Below, one piece after another: positions 1-45,287 of a DNA stretch of 45,287 nt. The notes under the pieces are model-generated. The model saw nothing but the letters and a program-made list of their open reading frames with translations. It did no database searches and had not been told where the DNA came from. Source of the DNA: Lachnospiraceae bacterium (GTDB taxonomy: Bacteria > Bacillota > Clostridia > Lachnospirales > Lachnospiraceae); NCBI GenBank assembly GCA_022799355.1, contig JAAWOG010000025.1, positions 1-45,287 of the forward strand, written 5' to 3'. Every line of letters begins with the position of its first letter. Position 1 is the stretch's first letter. The translations under genes were made by a program, and so were the position numbers.

Positions 1-55
1 TCAAGTCGCCTTCGGCGAGGGGCAGATTCTTTTGGCTCAATTTACATGTTTTCAC

Positions 56-80
56 GGACTTTGCAGTAAATGCAAAGTCC
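56..80. terminator. Hairpin 3' of the PBP gene
   Basis: A perfect 10-bp inverted repeat (GGACTTTGCA / TGCAAAGTCC, 5-nt loop) lies about 50 nt beyond the stop of the minus-strand PBP gene. No clear T-run follows on the minus strand, so it may be a weak or Rho-independent-like terminator, or only a 3' stabilising hairpin. A smaller hairpin (tcgcc-ttc-ggcga) lies near positions 6-18. Confidence 0.4.
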
Positions 81-132
81 TGGGCTGAACTGTTACTATT
101 AAGGTTACTGTTACTGTGGTACTTGCCTGAAG

Positions 133-2949
133 TTACTGTGGTACCTGAGGTTGTTGTGGCTGCTGTGGCTGCTGCGGCTGCTGAGGTTGTTGTGGCTGCT
201 GTGGTACTTGCGGCTGCTGTTGATCCGGTGTTGTCGGTGTCGTCGGCGTTGTTGGTGCTGTCGGATCGACTACGCCGCCTTCCCCGGGCATGCCGTAGGA
301 GATACCGCCCGCTAACATTTCAAGTTTCTGCAGTTCCAACAGGCCTTCGTAACCCGGCGTCGCAAAGAACATGGCGTTGTGCTGGCAGGTAACGGAAGGC
401 GTCTGGCCCGAAACGGCTGTCGGATCTTCCGCTGCGTCCGGCTGCTGCGCGGCGCTATCACCCTCTTCTTCCGCAGGGGTTGCCAGTGTGTCAGGGTTCA
501 GTGTCAGAACGCCTGAAACCTTGAACGGACATTCCGGGCTGGCCGGCAGAGGCCCCGTCAGATAGCTGTAAGCACAGAGCGCGCCCGCGTAATGAACGTT
601 GCAGGAGGTGGTGGGCACGGTGCCCTCCGCGAAATATTCCCGTTTTAATGTGCCATCACAGAGTCCCGATACCGGCAGTTTCCCGGACTGGGAACAGACG
701 GTGGCGGTGACAAGACCTGTGGGTGTCGGGAAGGACTCATTCGGCAGTTCCGCATGAATCTCAGACATAACGATCCGCCAGAGCTTCTTCGCCAGATTTT
801 TTTCCTCGGAGCCGGAGAGCTTTGTGGATGTTAAAGTATTGTCATAGCCCGCCCAGACCGAAGAGGTATAGTAAGGAGTATATCCTGTAAACCATACATC
901 CACATAGTCGGATGTGGTTCCCGTCTTTCCGGCGATGGACATATTGCCGAAGTTGACGGAAGTACCGGTTCCGCTTGTCACAACGTCCTGCATGGCGTTT
1001 GTCAGAAGGAAGGAAGTCGTCTCTTTCATAACGCGCCTTGTCTGCTGGGTTTGTGTTTTATCAATAATGACATTGCCGTCATGATCGGTGATCTTCGTGT
1101 ACAGAATCGGTTCGTTGTAAACGCCGCCGTTGGCGATGGCAGCATAAGCGGCGGTCAGTTCCTGATTGTAGACGCCTACGGTAACGCCGCCGAGAGCCGT
1201 TGACTGCTGGATATCGGAATAGACCTCACCGTTTACCACTTTGTCGGTGACAAGGGTGGTAAAGCCGAGGCTCTGCAGATAGTCAAAGCCGAGCTGAGGT
1301 GTGATCTGCGTCAGTGTTTTTACCGCAATGATATTCAGGGAATCCCTAATACCGTCCCGGAAAGAGCAGATACCGCGGTAGCCGCTGTACCAGTTGCTGA
1401 CAGGTCTGCCGCTCTCGTAATTATATGGCTCATCCATATGCACGTCAGCCAGCGTCAGCCCTGCGCTGTCCAGCGCGGGAAGGTAGGTGGAGACTATTTT
1501 AAAAGTAGAGCCGGGCTGCCTTGCGGCGTCTGTGGCGCGGTTCAGTGTTCTGCTGGCGGTTTTTGGACCTCTGCCGCCGACCATTGCCACCACATGTCCC
1601 GTTGCCTGGTCCTGCACCACAATGGAAACCTGGGGCTGAGGAGTCAGAGTGACTTTTTCGCCGTAGACTTCATCGCCTGCCTGCATAATGGCTTCTTTAT
1701 AGAAATCAATGTCCGCATGGGCGTCTTCCATGGAAGAGTAGAGCAGCGTATAATTGCTTTTTACGGTTTCCTTGTACCATTTGAGCATCTTCTGGGCGTT
1801 GAAATTCTCCAGATCGCCGTTGGAGTGCTGGATGGTCAGTTCGTAGGCGAGTTCCCATTTGGTGTTGCTGGGGAAATTCTCTTCGTTGGTAAAGGCGTCA
1901 TCGCAGATTTTCTGAATGGCGGGATCCTGTGTGGAATAAATCTTTAAACCGCCGCTGTAAAGCAGATAATATGCGTTGTTTTCCGTATAGCCTGCATTGA
2001 CCAGATCCTCCAGTACATCATCCACAAGAGCATCCACAAAGAAGGAGTTTATGGTATCATCCTCCACTTCGAGATTGACGCTCTGGATACGGGAATAGGG
2101 ATCGTCCGCCATGGCTTCGTCGTATTCGGGCTGTTCGATAAAACCCTGCTCCAGCATATATTCCAGTACATCGCCCCGGCGCCGTCTATTGTCGTCGGGA
2201 TGGGTGATCGGGTTATATTTGGAGGGGTTCTGGGTGATAGCAGCGATTACCGCACACTCCGAGAGGGAGAGCTGGCTTACATCCTTATTAAAATAACGAA
2301 GGGATGCCGCCTGAACGCCCAGGGTGTTCTGCCCTAAATTGATCGTATTCATATAGTATTCCAGGATCTGGTCCTTTTCCATGACTTTTTCCACTTCCAG
2401 GGCAAGGTACTGTTCCTGTATTTTACGTTTCATTTTTTCCGCAAATTCTTCTTCGCTGGTCCAGCTTGTCAGCACGTTGTTTTTGATAAGCTGCTGAGTG
2501 ATTGTGCTGGCGCCCTGTGAAAAGTTGTGGGTGGTAATGCCGATAAATGCCGCACGGAAGATACCCTGAATATCAATGCCGTTGTGCTCGTAGAAACGTT
2601 CGTCCTCAATTGCGACAAAGGCGTGCGCCAGATTCTCAGGGATCTGGGACATGGCAACCGGTATTCGGTTGGAATCGGAAGATACCAGTTTTGCCGTCTG
2701 TTTTCCTTCGATATCGTAGACAAAGGTGGAAAAGCCGGAAGGTGAAACATCCAGATTTTCCGCGTCCGGTGCGGAATCAATGATGCCCTTGAATATGCCG
2801 AAACCGGCAGCAGCGCCGACGACACCGACGGATACGACGGCAGCTAACATAAGTTCCAGTACAAAGAGAGTGATTTTCTTTCCCCAGCGGCCATGAGGTG
2901 CGTTTAATTCTTTCTGCCTTTTATGGACGCCTTTTTTTCCGTAATTCAT
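133..2949 (-). CDS. Class A penicillin-binding protein (bifunctional transglycosylase/transpeptidase)
   Basis: A PBP1A-type enzyme that polymerises and cross-links peptidoglycan at the outer face of the membrane. The 938-residue product has a short cationic cytoplasmic start, one membrane anchor (about residues 27-50), a GT51 glycosyltransferase domain with EDERFYEH (115-122) and QGASTITQQ (145-153), and a transpeptidase domain. That domain carries the nucleophile motif STFK (481-484), SLN (about 537-539) and KTGT (675-678). All catalytic motifs are intact. The last 40 or so residues are a low-complexity tail of PTT and QQP repeats, which explains the repetitive DNA at 133-260. The gene is monocistronic with its own promoter (3130-3158) and a leader of about 170 nt. 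The ribosome binding site before the ATG at 2949 is weak (AGG only). Assignment to class A PBP is certain; the exact paralogue is not. Confidence 0.96.
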   Translation of the reverse strand: MNYGKKGVHKRQKELNAPHGRWGKKITLFVLELMLAAVVSVGVVGAAAGFGIFKGIIDSAPDAENLDVSPSGFSTFVYDIEGKQTAKLVSSDSNRIPVAMSQIPENLAHAFVAIEDERFYEHNGIDIQGIFRAAFIGITTHNFSQGASTITQQLIKNNVLTSWTSEEEFAEKMKRKIQEQYLALEVEKVMEKDQILEYYMNTINLGQNTLGVQAASLRYFNKDVSQLSLSECAVIAAITQNPSKYNPITHPDDNRRRRGDVLEYMLEQGFIEQPEYDEAMADDPYSRIQSVNLEVEDDTINSFFVDALVDDVLEDLVNAGYTENNAYYLLYSGGLKIYSTQDPAIQKICDDAFTNEENFPSNTKWELAYELTIQHSNGDLENFNAQKMLKWYKETVKSNYTLLYSSMEDAHADIDFYKEAIMQAGDEVYGEKVTLTPQPQVSIVVQDQATGHVVAMVGGRGPKTASRTLNRATDAARQPGSTFKIVSTYLPALDSAGLTLADVHMDEPYNYESGRPVSNWYSGYRGICSFRDGIRDSLNIIAVKTLTQITPQLGFDYLQSLGFTTLVTDKVVNGEVYSDIQQSTALGGVTVGVYNQELTAAYAAIANGGVYNEPILYTKITDHDGNVIIDKTQTQQTRRVMKETTSFLLTNAMQDVVTSGTGTSVNFGNMSIAGKTGTTSDYVDVWFTGYTPYYTSSVWAGYDNTLTSTKLSGSEEKNLAKKLWRIVMSEIHAELPNESFPTPTGLVTATVCSQSGKLPVSGLCDGTLKREYFAEGTVPTTSCNVHYAGALCAYSYLTGPLPASPECPFKVSGVLTLNPDTLATPAEEEGDSAAQQPDAAEDPTAVSGQTPSVTCQHNAMFFATPGYEGLLELQKLEMLAGGISYGMPGEGGVVDPTAPTTPTTPTTPDQQQPQVPQQPQQPQQPQQPQQPQQPQVPQ

Positions 2950-2990
2950 ATGACAAATAACCTGTGCCTTTCTGTACGAGGTGCTGCTGA

Positions 2991-3014
2991 GCGAATAACT
3001 TCGCTACGCTCAGT
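2991..3014. repeat. 24-nt direct repeat, copy 1
   Basis: This 24-nt stretch is identical to the one at 3098-3121. Each copy sits in a small hairpin: TGAGCG/CGCTCA flanks this copy. Both copies lie inside the predicted leader of the PBP mRNA. Confidence 0.75.
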
Positions 3015-3097
3015 ATTTTATATCATGATATCTCATGAATAAAATAACGGGAAACTTCTCAATCATCAGAAGCTGTGCTTCTTCTGATCAAGAAGTA

Positions 3098-3121
3098 GCG
3101 AATAACTTCGCTACGCTCAGT
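3098..3121. repeat. 24-nt direct repeat, copy 2
   Basis: Second copy, 107 nt from the first. It carries a GTAGCG/CGCTAC stem and lies just downstream of the predicted PBP transcription start. Confidence 0.75.
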
Positions 3122-3129
3122 TATTCTTC

Positions 3130-3158
3130 ATTATAATATAAACTATAAAAAATGGCAA
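3130..3158 (-). promoter_or_regulatory. Sigma-70/SigA-type promoter of the PBP gene
   Basis: On the minus strand, TTGCCA (3158-3153), a 17-bp spacer and TATAAT (3135-3130). Transcription would start near 3123, giving a leader of about 174 nt that contains both 24-nt repeats. Confidence 0.6.
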
Positions 3159-3345
3159 ATTAAGGTTTTGTGAAGGAGATGTTACCATAAACATGGGTGC
3201 TGTAACATCTTTATTACAAAATAGTGAACTGGTTATATATGCGCCTCTCATACTGATTGTGTACGATATTTTTAAATTTATGCCGTTTTTTGGAAAGAAT
3301 GTGTGAAAGAGAGGTATTCCCCGGCGGTGTTTCCAAGAAAGCGGA

Positions 3346-3374
3346 TTGATAAGGGGACGGCATTATGTTACAAT
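3346..3374 (+). promoter_or_regulatory. Promoter of the SUKH/yigZ pair
   Basis: TTGATA (3346-3351), a 17-bp spacer and TACAAT (3369-3374). The predicted transcription start near 3381 lies downstream of an in-frame upstream start at 3303. This supports translation from the ATG at 3408, which has a GGAGGA site about 8 nt before it. Confidence 0.65.
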
Positions 3375-3407
3375 CGGTATGACAGATTCGGGCAGGAGGA
3401 AATTTGT

Positions 3408-4097
3408 ATGACAATGACGGAGAAATATTTAAATATATTGAAAGAGCGTGAGCCGCAGTTGTGGGAGGGACCGTTGGAAAAATCCGGATTTACGGAACAG
3501 GATTTATCGGACATTGAGGCAGGACTCGGCTATGTCCTTCCCCTGCCGTATCGTGAATTTTTGATGGAATACAGGATGCCGGAGGATTTGACGGTGTTTG
3601 TTTCCGTATGCGGGGATTCCTTCGGCAATTCGTGGTGGGATACCTTTTCACGGGAGGAAAATGACTATGTGCCCCGCCCCGAGCATGATATCGGACCGAC
3701 CGTAGAATTTGAGTGGCATAATATAAAAGGAGAAAGCGGAGCGGAGTTTTTGGAGAACCTCAGGGAGGAACAGACGGCGGCGGAAGGGTGTCCCTGCTTT
3801 TTGGAGGCGGGCTTTTTGCAGCTTGGCAATCTGTATGGATATCTGACCTATCTGGATCTGGTAAACGGCGGCATTGTCACGATACATGAAGAGGATGTGT
3901 ATGATATGATGCTCGATGAGGGCGTGGATGGTGCAAGCAGGTCGGAGGTAAGGGAATATATGGAGTCCCGCCGGCTTTATATCTGCAGAGATTTTCATGA
4001 TTTTCTCCGGTTTGTGTGCACCGGCGATTTTCTGGATGAGGACGAGGCAAAATTTCCCACGCAGGAGGAGCTGGAGCGGGATTATTCGTATGAATGA
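3408..4097 (+). CDS. SMI1/KNR4 (SUKH) domain protein
   Basis: A 229-residue acidic protein with the SUKH pattern: LSDIEAGLGYVLPLPYREFL near the N-terminus, then a region rich in W, D and E. SUKH proteins are often immunity proteins against contact-dependent or secreted toxins, but many are solitary with unknown roles. No toxin gene is nearby. The start was set at 3408 because of the GGAGGA site and the promoter at 3346-3374. Its TGA overlaps the start of the next gene (ATGA at 4094-4097), so the two are probably translationally coupled. The family call is fairly sure; the function is not known. Confidence 0.75.
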   Translation: MTMTEKYLNILKEREPQLWEGPLEKSGFTEQDLSDIEAGLGYVLPLPYREFLMEYRMPEDLTVFVSVCGDSFGNSWWDTFSREENDYVPRPEHDIGPTVEFEWHNIKGESGAEFLENLREEQTAAEGCPCFLEAGFLQLGNLYGYLTYLDLVNGGIVTIHEEDVYDMMLDEGVDGASRSEVREYMESRRLYICRDFHDFLRFVCTGDFLDEDEAKFPTQEELERDYSYE

Positions 4098-4762
4098 AGG
4101 CGATTGAAAAGATGACGGACACGGGAGAAGGAAAAGTTACGGAATATCGGGTGTTATTGAGTGAAGGGCGGGGCGAGATCGAAGAGAAGAAGTCCCGTTT
4201 TATCTGCACGGTGCGTCCTGTCCATTCGGAGCAGGAGGCGGCGGATTTCATAGAGGAGATCAAAAAAAAATACTGGGATGCCAGGCATAACTGTTCGGCG
4301 TTTGTGCTCGGCAGCAGGCAGGAGCTGACAAGGTGCAGCGATGACGGGGAGCCCGGCGGAACGGCGGGGCGTCCGATGCTGGAGGTGCTTATCGGAGAAG
4401 GGCTCTGCGATGCGGCGGCTGTGGTGACAAGGTATTTTGGCGGTACACTCCTTGGGACAGGAGGGCTTGTGCGGGCTTACGGCGGCGCCGTAAAGGAGGC
4501 GCTGTCTGCCGCGGAGACGGGAATTATGCGCTACGGTGTGAAGATACGGATCGGCACCGATTATAACAGCGTGGGGAAGATGCAGCATCTGCTCGGGAGG
4601 CGGGGTATTGTACCGGAGGCCGAGTACGGCGAGGCAGCGATATTTACCGTGACCGTTCCGGTGGGCGAGGCGGAGGCGCTGAAAAAGGAAGTTACGGAGG
4701 CGACATGCGGAAAAGCAAGGCTGACGGAACTTGAGAAAATTTATTTCGTTGACAGGGAGTAA
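4094..4762 (+). CDS. YigZ/IMPACT family protein
   Basis: The 222-residue product matches the bacterial YigZ family (UPF0029, with a C-terminal DUF1949-like domain). Visible family hallmarks are EKKSRFI (about residues 32-38), ARHNCSAFV, SDDGEPGGTAGRPML and VTRYFGGTLLGTGGLVRAYG. The family is related to eukaryotic IMPACT, which regulates translation through GCN2; the bacterial role is not settled. The gene overlaps the SUKH gene by 4 nt. The -35 box of the following mgtE promoter lies inside its 3' end (4749-4754). Confidence 0.9.
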   Translation: MKAIEKMTDTGEGKVTEYRVLLSEGRGEIEEKKSRFICTVRPVHSEQEAADFIEEIKKKYWDARHNCSAFVLGSRQELTRCSDDGEPGGTAGRPMLEVLIGEGLCDAAAVVTRYFGGTLLGTGGLVRAYGGAVKEALSAAETGIMRYGVKIRIGTDYNSVGKMQHLLGRRGIVPEAEYGEAAIFTVTVPVGEAEALKKEVTEATCGKARLTELEKIYFVDRE

Positions 4763-4777
4763 ACCTGTCACTATAAT
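4749..4777 (+). promoter_or_regulatory. Consensus promoter of mgtE
   Basis: TTGACA (4749-4754), exactly 17 bp, then TATAAT (4772-4777). This is a perfect consensus promoter that begins inside the last codons of the upstream gene. The start near 4784 gives mgtE a leader of about 180 nt. Confidence 0.8.
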
Positions 4778-4878
4778 AGGATGGCAGGGTTCGGAACCAT
4801 GTGTTTTGTTCCCGTATACGGTATTGTTTTAAAATCCGGTAAAATAGAAGAGAGCAGTTCGGAAAGGTGGTGGTTTTT

Positions 4879-5022
4879 ATGAAGAAGAGTACGGCAAAAT
4901 GCAGCAGCGATAATCCTCTGCCTCGAAGTAGGCGCATAAAGATCACAACTGAAAAGGAGAGCTGCTATGGAAATGATACAGGAAGAAAGAACCCAGCAGG
5001 AGATGAAGCAGCTGCTGGATGA
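4879..5022 (+). CDS. Possible leader peptide of mgtE (47 codons)
   Basis: This small frame starts with ATG at 4879 behind a good ribosome binding site (AGGTGG, about 8 nt upstream). It runs 47 codons, overlapping the start of mgtE by 56 nt in another frame. The product contains DNPLPRSRRIKI, a proline/arginine core that recalls the PLPRRR-type stretch of enterobacterial MgtL, the Mg-responsive leader peptide of mgtA (comparison from memory). The mgtE start region is foldable: AGCAGC (4903-4908) inside the small frame is complementary to GCTGCT (4961-4966), directly after the AAGGAG site of mgtE. Translation through the small frame could therefore expose the mgtE start. No M-box was recognised. 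Expression is unproven. Confidence 0.4.
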   Translation: MKKSTAKCSSDNPLPRSRRIKITTEKESCYGNDTGRKNPAGDEAAAG

Positions 5023-6325
5023 AAAGCAGTACACAAGGCTCCGCCAGAGAGTTGCGGAACTCAATGATGCGGATATCGCGGCGGCAATGGAAGAGATGGA
5101 GGAGAAGGACCTTCTGAAAATGTTCCGGATTCTCCCTAAAAGCATGGCTGCCGATGTTTTTTCCTATCTGGAAGTGGAGAGCCAGCAGTTTATTATTACG
5201 TCCCTCTCCGAACGGGATGCGGCGGATATCATCGATAACCTGATGTCCGATGACGCGGCGGATCTGCTTGAGGAAATGCCGGCAAACGTGGTGAAAAAGC
5301 TGCTTGCAGGCGCAAGCCCGGATACAAGGCGGGATATCAATCACCTGCTGCGCTATCCGGAGGATTCCGCGGGCAGTATTATGACCGTGGAGTATATGGA
5401 TTTTAAGGAAGACTACACGGTGGAGGACGCCATCGCGAAGATCCGGAAGATGGGAATGGATTCGGAGACCATCAATATCTGCTATGTGCTGGATAAGAAG
5501 CGGAAACTGGTGGGAACGGTGGCGCTGCGCTATCTGCTGCTGAGTGAACCGGAGGCGATCATCGGGGAGATGATGCATGAAAATGTAATATCCCTGCAGA
5601 CGCTGATGGATCAGGAGGAAGTGGCAAGACAATTTAAAAAATACGATTTTACGTCGATGCCCGTGGTGGACAACGAGAACCGGATGGTGGGCATTATCAC
5701 CGTCGATGACGTTGTGGATATCATTGAGGAAGAGACCACGGAAGATATCGAAAAGATGGCGGCTATCGTCCCTTCGGACAAGCCGTATATGAAAACGGGT
5801 GTTATTGAAACCTGGAAAAAGAGGATGCCCTGGCTGCTCCTTCTGATGATTTCCGCCGCCTTTACCGGCAAGATCATCACATCTTTTGAGGGAGCGCTGA
5901 GCGCTTATGTGGTGCTCACCGCCTATATCCCGATGCTGATGGATACCGGAGGGAATGCGGGCGGACAGGCAAGTGTGACAATTATCCGAAGCATTTCCCT
6001 GAACGATGTTGAGTTTTCGGATCTGCCCAAGGTCATCTGGAAGGAGTTTCGGGTGGCACTGATCTGCGGTGTTACGCTGGCGGCGGCGAACTTTTGCAAG
6101 CTGCTCTGGTTTGACAGGGTTTCGATGACGGTGGCGGCTGTGGTCTGCCTGACTTTGCTGGTGACGCTGGTGGCGGCAAAGTTTATCGGCTGTGTGCTGC
6201 CCATGCTGGCAAAGAAGATCGGCTTTGATCCGGCGGTGATGGCAAGCCCGTTTATCACGACGATTGTGGATGCGGTGTCGCTTCTGACTTATTTTCAGAT
6301 CGCGGCGGCGCTGCTGGGAATATAA
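4967..6325 (+). CDS. mgtE: Magnesium transporter MgtE
   Basis: A 452-residue Mg2+ channel/transporter of the plasma membrane. It has an N-terminal superhelical MgtE_N domain (about residues 20-125), a CBS pair (about 130-250, with FTSMPVVDNENRMVGIITVDDVVDII), then a plug helix and five membrane segments from about residue 280. The pore signature PMLMDTGGNAGGQA is intact. The start ATG has AAGGAG 7 nt upstream. In this family the N and CBS domains bind Mg2+ and close the pore. The consensus promoter and the unusual leader (see 4879-5022) suggest regulation after transcription starts. Family assignment is certain. Confidence 0.96.
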   Translation: MEMIQEERTQQEMKQLLDEKQYTRLRQRVAELNDADIAAAMEEMEEKDLLKMFRILPKSMAADVFSYLEVESQQFIITSLSERDAADIIDNLMSDDAADLLEEMPANVVKKLLAGASPDTRRDINHLLRYPEDSAGSIMTVEYMDFKEDYTVEDAIAKIRKMGMDSETINICYVLDKKRKLVGTVALRYLLLSEPEAIIGEMMHENVISLQTLMDQEEVARQFKKYDFTSMPVVDNENRMVGIITVDDVVDIIEEETTEDIEKMAAIVPSDKPYMKTGVIETWKKRMPWLLLLMISAAFTGKIITSFEGALSAYVVLTAYIPMLMDTGGNAGGQASVTIIRSISLNDVEFSDLPKVIWKEFRVALICGVTLAAANFCKLLWFDRVSMTVAAVVCLTLLVTLVAAKFIGCVLPMLAKKIGFDPAVMASPFITTIVDAVSLLTYFQIAAALLGI

Positions 6326-6364
6326 TGCCCATGGAAAAATGCGGTACTAAAACAGGAGAATATA

Positions 6365-8191
6365 ATGAAAAGAGAAAATGTAAGAAACATAGCGATCATA
6401 GCCCATGTAGACCATGGTAAAACGACTTTGGTGGATGAGCTTTTAAAGCAGAGCGGTACTTTTCAGGAACATCAGGCGGTGGCGGAACGGGTTATGGATT
6501 CCGGCGATATCGAGAGGGAGAGAGGGATCACGATTCTCTCCAAGAATACCGCCATCACCTATAAAGATACGAAAATCAATATCATCGATACGCCGGGACA
6601 TGCGGACTTCGGCGGCGAGGTGGAGCGCGTCCTCAAAATGGTAAACGGCGTTGTGCTGGTGGTGGATGCTTTTGAGGGCCCCATGCCCCAGACAAAGTTT
6701 GTGCTGAAAAAGGCGCTGGAACTGGATCTTGCGGTGATCGTCTGCATCAATAAGATCGACAGGCCGGAGGCAAGGCCGGTGGAGGTGGAGGATGAGGTGC
6801 TGGAGCTGCTTCTGGAACTGGAAGCAAGCGATGAACAGCTTGACTGCCCCTTTGTCTATGCATCCGCCAAAAACGGCAGCGCCACCAGGCAGCTTACCGT
6901 AAAAAATAAAGATATGACGCCGCTGTTTGATACGATTCTGGAATATATCCCCGCGCCCGAGGGTGATCCCGATGCGGGGACGCAGGTGCTGATCAGCACC
7001 ATCGATTACAATGAGTATGTGGGGCGTATCGGCGTCGGCAAGGTGGATAACGGCGTGGTGAAGGTGAATCAGGAGGTTGTGATCGTCAACCACCATGAGC
7101 CGGACAAGCAGAAAAAGGTGAAGGTTAGCAAACTGTATGAGTTTGACGGGTTAAACAAGGTGGAGGTGAAGGAGGCGGGAATCGGTTCCATCGTGGCGAT
7201 TTCCGGCATCGCGGATATCCATATCGGCGATACGCTCTGTTCTCCTGAGCATCCCGAACCGATTCCCTTCCAGAAGATATCGGAGCCCACTATCGCCATG
7301 GATTTTATTGTCAACGATTCCCCTCTTGCAGGACAGGAAGGAAAGTATGTGACAAGCCGCCATATCAGGGACAGGCTGTTTAAGGAACTCAATACGGATG
7401 TCTCTCTGCGGGTGGAGGAGACGGAGAATACGGATGTGTTCCGGGTTTCCGGCAGGGGCGAGCTGCATCTGTCGGTGCTGATCGAGAATATGCGCCGTGA
7501 GGGCTATGAGTTTGCGGTCAGCAAGGCGGAAGTTATCTATAAGAAAGATGAAAACGGTAAACTTCTTGAGCCCATGGAGTCGGTTTTTGTGGATGTGCCG
7601 GAGGAATTTTCAGGCGTTGTGATAGAGAAGCTGAGCCTCAGAAAGGGCGAGCTGCAGAATATGGGCAGGGCTTCCGGGGGCTATACCAGACTGGAATTTT
7701 CCATGCCTTCGAGAGGATTGATCGGCTATCGCGGCGATTTTCTGACGGACACCAAGGGTAATGGGATTATGAATACCCAGTTTGACGGCTACGGTCCCTA
7801 CAAGGGAGATATCCAGTACCGCAAGCAGGGTTCCCTGATCGCTTTTGAGGCGGGGGAGGCTATCACCTACGGACTGTTTAACGCGCAGGAGAGAGGCGCG
7901 CTGTTTATCGGACCGGGCGAGAAGGTGTATGCCGGCATGGTGATCGGACAGACCGGCAGGGCGGAGGACATTGAGGTCAATGTCTGCAAGACAAAACATC
8001 TGACCAATACCCGTTCTTCCAGCGCGGACGAAGCGCTGCGCCTTGTGCCGAAAAAGATTATGAGTTTAGAGCAGTCGCTTGATTTTATCGATACGGATGA
8101 ACTGCTGGAAGTGACGCCGAAGACGCTGCGGATCAGGAAGAAGATCCTGGATCCCACGATGCGCAAGCGGGCGGCGATGAAGAAGGGATAA
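6365..8191 (+). CDS. typA: Translational GTPase TypA/BipA
   Basis: A 608-residue ribosome-binding GTPase of the EF-G class, involved in ribosome assembly and stress adaptation. G motifs are visible: AHVDHGKTT (G1, about residues 14-22), RGITI (G2), DTPGHADFGGEVERV (G3), NKIDRP (G4) and SAKNG (G5). They are followed by domain II, the EF-G-like domains III and V (SRGLIGYRGDFLTDTKG) and the TypA-specific C-terminal domain (NVCKTKHLTNTRSS). Length is typical. The gene is 39 nt after mgtE with no clear promoter between, so it may be cotranscribed, and it ends before a strong hairpin at 8265-8306. Confidence 0.97.
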   Translation: MKRENVRNIAIIAHVDHGKTTLVDELLKQSGTFQEHQAVAERVMDSGDIERERGITILSKNTAITYKDTKINIIDTPGHADFGGEVERVLKMVNGVVLVVDAFEGPMPQTKFVLKKALELDLAVIVCINKIDRPEARPVEVEDEVLELLLELEASDEQLDCPFVYASAKNGSATRQLTVKNKDMTPLFDTILEYIPAPEGDPDAGTQVLISTIDYNEYVGRIGVGKVDNGVVKVNQEVVIVNHHEPDKQKKVKVSKLYEFDGLNKVEVKEAGIGSIVAISGIADIHIGDTLCSPEHPEPIPFQKISEPTIAMDFIVNDSPLAGQEGKYVTSRHIRDRLFKELNTDVSLRVEETENTDVFRVSGRGELHLSVLIENMRREGYEFAVSKAEVIYKKDENGKLLEPMESVFVDVPEEFSGVVIEKLSLRKGELQNMGRASGGYTRLEFSMPSRGLIGYRGDFLTDTKGNGIMNTQFDGYGPYKGDIQYRKQGSLIAFEAGEAITYGLFNAQERGALFIGPGEKVYAGMVIGQTGRAEDIEVNVCKTKHLTNTRSSSADEALRLVPKKIMSLEQSLDFIDTDELLEVTPKTLRIRKKILDPTMRKRAAMKKG

Positions 8192-8264
8192 GTATACAAA
8201 GGGAAGTGATATCATGAGAAATACTCCCTTTTCGGGAAGGTGCTCCCCAAAATTTAAGCTGAGA

Positions 8265-8306
8265 ATTGAAAAAGGTTATCCGTTTGATCGGATAGCCTTT
8301 TTCAAT
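8265..8306. terminator. Terminator after typA, possibly bidirectional
   Basis: An 18-bp inverted repeat with one G-U pair and a 6-nt loop (TTTGAT). The arms end in T-rich or A-rich sequence, so it could work in both directions: for typA, and for the gene remnant or thioesterase transcript from the other side. Confidence 0.85.
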
Positions 8307-8339
8307 TAATCTGACTTATCTTATCTATCATTAATTTTT

Positions 8340-8541
8340 TCATTCGGATTCTTCTCTGTATTCAAAGACAAACCACTTTTCATTCATATAAATCTCTATT
8401 GTATCGTCTGCTCCATACTGATAACCAAATCCGCTTCCAAAATTAGACTGATTATCTTCTGTTGGAATTTCACTTCCATCGACAGTTGACGTTATTTCTC
8501 CATCCATATTGCCACAACGTGTATCAACGGTGGGCCGAACA
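8340..8541 (-). pseudogene. Decayed 3' end of an unrecognised gene
   Basis: Reading the minus strand back from a TGA at 8342-8340 gives about 65 codons without a stop. The sequence is protein-like, including VDTRCGNMDGEITSTVDG, a Gly/Tyr-rich GSGFGYQYGADD stretch and an ending with KWFVFEYREESE. The frame runs into the 3' end of the thioesterase gene in a different phase, and there is no upstream start with a ribosome binding site. An internal ATG in NMDGE would give only about 55 residues. This is best read as the C-terminal remnant of a larger gene left at a recombination junction. I do not recognise the family. Confidence 0.5.
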
Positions 8542-8955
8542 TTATTCGGACCGTGCCAGAGAGGAAAGAACCTGATGAAAATCAGGAAATTCTCTGTTTA
8601 ACCGTATGGGCTTTCCGGTTTCATCCGTAAAACAATGTTCGGAATGTCCGGTGCAGACGGTTTTTCCATCCGCGTTTTTCATCTCATAGTCCAGTTTAAG
8701 CCGGACGCCCTTCCACTCCGCCACGGAAACATGGATCATGATTTCATCTGAGAAAGTGGTGCTGATTTTGTAGCTGCATGACACGGCTGTCACAGGGGAA
8801 ATGATCCCCAGGGATTCTAGTTTCTGATAATCCCATCCGATTTGACTCAAAAAGTCAATGCGGGCTTCCTCCATCCATCTGATGTAGTTGGAGTGGTGGG
8901 TGATCCTCATCTTGTCGGTTTCATAGTATTGAACGGTATGTTTGTATTCTTTCAC
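8542..8955 (-). CDS. Acyl-CoA thioesterase of the hotdog fold (4HBT/YbgC-like)
   Basis: A 137-residue single hotdog-fold protein. The N-terminal YYETDKMRITHHSNYIRWMEEARIDFL block is the 4HBT signature: the D/H-containing loop followed by the long hotdog helix starting at the catalytic-region residues. Such enzymes hydrolyse acyl-CoA thioesters; the substrate is not predictable here. The start is GTG at 8955 behind GGGAGG. A promoter lies at 9028-9056. The C-terminus (SSLARSE) abuts the gene remnant at 8340-8541, so the last residues may be altered by the junction. Confidence 0.85.
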   Translation of the reverse strand: MKEYKHTVQYYETDKMRITHHSNYIRWMEEARIDFLSQIGWDYQKLESLGIISPVTAVSCSYKISTTFSDEIMIHVSVAEWKGVRLKLDYEMKNADGKTVCTGHSEHCFTDETGKPIRLNREFPDFHQVLSSLARSE

Positions 8956-9027
8956 AGGAGCGCCTCCCTTATAGACTTTTTATGGTTTTAAATTATGGTT
9001 TTTTGCGGTTTTAAAACAGATGGTTTG

Positions 9028-9056
9028 ATTTTATCATAAGTATTTTGCGGATTCAA
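9028..9056 (-). promoter_or_regulatory. Promoter of the thioesterase gene
   Basis: On the minus strand, TTGAAT (9056-9051), a 17-bp spacer and TAAAAT (9033-9028), about 73 nt before the GTG start. Confidence 0.5.
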
Positions 9057-9216
9057 TGGGATGCGGCCGGATTTTTGTATGCGGATGTCTCTGAATGGGA
9101 TATTTTCCTATCCAAATAAACAAACGGATTATATCTTTGTTCATTGATTCGGGAAAGAAAAGTGATTTAATATTTTTCTATGGAATACTAAGCACGGATG
9201 AAAACGGAGGTACCGG

Positions 9217-10038
9217 ATGTCCTATTTTAAGACAAATGACGGAGTGTCGCTGTATTACGACATAAGAGGAGAGGGAAAGCCGCTTCTGATGGTACAGGGG
9301 TGGACGTTTACCGCAAAACTCTGGGAGAAAAACGCAGAAAAGATAGCGGAACGCTGTCAGGTGATCCGTATGGATAACCGGGGGCACGGGGAATCCGAAA
9401 AAGTTATGTACTCCCACTGCATTGCCAGATATGCCATGGACGTAAAAAATCTTCTGGATGAACTGGAGCTTGAAGATGTGACGGTGCTGGGCAGTTCCAT
9501 GGGCGCCGCCGTACTCTGGAGTTACCTGCAGTTATTCGGCAACCACCGGGTGTCCGGGCTGATCTGCGTGGATCAGTCACCATGTCAGTACAATGCTCCC
9601 GACTGGAAGTGGGGACAGAACAACTGTTATGATGTGGAGAGTTTTATCAGGACCTGTGACCGGATACTGTATGATCCAAGAGGGGCGGCGGAGCAGATGG
9701 CACAGGGAGTATTGTATCGGGAGGCGGCGCCGGAAGAGATAAAAATGATCGCGGATGAGATCTGCAAATGTCCGGGACCGGTACGCATTCAGATTATGCG
9801 GGATCATACAAATCTGGACTGGAGGGATTTTATTCCCCATATTACGCTGCCGACGCTGGTTATGGTGGCGAGAAAGAGCGCCGTATTTCCCTGGCAGGGA
9901 TGCGCCTGGGCAGGAGAGCATATACCGGGCGCAAAGCTTGTTTTTTTCGAGAAATCAGGGCATATGATCTACTGGGAGGAAGCGGAAAAATTCAATGAGA
10001 CCGTGGCGGAGTTCGTTTGCGGCGGTAAGGATAAATAA
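9217..10038 (+). CDS. Alpha/beta hydrolase
   Basis: A 273-residue cytosolic hydrolase of the alpha/beta fold. The oxyanion strand ends in MVQGWTF, and the nucleophile elbow is GSSMGA (Ser in the G-x-S-x-G context, about residue 94). A late Asp and the catalytic His in KSGHMIYWEE (about residue 250) complete a triad. It resembles the 3-oxoadipate enol-lactonase/esterase branch, but the substrate cannot be told. It has its own GGAGG site 6 nt before the ATG. It converges with the PucR gene (14-nt gap). A hairpin inside the 3' end of that gene (10085-10120) probably terminates both. Confidence 0.88.
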   Translation: MSYFKTNDGVSLYYDIRGEGKPLLMVQGWTFTAKLWEKNAEKIAERCQVIRMDNRGHGESEKVMYSHCIARYAMDVKNLLDELELEDVTVLGSSMGAAVLWSYLQLFGNHRVSGLICVDQSPCQYNAPDWKWGQNNCYDVESFIRTCDRILYDPRGAAEQMAQGVLYREAAPEEIKMIADEICKCPGPVRIQIMRDHTNLDWRDFIPHITLPTLVMVARKSAVFPWQGCAWAGEHIPGAKLVFFEKSGHMIYWEEAEKFNETVAEFVCGGKDK

Positions 10039-10051
10039 GGAAGCCGGCAAA

Positions 10052-11689
10052 TTATTCTTTTTTTCTGATATTGTGATACTGCAGACAGATCAGGATGGTC
10101 AAAAGATCATCCTGATCTGTTATTTCAAGTCCGGTGATATTAGAGAACTGTTCCAGACGGTAGCGGATCGTATTGTGGTGCACATTCAAAATTCTGGAAG
10201 CTTCCCGGTAATTAAAGCCGCACTCAACATAAACTTTCAGGGTTTCCAGAATATTATCCTGTACCGTGGTATCTACCTGGGAGAGGGAGGAGAAAAATTC
10301 TCTGTAAAACTCAGGAAGCCTGTCATAAATGCCCGGCTGCAGCAAAAGAAAAGAAGCACCGATATCATGGATATGCATCAGGGCGGGATGGTAGAGGGCC
10401 GTTTTGTCCTTCATGGTATTCATCAGAGCCAGGGTGTCCTGATATTTTGCGGGAATTTCCTCCCAGCTCTGTGCGGCCTGCCCGATCAGAATATGTATGG
10501 CACGGTCCGGAAAGGCGGTCTGGAGTACGGACTGAATCCGTTTTCCGTATTGCCTGCTGTATGTGACGATATCGTGATAAGTATTCCAGAGGGAATTGAT
10601 GGGGATCAGGAAACGGAAAAGCCCGTCCTGCCCGATGCTGGAATGAATATTGTATTTCTGATAGAGCTGTTCAAAACAGTTATGTACTTTGGCGTTGTAG
10701 ATGGAGATATCCTGATAATCCTGACCGCAGGAGGAGGCAAGCTGCGCCAGCACGGGAGAATATTTCAGCCATGGATCAATCTGCAGTGCGGCAGCTTCCT
10801 CTTTTGCGGCGCAGGTGTCTTTGCCGAACAAATTTTCCAGCAGAAAATTTTTCTTATGAATCAGGTCTTTTTGTTTTTTCCGCATATCAAAGATGGATTC
10901 GCTGATCAGCAAAGTGGCGTAGATCAGCATATTCAGTTTTCCGTTATCTTCGATTCCCGGTGCATTCCATAATATCAGCATCTGATAATCGTCCAGATTC
11001 AGCGTGGATACGAGAAGATTGACTTTGGTGTCATTTCTTCCGGAGTAAAAAAGAGCTGTTTCGTCTCCGAGATAGTGTTCCTCACTGATTGCTTCCCGAA
11101 AGAAATTTTCATCCAAAGAAAGGGGACACTGAAACCCTGTCGGGTAATTGAGGCAGGATTTGGTTTCGACATTTGCCAGTGTAATCGGGTGGTTGAGGAT
11201 CGTACTGGCGCTGTTCAGCAGGTCGGTAATGGACTGGGATTTCTGAATGGCACGTAAAAGCTGGCTGTATACATTGATAAAAGAGGAGGTATCGTCGGAG
11301 GACATGGAGATATTCAGAATCAGAGGGTTTAGGATGTCATTCCATGAAAATCTGCTGGGAATGAAAATCAAAGGCAGCCCATATCGATTGGCAAGGGCTT
11401 TGCATTCTTCGGGAATATCCTGAATATATCGGAACATCTTGATGCCAAGGGCGGCGGCATGCCTGTTGTAGAGTTCCCGGATAATCTCCATAAGAATATC
11501 CGTATTGTTCATAAAGATATAGCCGGTTGTTAAAACAAACTCCCCGGTGCGTACATATTTGATGGAATCGGGGGCATCCAGAACACCGGCGCACAGGATT
11601 CTTGTGGAAAGCCCGTCATGTCCGGCGAGGACTTCCATATCGGAAAAAGGATACATATGCTGAATATCAAGAAAAGTACTGTAACTCAT
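10052..11689 (-). CDS. PucR-family transcriptional regulator
   Basis: A 545-residue regulator. An N-terminal PucR-type ligand domain (about residues 8-125, beginning FLDIQHMYPFSDMEVLAGHDGL) is followed by a GGDEF-like/CdaR middle region and a C-terminal PucR HTH (HTH_30). The HTH is visible as FNYREASRILNVHHNTIRYRL, about residues 497-517. PucR/CdaR-type proteins are usually activators of neighbouring catabolic genes that respond to the substrate or an intermediate. It is divergent from the long catabolic gene run starting at 11915, so it is its likely regulator. An inverted repeat in its own promoter (11745-11763) suggests autoregulation. Confidence 0.9.
   Translation of the reverse strand: MSYSTFLDIQHMYPFSDMEVLAGHDGLSTRILCAGVLDAPDSIKYVRTGEFVLTTGYIFMNNTDILMEIIRELYNRHAAALGIKMFRYIQDIPEECKALANRYGLPLIFIPSRFSWNDILNPLILNISMSSDDTSSFINVYSQLLRAIQKSQSITDLLNSASTILNHPITLANVETKSCLNYPTGFQCPLSLDENFFREAISEEHYLGDETALFYSGRNDTKVNLLVSTLNLDDYQMLILWNAPGIEDNGKLNMLIYATLLISESIFDMRKKQKDLIHKKNFLLENLFGKDTCAAKEEAAALQIDPWLKYSPVLAQLASSCGQDYQDISIYNAKVHNCFEQLYQKYNIHSSIGQDGLFRFLIPINSLWNTYHDIVTYSRQYGKRIQSVLQTAFPDRAIHILIGQAAQSWEEIPAKYQDTLALMNTMKDKTALYHPALMHIHDIGASFLLLQPGIYDRLPEFYREFFSSLSQVDTTVQDNILETLKVYVECGFNYREASRILNVHHNTIRYRLEQFSNITGLEITDQDDLLTILICLQYHNIRKKE
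10085..10120. terminator. Strong hairpin within the 3' coding end of the PucR gene
   Basis: A perfect 13-bp inverted repeat (ACAGATCAGGATG / CATCCTGATCTGT), extendable by three more pairs to an AAAA loop, followed by TATTT on the plus strand. It lies between convergent genes and probably ends transcription of the hydrolase gene while also coding for the regulator's last residues. Confidence 0.65.
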
Positions 11690-11742
11690 ATTGATAAAGG
11701 CGTAACGCCAAACCTCCTGAAAATGTAATGATGCTTGAAACT

Positions 11743-11772
11743 ATGATACAGCATACTTGTATCTTTGGTCAA
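11743..11772 (-). promoter_or_regulatory. Promoter and candidate operator of the PucR gene
   Basis: On the minus strand, TTGACC (11772-11767), an 18-bp spacer and TATCAT (11748-11743). The spacer contains an inverted repeat GATACA-N7-TGTATC (11745-11763) that overlaps the -10 box. A possible plus-strand -10 (TAAAAT, 11795-11800) for the divergent operon lies about 30 bp away, so a regulator bound here could control both directions. Confidence 0.45.
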
Positions 11773-11914
11773 TGCTTTTTCGGACACGTTAGGATAAAAT
11801 AAACGAAAATCCGACAGGCAGAAAACAACAGGGAGAAACAATACGGGACAGTTTCATGAAAGGTTCTGCGACATCAGCCTGGACGAGGACCGGAAGGGGA
11901 AAGAAGGACTGGAA

Positions 11915-12943
11915 ATGAAAGCATTGATGAAGATGGGACGATGGCAGGATAAGGGGAATATGCGGCTTCGTGAGACGGAGCGCCCCGTGCCCGGAGCGGA
12001 CGAGGTACTGATCCGGGTAAAGGCGGCGGGAATATGCGGAACGGATATGAAGATATGGCAGGGTATGACATGGAGCAACCCGCCGGTAATTCTGGGACAT
12101 GAGTACTCCGGTGTGATCGAGGAGGTGGGGAGTGAGGTGAAATGCCTTATGCCCGGGGACCGGGTGGTGAGCGAGACGGCTCAGAGTGTCTGCGGCGTCT
12201 GCGAATACTGCAGGACGGGGAAGGAGTTGATGTGCGATAAACGGCTCTCCATCGGGTATGGCGTAAACGGTGCGATGGCGGAATATATCAAAGTACGGCA
12301 GGGTATCGTCCACAGGATTCCGGACACACTGAGTTTTGAGAAGGCGGCACTCTGCGAACCCTTAGCGGTGGCGCTGCACGCGCTCTTTGACCACACGAAT
12401 CTGACGGCTTCGGATAAGGTGCTGATTACAGGACCGGGCGCAATAGGGCAGTTAGTCGCACAGGCGGCAAAATCCGCAGGCGCAGCGGCGTATCTTGCGG
12501 GGCTTGCAAAAGATCAGGCAAGGCTGGATGCGGCAAAAAAGGCGGGAGTGGATATGACGCTGACGGATCTGTCCGGGGAGGCGGTAAAAGAGATCACGGG
12601 AGGGAAGGGGTTCGATGTGGTGCTGGACTGCAGCGGTGCGGAACAGGCGATCCGTCAGGGGATGAGGAGCGTGAAAAAGACCGGGACATTTATTCAGGTG
12701 GGCCTGACAAAACCGGAATTGACAATAGATTACTCCCTGCTTACCGAAAAGGAAATCCGGATCGTCGGAACCTTTGGACACAGATGGCATAACTGGGAGA
12801 TGGCAATCGATCTGATGGAGAGCAAAAAGGTGAATACGGATCATCTGATTACCGGAACATACCCCCTTAGTAAGTGGGAGCAGGGTTTTACGGATATGCA
12901 GGAGGGCAGAGGAATCAAGATTCTGCTCTGTCCTGAACAATGA
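11915..12943 (+). CDS. Zinc-dependent medium-chain alcohol dehydrogenase (first)
   Basis: A 342-residue NAD(P)-dependent polyol or alcohol dehydrogenase of the sorbitol/threonine dehydrogenase branch. The catalytic zinc loop is GICGTDMKIW with GHEYSG (GHE). The structural zinc lobe is CGVCEYCRTGKELMC (four Cys). The Rossmann motif is GPGAIGQL. It is the first gene of the long run. The start follows a GAAGGA site about 6 nt upstream. It and the next gene are paralogues lying head to tail (13-nt gap). Such enzymes typically oxidise a secondary hydroxyl to a ketone, which would suit production of a ketose for the transketolase encoded downstream. The substrate is inferred only. Confidence 0.9.
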   Translation: MKALMKMGRWQDKGNMRLRETERPVPGADEVLIRVKAAGICGTDMKIWQGMTWSNPPVILGHEYSGVIEEVGSEVKCLMPGDRVVSETAQSVCGVCEYCRTGKELMCDKRLSIGYGVNGAMAEYIKVRQGIVHRIPDTLSFEKAALCEPLAVALHALFDHTNLTASDKVLITGPGAIGQLVAQAAKSAGAAAYLAGLAKDQARLDAAKKAGVDMTLTDLSGEAVKEITGGKGFDVVLDCSGAEQAIRQGMRSVKKTGTFIQVGLTKPELTIDYSLLTEKEIRIVGTFGHRWHNWEMAIDLMESKKVNTDHLITGTYPLSKWEQGFTDMQEGRGIKILLCPEQ

Positions 12944-12956
12944 GGAGGCGGGAGAC

Positions 12957-14003
12957 ATGAAAGCGATTATCAATTATGAAAATGGTTCCCGGAAGGTGAG
13001 CTATATGGAGGCTGATACGCCGGAGCCGGCTGCGGGACAGGTGAGGATCAAAGTGGCATACTGCGGTATCTGCGGAACGGATCTTCATATTTTTGAGGGA
13101 GACGGCGGTTATCCGACAAAACCGCCGGTCATACTGGGACATGAGGTTTCGGGCGTTGTGGAAGCTGTGGGAGAGGGGGCAGATCCCTCCTGGCTTGGGA
13201 AAAGAGTTGTCAGCGAGACCTATTATCATACCTGCGGGCGCTGTATGTACTGCAGGAGCGGACACGGAAACCTGTGCCCGGAGAAAAAATCGATCGGCAG
13301 CGCAGTAAACGGCGGGATGGCGGAATATGTGATTGTTCCGGAAAAAAATCTGCATCCGATCCCGGAAGGCATCAGCTTAAGGGAGGCGGCAATGACGGAG
13401 CCTCTTGCCTGCTGTGTGCAGGGGGTTCTGGAATTTGGAAATATCTGTCCGGGTGACCGGGTGCTGATTACCGGTCCCGGTGCTATCGGGCTGATGTGCC
13501 TGCAGGTTGCGGTGAGTGCCGGAGCGGTGGTGATCGTTGCGGGAACCGCCGTGGATAAAGAAAGGCTGGAACTGGCAAAAGAGTTGGGGGCGGCAGAGAC
13601 CGTTTACTCTGACCGGCCTGATGCCGGGGAGAAGATCGCGGCATTTTGCGCACCTTTCGGGGCGGATATCGTTTTTGATTGTTCCGGTGCGGGGGCGGCG
13701 ATAAACATGGGGCTTCATGTGATCAGAAAAGGCGGGCGTTATGTGCAGGTGGGACTGACGGGAAAGCCTGTGGAACTGGATATGAACCTTATCACATTAA
13801 AGGAACTTTCCGTCATGGGAACCTATGCTCAGAAACCGCAGTGGTGGGTGAAAGCACTGGACCTGGTGGAAAGGGGAGAGGTAAAGCTGGAGCCGTTGAT
13901 CAGTGATGTTTATCCGCTGGAAGAATGGAAAAAAGCATTTGACGGGTATCGGCATAAAACAGGTTTTAAATATTTACTGGAAGCCGCCGGAGAAGATGTA
14001 TGA
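12957..14003 (+). CDS. Zinc-dependent medium-chain alcohol dehydrogenase (second)
   Basis: A 348-residue paralogue of the gene before it. It has the catalytic zinc loop YCGICGTDLHIFEG with GHEVSG, the structural zinc Cys cluster CGRCMYCRSGHGNLC, and the Rossmann motif GPGAIGLM (about residue 174). The SVMGTYAQKP block near the C-terminus is typical of sorbitol/threonine dehydrogenase-like enzymes. The ATG at 12957 has GAGGAGG upstream. With two closely related dehydrogenases side by side, the enzyme could be heteromeric, or the two could act on successive hydroxyls or epimers of the imported substrate. Confidence 0.9.
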   Translation: MKAIINYENGSRKVSYMEADTPEPAAGQVRIKVAYCGICGTDLHIFEGDGGYPTKPPVILGHEVSGVVEAVGEGADPSWLGKRVVSETYYHTCGRCMYCRSGHGNLCPEKKSIGSAVNGGMAEYVIVPEKNLHPIPEGISLREAAMTEPLACCVQGVLEFGNICPGDRVLITGPGAIGLMCLQVAVSAGAVVIVAGTAVDKERLELAKELGAAETVYSDRPDAGEKIAAFCAPFGADIVFDCSGAGAAINMGLHVIRKGGRYVQVGLTGKPVELDMNLITLKELSVMGTYAQKPQWWVKALDLVERGEVKLEPLISDVYPLEEWKKAFDGYRHKTGFKYLLEAAGEDV

Positions 14004-14076
14004 GGGGTGATTTCGGCAGGGGTATAGAAATATTTAAAATACAAAAACTACTATATTTAAAGGAGGAAAAAGAAAT

Positions 14077-15429
14077 ATGTGTAAAGAAAAAGTGAAGCGT
14101 CTGTTAAGTCTTGTACTTGCGGCAGTGATGACAGTGAGTATGACAGCCGGCTGCGGAAACAGTGGTTCCGCTACGGAGGATTCTTCTGCGAATGGCACGG
14201 AGGAAACAAATGTACGGGCGGAAGATCCTGCTGCATCCGGCGATGTGGTAAAGATCGGCAGTTTATGGCCTCTGACCGGAGGTTCGGCGACGATCGGACA
14301 GCAGCATGCGGACGGGGCTGAGGCGGCTGTCAGGGAGATCAATGAAAACGGCGGTATCAAATCCATGGGCGGTGCGCAGATCCGGCTTGTTGTGGCGGAT
14401 ACGGAAACGGCGGCCGACAAAGCTTCCGTAGCCTGTGAACGCCTGATCACAGATGATAAAGTGAGCATGATCATCGGGGCGTATAACAGTACCTGCTGTA
14501 TTTCTTCTTCCGAGGTTGCCCAGAAATATTCCATTCCCTATATTTCTCAGGGGGGTGTGGCGACAGCGGTTACGGACAGAGGCTACGATTATGTGTACCG
14601 TATCAATAATACCGCAACCTATGATGTGCTTGAGATGATCACGGCACTTGATACGATCTGTGAGGAAAATAATCTGGACACGCTGACCTACGCCCTTGTA
14701 TATGAAAATTCCGACTGGGGCGCTGACAATGCCCGTATATGGAAAGAAGCGGCGGATGAGAGAGGATGGACCTGTGTGTTGGATGAACCGGTTACCAACG
14801 GCCAGGCGGATATGACATCTCAGGTACTTAAGGTGAAAGATTCCGGGGCGGATGTTCTCAACGTTTCTTTCTATACGGATGATTCCATCGTATTCTCAAA
14901 CGCGCTCTATGCCAACCAGGTGGATATTCCCTGGGGCGTATGGTCCGTGGGCGGCGGCTGGCAGGATGCGGCTTTCTTTGAAGCCCTCGACCAGGATGTC
15001 TACAATTATCATTTTGTACAGGAAGACTGGGATATGTGCGGCGTCCAGAACCATGAGTGGATTCAGGAGATTGCGGCAGAATGCAAAGACACATATGGGT
15101 ATGAGATGACGTCCTTCTTCGCCCAGGGCTGGACGGCGGCATATGTGGCATACTATGCGCTGGAGGCTGCGGGCACTACGGATTCCGAGCCGCTCCGGGA
15201 TGCCATCAAGGGGATTGAGCTGCATAATGACGGCACTGACAGGGCGCTTCTGAGCGGCTATTCGGCAATCGTATTTGATGAGAAAAACCAGAATACGTTT
15301 GACGGCGGCGCTACCGGCGGTACCATCGTACAGTATCAGGATGGAGTTGCGGTTCCGTTATATCCCGCTGAACACAGTGTGGAAGGAAATACACCTGTTC
15401 TGCCCATACCTTCTTTCGGTGAGAGGTAA
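14077..15429 (+). CDS. ABC transporter substrate-binding lipoprotein (Liv/Peripla_BP_6 type)
   Basis: A 450-residue extracytoplasmic solute receptor anchored by lipid. The signal peptide ends in the lipobox TAGC, with Cys26 as the lipidated residue, followed by a Ser/Glu-rich linker. The mature part starts VKIGSLWPLTGGSATIG, typical of the type I periplasmic binding fold (LivJ/AmiC/UrtA relatives). The next four genes encode the matching permeases and ATPases. Relatives of this receptor class bind amino acids, amides, urea, short acids and some polyols, so the ligand is open. It has a very strong site (AAAGGAGG) before the ATG. The hairpin after it may let its mRNA accumulate over that of the permeases. 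Confidence 0.93.
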   Translation: MCKEKVKRLLSLVLAAVMTVSMTAGCGNSGSATEDSSANGTEETNVRAEDPAASGDVVKIGSLWPLTGGSATIGQQHADGAEAAVREINENGGIKSMGGAQIRLVVADTETAADKASVACERLITDDKVSMIIGAYNSTCCISSSEVAQKYSIPYISQGGVATAVTDRGYDYVYRINNTATYDVLEMITALDTICEENNLDTLTYALVYENSDWGADNARIWKEAADERGWTCVLDEPVTNGQADMTSQVLKVKDSGADVLNVSFYTDDSIVFSNALYANQVDIPWGVWSVGGGWQDAAFFEALDQDVYNYHFVQEDWDMCGVQNHEWIQEIAAECKDTYGYEMTSFFAQGWTAAYVAYYALEAAGTTDSEPLRDAIKGIELHNDGTDRALLSGYSAIVFDEKNQNTFDGGATGGTIVQYQDGVAVPLYPAEHSVEGNTPVLPIPSFGER

Positions 15430-15479
15430 TAAGCGGCGTGCGCTGCTGACTACGGGGTTAGCCGCAACATAAAAAAGCA

Positions 15480-15518
15480 GGCGGCAGGGGGAGATAAGTC
15501 CCTCCTCCCGATGCCGCC
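15480..15518 (+). terminator. Intercistronic hairpin after the binding-protein gene
   Basis: GGCGGCA pairs with TGCCGCC, with an inner GGGGAG/CTCC stem. No U-run follows. This is the usual position for a hairpin that protects the binding-protein mRNA or partly ends transcription before the permease genes. Confidence 0.5.
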
Positions 15519-15538
15519 CGCAGGGAAAGGAAAGTAGG

Positions 15539-16432
15539 ATGAATAATATATTTATAGCGGTTTTACACGGATTAATCCTTGGCGGAGCATACAGTTTGAT
15601 AGCCGTCGGACTGAGCGTTATCTTCGGCGTTGTGCGCATCATCAATTTTTCTCACGGCGCCATGCTGATGGCTTCCGCCTTTGCGTACTATGAACTGTTT
15701 ACACGTTTCCATGTCGATCCGTTTTTTGCGATGTTTGTGATCGCTCCGGCATTTTTTATCATTGGCTTTCTTTTGCAGAAGGTGGTGATCCGCCCGCTGC
15801 TGATCCGTGAGAGCGCCAGTGTGCTGGAACCTACCAGCGTTATGCTCTTTACGATCGGGCTGGATTATGCGATCTGCAACCTTTACTTAATGATATATAC
15901 TTCAAGATATAAAACGCTGAATACATGGTCCTATAAGAATTATTTCAGGGCTTTTGACAACAGCTTTGTGACACAGTATTCGAGGCTGATTGCTTTTATC
16001 CTGTGTTTCGTGGTGGCATTCGGGCTCTGGTTTATCATCAACAGGACGGAACTGGGAAAGAAAATTCGTGCCGTCTCCCAGAACCGTGATGCAGCGGCAC
16101 TCTGCGGTGTGGATGTGCACACAACTTACGGTATCGCCTTTGGGCTGGGAACGGCGGCTCTGGCAATTGCAGGCGCGGCAATGTCCTCCTTTTATCTGGT
16201 ATCGCCGTCCGTAGGAAACATATTTGGCACAAAATCGTTTATGATCGTCGTGCTGGGCGGGCTCGGAAGCATCCCCGGCGCAATTGTCGGAGGCATGATC
16301 TTCGGGCTGATTGAGCAGGTGGCCGCGCAGTTTATTCCGTCCACAATGGCGTCCATGCTGTCGTTTGCGGTATTTCTGGTAGTGCTGATCCTGAAACCGG
16401 AAGGGCTTTTGGGGCGAAGGAAAAGAAAGTGA
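15539..16432 (+). CDS. livH: ABC transporter permease, LivH type
   Basis: A 297-residue inner-membrane permease with about eight hydrophobic segments. LivH hallmarks are LILGGAYSLIAVGLSVIFGV at the N-terminus, INFSHGAM, and the EAA-like loop GLGSIPGAIVGGMIFGLIE near the C-terminus. It forms the translocation pore with the LivM-type partner encoded 12 nt downstream. The gene name follows the family; the cargo need not be a branched-chain amino acid, given the dehydrogenase/transketolase context. Confidence 0.93.
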   Translation: MNNIFIAVLHGLILGGAYSLIAVGLSVIFGVVRIINFSHGAMLMASAFAYYELFTRFHVDPFFAMFVIAPAFFIIGFLLQKVVIRPLLIRESASVLEPTSVMLFTIGLDYAICNLYLMIYTSRYKTLNTWSYKNYFRAFDNSFVTQYSRLIAFILCFVVAFGLWFIINRTELGKKIRAVSQNRDAAALCGVDVHTTYGIAFGLGTAALAIAGAAMSSFYLVSPSVGNIFGTKSFMIVVLGGLGSIPGAIVGGMIFGLIEQVAAQFIPSTMASMLSFAVFLVVLILKPEGLLGRRKRK

Positions 16433-16444
16433 GGATTGCAGATA

Positions 16445-17479
16445 ATGACTTATAAAGGAAATTCGATTTTTAAAGGAAAATTTTTCGTCTGGCTGACATT
16501 GATCATGCTTGCAGTCGTACCGCTTTTTTCCGGGCTTTACTGGCAGGGTATTCTGGTGCTGGTCTGTTATTACGCCTATGCGGCTATCGCGTGGAATTTC
16601 ATATGCGGCTATGCGGGGACCATGTCCCTTGGCCATTCGGTCTATATGGGGATCGGCGGATATATTTCCACGATCATACTGGAGACAAAGGGTGTCTCAC
16701 CCTGGATCGGCATGCTTGCAGGCGCAGCCATTGCCATGGTATTGGGTGTGGTGATCAGCTATCCCACCTTCCGGCTGAAAGGACCGTATTTTACGCTTTC
16801 TTCCATCGCCATCGTGGAACTTCTGGGAACCTTTATTTCCAACACGGAGAGTCTTGGCCCTATTCCCATCAAAGGCGGCTCCGGCTGGTCTTTGTCCCAG
16901 ACGGGCAACCAGGCGGCAATGTTTGAATTTTCCGGCAAGCTGCCTTACTTTTACATTGCCTTTGGGCTGATGGTGATCGGACTTTTTGCAACATACCGAA
17001 TGTCCGAAAGTAAGCTCGGATATTATCTGGTGGCAATCAGAAGCGATGATGATGCGGCAAAAAGCCTCGGGATCAATGTGACAAAGTATAAACTGATCGC
17101 CATGGCAATCAGCTGTTTTATGATCTCCATTGCAGGTACCTTTTATGCCCAGTATTTCCGCTATATCGGGCCGGACCGTATTTTCAGCTATGATCTTTCC
17201 GTGCAGGTGGCGCTGATCGCGCTGATCGGAGGACAGGGAACCGTTATGGGACCTATCATAGGCGCCGTTATACTGGTGCCTTTGTCCGAAATGCTGTCCG
17301 CTAAGTTTGCGGGGCAGATGTCGGGGTTGAATCTGTTTCTCTACGGCGTTGTCATGATGCTGGTAGTATATTTCATGCCGCACGGTTTCGGCGAGCATGT
17401 AGTGTCCATACTGCAGAAGGCGGAAGAAAAAATATTCGGCAGAAAAAAAGCCGGGGAGTCAAACGGAAAGGAGAAGTAG
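16445..17479 (+). CDS. livM: ABC transporter permease, LivM type
   Basis: A 344-residue second permease with about nine to ten membrane segments and family blocks [38 protein letters not shown] and [19 protein letters not shown]. The ATG at 16445 was chosen over an in-frame TTG at 16436 because the GAGG site at 16431-16434 suits it. It ends 2 nt before the next start, so translation is tightly coupled. Confidence 0.92.
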
Positions 17480-17481
17480 GC

Positions 17482-18216
17482 GTGGCAGTTATTGTAAAAA
17501 TGGAACATGTTACGAAGCAGTTCGGCGGCCTGACGGCGGTGAATGATTTTTGCGGCGAAATAGAGGAAGGCTCCATTGTGGGGCTGATCGGTCCCAACGG
17601 CGCAGGCAAGACGACACTGTTTAATATGATAGCAAACTATTATCATCCCACCAGCGGCAGAATTTATTTTAAAGATAAGGATATCACCGCCGCAAAGACG
17701 GAGGATATGGCAAAAATGGGGCTGGCAAGGACATTCCAGGTGACAAAGCCCTTTGGCGATATGTCCGTTTTGCAGAATATTATGGTGGGAGGATTCCTGC
17801 ATATCAATAAAGCGGCCAAAGTGGAGGAGAAGGCGCGGAGAACGGCGGCGCTTGTGGGGATGGACTGTGATCTGGACATGAAAGCGGCAAGTACCACGAC
17901 GGTAGATAAAAAGAAGCTGGAAATTGCCAGGGCGCTTGCGGTGGAACCGAAGCTGATTTTGCTGGACGAGGTGATGGCGGGCTGCAATCCCCAGGAAAAA
18001 CTGGAACTGGTGGAAACCTGCCGCAAGGTCCGGGATGCGGGCGTGACGATTATTATCATCGAACACGATATCAAAACGATCATGTCGCTGTGCGATAAGA
18101 TCTATATCCTCCACCGCGGAGAAAAACTGGTGGAAGGGACACCGGAGGAAGTGGCGAACGACAAACGCGCGGTCAGCGCATATCTTGGGGAGGATTTTGA
18201 CAATGCTGAAAATTAA
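17482..18216 (+). CDS. livG: ABC transporter ATP-binding protein, LivG type
   Basis: A 244-residue cytoplasmic ATPase. Walker A is GPNGAGKTT (37-45) and Walker B is [15 protein letters not shown]. The start is GTG behind AAGGAG. The usual ABC signature (LSGGQ, or LPYGQ in LivG) is replaced by [15 protein letters not shown], and the residue after the Walker B Glu is Val in place of Pro. I recall a LivG subgroup with VDRKRLE and DEVMAGL, so this is probably a subgroup feature and not decay. It overlaps livF by 14 nt. Confidence 0.9.
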
Positions 18217-18907
18217 CGAATTGCGAACCGGATATAACGGCGGCGAGATCGTCCACGGTATTTCCATGGAGGTGCCGGATAGAAAGATCGTGGCTATCGT
18301 AGGGGGCAACGGTGCGGGGAAAAGTACGCTGATTAAGGCGATCACCGGCCTGATACAGACGGCGGGCGGTACAGTGGAGTTTGACGGAGAAAAGCTGACC
18401 GGGCTTGCGCCGGATAAGATTATGCAGAAAGGCGTCTGCCTGGTGCCGGAGGGGCGGCAGTTGTTTCCGAATATGACCGTCGAGGAAAATATGGATATCG
18501 GTTCTTGTACAAAGGAGGCAAAGAAACACAGAAAAGAGAGTATGGAGGAGATGTTTGAGATTTTTCCGCGTCTTAAGGAAAGAAGGAGACAGCTTACCGG
18601 AACGCTCTCCGGCGGTGAACAGCAGATGGTAGCGACAGCCCGGGCGCTGATGGGAAGGCCGAAGCTTCTGATCATGGATGAACCCTCCTGGGGGCTTGCG
18701 CCGATTCTGGTAAATGAAATGTTTCAGACCATTGAGATGGTCAGGGACAGGGGAACGGCAGTTCTCATTGTGGAACAGAATGTGGGAAAGACGCTGGCTG
18801 CCTCCGACTGGGGTTATGTGATCGAAAACGGCGCCGTCGTGATGCAGGATGTGGGGAAGAAACTTTTGCAGGATGAAGGGCTGAAAAAGGCATACCTGGG
18901 AATATAA
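18203..18907 (+). CDS. livF: ABC transporter ATP-binding protein, LivF type
   Basis: A 234-residue second ATPase of the importer. Walker A is GGNGAGKS (about 34-41), the signature LSGGEQQM is intact, Walker B is LLIMDEPSWGLAP, and the H-loop lies in VLIVEQNV. The ATG at 18203 has GGGGAGG about 9 nt upstream and is preferred over an in-frame TTG at 18185. It completes the five-gene importer (receptor, two permeases, two ATPases). Confidence 0.92.
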   Translation: MLKINELRTGYNGGEIVHGISMEVPDRKIVAIVGGNGAGKSTLIKAITGLIQTAGGTVEFDGEKLTGLAPDKIMQKGVCLVPEGRQLFPNMTVEENMDIGSCTKEAKKHRKESMEEMFEIFPRLKERRRQLTGTLSGGEQQMVATARALMGRPKLLIMDEPSWGLAPILVNEMFQTIEMVRDRGTAVLIVEQNVGKTLAASDWGYVIENGAVVMQDVGKKLLQDEGLKKAYLGI

Positions 18908-18966
18908 ACAGGCGGCAGGGGCGGTTTTGAATGGGGATATGCAGTTGGAAAGAATGGAGGATGATG

Positions 18967-19344
18967 ATGTATCAGTTTTCAGCAGAGAGCGTAAAAGGCA
19001 GGGTGATCAACGAAGGTACTGTCCATGAGCGGCGGATCAAACTTTTTGCCTCCCCCGCCTCGAAGGTAAAAAGAGATGCCTACGGCTGCGGGATGGCACT
19101 GATCGATCCGGGGAAAATACATGAGGAGCATGCGCACCCGGACAGCGAGGAGTTGATTTTTGTGGTGCAGGGCACCGGGATCGGAACGGTGGGTGGTGAG
19201 GAACTTAGGATAAAGCCGGGGGATTTGATTGCCATAGAGAAGGGGGAGCCTCATACGTTTACCAATACCGGAAAGGAGCAGCTTTGGCTGTACTGGGTAT
19301 ATTCGCCCCCCGGGCCGGAAAAACGGTTTTTGGAACAGGAGTGA
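18967..19344 (+). CDS. Small single-domain cupin protein
   Basis: A 125-residue cupin. Motif 1 is HEEHAHPDSEELIFVVQGTG and motif 2 is GDLIAIEKGEPHTFTNTG, so metal-binding His and Glu are present. Three ATGs lie in a row (18961, 18964, 18967); the last is best spaced from GGAGG at 18956-18960. Such cupins act as sugar or keto-acid isomerases, lyases or ligand-binding proteins. Its place just before the transketolase genes suggests a role on a sugar-like intermediate, possibly a keto/aldo isomerisation. No firm function can be given. Confidence 0.8.
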   Translation: MYQFSAESVKGRVINEGTVHERRIKLFASPASKVKRDAYGCGMALIDPGKIHEEHAHPDSEELIFVVQGTGIGTVGGEELRIKPGDLIAIEKGEPHTFTNTGKEQLWLYWVYSPPGPEKRFLEQE

Positions 19345-19375
19345 TATAAAAGCAGTGAAGCAGGAGGGATTAAAA

Positions 19376-20233
19376 ATGCAAAACGTTGAAAAGATAAAAG
19401 AGATGAAGATCTTTTCCAGGCGGGTTCAGATGGAAGTGGTGAAGATGATCGCGGGGCTGGGGATCGGGCATCTGGGAGGCTCGCTGTCCGTTACGGATCT
19501 GCTTGCGGTACTTTACTGCGGCCGGATGAAATATGATCCGAAGAATCCGCAGTGGGAAGAGAGGGACCGGTTTATTTTGTCCAAAGGTCATGCCGGCCCG
19601 GCACTGTATGCCACGCTGGCACTGAAGGGATTTATGCCGGTGGAGGAGCTTGCCACGTTAAACAGACCGCATACGAAACTGCCGAGCCATGTTGACAGGA
19701 CAAAGACGCCGGGTGTTGATATGACCTGCGGCTCTCTCGGGCAGGGGGCGTCTGCGGCGGCGGGCATCGCCCTTGGCTTGCGGATGAACGGCAAAAGCAA
19801 TTATGTGTATGCCGCTTTCGGAGACGGGGAGATCAATGAAGGCCAGGTATGGGAGATGGCGCTTTTTGCAGGGCACAGAAAGCTCTCGAACCTGATCGGT
19901 TTTGTGGATTACAACAAACTGCAGTTGGACGGTCCTACGGATGAGATCTGTAAACTGGGGGATATCGCGAGGAAATTCGAGGAATTCGGCTGGTATGCCC
20001 AGAACGTGGACGGCCATGATGTGGCGGCGATCGATGAAGCCATCGGGAGGGCGAAAGGGCAGGATGAGAGGCCTTCCATGATCGTGCTGCATACGGTGAA
20101 GGGCAATGGCTGGAGCAGATCTGCCAATCAGGTCGGCAGCCACAGCAGAGGACTGAATGAGGAAGAACTGGCGGAAGCCCTTGGGGAGATGCAGGCGGCA
20201 ATCGATTCATATGAAAGCGGGGAAGGAGTTTAA
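19376..20233 (+). CDS. Transketolase, N-terminal (thiamine pyrophosphate-binding) subunit
   Basis: A 285-residue N-half of a split transketolase. Family marks are GHLGGSLSVTDLLAVLY, DRFILSKGHAGPALYA and the TPP/Mg motif GDGEINEGQVWEMALFAGH (GDG followed by N about 30 residues on, in VDYNK). The ATG at 19376 has AGGAGGG upstream and is preferred over a GTG at 19355. The C-subunit gene starts 1 nt after its stop region. Split transketolases are common in Clostridia and archaea, in pentose metabolism and in dedicated catabolic pathways such as the sulfoquinovose transketolase route. The operon context points to a dedicated substrate here. Confidence 0.92.
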   Translation: MQNVEKIKEMKIFSRRVQMEVVKMIAGLGIGHLGGSLSVTDLLAVLYCGRMKYDPKNPQWEERDRFILSKGHAGPALYATLALKGFMPVEELATLNRPHTKLPSHVDRTKTPGVDMTCGSLGQGASAAAGIALGLRMNGKSNYVYAAFGDGEINEGQVWEMALFAGHRKLSNLIGFVDYNKLQLDGPTDEICKLGDIARKFEEFGWYAQNVDGHDVAAIDEAIGRAKGQDERPSMIVLHTVKGNGWSRSANQVGSHSRGLNEEELAEALGEMQAAIDSYESGEGV

Positions 20234-20234
20234 T

Positions 20235-21197
20235 ATGTATAAATTAGTAGAAAAACCATATGATGATCCGGCGGAAATGCGGAAAGTGTTCTGTGATACG
20301 CTGATGGAGCTGGCAGAAAACAACAGGGAGATCATTGTACTGGACGCGGACCTGATGGGAGCCATGGGGACAAAGCCTTTCGGCAAAAAGTTTCCGGAAC
20401 AGACGGTTGACTGCGGCATTCAGGAGGCGAATATGGTCGGGGTTGCGGCAGGGCTATCCACGGTCGGGAAGATTCCGTTTGTACATACATTCGCGCCTTT
20501 TATCACCCGCCGCGCCTGTGACCAGGTTTTTGTGTCCGGGGCTTACGCGAAACTGAACATCAAACTGGTGGGTTCCGATCCCGGCATTACGGCGGCATTA
20601 AACGGCGGTACGCATATGCCCTTTGAGGATATGGGCATTATGAGAGGGATTCCTGAGATGACTGTTTTAGAACCAACGGATACGGTGATGCTGGCAGATA
20701 TAATCCGTCAGATATCAGCCGTGTACGGCATGCATTATATGAGGCTGGTACGGAAACAGTCCGTAAGGATCTATGAGGAGGGCTCCGCCTTTGAGATAGG
20801 CAGGGCGGTAACGCTCAGGGAAGGGAAGGATGTGACGATTATCGCTTCCGGTTATTGCGTGGCTGAGGCGCTGAAGGCGGCAGAAGAACTGAGTACGAAG
20901 GGGATCGGCGCGAGGGTGCTGGATATGTTTACCTGGAAACCTGTTGACGCGGAGGCGATCATACGGGCGGCGCGGGAGACGGGCGCCATTGTCACGGCGG
21001 AAAATCATAATGTCATAAACGGACTTGGCAGCGCAGTCGCGGAGGTTTTAGTGAAAAACAGCCCGGTTCCGGTGGAGATGGTCGGTGTACAGGATCAGTT
21101 TGGTGAAGTGGGACCGGTCGGCTATCTTGCGGAGCGGTTTGAACTGAGGGCGGAAGATATTGTGGCAGCCGTACAAAGGGTGCTGATGCGCAAGTAA
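20235..21197 (+). CDS. Transketolase, C-terminal subunit
   Basis: A 320-residue C-half with the pyrimidine-binding domain and the transketolase C-terminal domain. The catalytic Glu that activates TPP is in VDCGIQEANMVGVAAGLS. The phosphate/acceptor-side block GSDPGITAALNGGTHMPFEDM and the C-terminal domain (VTIIASGYCVAEALKAAEEL) are present. The ATG at 20235 has GGAAGGAG upstream, so an in-frame start at 20157 inside the N-subunit gene is rejected. Together with the N-subunit it would transfer a two-carbon unit from a ketose to an aldose phosphate. Confidence 0.92.
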   Translation: MYKLVEKPYDDPAEMRKVFCDTLMELAENNREIIVLDADLMGAMGTKPFGKKFPEQTVDCGIQEANMVGVAAGLSTVGKIPFVHTFAPFITRRACDQVFVSGAYAKLNIKLVGSDPGITAALNGGTHMPFEDMGIMRGIPEMTVLEPTDTVMLADIIRQISAVYGMHYMRLVRKQSVRIYEEGSAFEIGRAVTLREGKDVTIIASGYCVAEALKAAEELSTKGIGARVLDMFTWKPVDAEAIIRAARETGAIVTAENHNVINGLGSAVAEVLVKNSPVPVEMVGVQDQFGEVGPVGYLAERFELRAEDIVAAVQRVLMRK

Positions 21198-21257
21198 AAA
21201 AGAACAGATGTTATTAAATGAAAGAGTCTGAGAAAAAACAGGCGGATGGGAAGAGAA

Positions 21258-22286
21258 ATGAAAGCATTGGTTATTGAGCATCCGGATAAGATGCATATTG
21301 TTGAAAGAGAAATACCGACGATCAGGGAAGGCGAAGCGCTGATCAGGGTACGGTATATCGGGATATGCGGAACGGATATACACGTTCTGCACGGGCATCA
21401 TCCCACAGCCACATTTCCCAGAATCCCCGGGCATGAGTTCGTCGGGGAGCTGGTGGATATAAAAGGGGACGGCAGCGAGCGGTTTAAAAGAGGCGATCAG
21501 GTGGCGGCACAGGAACTTATCACCTGCGGTGTTTGCGACGCCTGCGCGAAAGGAGAGGACAATGCCTGCACCGGCCTGCGGATTATAGGCGTCCATGCGG
21601 ACGGCGGATTTGCGGAATATGTAAAGGTTAAGACGAGGAAACTGTTTCGGATACCTGAGGGTGTTGACTTAAAGCGGGCAGCGCTGATTGAGCCTTTGGC
21701 GGTGGCGGTGCATGATGTCCGTATGAGCGGCATGCAGGTAGGAGAAAATGTTCTGGTGATCGGAGGCGGTCCTATCGGGCTGTTAATCGGTCTGGTGGCG
21801 CAAAGAGGCGGCGCGGGAAAGGTAGTGGTTTCCGAAGTGGTTCAGAGCAGGAGGAAGCTGGCGGAGGAGTTCGGGTTCCTTGCGCTCAATCCGCTGGAGA
21901 AGGATTTTGAGGAAAAGCTTCTTTCGGTAAACGGCGGAAAGCCGTATGATGTGGGATTTGAGGCGGCAGGTGTTCCGGGAGCCATTACGACGCTTGTGGA
22001 TTACATAAAAAACACGGGAACGATCGTACAGATCGCCATGACAAAGGGCCCCTATCCGGTGGATACGGGAAAGATATTCGCCAAGGAACTGAAGATTCAG
22101 GGCGTGCGTATCCATAATCAGTATAATTTCGGCGGCGCCGTGAATATGGTAGTGGACGGCGGGCTCGATGATCGTCTGGACAAGCTGATCAGCAGGGTGT
22201 TTGACTTTGAGAAAGTGACGGAAGCGTTTGAGTATGCGGAAAAGTGTAAGGATGCGTTTAAGGTACTTGTGAAAGTAGGAAATTAA
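21258..22286 (+). CDS. Zinc-dependent medium-chain alcohol dehydrogenase (third)
   Basis: A 342-residue enzyme of the same superfamily as the first two genes of the run but of a different branch, closer to L-threonine/galactitol/2,3-butanediol-type dehydrogenases. It has IGICGTDIHVLHG with GHEFVG, a structural zinc cluster CGVCDACAKGEDNAC, and the Rossmann motif GGGPIGLL. ATG 21258 is preferred over 21246 because GGGAAGAG lies before it. With three dehydrogenases, the substrate probably carries several hydroxyls, or it needs oxidation before and reduction after the transketolase step. Confidence 0.88.
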   Translation: MKALVIEHPDKMHIVEREIPTIREGEALIRVRYIGICGTDIHVLHGHHPTATFPRIPGHEFVGELVDIKGDGSERFKRGDQVAAQELITCGVCDACAKGEDNACTGLRIIGVHADGGFAEYVKVKTRKLFRIPEGVDLKRAALIEPLAVAVHDVRMSGMQVGENVLVIGGGPIGLLIGLVAQRGGAGKVVVSEVVQSRRKLAEEFGFLALNPLEKDFEEKLLSVNGGKPYDVGFEAAGVPGAITTLVDYIKNTGTIVQIAMTKGPYPVDTGKIFAKELKIQGVRIHNQYNFGGAVNMVVDGGLDDRLDKLISRVFDFEKVTEAFEYAEKCKDAFKVLVKVGN

Positions 22287-22335
22287 GCAAAGATGGAGAT
22301 TTGTGCAGCAAAACAGCACGGAAATGAGGAGAAAT

Positions 22336-22740
22336 ATGAATTTACTGGCACATGAAAAAACAATGTTTAAAAAGCAGATGCCGGGCAGAACGGTGACCTG
22401 GGTACAGACACCGGAAACCACGGGAGGACAGTACACTTCCGTCTGTGTGACGGAATATGAGCCGGGGGCAAGGGCAAAACCGGCCCACGCCCATGATAAT
22501 GGGGAAGAAACGATCTATGTTGTTTCGGGAGAAGGGAAAGCGAAAGTCGGAGACGGGGTATATGATTTAAAACAGGGTTCCGTACTGCTGTTTCCCCAGG
22601 GGATTCCCCATATGGTCTGGAATACGGGAAGCGGGACGCTGAAACTGGCATGTTTTTATGCGCCTCAGCTATCAGCCATTGAATATACGTTTTATGAAGA
22701 TTTTGACTTTGATGAATTTAAGGGACAGGAGGATGGGTAA
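22336..22740 (+). CDS. Second small cupin protein
   Basis: A 134-residue single cupin. Motif 1 is KPAHAHDNGEETIYVVSGEG and motif 2 is GSVLLFPQGIPHMVWNTG, with metal ligands HxH, E and H visible. The start follows GAGGAG. It is different in sequence from the cupin at 18967 but similar in layout. It lies directly before the 4-hydroxybutyrate genes (2-nt gap to the next start) and could act on the transketolase product or bind a pathway metabolite. No function is assigned. Confidence 0.8.
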   Translation: MNLLAHEKTMFKKQMPGRTVTWVQTPETTGGQYTSVCVTEYEPGARAKPAHAHDNGEETIYVVSGEGKAKVGDGVYDLKQGSVLLFPQGIPHMVWNTGSGTLKLACFYAPQLSAIEYTFYEDFDFDEFKGQEDG

Positions 22741-22742
22741 AG

Positions 22743-23879
22743 ATGAAACAGATGATGATCAGACCGGAGATTCAGTCATATGGTACTTTTCAGGCATTTG
22801 CAGAAGAGTATGCGTTGGATGAGAACGACGTTATTTTGACAAATGAATATATTTATCATCCGATTATGGCGAAAGAGCATCTGAAGTGCCATGTGATCTA
22901 TCAGGAAAAATACGGGGCAGGAGAGCCTACGGACAGTATGGCGGAGGCGATCTTACGGGAAGTGAAAAAGTATCGGGCGAGAAGGATTATCGCTGTGGGA
23001 GGCGGTACGATCATTGATATTGCTAAGGTACTTGTCCCGGAAGGCGCGGAAGGCATAGATGAGATGTATGATAAGATGGCTTCCCTGAAAAAGGGAAAGC
23101 AGCTTATTATCCTGCCGACGACCTGCGGTACGGGAAGTGAAGTGACAAACATTGCAGTCTTGAACAGGACAAAGCTGGGAACAAAGCAAGGGATGGTGTC
23201 ACCGGCGATGTTCGCGGACCGGGCGGTGCTGATTCCGGAATTTCTTAAAGGGCTCTCCTATAAAGTGTTTGCGACCAGCTCTATCGATGCGCTGGTCCAT
23301 GCCGTGGAATCTTATCTGAATCCCGCAGCCACCGTATTTTCCATGATGTATTCCGTCAGGGCGATCGAGATGATTCTGGCGGGGTACTGCAGGATCGCGA
23401 AGGAGGGGCAGGAGGCATGGAAAAAGGATGCGGAGGCTTATCTGACGGCGAGCTGTATGGCGGGCATCGCCTTTTCCAATAACGGCTGCGGCACCGTTCA
23501 CGCGATGGCTTATGCCATTGGCGGAAAATACCATGTGCCCCACGGAGAGAGCAATTATCAGTATTTTGTTCCGGTTTTAAGGCTGTATGAGGAGAAGGCG
23601 CCGGGAGGCAGGCTGGAGGAACTGAAGGTTCTTTTGAAAAGGTGTATGGCAGCAGGCGGGTTTGCCGCCGAAGAGGATGACAAAAGCGCTGTTGTCCTGC
23701 TGGGGGAACTGTTAAATCAGGTGCTTCCCGCAAAGAAAATGCGTGAGTACGGTGTAGTGCAGGAGGATATTGCTCCTTTTGCGCAAAGTACGGTGGACTA
23801 TCAGCAGAGACTGCTGAAAAACAGTTATATTCCCCTTGGGAAAGAGGAGATTCAGGCTGTTTATCAGAGCTGCCTTTGA
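22743..23879 (+). CDS. 4hbD: 4-hydroxybutyrate dehydrogenase (iron-type alcohol dehydrogenase)
   Basis: A 378-residue group III (iron-dependent) alcohol dehydrogenase. It reads like clostridial 4-hydroxybutyrate dehydrogenase: DVILTNEYIYHPIM near residue 30, YQEKYGAGEPTD, the cofactor loop AVGGGTIIDIAKVL, LPTTCGTGSEVTNIAV, and the metal-ligand His residues in SSIDALVHAVESYL, GTVHAMAYAIGG and YHVPHGESN. It interconverts succinate semialdehyde and 4-hydroxybutyrate with NAD(H). Its two downstream neighbours carry out the next two steps, which strongly supports the call. Confidence 0.88.
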   Translation: MKQMMIRPEIQSYGTFQAFAEEYALDENDVILTNEYIYHPIMAKEHLKCHVIYQEKYGAGEPTDSMAEAILREVKKYRARRIIAVGGGTIIDIAKVLVPEGAEGIDEMYDKMASLKKGKQLIILPTTCGTGSEVTNIAVLNRTKLGTKQGMVSPAMFADRAVLIPEFLKGLSYKVFATSSIDALVHAVESYLNPAATVFSMMYSVRAIEMILAGYCRIAKEGQEAWKKDAEAYLTASCMAGIAFSNNGCGTVHAMAYAIGGKYHVPHGESNYQYFVPVLRLYEEKAPGGRLEELKVLLKRCMAAGGFAAEEDDKSAVVLLGELLNQVLPAKKMREYGVVQEDIAPFAQSTVDYQQRLLKNSYIPLGKEEIQAVYQSCL

Positions 23880-23966
23880 GTGCGGACAGCAGGGCGGCGG
23901 AATTTGGGAAGATAAAATACGGCAAAACAGAGTATAACGGATCAGTTGAATAAGGAGGCTAAGGCT

Positions 23967-25418
23967 ATGGCAATGATGACAGGTGAGCAGTATGTTGAGA
24001 GCATGCGGGCGATGAAATTGAAGGTGTATATGTTTGGTAAAAAAATTGAAAATCCCGTGGACGATCCGATCCTTCGCCCATCTTTAAATTCGGTGAAGGC
24101 AACCTATGATCTGGCACAGAATCCGGAGTATGAGGATCTGATGACGGCAACCTCTATTTTTACGGGGGAAAAGATCAATCGTTTTTTACATATTCATCAG
24201 AGCACGGAGGATCTGATGAATAAAGTGAAAATGCAGCGCCTCTGCGGGCAGCAGACGGCGGCATGTTTCCAGAGATGCGTGGGCATGGACGCGTTTAACG
24301 CCGTTTACAGCACAACGTATGAGGTAGATAAGAAATACGGAACTTCCTACTTTGAGAATTTTAAAAAGTTTGCCACATACTGTCAGGAGAAGGATTTTAC
24401 GGTGGACGGCGCCATGACGGATCCCAAGGGAGACAGGGGGCTTGCGCCCCACGCCCAGGCAGATCCCGATATGTATCTCCATGTGGTGGAGAGAAGAAAG
24501 GACGGTATCGTTGTCCGGGGGGCAAAGGCACACCAGACAGGCATTATCAACTCCCAGGAGGTCCTTGTTATGCCCACCGTTTCCATGGGACCGGAGGATA
24601 AGGATTATGCGGTTGCGTTCGCGGTTCCGACGGATGCGGAAGGGATCAGCATGATTATCGGAAGACAGTCCTGCGATACGAGGAAACTGGAAGGGACCGA
24701 ACTGGATGTGGGAAACAGCGAGTTTGGCGGTGTGGAGGCTCTTGTGATTTTTGACGATGTGTTTGTGCCCAATGACAGGATCTTTTTAAATGGCGAGGAT
24801 GAGTTTGCGGGGATGCTGGTGGAGCGTTTTGCGGGATATCACAGACAGAGCTATGGCGGCTGCAAAGTGGGTGTGGGCGATGTTCTGATCGGCGCTTCGG
24901 CTTTGGCGGCGGAGTATAATGGCGTTGCGAAGGCGTCCCATATCAAGGACAAGCTGATTGAGATGATGCATCTGAATGAAACATTATACTGCTGCGGTAT
25001 TGCCTGCTCCGCGGAGGGGAATAAAACACAGTCCGGTAATTATATGATAGGTCTGCTGCTTGCGAATGTATGTAAACAGAATGTCACAAGGTTCCCTTAT
25101 GAGATCGCGAGGCTGGCGGAAGATATTGCCGGCGGTATTATGGTAACGGCTCCTTCCGAGGCGGACCTGAGAGGAGAAGAGACCGGTAAGTGGGTGCGGA
25201 AATATCTTGCCGGTGCATCCGATGTACCTGTTGAAAACAGGATACGCATCCTCCGTCTGATTGAAAACCTTTGTCTTGGCACGGCGGCGGTAGGGTACCG
25301 CACGGAGTCCATGCACGGGGCGGGGAGTCCCCAGGCGCAAAGAATCATGATCTCCCGGCAGGGGAATCTGCCGTTTAAGAAGGAGATGGCGAAGAAAATT
25401 GCGAAGATCAGGGAGTGA
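23967..25418 (+). CDS. abfD: 4-hydroxybutyryl-CoA dehydratase / vinylacetyl-CoA delta-isomerase
   Basis: A 483-residue [4Fe-4S]- and FAD-containing dehydratase converting 4-hydroxybutyryl-CoA to crotonyl-CoA. The ligand residues known from the Clostridium aminobutyricum enzyme (Cys99, Cys103, His292, Cys299) are found here as C100 and C104 (in CFQRC) and H292 and C299 (in GYHRQSYGGC). Long blocks match the family, such as GAMTDPKGDRGLAP and GAKAHQTG. The ATG at 23967 has AAGGAGG 8 nt upstream; an in-frame TTG at 23946 is rejected. The enzyme is oxygen-sensitive, so an anaerobic host is expected. The Fe-S helper-like gene at the end of the run may serve it. Confidence 0.95.
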   Translation: MAMMTGEQYVESMRAMKLKVYMFGKKIENPVDDPILRPSLNSVKATYDLAQNPEYEDLMTATSIFTGEKINRFLHIHQSTEDLMNKVKMQRLCGQQTAACFQRCVGMDAFNAVYSTTYEVDKKYGTSYFENFKKFATYCQEKDFTVDGAMTDPKGDRGLAPHAQADPDMYLHVVERRKDGIVVRGAKAHQTGIINSQEVLVMPTVSMGPEDKDYAVAFAVPTDAEGISMIIGRQSCDTRKLEGTELDVGNSEFGGVEALVIFDDVFVPNDRIFLNGEDEFAGMLVERFAGYHRQSYGGCKVGVGDVLIGASALAAEYNGVAKASHIKDKLIEMMHLNETLYCCGIACSAEGNKTQSGNYMIGLLLANVCKQNVTRFPYEIARLAEDIAGGIMVTAPSEADLRGEETGKWVRKYLAGASDVPVENRIRILRLIENLCLGTAAVGYRTESMHGAGSPQAQRIMISRQGNLPFKKEMAKKIAKIRE

Positions 25419-25462
25419 CCGGCGGCAGGTGCTGACGAAATGACATAGGAGGTCAGGTTTGT

Positions 25463-26767
25463 ATGGAATGGGAAAAAATTTATCAAGATCGGAGCATGAG
25501 CGCCAGGGAAGCGATCAGGCTGATTCAAAATGGAGACCGGGTTGTGATCGGACATGCGGCGGGTGTGCCGCTGGCGATTACGGATGTGATGGCGGAGCAT
25601 AAAGAAGATTACAGGGATGTGGAGATTATGCAGATGGTTTCAATGGGGAATGCGAAATTTGCCGAACCCGGAACGGAGGGACATTTCCACTTAAATTCCA
25701 TGTTTCTCGGCGCCCATTCAAGGCAGGCGGTAAAAGAAGGGCGGGGTGACTTTACACCCTGCTGCTTCTCGGAAATTCCGGGGCTGTTTCGGGATTATCT
25801 TCCGGTGGATGTTGCGATTATCATCGTGACGCCGCCGGATAAAGACGGCTATTGCAGCTGCGGTATTTCCGTGGACTATACACTGCCCGCGGCCAGATGC
25901 GCAAAGAGGGTTATCGCGCAGGTAAATCCCAGGATGCCGCGGACGCATGGCGATACGTTTCTCCATGTGTCGGAGATCGACGCTTTTGTGGAAATAGAAG
26001 AACCCATTTTGGAACTTGCTATCCCGAAGATCGGGGAAGTGGAAAGGGCTATCGGTGAGAACTGTGCAAAACTGGTCCATGACGGCGATACGCTGCAGCT
26101 CGGCATCGGGGGCATTCCGGATGCGGTGCTCCTGTTTCTGAAAGGGAAGAAAGATCTGGGCATTCATTCGGAAATGATTTCTGACGGTGTTGTGGAGCTG
26201 ATCGAGGCAGGTGTCATTACCAATAAAAGAAAGACGCTACACCCCGGCAAAACGGTAGTAACTTTCCTGATGGGAACAAAGAGGCTCTATGATTACGCGG
26301 ATGATAATCCTTCCATATATATGTGCGGTGTTGATTATGTGAATGATCCTTTTGTCATAGCCGGGAACGATAATCTTATTTCCATCAATTCCTGTATTCA
26401 GGTGGATCTTCAGGGGCAGGTGGCCGCCGAGAGTGCAGGGCTCTCTCAGATCTCGGGCATAGGCGGACAGACGGACTTTGTCAGAGGCGCAAGGCGCAGC
26501 AAAGGAGGGAAATCCATTATGGCGATCGCTTCCACGGCAAAAAAGGGAACGGTTTCCAAAATTGTTCCTTTTCTGGATGAAGGGGCGGCGGTCAGCACAT
26601 CGAGGACGGACGTGGATTATGTCGTGACGGAATTCGGTATCGCCGCGCTGCGCGGGAAATCGCTGAAACAGCGCGCGGCCGCGCTGATCAGAATTGCTCA
26701 TCCTGATTTTCGTAAAGGGCTGCGGGAGGAATATGAAAAAAGGTTTCACTGCAAATTTGAGGGATGA
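25463..26767 (+). CDS. abfT: 4-hydroxybutyrate CoA-transferase
   Basis: A 434-residue class I CoA-transferase of the acetyl-CoA hydrolase/transferase family. It moves CoA from acetyl-CoA (or butyryl-CoA) to 4-hydroxybutyrate. The catalytic Glu is E237 in GIHSEMISDGVVEL (Glu238 in the C. aminobutyricum enzyme). Further family blocks are LQLGIGGIPDAVL, GGQTDFVRGA and YGIA-type EFGIAALRGKSL near the C-terminus. AGGAGGT precedes the start. The gene follows the dehydratase by 44 nt, so dehydrogenase, dehydratase and CoA-transferase form a complete module from succinate semialdehyde to crotonyl-CoA. Confidence 0.94.
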   Translation: MEWEKIYQDRSMSAREAIRLIQNGDRVVIGHAAGVPLAITDVMAEHKEDYRDVEIMQMVSMGNAKFAEPGTEGHFHLNSMFLGAHSRQAVKEGRGDFTPCCFSEIPGLFRDYLPVDVAIIIVTPPDKDGYCSCGISVDYTLPAARCAKRVIAQVNPRMPRTHGDTFLHVSEIDAFVEIEEPILELAIPKIGEVERAIGENCAKLVHDGDTLQLGIGGIPDAVLLFLKGKKDLGIHSEMISDGVVELIEAGVITNKRKTLHPGKTVVTFLMGTKRLYDYADDNPSIYMCGVDYVNDPFVIAGNDNLISINSCIQVDLQGQVAAESAGLSQISGIGGQTDFVRGARRSKGGKSIMAIASTAKKGTVSKIVPFLDEGAAVSTSRTDVDYVVTEFGIAALRGKSLKQRAAALIRIAHPDFRKGLREEYEKRFHCKFEG

Positions 26768-26830
26768 ACGCCGGTCCGTTTTTTGAGAAAAAGGACGGGG
26801 GAAATACCGGAAGCAAAAGAAAGGGATATC

Positions 26831-27127
26831 ATGATGGAAGAAAAGGAAAAGGTGGTTGAACGGATTCTGGCGGAGCATGTGGAGCCTTATCTTGCCGGAC
26901 ATGGCGGCAGCCTTTCTCTTACGGAGATCCGGGATCATATTGCCTATGTAAAGTTTACGGGGCACTGCAGCGGATGTCCTTCGGCGAAGTATACGTTGGA
27001 GACGGTTGTAAAAGAGGAAGTGCTGAAGTATACTGACGTGGTAGAGGATGTTAAGCTGGTGGAAGAAGTGGGCGATGAACTGTATGAATTTGCGAAAGCG
27101 TTGCTGAGGCGGGAAATATCGGTCTGA
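26831..27127 (+). CDS. NFU-type Fe-S scaffold/carrier domain protein
   Basis: A 98-residue stand-alone NifU C-terminal (NFU) domain. It has HVEPYLAGHGGSLSL and the cluster-binding GHCSGCPSAKYTL (CxxC), which binds a [4Fe-4S] cluster between two monomers. Such proteins deliver clusters to apo-enzymes. Its place right after abfD/abfT suggests it matures the Fe-S dehydratase. The start at 26831 (ATGATG) is used; its ribosome binding site is weak (AAGGG). Family is fairly certain; the partner is inferred. Confidence 0.82.
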   Translation: MMEEKEKVVERILAEHVEPYLAGHGGSLSLTEIRDHIAYVKFTGHCSGCPSAKYTLETVVKEEVLKYTDVVEDVKLVEEVGDELYEFAKALLRREISV

Positions 27128-27209
27128 TATGATTTATTTCACAGGAAAAATTTTCTGCCGGACACTGAAGCGGCAAAGGCGCAGCAGGTTTAGTAGGAGG
27201 AAAGGGACT

Positions 27210-27455
27210 ATGAAGGTCGGCTTGAAATTTTGTGGCGGGTGCAACCCTTATTATGACAGAGGAAGGGCGGTGCGGAACTTAAAGGAGAGGTTTCCCCGGT
27301 ATTTCTTTGAAGCGGTGCAAAAGGAAGGCTGCTATGACGTAGTATTGCTGATCTGCGGTTGTACAAGGGGCTGCGTGGAGCATTACCGGGAGGCTGAAGC
27401 CGACAGATATATTGTTCTGAAAGACAGGAAAGAATTTGCAGCGCTTTCGTTTTAA
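27210..27455 (+). CDS. Small Cys-rich protein with a CGGCNP motif
   Basis: An 81-residue protein with a very strong ribosome binding site (AGGAGG) before the ATG at 27210. It has KFCGGCNPYYDRGRAVRNLK at the N-terminus and LLICGCTRGCVEH near residues 47-59, so two Cys clusters that could bind an Fe-S cluster or metal or act as a thiol relay. Similar CGGCNP-type small proteins occur in anaerobes, from memory, but I know no assigned function. As last gene of the run, before a strong terminator, it probably belongs to the 4-hydroxybutyrate pathway, perhaps in cluster handling for the dehydratase. Confidence 0.7.
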   Translation: MKVGLKFCGGCNPYYDRGRAVRNLKERFPRYFFEAVQKEGCYDVVLLICGCTRGCVEHYREAEADRYIVLKDRKEFAALSF

Positions 27456-27555
27456 GGGGAAGGCTGAGGTTTTTTCTTCATATACCGGATGCATGTTAAG
27501 AAAATTATAAAATGTTAGTTTTTGTTTATAAGAATGGATAAATTCCATCTGAAAT

Positions 27556-27587
27556 TGCCGGTCCCGCTCCATGTGGCGGGACCGGCA
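27556..27587. terminator. Strong terminator ending the 4-hydroxybutyrate gene run
   Basis: A perfect 12-bp GC-rich stem (TGCCGGTCCCGC / GCGGGACCGGCA, 8-nt loop) followed by TATTTTAAG. It separates the catabolic run from the AT-rich RloA/RloB region. Confidence 0.85.
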
Positions 27588-27805
27588 TATTTTAAGCAGA
27601 GCGGTGTTTATTGGAAAGTTAAAAACAGACATGTATTGAAATGGAATGCATGTAGATGTGTAAAAATATAATTTTTACAAAAAAATAAACCTATAAATGA
27701 GGAAAATATGAATTAATGTGTTGATTTATACGAAAAATAGAATATAATATACATGAGAATAAGATTCGGATTATGAATGAAAGACCTGTAAGTAAGGAGA
27801 TTATT
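27588..27805. other. AT-rich gap before the RloA-like gene
   Basis: Between the terminator and the next start the DNA is much more AT-rich than the flanking operons, with runs of A. Only a promoter (27721-27748) is recognisable. Confidence 0.6.
27721..27748 (+). promoter_or_regulatory. Promoter of the RloA/RloB-like pair
   Basis: TTGATT (27721-27726), a 16-bp spacer and TATAAT (27743-27748), about 58 nt before the ATG. Confidence 0.6.
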
Positions 27806-29101
27806 ATGCTGATTCAATTTAATTTTAAAAATTTTAAATCCTTTCGTGAAGAAGTATCCCTGGACTTGACTGCAACAAAAATAACAGAACATGAAGATCA
27901 TGTGGCAGAAACAGCAAATGATAAACTTTTAAAGGTTGCAGCCATTTACGGTGCCAACGCAAGCGGGAAGTCCAATGTGTACGATGCATTTGAATATATG
28001 ACGTATTATGTGGAGGAATCCTTTAAATTTGGTGATGAAGAGGAACGGCGCAGGAAAATGGGAGATGCGTATCTGAAGGTGACACCCTTTCTTTTTGATG
28101 AAAAGAGCCGTGACGAAGAGACCATCTTTGAGGTATTCTATGTTGACAATTCGGAGGATACGGGAAAGACATACCAATATGGATTTTCCCTGAAAGATGA
28201 TGAAGTAGTAGAGGAATGGCTTTATTCCAAGGCAAAAACGGCACGGAACAGGTATCGGACGATTCTTTACCGTAAAAAAGGGGAAGAGTTGGAGATGAAT
28301 GGTTTTTCCAAAAATCATGTGGAGAATATCAAGGCATCCCTGAACAAAGAGTCCCTTATAGTATCTTTAGGGGCAAAGCTGCGGATTGCCAAATTGAAAA
28401 AAGTGAGAGACTGGTTTTTAAGCAATGAAATTGTAAATTTCGGTGATCCTGCGGAAAACTTTTTCCTTTCTAGGGTTTTGCCGGAGGGATTTGTGGACAA
28501 AAAAGAGGTGCGGAATAATGTGGTGGAATATTTTGCATCTTTTGACGAGGCGATACAGGACTTTCATATAAAAGAACTTCCACAGGAAGATGAAAAAAGC
28601 AATGGTAAAAGCTACAAGATTGACGCCCTGCATAAGATGGGAGACAGTGGGAAAATGGCTTCTATTCCATTGAAACAGGAATCAAACGGGACGTTAAAGA
28701 TGTTTGCTTTATATCCGTCTCTAAAGGAGGTGCTGGATCGGGGTTCTATCCTGTTTATTGACGAACTGAATGCCAGACTGCATCCATTGTTGGTAAGAAA
28801 TATTATATTGACATTTCTTTCTCCGGAAATCAATACTCAGAACGCACAACTTTTGTTTACAACCCATGACATCTGGCAGTTTTCCAATGAGTTGCTGCGG
28901 CGGGATGAAATCTGGATGGTTAATAAAAACAGAGATGGGGTTTCGGAGCTGTATTCTCTTGTTGAGTTTAAGGACGAGGATGGAAACAAAGTGCGGCGCG
29001 ATGAGGCGCTTGCAAAGAATTATCTTACGGGGAATTATGGAGCAATCCCGGCGTTAAAGCCTATGAAGATGTTGAAGGGGAGGACAATGGATGGCAAATA
29101 G
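27806..29101 (+). CDS. RloA-like AAA family ATPase
   Basis: A 431-residue ABC/OLD-type ATPase. It begins MLIQFNFKNFKSFREEVSLD, the SMC-like start of this group. Walker A is YGANASGKSN (about 48-57), Walker B is ILFIDELNARLHP and an H-loop lies in LLFTTHD. ATG 27806 has AAGGAG upstream and is preferred over an in-frame ATG at 27773. The pairing with an RloB-like gene (11-nt overlap) recalls RloA/RloB genes often found inside restriction-modification loci, and resembles the ATPase-plus-Toprim logic of anti-phage systems such as PARIS. A defence role is inferred from family and setting. Confidence 0.8.
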   Translation: MLIQFNFKNFKSFREEVSLDLTATKITEHEDHVAETANDKLLKVAAIYGANASGKSNVYDAFEYMTYYVEESFKFGDEEERRRKMGDAYLKVTPFLFDEKSRDEETIFEVFYVDNSEDTGKTYQYGFSLKDDEVVEEWLYSKAKTARNRYRTILYRKKGEELEMNGFSKNHVENIKASLNKESLIVSLGAKLRIAKLKKVRDWFLSNEIVNFGDPAENFFLSRVLPEGFVDKKEVRNNVVEYFASFDEAIQDFHIKELPQEDEKSNGKSYKIDALHKMGDSGKMASIPLKQESNGTLKMFALYPSLKEVLDRGSILFIDELNARLHPLLVRNIILTFLSPEINTQNAQLLFTTHDIWQFSNELLRRDEIWMVNKNRDGVSELYSLVEFKDEDGNKVRRDEALAKNYLTGNYGAIPALKPMKMLKGRTMDGK

Positions 29102-29792
29102 GGGGAAAGTGATCGGAAAAAAAGCCGCCTCTGAGGGGAAACCCAGCGACAGGAGAGCCGGAAAAAGGCGGGACAGAAATAAATGTGTGGGTGCCAGGGT
29201 TCCTGAACTGGGATATTATCTGATTGTTACGGATACGGATGAAACGGAGAAAAATTATTTTGAGGGATTGCGGGACAGTATTCCGGCAGAGTTGAAAGAT
29301 CGGCTTGTGATAAAGGTAGAGAAGGCCAGGACTGTGGAACTTGTGAGGAAGGCTCTGGAAATGACAGGGCAGGAATCACAGTATCGGATTCCATGGATTG
29401 TTTTTGACAGAGATCAGGTGAAAGACTTTGATGAAATTATCCGGGCGGCAGAGAAAAACGGTGTGGGTGCAGGATGGTCCAATCCTTGTTTTGAGATTTG
29501 GATGCATGCGTATTTGGGGGAGATACCGGTGATTATGGAATCTTATACCTGTTGTGACAGGTTTGCGGAGAAGTTCGAGAAGGTAACAGGGCAGAAGTAT
29601 TTCAAGAATGACAGAGATATTTATCGGAAATTGGTGCAATGTGGAGATGAAAAAAAGGCGATTCAGATGGCGGAGAGATGTTATAAAAGATGTGTGGAAG
29701 ATGGGAAGCGGAAACCGTCGGAGATGTGGCCGGCTTGCAGGGTACATAGATTGGTGGAAGAAATATTAAAAAAATGTAATGTGCTATTCTGA
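29091..29792 (+). CDS. RloB-like protein
   Basis: A 233-residue protein with a basic N-terminus (KKAASEGKPSDRRAGKRRDR). The RloB/Toprim-like pattern follows: TDTDETEKNYFEGL (acidic ETE..YF motif, about residues 45-58), IPWIVFDRDQ (about 99-108) and SNPCFEIWMHAYLGE (about 127-141). The acidic residues suit a metal-dependent nuclease. Its start lies inside the ATPase gene, so the two are translated together. No terminator was clear after it. Family assignment is good; the target of the predicted nuclease is unknown. Confidence 0.82.
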   Translation: MANRGKVIGKKAASEGKPSDRRAGKRRDRNKCVGARVPELGYYLIVTDTDETEKNYFEGLRDSIPAELKDRLVIKVEKARTVELVRKALEMTGQESQYRIPWIVFDRDQVKDFDEIIRAAEKNGVGAGWSNPCFEIWMHAYLGEIPVIMESYTCCDRFAEKFEKVTGQKYFKNDRDIYRKLVQCGDEKKAIQMAERCYKRCVEDGKRKPSEMWPACRVHRLVEEILKKCNVLF

Positions 29793-29859
29793 AAAGTTAG
29801 AAAGCTGTAAAATCCGACTGCAAAAGAAAATAATTAAAATGTAATTAAAAAATTTTCCC

Positions 29860-29895
29860 TTGACATATTATTATTTTGATATTATCATAATGATA
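29860..29895 (+). promoter_or_regulatory. Promoter with overlapping palindrome before the SPFH gene
   Basis: TTGACA (29860-29865), 17 bp, TATCAT (29883-29888). The -10 box is the left half of a 13-bp palindrome TATCAT-A-ATGATA (29883-29895), a likely repressor site. Its look recalls Fur-family boxes but does not match one fully. Confidence 0.6.
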
Positions 29896-29930
29896 TTAAG
29901 AAAAAACAGAGAAAAAAGGGAGGGAAAAAC

Positions 29931-30947
29931 ATGGGTATCACATACAAAAAATTCGATCCTACGGAATATGTTATGAAGGTGAAAAAGGGGAAGGTTGTTC
30001 AACAGGGGCTGGGGCTGTCTTTTTTCTATCATACGATGACCGAGAGCATGATGGTTATTCCGACTACGGCGTTTGATACAAGTTTTGCGTTCAACGATAT
30101 TATGACATCGGATTTCCAGTGCGTCAGCGTGCAGGGAGATATCTCCTACATTATCACGGATTATGAGAAGGCGGCTCAGATGGTGGATTTTTCCTACAGG
30201 GATAAAAAGGAATACGCCGTTGTCCTGAAAGAGGCAAAACAGAAGATGGCAAAGCGTATTATCAATCTGGCAAAGGTCCATGTGGCAAAGCTGGTCAGCG
30301 GTAAAAGTGTGCGGGAAGCGATTATCTGTGCGGATGAGTTGGCGGAAGCGCTGAAAACGGGTATGAAAAATGACAAAACGATTCAGACCTTTGGGCTTGA
30401 GATGATTTCGGTGTCCATTCTCAGCGTTCTGGCGCAGGCGGATACCAGGAAGGCTCTGGAAGCCGCCACCAGGGAGGAAATTTTAAAACAACAGGACGAT
30501 GCGATCTACAAGCGCAGAAATGCGGCCATCGAACAGGAACGTATCGTCAGAGAAAATGAGCTGAACACGGAGATTAAGGTTGCGGAGAAAACGAAGGAAA
30601 AACGGGAGAAAGAGATGGAGATGAAACGCCTTGTGCAGGAGAGGCAGGCGGAGCTGGATGCCAGAAAGCTGGCGGATGATATCCGGCTGGAAGAAGAGAA
30701 CTGCAAGCTGGTGGATTTGCAGACGGAGAATGAAAAGAAGAAATCGGACGCGAAAGCTTATGATTCGGAGGCGATCTTAAGGACCTTTACCAGCGTGGAT
30801 AAAGAGGTGGTGAAAGCCCTTGTGACAAGCGGAATGGACAGCAGGGCGCTGATCGCCAGAGCGTTTGTGGAGATCGGGGATAAGGCGGATAAGATCGGCG
30901 TGCTGAACGTGTCGCCGGATCTGCTGGAATCGCTGGCGAATGCATAA
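29931..30947 (+). CDS. SPFH/band-7 domain protein without a membrane segment
   Basis: A 338-residue protein with an SPFH-like fold (about residues 15-190, including SVQGDISYIITDYEKAAQMVDF). It continues into a long charged coiled coil (about 180-275, rich in E, K and R) and a short C-terminal domain. There is no N-terminal membrane helix, unlike flotillin or stomatin. It likely forms a homo-oligomeric ring or scaffold in the cytoplasm or at the membrane surface. GGGAGGG precedes the ATG. It is paired with the NAD-kinase-like gene downstream (131-nt gap). Specific function unknown. Confidence 0.78.
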   Translation: MGITYKKFDPTEYVMKVKKGKVVQQGLGLSFFYHTMTESMMVIPTTAFDTSFAFNDIMTSDFQCVSVQGDISYIITDYEKAAQMVDFSYRDKKEYAVVLKEAKQKMAKRIINLAKVHVAKLVSGKSVREAIICADELAEALKTGMKNDKTIQTFGLEMISVSILSVLAQADTRKALEAATREEILKQQDDAIYKRRNAAIEQERIVRENELNTEIKVAEKTKEKREKEMEMKRLVQERQAELDARKLADDIRLEEENCKLVDLQTENEKKKSDAKAYDSEAILRTFTSVDKEVVKALVTSGMDSRALIARAFVEIGDKADKIGVLNVSPDLLESLANA

Positions 30948-30956
30948 GCCGGAATC

Positions 30957-31005
30957 GCAGACAAATGTATGAGATAAAATTGCAGGCAAATATATAAGAT
31001 GGAAC
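30957..31005. repeat. Imperfect 25-nt tandem repeat
   Basis: Two adjacent units begin GCAGACAAATGTAT (30957) and GCAGGCAAATATAT (30982) and agree at 18 of 24 positions. They lie in the gap between the SPFH and NAD-kinase-like genes. No coding role was seen. Confidence 0.5.
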
Positions 31006-31078
31006 CTGACAGAAAGTGTGCGGGCGGCAGAGCGGTCCGCAGAAGCAAAAAAGATATGAATAAGAGGAGCATGGCGAC

Positions 31079-32008
31079 ATGGACAGAGGTATGAACAAGG
31101 TAGTTCTTGTCACAAGAGAGACAAGGCTGCAGGAACTGATCCGAAAATATAATACGATGGAGCAGGCGCGGTTTTATATGGAACATCTGGGAGCGGATTT
31201 TTCCGACTATCTGCGGGAAGATAAGAACTATCGGGAAGCGGTGGAAAAGGCGGCGGCAGCAGCGGAAAAATATGCCAGAGTACAGCGCATCAGCCGGGAT
31301 TTTCTGCCCAATATGCTGTTTGGCGAAAAGGATATCGTTGTTGCCATCGGACAGGACGGACTTGTGGCAAATGTGATGAAATATTTAAACGGACAGCCGC
31401 TGATCGGTATCAATCCCGATCCCGCCAGGTGGGACGGCATATTGCTCCCTTTTGAGGCGGGGCAGGCGGAGGAGACGCTTGTGAAAACCCTTGCGGGCAA
31501 TTATACGGCAAAAGAGATTACGATGGCACAGGCAAGCACCCGGGACGGGCAGTGTATGCTCGCTGTCAATGATCTGTTTATAGGGCACAGGAGCCATGTG
31601 TCCGCAAGATATGATATCACATGGAACAGAGCCAGAGAGCATCAGTCATCCAGCGGCATCATCGTCTCCACCGGGCTTGGCTCTACGGGCTGGTACAGAT
31701 CCGTCATTACCCAGGCGGCAGGGATCGCCCGGGTTTTCCTCGGACAGGAATTGAGGGCGGAGAGGCTCAGGTGGGATGATGACAGGCTTATCTTTGTGGT
31801 CAGGGAGCCCTTTCCCAGCCGCTCTACCAAAACCGATATCGTTTTCGGCGAAATCGGTGAGAGCGATGATTTCCGTATTTTGTCACAGATGTCCGGAAAC
31901 GGTGTGGTCTTTTCGGATGGAATCGAGGCTGACGCAATCGAGTTTAATGCCGGAACGGAGGTTACGATACGGAGAGCGCCCCGGAAGGGGATGCTGGTGG
32001 TCGCCTGA
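31079..32008 (+). CDS. Divergent NAD kinase/diacylglycerol kinase-fold protein
   Basis: A 309-residue protein. The N-terminal part (LIRKYNTMEQARFYMEHLGADF) is not part of classical NAD kinase. The core resembles the NAD kinase fold: VVAIGQDGLVANVMKYL (about 87-103) stands in for the GGDGT loop, with the second Gly replaced by Gln. AVNDLFIGH stands in for the NE motif, and STGLGSTGW is the Gly-rich nucleotide site. It could phosphorylate NAD or a related metabolite, or only bind nucleotide. The start may be 31079 or the ATG at 31091. It follows the SPFH gene; I recall similar SPFH plus NAD-kinase-like pairs elsewhere, but without function. Confidence 0.72.
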   Translation: MDRGMNKVVLVTRETRLQELIRKYNTMEQARFYMEHLGADFSDYLREDKNYREAVEKAAAAAEKYARVQRISRDFLPNMLFGEKDIVVAIGQDGLVANVMKYLNGQPLIGINPDPARWDGILLPFEAGQAEETLVKTLAGNYTAKEITMAQASTRDGQCMLAVNDLFIGHRSHVSARYDITWNRAREHQSSSGIIVSTGLGSTGWYRSVITQAAGIARVFLGQELRAERLRWDDDRLIFVVREPFPSRSTKTDIVFGEIGESDDFRILSQMSGNGVVFSDGIEADAIEFNAGTEVTIRRAPRKGMLVVA

Positions 32009-32043
32009 TTTTACATGGGATCGTATGGTTTTCCAGTTGTAAA

Positions 32044-32098
32044 AAAGGACCGAAAAGAGCACCAACGTCATAACATCGGTGCTCTTTATCAGTCCTTT
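32044..32098. terminator. Bidirectional terminator
   Basis: Nested stems: AAAGGAC/GTCCTTT outside and AAAGAGCACC/GGTGCTCTTT inside. It lies between the convergent NAD-kinase-like gene and dgoD, with A-runs on one side and T-runs on the other, so it probably serves both. Confidence 0.85.
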
Positions 32099-32127
32099 AA
32101 ACTACTCTGATACTGCGTTAATACTTC

Positions 32128-33276
32128 TTACCACTCCGCAATAGATCCGTCCGCATGTCTCCATACGGGATTCTTCCAGTTGTGGTTTTCTTTCGCTTCT
32201 TCAAGAACCAGTTCCTTGTTTACATCTACGCCAAGTCCCGGAAGCTTCGGCAGATTTACGTAGCCGTCGATAAACTCGAAATCTTCCTTGTTGTTTACAT
32301 AATCCAGAACGCTCTTGCCCACGTTGTAGTGGATGCCCATGCTCTGTTCCTGGATTACGGCGTTGTAGCAGGTAGCGTCCACGTTCAGGCAGCTTGCCAG
32401 AGCGATCGGTCCGAGAGGACAGTGGGGCGCCAGCGCCACATCATAGGCTTCCGCCATGGCGCCGATCTTCTTCACTTCGGTTAAACCGCCTGCATGGCTT
32501 AAGTCGGGCTGGATAATATCTACGCCGCCGGTCTGCAGAAGGCGCTTGAAATCATATTTGCTGAAAAGGCGCTCGCCGGTAGCGATGGGGATATTACATG
32601 CCGCTGCGATCTCGGGGAAGTATTCCATATTTTCGCACAGTACGGGCTCCTCGATAAACATCGGATCAAACTCTTCCAGTTTTTTAGCCAGGATCTTAGC
32701 CATGGGTTTGTGTACACGGCCGTGGAAATCGATGGCAATGCCGAAATATTTGCCGCAGGATTCGCGGATCGCGGCAACACGCTCGAGCACCGCATCTATC
32801 TTATCGTAGGAATCCACCATCTGCAGTTCTTCGGTGGCATTCATCTTGATCGCCTGAAAGCCCGCGTTTTTCTTCTCGAGAGCGGCAGCGCCCACATCGC
32901 TTGGACGGTCTCCGCCGATCCAGCTGTATACTTTCATTTTTGTGTGGCATGCGCCTCCCATCAGTTCGTATACGGGTACGCCGAGAGCCTTACCCTTGAT
33001 ATCCCAGAGAGCCTGGTCGATACCGGAGATGGCGCTCATCAGCACGCCGCCGCCTCTGTAGAAGCCCGCCCGGTAGAGAGTGCTCCAGATATCCTCGATC
33101 TTCCGCGGATCTGCGCCGATCAGATAGTCCTTCATTTCCTGTACGCAGGCGAGAACGGTGCTGCAGTGGCCTTCCAGTACGGGCTCGCCCCAGCCGGTGA
33201 TGCCCTCGTCCGTGATGATCTCCACAAAACCCCAGCGGGGACGGACTGTGTAGGTGTTGACTTCCATAATTTTCAT
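32128..33276 (-). CDS. dgoD: D-galactonate dehydratase
   Basis: A 382-residue enolase-superfamily enzyme dehydrating D-galactonate to 2-keto-3-deoxy-D-galactonate. The residues known for E. coli DgoD all sit at the same numbers: D183 and H185 (in AIDFHGRV), E209 (FIEEPV), E235 (TGERLF) and H285 ([10 protein letters not shown]). ATG 33276 has AGGAGGAATT before it; the frame stays open upstream to 33501 but that part is leader. The gene is transcribed away from the sugar-acid operon at 33824 and shares the control region with it. Kinase and aldolase for its product are encoded at 43073-44821. Confidence 0.94.
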
Positions 33277-33518
33277 GACAGAATTCCTCCTTCTTAATAT
33301 AGAATAGTTTTGTATAGAATATATAGTTCTGCATATCCTGACGGTGCTGATGAAAAAAAATAACCGGGCAAAAGCGCTCCCCTGCAGGATGACGGAGCCA
33401 TAAAAATAAATAAAATATAAAGTTGATATACAAACAAAGCGCTGAAAAGGAGAAAGGGAATACTGCCTTCCGGCCTCCCGGCGTGACGGAGTTTGTTGCA
33501 TAATGATAATTAAGAATT

Positions 33519-33546
33519 ATTATATAACATTGTCCGACAAAAACAA
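33519..33546 (-). promoter_or_regulatory. dgoD promoter with operator in the spacer
   Basis: On the minus strand, TTGTTT (33546-33541), a 16-bp spacer and TATAAT (33524-33519). The spacer holds a perfect 11-bp palindrome TTGTC-C-GACAA (33530-33540). A protein bound there would block the promoter. The GntR protein at 39872 is the natural candidate. Confidence 0.6.
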
Positions 33547-33630
33547 TCCGGCAAAATGCACAAAATGAAGCTGAAAAATTGTGCATAACGTAAAAAAGTC
33601 ACTGCGAAATGAAAGAAACTCCATTTTTCG

Positions 33631-33659
33631 TTGACAAATTGAAAGGGGGATGTTAGATT
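33631..33659 (+). promoter_or_regulatory. Promoter of the sugar-acid operon
   Basis: TTGACA (33631-33636), 17 bp, TAGATT (33654-33659). The start near 33666 would place the operator at 33681-33706 just inside the transcript. Confidence 0.55.
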
Positions 33660-33680
33660 GAATTTATGTTGAATTGGTTA

Positions 33681-33706
33681 GACAACTTGTACCACTATAA
33701 GTTGTC
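33681..33706. promoter_or_regulatory. Candidate operator of the sugar-acid operon
   Basis: An 8-bp inverted repeat GACAACTT-N10-AAGTTGTC. Its half-sites share GACAA/TTGTC with the palindrome in the dgoD promoter, suggesting one regulator for both directions. Position just downstream of the promoter fits repression. Confidence 0.55.
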
Positions 33707-33823
33707 GGCCACTGCCGCATTTTCATGTATCAGGCACGGGATGTAAGGATGAAACATATCGTGCAGGTATAAGGAAAATACGGTATACATAATAATACTA
33801 AATTTCAAGAGGAGGGATTTATT

Positions 33824-35311
33824 ATGCTGGATCCTAAGTATGTGCCGTTGTTTATCGGCGGCTTCCTCGCCTACATTGGGATTATGATTCTGGTAGGCGT
33901 GTTATCAACCAGAGGAAAAACAAGTGGTTCTAACTTCCTGACAGGCGGTGCCAACCTCGGTTTCTTCCTTATCTTCTGTACTGTAGGCGCAACAATGATC
34001 GGTACAGGTTCTTCCATGGGCGCTATTGCCAACGGCTATAACGGCGGCTGGGCAGGCGCTATCTACGGTCTGGGTGCTTCCACAGGTATCCTTTCCATGC
34101 TTCTGTTTGTTAAGATTCGTGACAAAAAGTTTCTGACCATGTCAGAGGAAGCGCAGTATTATTACGGCGGTAAAAAGATCATCCGTCAGGTAATGGGCTT
34201 TATGATGTTCGTGGTTGAGATCATCTGGCTTGGTAACCATATGAACGGCGGTTCCAAGTATCTGGCTTACATCACGGGGATGGATGATGTCATCTGTAAG
34301 ATTATCACGGTGCTTGCATTTGCGGTTTACGTATTTATCGGCGGTTACCTGGCAGTGGTTGTAACGGATGCGGTTCAGTTCTGTGTTATCGTTGCGGGTT
34401 TCGCACTGATCGCGGTGAAAGCTATTCCGGCGGCAGCAGGATACGCAAATATCGCGGCTACCTTTGAGGCGGCAGGAAAACCCGGCGCCATGGGATTCTA
34501 CGGACTGGCTCAGTACGGTCTTATGCCGGCAATCGCGCTGGTTCTCTCCACCTACATGGGCGTTATCGGTACACCGACACACCGTACCCGTATCTATACA
34601 TCCGCCAACGAAGGCACGGCCCGCAAGGCATTCCTTTCTTCCGGTATTATGCTGTTCTTCTGGAGTTTTGTAACGGCTATTATCGGTATGAGCGCTTTTA
34701 CCATCGCTACGGCGCAGGGTGTTACGCTGGATTCCGCTGACTATGCGTTCTCCTTTATGGCGACTCACGTTCTTGGCCCCGTATTTGGCCTGGTGCTGAT
34801 GATTGCCGGCCTGTCCGCTACGATGTCCTCCGGTGACTCCGATGCGATCTCCGGTATTACGATCCTTCTGACGGACGTATACCCGAGCGTAACAGGCAAG
34901 ACCATCAAAGAGGAAGATTATCCGAAGTACTCCAGAATCGCTCTTGTTGTGACTCTGGGTGTGGCTTTCCTGATCACTCTGTTTGTAAATGATGTCATTA
35001 CCTATATCCAGAAGGTAGTAGGTTCCCTCCTTCCCGGCCTCGCAATCTGCATGTTTATGGGACGTTTCTGGAAACGTGCGACCTGGCAGGGCGGTATGGC
35101 ATGTATCTTATCCGGTACGGGTTTTGGTATTCTCTATCTGCTCATACCCGCGATCAGCGGCTGGGTAGACACCACACTTGGGGGGGCAGCAGTACCCGCT
35201 ACTATCATTTCCCTGATATTCGGCGTGATTGTAAGCCTTGTTACGCCGGAAGATAAGACACCGGATGAAGCGCGTGTGAAAGCGGTATTTGATGCACGTG
35301 CCGGTAAATAA
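33824..35311 (+). CDS. Sodium:solute symporter (SSS family)
   Basis: A 495-residue membrane protein with about 13 hydrophobic segments, of the SSS (PanF/SGLT-like) family. Visible family features are the N-terminal half with FLTGGANLGFFLIFCTVGATMIGTGSSMG and the conserved GLSATMSSGDSDAISGITILLTDVY segment that holds a Na+ site. GAGGAGGG precedes the start. As first gene of the sugar-acid run it is the probable uptake system for the pathway substrate, a carboxylate such as an aldonate or N-acetyl-amino-aldonate. Codon use here is richer in GGT/CGT/TCC than in its neighbours, which suggests high expression. Confidence 0.9.
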   Translation: MLDPKYVPLFIGGFLAYIGIMILVGVLSTRGKTSGSNFLTGGANLGFFLIFCTVGATMIGTGSSMGAIANGYNGGWAGAIYGLGASTGILSMLLFVKIRDKKFLTMSEEAQYYYGGKKIIRQVMGFMMFVVEIIWLGNHMNGGSKYLAYITGMDDVICKIITVLAFAVYVFIGGYLAVVVTDAVQFCVIVAGFALIAVKAIPAAAGYANIAATFEAAGKPGAMGFYGLAQYGLMPAIALVLSTYMGVIGTPTHRTRIYTSANEGTARKAFLSSGIMLFFWSFVTAIIGMSAFTIATAQGVTLDSADYAFSFMATHVLGPVFGLVLMIAGLSATMSSGDSDAISGITILLTDVYPSVTGKTIKEEDYPKYSRIALVVTLGVAFLITLFVNDVITYIQKVVGSLLPGLAICMFMGRFWKRATWQGGMACILSGTGFGILYLLIPAISGWVDTTLGGAAVPATIISLIFGVIVSLVTPEDKTPDEARVKAVFDARAGK

Positions 35312-35360
35312 GGGTTCAGTGACGGACTGAAAACAAATCGTACATAAAATAACCATGTAT

Positions 35361-35391
35361 AACGGGGGTGGAGGCTTTCTTCACTCCCGTT
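35361..35391 (+). terminator. Intercistronic hairpin after the transporter gene
   Basis: AACGGGGGTG pairs with CACTCCCGTT (one G-U) and is followed by TTG only. It may act as a partial terminator or mRNA stabiliser, so that the transporter is made in excess over the enzymes. Confidence 0.5.
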
Positions 35392-35423
35392 TTGACGGAA
35401 AAAGAAGAAAAAGAGGAAAAGCC

Positions 35424-37031
35424 ATGAGCACAGTATTATTAAAAAACGGAATTGTTTATGACGGCCTGGGGAATCCGGGTGTTCCCGGGGATGTTCTGAT
35501 CAGGGATGACAGAATCGAAAAAGTCGGCAATCTGGGTGATGCGGAAGCCGACAGAGTGATCGATGCGGCGGGCAGGGTGATCTGTCCCGGTTTTGTGGAT
35601 ATTCACAGGCATTGTGACGCGAAGCCCTTAAATGATCCGCTTTTCGGAAAGCGGGAACTGGCCCAGGGGATCACGACTACGGTGGTGGGAAACTGCGGGA
35701 TCAGCCTGACGCCCTGCCCGGATACGGATGCGGGTGCAAGGGAGATGTATGATTTTGACGAGGCGGTGCTGGGACCGATGGAGCTGGGGCTGCCGAGAAC
35801 CTATGGAGATTATCTGGAGGCATTGGAAAAAACGCCGCTGGCAGTTAATTTTGCGTCGATGATCGGTACGGGCGCGGTAAAGATTACGGTGAAGGCGTTT
35901 GCGGATACGCCTTATACCAGAGAGGAACTGGATGCGGCAAGGGCATTGATCGAGGATGCCATGAAGCGGGGGGCTGTGGGCGTATCCCTTGGGATAATGT
36001 ATCTGCCAGAATGCTATTCGAGCACCGATGAATTTGCTTATATTCTGGAGCCGGTGGGAGAATACGGACGTGTGATCACCACCCATATCAGAGGCGAAGG
36101 CGACAGTATGGTGGAGAGCGTGCAGGAAGTGATCGAGATCGCGAAGAAGGCGGGCTGCGCGCTGGAAATCAGCCATTTTAAGAGCTGCGGCGTAAATAAC
36201 TGGCGCAAGGATATCCATGAAGCCATCGCTCTGATTGAAAAGGCAAGAGAAGAGGGACAGGATGTGACCTGTGATTTTTATCCCTACGAGGGCGGAAGCA
36301 CGGCGCTGACGACGATGCTGCCTCCGGTGTTTGTGGCGGGTGATATGACAAAGGCGTTAGAGCGCCTTGGAACGGCGGAGGGCGTGGAAGAGTTCCGGGT
36401 AAGCAGCAGAAAGCCCTATGATGACTGGGACAATTTCTGCGTGACTTTGGGATGGGATCGTATTATAATCAGTGGTGTGACAAAAGATAAATACCGTCCC
36501 ATGCTGGGGATGACGGTGACGGATGCGGCGAAGAAATTCGGCTACCCTGATCCGGAGGCGCTGGCGGCGGAACTGATGCATGAGGAGAGCGGCAAGACAG
36601 CCATTATCAACATGAGCATGTGTCAGGAGGACATCGACACGGTGGCGAAGCTTCCTTATTCTAATATTATCTCCGACGCGATCTATGCGGCGACGGATAC
36701 GCCCCATCCGCGGATGTACGGCGCATTCCCTAAGGTGCTTCGGGAGTATGTGGGCGAGCGGCACCTTTATACGCTGGAGGAGGCGATCCACAAGATGACG
36801 GGGCTCCCTGCAAAGCGGATGAAGCTGGCGGGAAGAGGCGTGCTGCAGGAGGGCAATTATGCGGATATCCTGGTGTTTGATCCGCAGAAATTTACGGACC
36901 ACGCCACGTTCCAGAATCCTGCACAGATGGCAGACGGGCTGGATTATCTGTTTTTAAACGGAAAGCTGACGATCGAGCAGGATGAGTGGGTGGAAAATGC
37001 CCACAACGGAGTGTTGCTGCTTGCAAAGTAG
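35424..37031 (+). CDS. N-acyl-D-amino-acid deacylase family amidohydrolase
   Basis: A 535-residue amidohydrolase of the D-aminoacylase branch, which cleaves N-acyl groups from D-amino acids using zinc. It has GFVDIHRHCDAKPL (the HxH metal pair), VVGNCGISLTPC (the Cys ligand typical of D-aminoacylase), GVSLGIMYLPECYSS (Lys/Tyr-equivalent region), ITTHIRGEGDSMVES and EISHFKSCGVNNW (later His ligands), and a C-terminal MTGLPAKRMKLAGRG. Start 35424 follows AAGAGGA. In this operon the fitting substrate is an N-acetyl-2-amino-aldonate such as N-acetyl-D-glucosaminate, whose C2 has D configuration. Family is sure, substrate inferred. Confidence 0.88.
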   Translation: MSTVLLKNGIVYDGLGNPGVPGDVLIRDDRIEKVGNLGDAEADRVIDAAGRVICPGFVDIHRHCDAKPLNDPLFGKRELAQGITTTVVGNCGISLTPCPDTDAGAREMYDFDEAVLGPMELGLPRTYGDYLEALEKTPLAVNFASMIGTGAVKITVKAFADTPYTREELDAARALIEDAMKRGAVGVSLGIMYLPECYSSTDEFAYILEPVGEYGRVITTHIRGEGDSMVESVQEVIEIAKKAGCALEISHFKSCGVNNWRKDIHEAIALIEKAREEGQDVTCDFYPYEGGSTALTTMLPPVFVAGDMTKALERLGTAEGVEEFRVSSRKPYDDWDNFCVTLGWDRIIISGVTKDKYRPMLGMTVTDAAKKFGYPDPEALAAELMHEESGKTAIINMSMCQEDIDTVAKLPYSNIISDAIYAATDTPHPRMYGAFPKVLREYVGERHLYTLEEAIHKMTGLPAKRMKLAGRGVLQEGNYADILVFDPQKFTDHATFQNPAQMADGLDYLFLNGKLTIEQDEWVENAHNGVLLLAK

Positions 37032-37104
37032 GGAAAACCGGTATGTCACAGGCTGGCGGAGTTAACATGGTACGGAAGTTTGAACAGAAAAGGGAGAAAA
37101 GGTC

Positions 37105-38241
37105 ATGGCAGAAGCAAGGACGTTAGATGAGATTAAGCTGGATTATGCCTATAAGTTCGGAGCAGGGCGTTATGTTCAGCAAAAGGAGGCGCTGGAGCTG
37201 GCAGCGGAGGAAATCCGCAGGCTCGGGAAGAAGCCCTTTATTATTGCGGGACCGCGCGCCTGGGAGGCGACGGAAGGCAGGATGGAGAAGGCGCTGAAAG
37301 AGGCGGGCATGGCGTATGAGCTGTCCCTTTATCCGGGGCAGAATACCTACGAAAAGGCGAAAGAACATGCGGCGAAGGCGATAGAGTCGGGCTGTGATGT
37401 GATCATCGGCGTAGGCGGCGGACGGATCATGGATCAGGCAAAGGCGGCGGCTTATTATGGCGGCGTGGAGCTTTCCCTGCCGAGCGGACATATGCCTGTG
37501 GTGCAGGTGCCTACCAGCATTGCGACCTGTGCGGCTTTTGCGCCGCTCTCCGTGATGTATACCGAAGAAGGCGCTTCCCTTGGAAGCCTGCGCCATCATT
37601 TTGAAGTGGACGCCATACTTGTGGACATGGATGTGATCGCAAAGGAGCCGGCAAGATACGTGGCAAGCGGGATTCTGGACGGCATGTCAAAGATGGTGGA
37701 GATGCAGAACGGGCACGACCATATCGATATCGAAGAGTTTGACGTGGGGCTTGTGACGGCGTTTACACTGGCAAAATATACGATGGAGACCTACAAAAGC
37801 CGCGGTATACAGGCGGTGCGGGATGTGGCGGAGAAGAAACTGACCAAGGCGGTGGAGGATATCGCGTATCTGAATATCGCCGTGGCGGGTATTATCAGCG
37901 GCTGCAGCAAGGGATTCGGACAGACGGCGCTGGGGCATGAATGTTATGAGCTGATCCGCACACACTTTACACAGGAGGCGAAGGACTTTATCCACGGGGA
38001 GATCGTTGCCGTGGGACAGTGCATGCAGCTTTCCTTCAACGGCCAGGAGGATCAGATTCCGGCGCTCAGGGAGATGATGAAAACCTTCAACATGCCGCTG
38101 ACCTTGCAGGATATCGGCATTGAGCCGACGGAGGAAAATGTGGAGAAGCTCTATCGGGATCTGTACCACAGTCCCTTTGTAAAAGATTGTCCGGAGGAGG
38201 CGGAGCGCCTGCGGAAAGCCATGAAATGGCTGTGCATATAA
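37105..38241 (+). CDS. Iron-containing/glycerol-dehydrogenase-like oxidoreductase
   Basis: A 378-residue enzyme of the glycerol dehydrogenase side of the iron-type alcohol dehydrogenases. The NAD loop is VIIGVGGGRIMDQAKAAAYY. The block VQVPTSIATCAAFAPLSVMY follows, and metal ligands lie in GILDGMSKM (Asp), TALGHECYE (His) and DFIHGEIVAVGQ (His). It could oxidise a sugar or polyol to the aldonate level or reduce a keto group in the pathway. The start follows AAAGGGAG. Substrate not predictable; no other dehydrogenase is encoded in this run. Confidence 0.85.
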   Translation: MAEARTLDEIKLDYAYKFGAGRYVQQKEALELAAEEIRRLGKKPFIIAGPRAWEATEGRMEKALKEAGMAYELSLYPGQNTYEKAKEHAAKAIESGCDVIIGVGGGRIMDQAKAAAYYGGVELSLPSGHMPVVQVPTSIATCAAFAPLSVMYTEEGASLGSLRHHFEVDAILVDMDVIAKEPARYVASGILDGMSKMVEMQNGHDHIDIEEFDVGLVTAFTLAKYTMETYKSRGIQAVRDVAEKKLTKAVEDIAYLNIAVAGIISGCSKGFGQTALGHECYELIRTHFTQEAKDFIHGEIVAVGQCMQLSFNGQEDQIPALREMMKTFNMPLTLQDIGIEPTEENVEKLYRDLYHSPFVKDCPEEAERLRKAMKWLCI

Positions 38242-38283
38242 AATAAAAAACAAAATAAAAAACGGAAACAGGAGGACGAAACA

Positions 38284-38745
38284 ATGGATGTATATGCTAA
38301 ATTAAAGGAAATGGGAATCACACTGCCGGAGCCCCCGGCAAAGGGCGGGATCTATACGCCTGTTATGGAGTTCGGTGACAAATTGCTCTACTGCAGCGGC
38401 TGCGGTCCGGCTATCGGCAGCGAAAATGTGATCGGTAAGGTCGGAAAAGATCTGACGGTAGAAGAGGGACAGAAGGCGGCTTATAACTGTATGCTGAATC
38501 TGCTGGCGAATCTGGATGCGAAACTGGGCGACTTAAATAAGATCAAACGGTTTGTGAAGGTGCTGGGATTTGTGCACAGCGCGGATGATTTTACACAGCA
38601 GCCTCAGGTGATCAACGGCGGCTCCCAGCTTATTCTGGATCTGTTTGGAGAGGAAAAGGGACTTCCCGCACGGACAGCTATCGGAACGAACGCAACACCG
38701 GGCGGTATCGCAGTGGAGATCGAGGTGCTGGTGGAATATGAATGA
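38284..38745 (+). CDS. ridA: RidA family protein (reactive enamine/imine deaminase)
   Basis: A 153-residue RidA/YjgF/UK114 trimer-forming protein of the longer clade (YjgH/AtuR-like domain, beginning MDVYAKLKEMGITLPEPP). C-terminal ARTAIGTNATPGGIAVEIEVLVEYE holds the Arg and Glu positions used for imine hydrolysis. RidA speeds hydrolysis of the enamine/imine released by PLP-dependent dehydratases. The next gene encodes just such an enzyme and overlaps this one by 8 nt, so the pair likely performs elimination of ammonia in two steps. Confidence 0.9.
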   Translation: MDVYAKLKEMGITLPEPPAKGGIYTPVMEFGDKLLYCSGCGPAIGSENVIGKVGKDLTVEEGQKAAYNCMLNLLANLDAKLGDLNKIKRFVKVLGFVHSADDFTQQPQVINGGSQLILDLFGEEKGLPARTAIGTNATPGGIAVEIEVLVEYE

Positions 38746-39853
38746 GCATGTATATACTTTTGAGGGGCAGGAGAATATAATATCTCCGCAGCTTGTATAT
38801 TATAAGGATATCATTGCAGATAATATTCTGAAGATGACGGAACTGGCCGGGGGCACGGAGCGTCTCTGGCCTCACGTAAAGACACACAAGATGATAGAAG
38901 TTGTGAAAATGATGATGGCACAGGGGATCGATAAGTTCAAATGCGCCACCATTGCCGAGGCTGAGATGTGTGCCGATGCCGGAGCGGGTAAAGTGACGCT
39001 GGCGTATCCTCTTGTGGGACCGAATATCGTGCGTTTTCTGCAGTTGACGGGAGCTTATCCGAATACGGAATTTTTTGCGATCTCCGACTGCACGGAGCAG
39101 GTGGAGCTGATCGGAAAGACGGCCCTTGAGAGGAAGAAGGTGGTAAACCTTTTGATGGATGTGGATACCGGACAGCACAGAACCGGGGTTTCGATGGACA
39201 AAGTGGAGGAGTTTTATCGGATATGGGCATCCGTTCCCGGGATTGTAATGCGGGGAATGCACTGCTATGACGGACATCGGCATGAGAGCGATTATGAAGT
39301 CCGAAACCGTGAGGTGACGGCGGTGGATACCAGGATTGCCGGGATCAAGGAGAATATACTGGCATCGGGGCTTGACTGCGGCATTTTGATCATGGGCGGG
39401 ACACCCTCTTTTCCCTGCCATCAGAAATTAAATGAGGAGTACTTGAGCCCGGGGACCTGTATCATTCAGGATGCCGGCTACAGGGAAGCCTATCCGGATC
39501 TCGATTTTGTGCCCGGAGCCGCAATGTTGACCAGGGTGGTCAGCGTTCAGGGCAACAATACGTTTACGCTGGATATGGGAACCAAAGCGGTGGCTACGGA
39601 TCCTTCCCCGGAGAGGGCGGTTATCGTAGGGATGGAGTACGCAAAGACCGTGCTGCAGAATGAGGAGCACTGGGTAGTGGAAGTGCCGAAGGAACATGCG
39701 GCAGATATTCCCAGGGTGGGAGATGTTCTGTTTGCGATCCCGGTCCATGTATGCCCGACCAGTGCGTTGTACCCGGAGGTGCCTGTGATATCGAAGGGGA
39801 AACTTGTCGGCTGGTGGCAGGTAACCGCAAGAAACAGAAAGATTACGATATAA
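38738..39853 (+). CDS. PLP-dependent D-serine dehydratase/D-threonine aldolase-like enzyme; proposed 2-amino-aldonate ammonia-lyase
   Basis: A 371-residue fold-type III (alanine racemase N-terminal) PLP enzyme. The PLP lysine lies in LWPHVKTHKMIEV, followed by KFKCATIAEAEMCADAGA. The C-terminal IPVHVCPTSALYP has the His and Cys that bind zinc in eukaryotic-type D-serine dehydratase. The start inside the ridA gene is set by the ATGAATGA overlap. The family acts on D-beta-hydroxy-alpha-amino acids, and D-glucosaminate is chemically one of these. With deacylase, RidA, KDG kinase and KDPG aldolase in one operon, ammonia elimination from a 2-amino-aldonate to 2-keto-3-deoxyhexonate is the best reading. 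Confidence 0.82.
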   Translation: MNEHVYTFEGQENIISPQLVYYKDIIADNILKMTELAGGTERLWPHVKTHKMIEVVKMMMAQGIDKFKCATIAEAEMCADAGAGKVTLAYPLVGPNIVRFLQLTGAYPNTEFFAISDCTEQVELIGKTALERKKVVNLLMDVDTGQHRTGVSMDKVEEFYRIWASVPGIVMRGMHCYDGHRHESDYEVRNREVTAVDTRIAGIKENILASGLDCGILIMGGTPSFPCHQKLNEEYLSPGTCIIQDAGYREAYPDLDFVPGAAMLTRVVSVQGNNTFTLDMGTKAVATDPSPERAVIVGMEYAKTVLQNEEHWVVEVPKEHAADIPRVGDVLFAIPVHVCPTSALYPEVPVISKGKLVGWWQVTARNRKITI

Positions 39854-39871
39854 AGTTGGGGTGAAGATAAT

Positions 39872-40576
39872 TTGAGCGGAGCAGCAACATTGACAGAGCA
39901 GGTGCTGGATAAGATGGTGGATTACATCAAGGAGAACAACCTGCAGCCGGGAGACCGTCTTGGGACCGAGATGGAGATGGCGAAACGCATGGGCGTAAGC
40001 CGGGGGACGGTGCGCGAGGCAATCAAAATACTGGTATTCAGAAATATGCTGGAGGTGCGTCAGGGTTCCGGAACCTATGTCTCTGACGGCAAAACCCCTC
40101 TCGCGGGAGATCCGCTGGGACTTGAACTGATTCCGGATCAGTTCAAGCTGACCTGGGATCTGCATGAGATGCGGATGCTGCTGGAGCCGGAGATTGCCTA
40201 CAGGGCTGCCACCAATATTGCGGAGGGACAGCTTGACAGACTCCGGGAGATGTGCGATGAGATGGAGCGTCTTTCGGAACAGCGGAAAGAGAGAATGCCT
40301 CTGGATGTGGAATTTCATATTTGTCTGGCGGAGAGCAGCGGCAATCTTGTTGTGCCAAAGCTGATACCGGTGCTGCGCCAGGGAGTGGAGCTGTTCATCA
40401 AATACACCCACAGGGAAGCTACGCCGGAATCCGTGGCAAAGCACCGTGATATTCTGGAAGCGTTAGAAGCCCGTGATCCTCAGTGGGCGAAGGATATGAT
40501 GCTGATGCATCTGACGTACAATTCCCAGGAGATCAGGAGGGAAGCGGTCAGAAGAGGGGTTATGTACGATTTGTGA
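39872..40576 (+). CDS. GntR-family regulator, FadR (FCD) subfamily
   Basis: A 234-residue repressor-type regulator. The N-terminal winged helix (about residues 8-75, with LGTEMEMAKRMGVSRGTVREAIKIL and VRQGSGTYV) is followed by an all-helical FCD ligand domain. That domain contains the metal/ligand His pattern (FHICLAESSGN, HRDILEALEARD). It starts with TTG behind GGGGTG. FCD-type GntR proteins sense sugar acids and other carboxylates, DgoR being one. It is encoded inside the operon, and the GACAA/TTGTC operators at 33530-33540 and 33681-33706 are its likely sites. Confidence 0.9.
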   Translation: MSGAATLTEQVLDKMVDYIKENNLQPGDRLGTEMEMAKRMGVSRGTVREAIKILVFRNMLEVRQGSGTYVSDGKTPLAGDPLGLELIPDQFKLTWDLHEMRMLLEPEIAYRAATNIAEGQLDRLREMCDEMERLSEQRKERMPLDVEFHICLAESSGNLVVPKLIPVLRQGVELFIKYTHREATPESVAKHRDILEALEARDPQWAKDMMLMHLTYNSQEIRREAVRRGVMYDL

Positions 40577-40662
40577 GACGGATGATAAGATGGCAGTAAA
40601 AAGATAAGATGATTGTGGAATGAGAAGGAAACATATAATAAGGTATTGGCAGGAGGAAGAGT

Positions 40663-42447
40663 ATGTATAAGAGTCAGGAGATCAGGAAGATTGCACCTGA
40701 GATGGATCCTCTGAGGATGGGGATGGGATGGAAGGTGGAAGATCTGGAAAAGCCGCAGATTATTGTGGAGAGTACTTACGGTAATTCCCATCCGGGTTCG
40801 GGACATCTTGACACCTTTGTGGAGGAGGCAGTAAAGGGTATAGACGATAACGGCGGGAAGGCGGCGCGTTATTTTGCTACGGATATGTGCGACGGAATGG
40901 CGCAGGGACACGACGGCATTAACTATTCCCTGGCGCACCGGGACGCGATCGTCAATCTGGTGGAGGCGCAGATCGGGGCAACCACATTTGACGGCGGTGT
41001 TTTTGTGGCAAGCTGCGATAAGGCTATGCCGGCCATGCTGATGAGCATCGGGCGCAACAAAGAGATGAGCGCCATTGTGGTGACCGGCGGCGTGATGGAG
41101 GCGACGGTGGTAACGCCGGAGTATGTGGAAAATGATCCGGCATGTAAGATCAACGAACTTTTGACGCTGGAACAGATCGGCAAATTCAGCGCCCAGTATG
41201 AGCGGGGAGAGATTCCGGAAGAACAGCTTACATATTATAAGCAGCATGCCTGCCCGAGCTGCGGCGCCTGCTCCTTTATGGGCACCGCGTCCACAATGCA
41301 GATTATGGCGGAGGCACTGGGGCTGATGCTGCCGGGTACGGCGCTGATGCCGGCTACCGCGCCGGAGCTGAAAGATGCGGCTTACAGGGCAGGAAAACAG
41401 TTGATGACACTGGTGGAAAAGGGAATCAGGGCAGGTGATATCGTGACCATGAAGAGTTTTGAGAACGCGATCATGGTCCATGCGGCAATTTCCGGTTCCA
41501 CAAACGCGGTGATGCATATTCCGGCGATCGCCCATGAGTTTGGGTTTGAGATCGATGCGGACACTTTTGACAGGCTGCACAGAGGAGCTCATTATCTGCT
41601 CAACATCCGTCCGGCGGGAGACTGGCCGGCGCAGTATTTTTATTATGCGGGCGGTGTGCCGAGGGTGATGGAAGAGATTAAGGATGTGCTGCATCTGGAT
41701 GTGATGACCGTGACGGGTAAGACGCTGGGCGAAAATCTGGAGGATATGAAACGAAATGGTTTCTATGAGCACTGTGATGCGATCCTGAAAGAGAAGAGTA
41801 AAGTGATCGGCAAGGAGATAAAGAGTACGGATATCATCAGAGACTTTGACCATGCGCTGGGAATGGACGGCAGCATCGCGATTCTGCGCGGCAATCTGGC
41901 GCCTGAAGGGGCGGTGATCAAGCACACGGCGTGTCCGAAGGTAATGTTCCGGGCGAAACTGAACGCAAAGCCCTTTGACAGCGAGGAGGAGGCTATCGAT
42001 GCCGTGCTGAAGAAAAAGATCAAACCCGGCGATGCGATCTTTATCCGCTATGAGGGACCAAGAGGTACGGGTATGCCGGAGATGTTCTACACCGGCGAGG
42101 CGATCTGTTCCGATCCGGAACTTGCGGCAAGCGTGGCGCTGATCACGGACGGACGGTTTTCCGGTGCGTCCAGAGGTCCGGTTGTGGGACATGTATCTCC
42201 CGAGGCGGCTGCAGGCGGTCCCATTGCGCTGGTGGAAGAGGGCGATGTGATTGAGCTGGATGTGGAGGCGAGAAAGCTGGCGATCATCGGCATAAAAGGG
42301 CAGGAGATGTCCGAGGAGGAAGTTGCGGCAGTACTGGATCAGAGAAAGAAAAACTGGAAGGGCTTTACCTCCAAGTACGACAAAGGGCTTCTGAGACTGT
42401 ATGCACAGCATGCGGTGAGCGCGATGAAAGGGGCTTATATGGATTAA
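40663..42447 (+). CDS. IlvD/Edd family dehydratase (probable sugar-acid dehydratase)
   Basis: A 594-residue dehydratase of the dihydroxy-acid/6-phosphogluconate dehydratase family, with Fe-S ligand regions DMCDGMAQGHDG, SCDKAMPAML and CPSCGACSFMGTASTMQ. The ending GRFSGASRGPVVGHVSPEAA is typical, and the catalytic Ser region is in that block. The long length and setting fit an aldonate dehydratase (xylonate/gluconate/arabinonate type) rather than the valine-isoleucine enzyme, because no ilv genes are near. AGGAGG precedes the ATG. It would give a 2-keto-3-deoxy acid for the kinase and aldolase encoded downstream. Exact substrate unknown. Confidence 0.88.
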   Translation: MYKSQEIRKIAPEMDPLRMGMGWKVEDLEKPQIIVESTYGNSHPGSGHLDTFVEEAVKGIDDNGGKAARYFATDMCDGMAQGHDGINYSLAHRDAIVNLVEAQIGATTFDGGVFVASCDKAMPAMLMSIGRNKEMSAIVVTGGVMEATVVTPEYVENDPACKINELLTLEQIGKFSAQYERGEIPEEQLTYYKQHACPSCGACSFMGTASTMQIMAEALGLMLPGTALMPATAPELKDAAYRAGKQLMTLVEKGIRAGDIVTMKSFENAIMVHAAISGSTNAVMHIPAIAHEFGFEIDADTFDRLHRGAHYLLNIRPAGDWPAQYFYYAGGVPRVMEEIKDVLHLDVMTVTGKTLGENLEDMKRNGFYEHCDAILKEKSKVIGKEIKSTDIIRDFDHALGMDGSIAILRGNLAPEGAVIKHTACPKVMFRAKLNAKPFDSEEEAIDAVLKKKIKPGDAIFIRYEGPRGTGMPEMFYTGEAICSDPELAASVALITDGRFSGASRGPVVGHVSPEAAAGGPIALVEEGDVIELDVEARKLAIIGIKGQEMSEEEVAAVLDQRKKNWKGFTSKYDKGLLRLYAQHAVSAMKGAYMD

Positions 42448-42484
42448 AGGTGAAAAACCGAAACTTGCGGTACAGGAGGGTTGC

Positions 42485-43024
42485 ATGGAGGCGGAAAGTT
42501 ACGGCGTTGGTGACTATCAGAAGATGGACATAGCTGAGAAGATTGACTTTTTATGTAAGGTACACAGGGAGGAGATCTCGCTGTGGGACGATGACGGAAA
42601 CGATAATGAGATCTATAACGATTATTTTGCCGTGCAGAATGAATTGCTGGAACATTCGGAAATATTGGGCTGTGAGGATGTCCTGCATATTATGAGGATA
42701 TTTGACGATGACTGTTTTGAAATAACATGGCAGTTTCATCTCGCAACAATGATATTCAGAAATTGCCTGCATTATGGGAAAAGCAGGATCGTGTTTTATC
42801 TGCAGCATTTGGAGGAAGTTCCCTTAAACGGGAGATTTCACGGCTGGCATTTTCCGGTGCAATGGCTTATGGGCGAAGATTCTTTTTCCGCGCTCAAAGA
42901 AGCGGCGGGAGAACAGGAGCCCAAAGTGCAAAAACTGGTGTCGGAAATATTGGATGACATCGATATATACCAGTCGGAAAAAGAGGAATTGAAAGCGGTC
43001 TTAGGATGCGGCGGACAGGGATAA
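42485..43024 (+). CDS. Unrecognised acidic protein in the sugar-acid operon
   Basis: A 179-residue acidic protein with a good AGGAGGG site before its ATG. It reads as an all-helical, Trp- and Asp-rich protein (SLWDDDGNDNEIYNDYF, FEITWQFHLATMIFRNCLHY, GWHFPVQWLMGEDSF). I do not recognise the family. The style resembles some immunity-type or DUF proteins found next to toxins, but no toxin gene is present. It sits between the dehydratase and aldolase genes, 38 and 48 nt away, so it is probably cotranscribed with them. Confidence 0.65.
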   Translation: MEAESYGVGDYQKMDIAEKIDFLCKVHREEISLWDDDGNDNEIYNDYFAVQNELLEHSEILGCEDVLHIMRIFDDDCFEITWQFHLATMIFRNCLHYGKSRIVFYLQHLEEVPLNGRFHGWHFPVQWLMGEDSFSALKEAAGEQEPKVQKLVSEILDDIDIYQSEKEELKAVLGCGGQG

Positions 43025-43072
43025 TATTTGACGGAATAATAAAAATACGGAAAAAATAAAAGGAGTTAAGCT

Positions 43073-43705
43073 ATGAGCAGACAGATGGAAGAAAAGATTG
43101 CGGAATTAAAGGTGGTTCCGGTGGTAGTACTGGAGGATGCGAAGGATGCGGCGCCGCTTGCGAAGGCGCTCTGTGAGGGCGGGCTGCCCTGCGCGGAGGT
43201 GACGTTCAGAACGGCGGCGGCAAAAGACAGCATCAAGGCGATGACGGATGCTTATCCCGATATGCTGGTGGGCGCAGGCACGGTTTTAACGACGGAGCAG
43301 GTGGACAGTGCGGTGGAAGCAGGGGCGAAGTTTATTGTGAGTCCCGGTTTTGATCCGGAGATCGTGGATTATTGTCTGGAGAAGGAGATTCCGGTATTTC
43401 CCGGCTGCATCACGCCCTCCGAGGTGGCGCAGGCGGTAAAGAGGGGGCTCAGAGTAGTCAAATTCTTCCCGGCGGAACAGTTTGGCGGCATCGCTACGAT
43501 CAAGGCTCTCTCGGCGCCCTATGTGGGACTGAAATTTATGCCTACCGGCGGTATCAGCGCAAAGAACCTGAAAGAGTATCTGGCGTGCAAGCCCATCGTG
43601 GCATGCGGCGGAAGCTGGATGGTGAAAAAGGATATGATCGAGGCGGGCGAATTTGATAAGATCTGTGAACTGACAAAGGAAGCGGTGGCGCTGGCGAACG
43701 AATAA
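43073..43705 (+). CDS. 2-keto-3-deoxy-6-phosphogluconate/-galactonate aldolase
   Basis: A 210-residue class I aldolase of the KDPG/KHG (Eda, DgoA) family, splitting 2-keto-3-deoxy-6-phospho-hexonate into pyruvate and glyceraldehyde-3-phosphate. The Schiff-base lysine is K130 in LRVVKFFPAE. E42 and R46 lie in CAEVTFRTA. The phosphate loop is MPTGGI. Length is typical. AAGGAG precedes the start. It works after the kinase encoded next. The gluco or galacto preference cannot be read from the sequence. Confidence 0.94.
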   Translation: MSRQMEEKIAELKVVPVVVLEDAKDAAPLAKALCEGGLPCAEVTFRTAAAKDSIKAMTDAYPDMLVGAGTVLTTEQVDSAVEAGAKFIVSPGFDPEIVDYCLEKEIPVFPGCITPSEVAQAVKRGLRVVKFFPAEQFGGIATIKALSAPYVGLKFMPTGGISAKNLKEYLACKPIVACGGSWMVKKDMIEAGEFDKICELTKEAVALANE

Positions 43706-43723
43706 GAACAGGAGGTACGGAAT

Positions 43724-44821
43724 ATGAATTTGAATTTAAAACCCGCGGGCGAGTGCAGGTATGATGCGGTTTCCCTGGGGGAAGTGATGCTGCGGCTTGA
43801 TCCGGGCGAGGGGAGGATTCGCACGGCGAGGCAGTTCAGGGCCTGGGAAGGCGGCGGAGAATATAATGTGGTGCGCGGGCTGCGCAGGTGTTTCGGCATG
43901 AAAACCGGTGTGATCACCGCCTTTGCGGACAATGAAGTCGGGATGCTGATGGAGGACTTTATTTTGCAGGGGGGTGTGGACACATCCCTGATCAAGTGGA
44001 TGAAGACGGACGGCATCGGACGTGTCTGCAGAAACGGCATCAACTTTACGGAGCGGGGTTTCGGCATCCGCGGTGCGGTGGGATGTTCCGACAGGGCGAA
44101 TACCGCGATTTCCAAAGCGAAACCGGAAGATTTTGATTTTGACTATATTTTCGGTGAACTTGGCGCGCGCTGGCTGCATACCGGCGGCATTTACGCGGCT
44201 CTTTCCGAGCAGTCCTGCGAGACGATTCTGGCGGCGATCAGGACGGCGAAAAAGTACGGCACGGTGGTTTCTTATGACCTGAACTATCGTCCTTCCATGT
44301 GGAGTGCTATCGGCGGTAAGGAGAAGGCGCAGGAAGTCAATAAAGAAGTGGCGAAATATGTGGATGTGATGATTGGTAATGAGGAGGACTTTACGGCCTG
44401 CCTCGGATTTGAGATCGAGGGAAATGACGAGAACCTGAAGGAGCTGAATCTGGACGGCTACAAGAAGATGATCAATGAGGCGGCGAAGGCATATCCGAAC
44501 TTTAAGGCGGTGGCAACCACCCTCAGGGAAGTAAAGACGGCGACGGTCAATGACTGGAGCGCAATCTGCTGGGCGGACGGAGAGATCTATAAGGCAAAAG
44601 ATTATAAGGGGCTTGAGATTATGGACCGTGTGGGCGGCGGCGATTCCTTTGCTTCCGGGCTGATCTACGGGCTGATGACGACAGGGGATGCGGAACTGGC
44701 GGTAAATTACGGTGCGGCCCACGGGGCGCTGGCAATGACGACGCCGGGCGATACCACGATGGCAAGCAGGAAAGAGGTGGAAGCGATCATGGGCGGCGCA
44801 GGCGCGAGAGTGCAGAGATAG
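43724..44821 (+). CDS. PfkB-family sugar kinase, probable 2-keto-3-deoxygluconate kinase
   Basis: A 365-residue ribokinase-fold kinase. The N-terminal LGEVMLRLDPGEGRIRTARQFRAWEGGGEYNVVRGL block is that of KDG kinases (substrate side, GGGEYNV). The C-terminal motif RVGGGDSFASGLIYGL holds the catalytic Asp and the anion hole. It would phosphorylate 2-keto-3-deoxygluconate or -galactonate at O6 to feed the aldolase. The start has AGGAGG upstream and the gene ends the operon before a terminator at 44851. Confidence 0.9.
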   Translation: MNLNLKPAGECRYDAVSLGEVMLRLDPGEGRIRTARQFRAWEGGGEYNVVRGLRRCFGMKTGVITAFADNEVGMLMEDFILQGGVDTSLIKWMKTDGIGRVCRNGINFTERGFGIRGAVGCSDRANTAISKAKPEDFDFDYIFGELGARWLHTGGIYAALSEQSCETILAAIRTAKKYGTVVSYDLNYRPSMWSAIGGKEKAQEVNKEVAKYVDVMIGNEEDFTACLGFEIEGNDENLKELNLDGYKKMINEAAKAYPNFKAVATTLREVKTATVNDWSAICWADGEIYKAKDYKGLEIMDRVGGGDSFASGLIYGLMTTGDAELAVNYGAAHGALAMTTPGDTTMASRKEVEAIMGGAGARVQR

Positions 44822-44850
44822 GACTCAAATCATAGATTCTATGCATGAGA

Positions 44851-44894
44851 AAAGAGAAGGGCGGATGAGATTTCGTTCCTTCTCTTTTTGTTTG
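44851..44894 (+). terminator. Terminator of the sugar-acid operon
   Basis: AAAGAGAAGG pairs with CCTTCTCTTT (10 bp), followed by TTGTTTG. It lies 29 nt after the kinase stop. Confidence 0.85.
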
Positions 44895-44904
44895 CGTGCC
44901 ATGG

Positions 44905-45000
44905 GTGCGCTCTAACGGGTAAAATCCCGAACACGCCCAGGTGACGAGGAAGTGTATAGCCGAACAGCAAGGGTGTCCATCGTGAGGGGGAATCTGAAGG
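44905..45000 (+). mobile_element. 5' fragment of a group II intron
   Basis: It starts with the canonical GTGCG 5' end (GTGCGCTCTAACGGG). It goes on with domain I sequence typical of Firmicute group II introns, such as AAGTGTATAGCCGAACAGCA and GGTGTCCATCGTGAGG. The match to family sequence is from memory. It stops after about 96 nt, where unrelated DNA follows. No reverse transcriptase (intron-encoded protein) gene and no domain V are present, so it is a truncated, inactive remnant. Confidence 0.7.
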
Positions 45001-45027
45001 AAACTGTAAGTTATGAAAAGTAAGTTG

Positions 45028-45094
45028 TTATGCAAAGTTGAGCCTACACTTTTGCTGATTTTATAGGGTATAGGCTCTTTTGAACTTTGCATAA
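45028..45094. repeat. Long inverted repeat (possible MITE or element end)
   Basis: TTATGCAAAGTT (45028-45039) and AACTTTGCATAA (45083-45094) are perfect 12-bp inverted repeats. Directly inside them are GAGCCTA (45040-45046) and TAGGCTC (45071-45077), with a 5-nt bulge on the right arm. The whole would fold into one long hairpin. It could be a small non-autonomous element or joined ends of a deleted insertion sequence. Confidence 0.7.
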
Positions 45095-45174
45095 TCAGGG
45101 GTAAACCTTTACAAAGATTTCAACCAAACAAGAAGGTCTTTATCCTTTTTCCACGCTGGCAGTTCGTCAGATGA

Positions 45175-45287
45175 TGGACTGTTGTAAGCTTAGATGACAA
45201 GGAGCAGTATATCCTTGATGAGAAGTTTAAGCTGTCCGGCATGAAAAGCAAATCGGCTTTTATACGGAAGCTGATTTTATACGGATA
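45175..45287 (+). pseudogene. MobC-like mobilisation protein fragment (cut by window end)
   Basis: A stop-free stretch after the TGA at 45172-45174 encodes VSLDDKEQYILDEKFKLSG and then an SAFIRKLIL motif. It resembles the ribbon-helix-helix start of MobC/relaxosome accessory proteins of mobilisable elements. There is no start codon with a ribosome binding site in this frame before the protein-like part. The gene is therefore 5'-truncated or frameshifted, or uses an unusual start. It continues past the window, so its true state is open. Confidence 0.5.

Follow-up and report, generated by a model that had tools for sequence, protein, structure and literature searches.

A putative catabolic operon linking a split transketolase to 4-hydroxybutyrate genes in a Lachnospiraceae bacterium

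The window analysed here is the whole stretch of 45,287 nucleotides of contig JAAWOG010000025.1 (assembly GCA_022799355.1) from a Lachnospiraceae bacterium. According to the open reading frame list and family searches, 17 codirectional genes occupy positions 11,915 to 27,455 of the plus strand (Table 1). The gaps between them are −14 to 109 bases long (with the LivF and tkC starts taken at inner ATGs), and the run ends at a strong terminator, as originally noted. The predicted families of the Liv importer, three zinc dehydrogenases, split transketolase, cupins and 4-hydroxybutyrate module were recovered as well. The gene list itself needed some revision: several starts are shifted, and the NifU-like gene, previously unnamed, is part of the run. 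All ATG codons concerned were checked, and the likelier starts are probably 20235 rather than 20157 for tkC, 18203 for LivF and 27210 for CGGCNP. The names of the LivHMGF proteins rest on translations and context, not on family searches. The divergent PucR gene keeps its position in three genomes of the same genus (82–83% identity) and is probably the regulator of the run.

Table 1. Genes and signals at the locus, with the evidence for each assignment
Feature	Position	Strand	Evidence
PucR-family regulator, divergent	10052..11689	-	PF07905 92.9 bits, PF13556 59.2 bits
MDR1, zinc medium-chain dehydrogenase, Tdh/IolM-like	11915..12943	+	best NCBIfam Tdh 238.2, IolM 203.3 bits, both below cut-off
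MDR2, zinc medium-chain dehydrogenase, Tdh/IolM-like	12957..14003	+	Tdh 230.7, IolM 200.6 bits, both below cut-off
Liv-type solute-binding protein	14077..15429	+	family search; alignment with E. coli LivJ, LivK
LivH-type permease	15539..16432	+	translation; 95-97% identical in three relatives
LivM-type permease	16436..17479	+	translation; present in relatives
LivG-type ATPase	17482..18216	+	translation; present in relatives
LivF-type ATPase	18203..18907	+	translation; relatives; ATG 18203, listed ORF from 18185
cupA, small cupin, HxH motif	18931..19344	+	PF07883 69.7 bits
tkN, N-terminal half of split transketolase	19355..20233	+	best solved match 6yak, E 7.6e-76
tkC, C-terminal half of split transketolase	20235..21197	+	best solved match 6yaj, E 5e-81; listed ORF from 20157
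MDR3, zinc dehydrogenase directly 3' of tkC	21246..22286	+	IolM 221.2, Tdh 220.1 bits, both below cut-off
cupB, small cupin, HxH motif	22303..22740	+	PF07883 65.4 bits
4hbD, iron alcohol dehydrogenase, 4-hydroxybutyrate dehydrogenase type	22743..23879	+	best solved match Cvir-Hbd2 (30sm), E 4.5e-95
abfD, 4-hydroxybutyryl-CoA dehydratase	23946..25418	+	776.7 bits to 1u8v; possible ATG start 23967
abfT-type CoA-transferase	25463..26767	+	PF13336 225.1 bits, PF02550 86.4 bits
NifU-like protein	26783..27127	+	PF01106 63.4 bits
CGGCNP protein	27129..27455	+	no family found; probable ATG 27210
Intrinsic terminator	27556-27587	+	13-pair stem, 10 G-C, tail TATTTTAAGC

All 17 genes and their order are kept in two genomes of the same genus (G199 and G200), and the first 13 genes in a third (G203), where the contig starts partway through the run. 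In a further genome of this genus (G201), tkN-tkC is followed directly by 4hbD-abfD-abfT-nifU-CGGCNP and preceded by an IolN-type hydrolase gene (255.3 bits, cut-off 245); its tkN-tkC-4hbD-abfD stretch showed none of the genes for Liv, MDR or cupin proteins.

In an alignment with LivJ and LivK, which at 24% identity is only moderately sure, the binding protein has W and V at the E226 and T102 positions and keeps the S79 equivalent. T102 and E226 of LivJ are contacts of the alpha-amino and carboxylate groups. Since a Liv importer for branched-chain amino acids should have both contacts, their absence speaks against ordinary amino-acid uptake, and an alpha-amino acid is an unlikely ligand on this comparison.

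AbfD is homologous to 1u8v over its full length and retains C99, C103, H292 and C299, which we take to be the 4Fe-4S ligands of the Clostridium aminobutyricum enzyme; it is as conserved as the enzymes from sucD contexts. The 4hbD protein scores 97.7 bits with the NCBIfam 4-hydroxybutyrate dehydrogenase model, below its cut-off. Four other loci that lack a transketolase match (L184, L186, L187 and L190) have a NifU-like gene directly 3' of abfD. Of the 19 AbfD loci fetched, 8 contain a CGGCNP homologue, in each case without a transketolase. Both proteins are probably AbfD accessories.

The two transketolase subunits cover the N and C halves of the enzyme and keep the catalytic His and the ThDP/metal ligands; six catalytic or cofactor positions are conserved in 96 of 97 alignment rows. 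The head-group residues of tkC are R-A-F-D-R (RAFDR), as compared with the phosphate-orienting RSFHR of phosphate-specific transketolase, and this comparison supports a donor whose acid head group is not a phosphate. Because RAFDR is common to 38 of the 97 rows, it is not specific to sulfo-transketolases. The changes at H461 and D469 run through the whole subfamily and are not peculiar to AbfD loci; the lost D469 equivalent was dropped as a sign of a non-hydroxylated aldehyde, since N stands there in 90 of 91 rows. We also set aside the idea of a 2-oxoglutarate decarboxylase yielding succinate semialdehyde: among solved structures, tkN and tkC both match transketolases best, and the next, lower-scoring hits of tkC are DXP synthases and 2-oxoacid dehydrogenase beta subunits.

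A close biochemical precedent is described in PMC11659671, where RAFDR is reported for the sulfofructose (SF) transketolase of Faecalicatena, C2 units are excised from an unphosphorylated acidic ketose, and the product aldehyde is reduced in Clostridium sp. MSTE9. With this sulfo-transketolase pathway (SqwGH) the window shares the split transketolase, RAFDR and, putatively, C2 excision. Unlike it, the window would be expected to handle a carboxylate instead of a sulfonate, and to pass the product to 4-hydroxybutyryl-CoA dehydratase instead of excreting it. That the run is itself a sulfoquinovose sulfo-transketolase cluster seems highly improbable, despite the same RAFDR residues, the split transketolase with an iron dehydrogenase, and tkC identities of 54% and 52% to L022 and L024, because the window tkC falls among rows from inositol contexts in the tkC tree (computed with L022 and L024 left out), and three L022 proteins (fucose-isomerase-like, RpiB-like and transaldolase) have no match in the window. 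The first two of these stood in as queries for SqvD and SqwI. We also know of no role of AbfD in sulfonate metabolism. The L022 locus, with its fucose-isomerase-like, RpiB-like and transaldolase genes, resembles a sulfo-transketolase locus.

The sequence neighbourhoods place the transketolase in a subfamily found in inositol operons. The window tkC is 71% identical to that of L050 and 65–74% identical to those of L048, L053 and L075, in the last three of which a cupB homologue (55–62%) lies beside IolI-like genes. IolG, IolM, IolN, IolI, IolB, IolD and IolE are present across the transketolase loci, IolB and IolD adjoining the subfamily in 16 of 80 named loci. IolC was found in none of 94 tkC loci as cut; in the G284 island, it lies just beyond the cut. 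This island combines IolG, IolM, IolN, tkN-tkC, abfD, abfT, enoyl-CoA hydratase, acyl-CoA dehydrogenase and Etf with 4hbD, IolC, IolD, an IolB family member, thiolase and 3HCDH.

The likeness to the classical IolBCDEGJ operon therefore concerns the clostridial loci of the subfamily, which hold IolG, IolE, IolD and IolB: within the window, IolB, IolD, IolE and IolG have no match, and IolG, IolE and IolD exceed their cut-offs in none of five genomes of its genus, its own (G000) included. A second inositol pathway, IolG-IolM-IolN of Thermotoga (NF041097, NF041098), was reportedly described by Rodionova in 2013, a work cited in PMC5931981. This pathway resembles the window in having ring dehydrogenases of the same superfamily; it opens the ring to a 5-keto-hexonate, and members of its IolM and IolN families are found in sister transketolase loci. 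In contrast to Thermotoga, the window MDRs reach 200.6–221.2 bits against an IolM cut-off of 450, a transketolase follows, and IolN has no match in the window, nor in its genome at E 1e-40. Of the 94 tkC loci, 14 contain MDR3 at 42% identity or above, and IolN is missing from all 14.

The named search gave 80 tkC loci, 8 of which carry AbfD near the transketolase; the window and L154 have it as well. On the tkC tree (91 rows), the AbfD label needs 8 changes, 7 of them forced by supported branches; these changes may be gains or losses, and their count is inflated because some loci scored as lacking AbfD are truncated at a contig end (L048, L064 and L075). In 500 shuffles of the labels, 24 gave an equally good result. 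On the AbfD tree (30 rows), the 10 rows from transketolase contexts do not form one group.

In C. aminobutyricum and C. kluyveri, the 4-hydroxybutyrate pathway is fed by GABA and succinate, and sucD is the usual source of succinate semialdehyde. The window resembles these systems in having 4hbD, AbfT and AbfD with its ligand residues, but the position beside 4hbD-abfD-abfT is taken by the transketolase in place of sucD, which was not found in any of 10 loci with transketolase and AbfD (the window and 9 others). We consider it quite unlikely that two unrelated pathways share the transcript, namely a transketolase route for sugar acids and a 4-hydroxybutyrate electron sink from succinate or GABA. 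AbfD modules are also found beside sucD (4 of the 16 loci tested) or without any partner, and a further AbfD copy (94% identical) is present in the window genome, so the genes of this module are not tied to one source. AbfD neighbourhoods also appear loose, as 12 of 19 AbfD loci from the order have no transketolase, sucD or 4hbD match on their contig stretch, two of the 12 (L179 and L190, left out of the sucD test) being cut within 0.3 kb upstream. Against two separate pathways stand the repeated occurrence of the linkage across the tkC tree, the direct junction of tkN-tkC with the module in G201, and the best sucD match of the window genome, only 30% identical.

We suggest, with a probability of about 0.6, that the operon serves catabolism of an unphosphorylated acid or cyclitol, from which the transketolase would cut off C2 and the C4 rest would go through 4-hydroxybutyrate towards butyrate. 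Gene content, conserved order, repeated linkage and key residues were observed directly; from them we infer the ligand, the substrate and all reaction steps. The Liv importer would take up the compound, and MDR1, MDR2, MDR3 and the cupins would convert it to a hexonate with a C5 ketone and a C6 hydroxyl (5-keto-6-hydroxyhexonate). MDR3 probably forms the keto acid or acts as a reductase at an adjacent step, and cupA may be an isomerase or ring-opening enzyme. The split transketolase would move C5-C6 to a sugar phosphate; as the sulfo-transketolase pathway does, it would turn glyceraldehyde 3-phosphate into xylulose 5-phosphate. The C4 aldehyde acid left over would most simply be succinate semialdehyde, which the iron dehydrogenase would reduce to 4-hydroxybutyrate. 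The CoA-transferase would activate this product, and AbfD, probably served by the NifU and CGGCNP proteins, would then dehydrate the CoA ester to crotonyl-CoA, a precursor of butyrate. The predicted flow of the transketolase product into the 4-hydroxybutyrate genes gains support from the recurrent tk-4hbD-abfD-abfT linkage, the lack of sucD in the 10 loci and RAFDR. The proposed 4,5,6-trihydroxyhexanoate substrate fares less well, as related loci suggest that inositol or an inosose is degraded, with a transketolase donor that would normally retain one or two hydroxyls absent from succinate semialdehyde.

An ordinary inositol donor (2-deoxy-5-keto-gluconate or 5-keto-gluconate) would count against this reading, since it would yield a C4 aldehyde with one or two hydroxyls and not succinate semialdehyde. 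Perhaps the aldehyde is indeed hydroxylated: a donor of the 2-deoxy-5-keto-gluconate type would give 3-hydroxy-4-oxobutanoate, which 4hbD would reduce to 3,4-dihydroxybutyrate; AbfD would then act on 3,4-dihydroxybutyryl-CoA (net acetoacetyl-CoA), or a glycyl-radical dehydratase would first convert 3,4-dihydroxybutyrate to succinate semialdehyde. 2-deoxy-5-keto-gluconate is the IolB/IolD product, and the 16 loci with both genes beside the subfamily speak for this route. So do a glycyl-radical enzyme and a radical-SAM activase-like gene that adjoin 4hbD-tk-MDR3-abfD-abfT in L114 (best solved matches of the enzyme: choline lyase, 380.5 bits, and diol dehydratase, 356.7), and homologues of at least 60% identity in 5 of 94 tkC loci. 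However, the best match of the L114-type enzyme in the window genome is just 37% identical, the window AbfD is conserved like sucD-context enzymes with its four ligand positions, and we know of no AbfD acting on a 3-hydroxy substrate. We regard a hydroxylated C4 intermediate as rather unlikely.

According to a 2025 review, bacteria have been observed to turn myo-inositol into butyrate by a pathway that is uncharacterised; it names Dysosmobacter welbionis and Intestinibacillus massiliensis as converters (PMC12482443). A genome bin of I. massiliensis has 4hbD-tkN-tkC-MDR3-abfD-abfT at one locus (L114), with IolG, IolE and IolD above cut-off elsewhere. Relatives of the route proposed for the window may explain inositol conversion to butyrate in some gut bacteria. 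Tentatively, one may go further and suppose a transketolase branch of anaerobic cyclitol catabolism, in which ring opening yields a 5-keto-hexonate, the transketolase splits this into C2 and C4, and the C4 part goes to malate or, as here, through AbfD to crotonyl-CoA, the AbfD outlet being the missing inositol-to-butyrate pathway of I. massiliensis and its kin. The malate outlet would account for GAPDH-II, PGK, malate racemase and malic enzyme in clostridial iol operons where IolC was not seen. Among the literature titles and opening parts of abstracts, none describes a transketolase with 4-hydroxybutyryl-CoA dehydratase or with an inositol operon. If the proposal is true, inositol-type catabolism gains a transketolase exit, and butyrate formation by gut bacteria gains a further point of entry; a handful of enzymes and 13C-inositol would suffice for a direct test of the inositol-to-butyrate question.

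Further loci bear on the proposed route in both directions. In its favour, a second 4-hydroxybutyrate module in the window genus is headed by a transaldolase-family gene; the label of this 438-residue protein is weak (Pfam 31.1 against 27 bits), and no solved relative of it was found. Cupin B as the sole marker of the system was dropped, as it matches in 2 of 196 genomes of the order, one of them the window genome. Against the route, L049 has an otherwise similar run without 4hbD and cupB, and the L053 type carries two further dehydrogenases and tautomerase-like and nitroreductase-like genes (named by eye) for which the scheme has no use.

The original prediction of a codirectional catabolic run closed by a strong terminator is borne out by 17 plus-strand genes and the stem behind them, with a PucR gene transcribed divergently from the run. 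The gene families are those it had named, and the catabolic gene run is confirmed.

Coordinates and gene content of the run and related loci
Feature	Locus	Position	Strand	Content or remark
17-gene run	window	11915..27455	+	gaps between ORFs -14 to 109 bases
NifU-like and CGGCNP genes	window	26783-27455		
Terminator	window	27556-27587		13-pair stem
AAA_21/RloB-like gene pair	window	27773-29792		AAA_21 ATPase, RloB-like protein
Sugar-acid and amino-acid genes	window	32128-44821		galactonate dehydratase, sodium symporter, amidohydrolase, glycerol-dehydrogenase type, BhcC-like aldolase, IlvD/Edd dehydratase, KDPG-type aldolase, PfkB kinase
Reduced run	G201			GntR (-), IolN-type hydrolase, tkN, tkC, 4hbD, abfD, abfT, nifU, CGGCNP, permease, FadX-like CoA-transferase
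NifU-like/CGGCNP genes	L154	15630-15908		
Second module	L222	6112-14808		transaldolase-family protein (weak Pfam match), TRAP transporter, 4hbD, abfD, abfT, nifU
Inositol operon	L084	6879-17865		
Inositol operon	L076	5596-18297		
Intestinibacillus massiliensis bin locus	L114			glycyl-radical enzyme, radical-SAM gene, 4hbD, tkN, tkC, MDR3, abfD, abfT
Glycyl-radical pair with tkN-tkC-MDR3	L114	3717-7036		
Same	L078	7349-10644		
Same	L038	9614-11962		

Four of the eight other same-genus genomes drawn have a match to tkC, the C-terminal half of the split transketolase, at E 1e-90 or better. In G199 and G200 the complete run and its PucR gene are present in unchanged order, and G203 has the first 13 genes of the run, after which its contig ends (proteins of the three are 65-97% identical to those of the window). 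The remaining genome, G201, carries the shortened run listed in the table, so the Liv importer, zinc dehydrogenase (MDR) and cupin genes are exchangeable for a ring-diketone hydrolase, the transketolase-to-AbfD (4-hydroxybutyryl-CoA dehydratase) part staying. The closest named tkC matches (best 80 of 451 loci), Bacterium 1XD8-76 and a Lachnospiraceae bacterium, are 87-88% identical. The AAA_21 ATPase and RloB-like gene pair immediately behind the run has no match at the equivalent place in G199 and looks like a defence-type insertion; the sugar-acid and amino-acid genes lie separate from the run.

Named-species genomes were searched with tkC and the best 80 of 451 loci kept; adding the window and 13 stretches of other genomes brought the mapped loci to 94 (excluding duplicates L014-L021 and L034, and L023, L026, L027, L042 and L152). 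This set is non-random: the 80 are the loci whose tkC most resembles that of the window, four of them coinciding with the same-genus loci of G199, G200, G203 and G201, and of the 13 added stretches 7 were chosen for holding IolN. Among these best 80 of 451, and among all 94, AbfD occurs in 8 and 10, a relative of the iron-containing dehydrogenase 4hbD (at least 39% identity) in 17 and 20, MDR3 (at least 42%) in 12 and 14, IolN types in 7 and 14, and IolD together with IolB in 16 and 16; IolN and MDR3 co-occur in none of the 94. On the tkC tree (91 rows) the presence of AbfD takes 8 changes, 7 forced by supported branches, against a mean of 9.7 for shuffled labels (24 of 500 shuffles do no worse than the real ones), so the label is scattered over the tree; each change may be a gain or a loss, and some loci are truncated. 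On the AbfD tree (30 rows) the ten transketolase-context rows, L179's label being inferred, are not monophyletic (5 changes, at least 2 forced), and the window AbfD lies nearest two orthologues, then copies from the genus's other module. This recurring linkage is comparative evidence that supports the original idea of a transketolase product feeding the 4-hydroxybutyrate genes.

The usual source of succinate semialdehyde, sucD, was found in none of the 10 loci with both transketolase and AbfD and in 4 of 16 tested among the fetched AbfD loci; in eight genomes searched its top match was 36% identical (30% in the window's genome). AbfD itself is present in 20 of the 295 genomes searched from the order, and one of 19 fetched AbfD loci carries this transketolase (Epulopiscium L192, same as L061). 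In Bifidobacterium loci L066, L070 and L073, an iron dehydrogenase resembling 4hbD (41-42% identity) comes after tkN-tkC of the window subfamily, with no abfD match in these stretches.

The top match of both tkN and tkC is the split transketolase of Carboxydothermus hydrogenoformans, and six catalytic or cofactor positions are conserved in 96 of 97 tkN rows. At the head-group positions, as we mapped them, 49 of 97 tkC rows read R-S-F-D-R and 38, the window included, R-A-F-D-R. Since the available portion of PMC11659671 contrasts RSFHR of phosphate transketolases with RAFDR of the sulfofructose transketolase of sulfoquinovose degradation, the window enzyme is probably suited to an unphosphorylated acid.

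For succinate semialdehyde to be the product, C2 and C3 of the keto acid must be free of hydroxyls, as they are in 4,5,6-trihydroxyhexanoate, the substrate first proposed, or would be with a dideoxy-cyclitol; any other donor would leave a hydroxylated C4 unit. A search of 11 genomes placed IolD above cut-off in two (G284 and the Intestinibacillus bin), IolE in these and that of L053, and IolG in these and those of L049, L053 and L061; the five window-genus genomes and the Hespellia genome of L056 have none of the three above cut-off, and the window's genome has no IolN at E 1e-40. The front end would therefore be MDR1-3 with the cupins, or genes elsewhere. In alignment, the window binding protein has V and W at the positions of LivJ T102 and E226.

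Sixteen loci, including L084 and L076, are inositol operons with a split transketolase. IolB and PGK accompany IolD in all 16, IolE and GAPDH-II in 15 each, IolG and a malate-racemase-type LarA in 14 each and malic enzyme in 9; IolC lies inside none of these stretches. Carboxydocella L084 has IolD, IolE, IolG, GAPDH-II, PFK and malate racemase LarAH6 above cut-offs, PGK at 357.7 bits (above the Pfam cut-off) and malic enzyme only under the cut-off of a longer model. Here the transketolase would cleave 2-deoxy-5-keto-gluconate to malate semialdehyde, and thence malate would form; this looks like a so far undescribed transketolase-malate branch of inositol catabolism. L050 has IolM above cut-off and IolG below it (272.8 vs 355); behind them lie an IolN relative (84% to G201's) and tkN-tkC. 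L053, a window-type relative with Liv, cupB, transketolase, MDR3, 4hbD and abfD, has an IolI-like protein (1i60 match, 8.7e-49). A single G284 island holds IolG, IolM, IolN, IolC and IolD, each above cut-off, an IolB-family protein, tkN-tkC, abfD, abfT (CoA-transferase), 4hbD and butyrate-pathway families.

The accessible part of a 2025 review (PMC12482443) describes the route by which gut bacteria turn myo-inositol into butyrate as uncharacterised; Dysosmobacter welbionis and Intestinibacillus massiliensis are named there, marked as unpublished data. The word "transketolase" is absent from the accessible parts of this review and of two older papers on inositol, PMC8355322 and PMC7618129. The I. 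massiliensis bin has, away from L114, IolD (852.9 bits), IolG (420.7) and IolE (385.7), all above cut-off, and its gene set fits a transketolase-4-hydroxybutyrate route, short of proof.

NifU-like and CGGCNP small proteins accompany abfD in the window, L154 and L195-L197, and do so in places where the transketolase is missing as well; CGGCNP is present in 8 of the 19 AbfD loci fetched. Both are possibly AbfD accessory or maturation proteins. The genus has a second 4-hydroxybutyrate module (L222, also L221 and L179), spread across two contigs in the window's genome, whose transaldolase-family protein is a possible alternative aldehyde source. A glycyl-radical enzyme and a radical-SAM gene adjoin tkN-tkC-MDR3 in three loci, and 5 of the 94 tkC loci have homologues at 60% or more.
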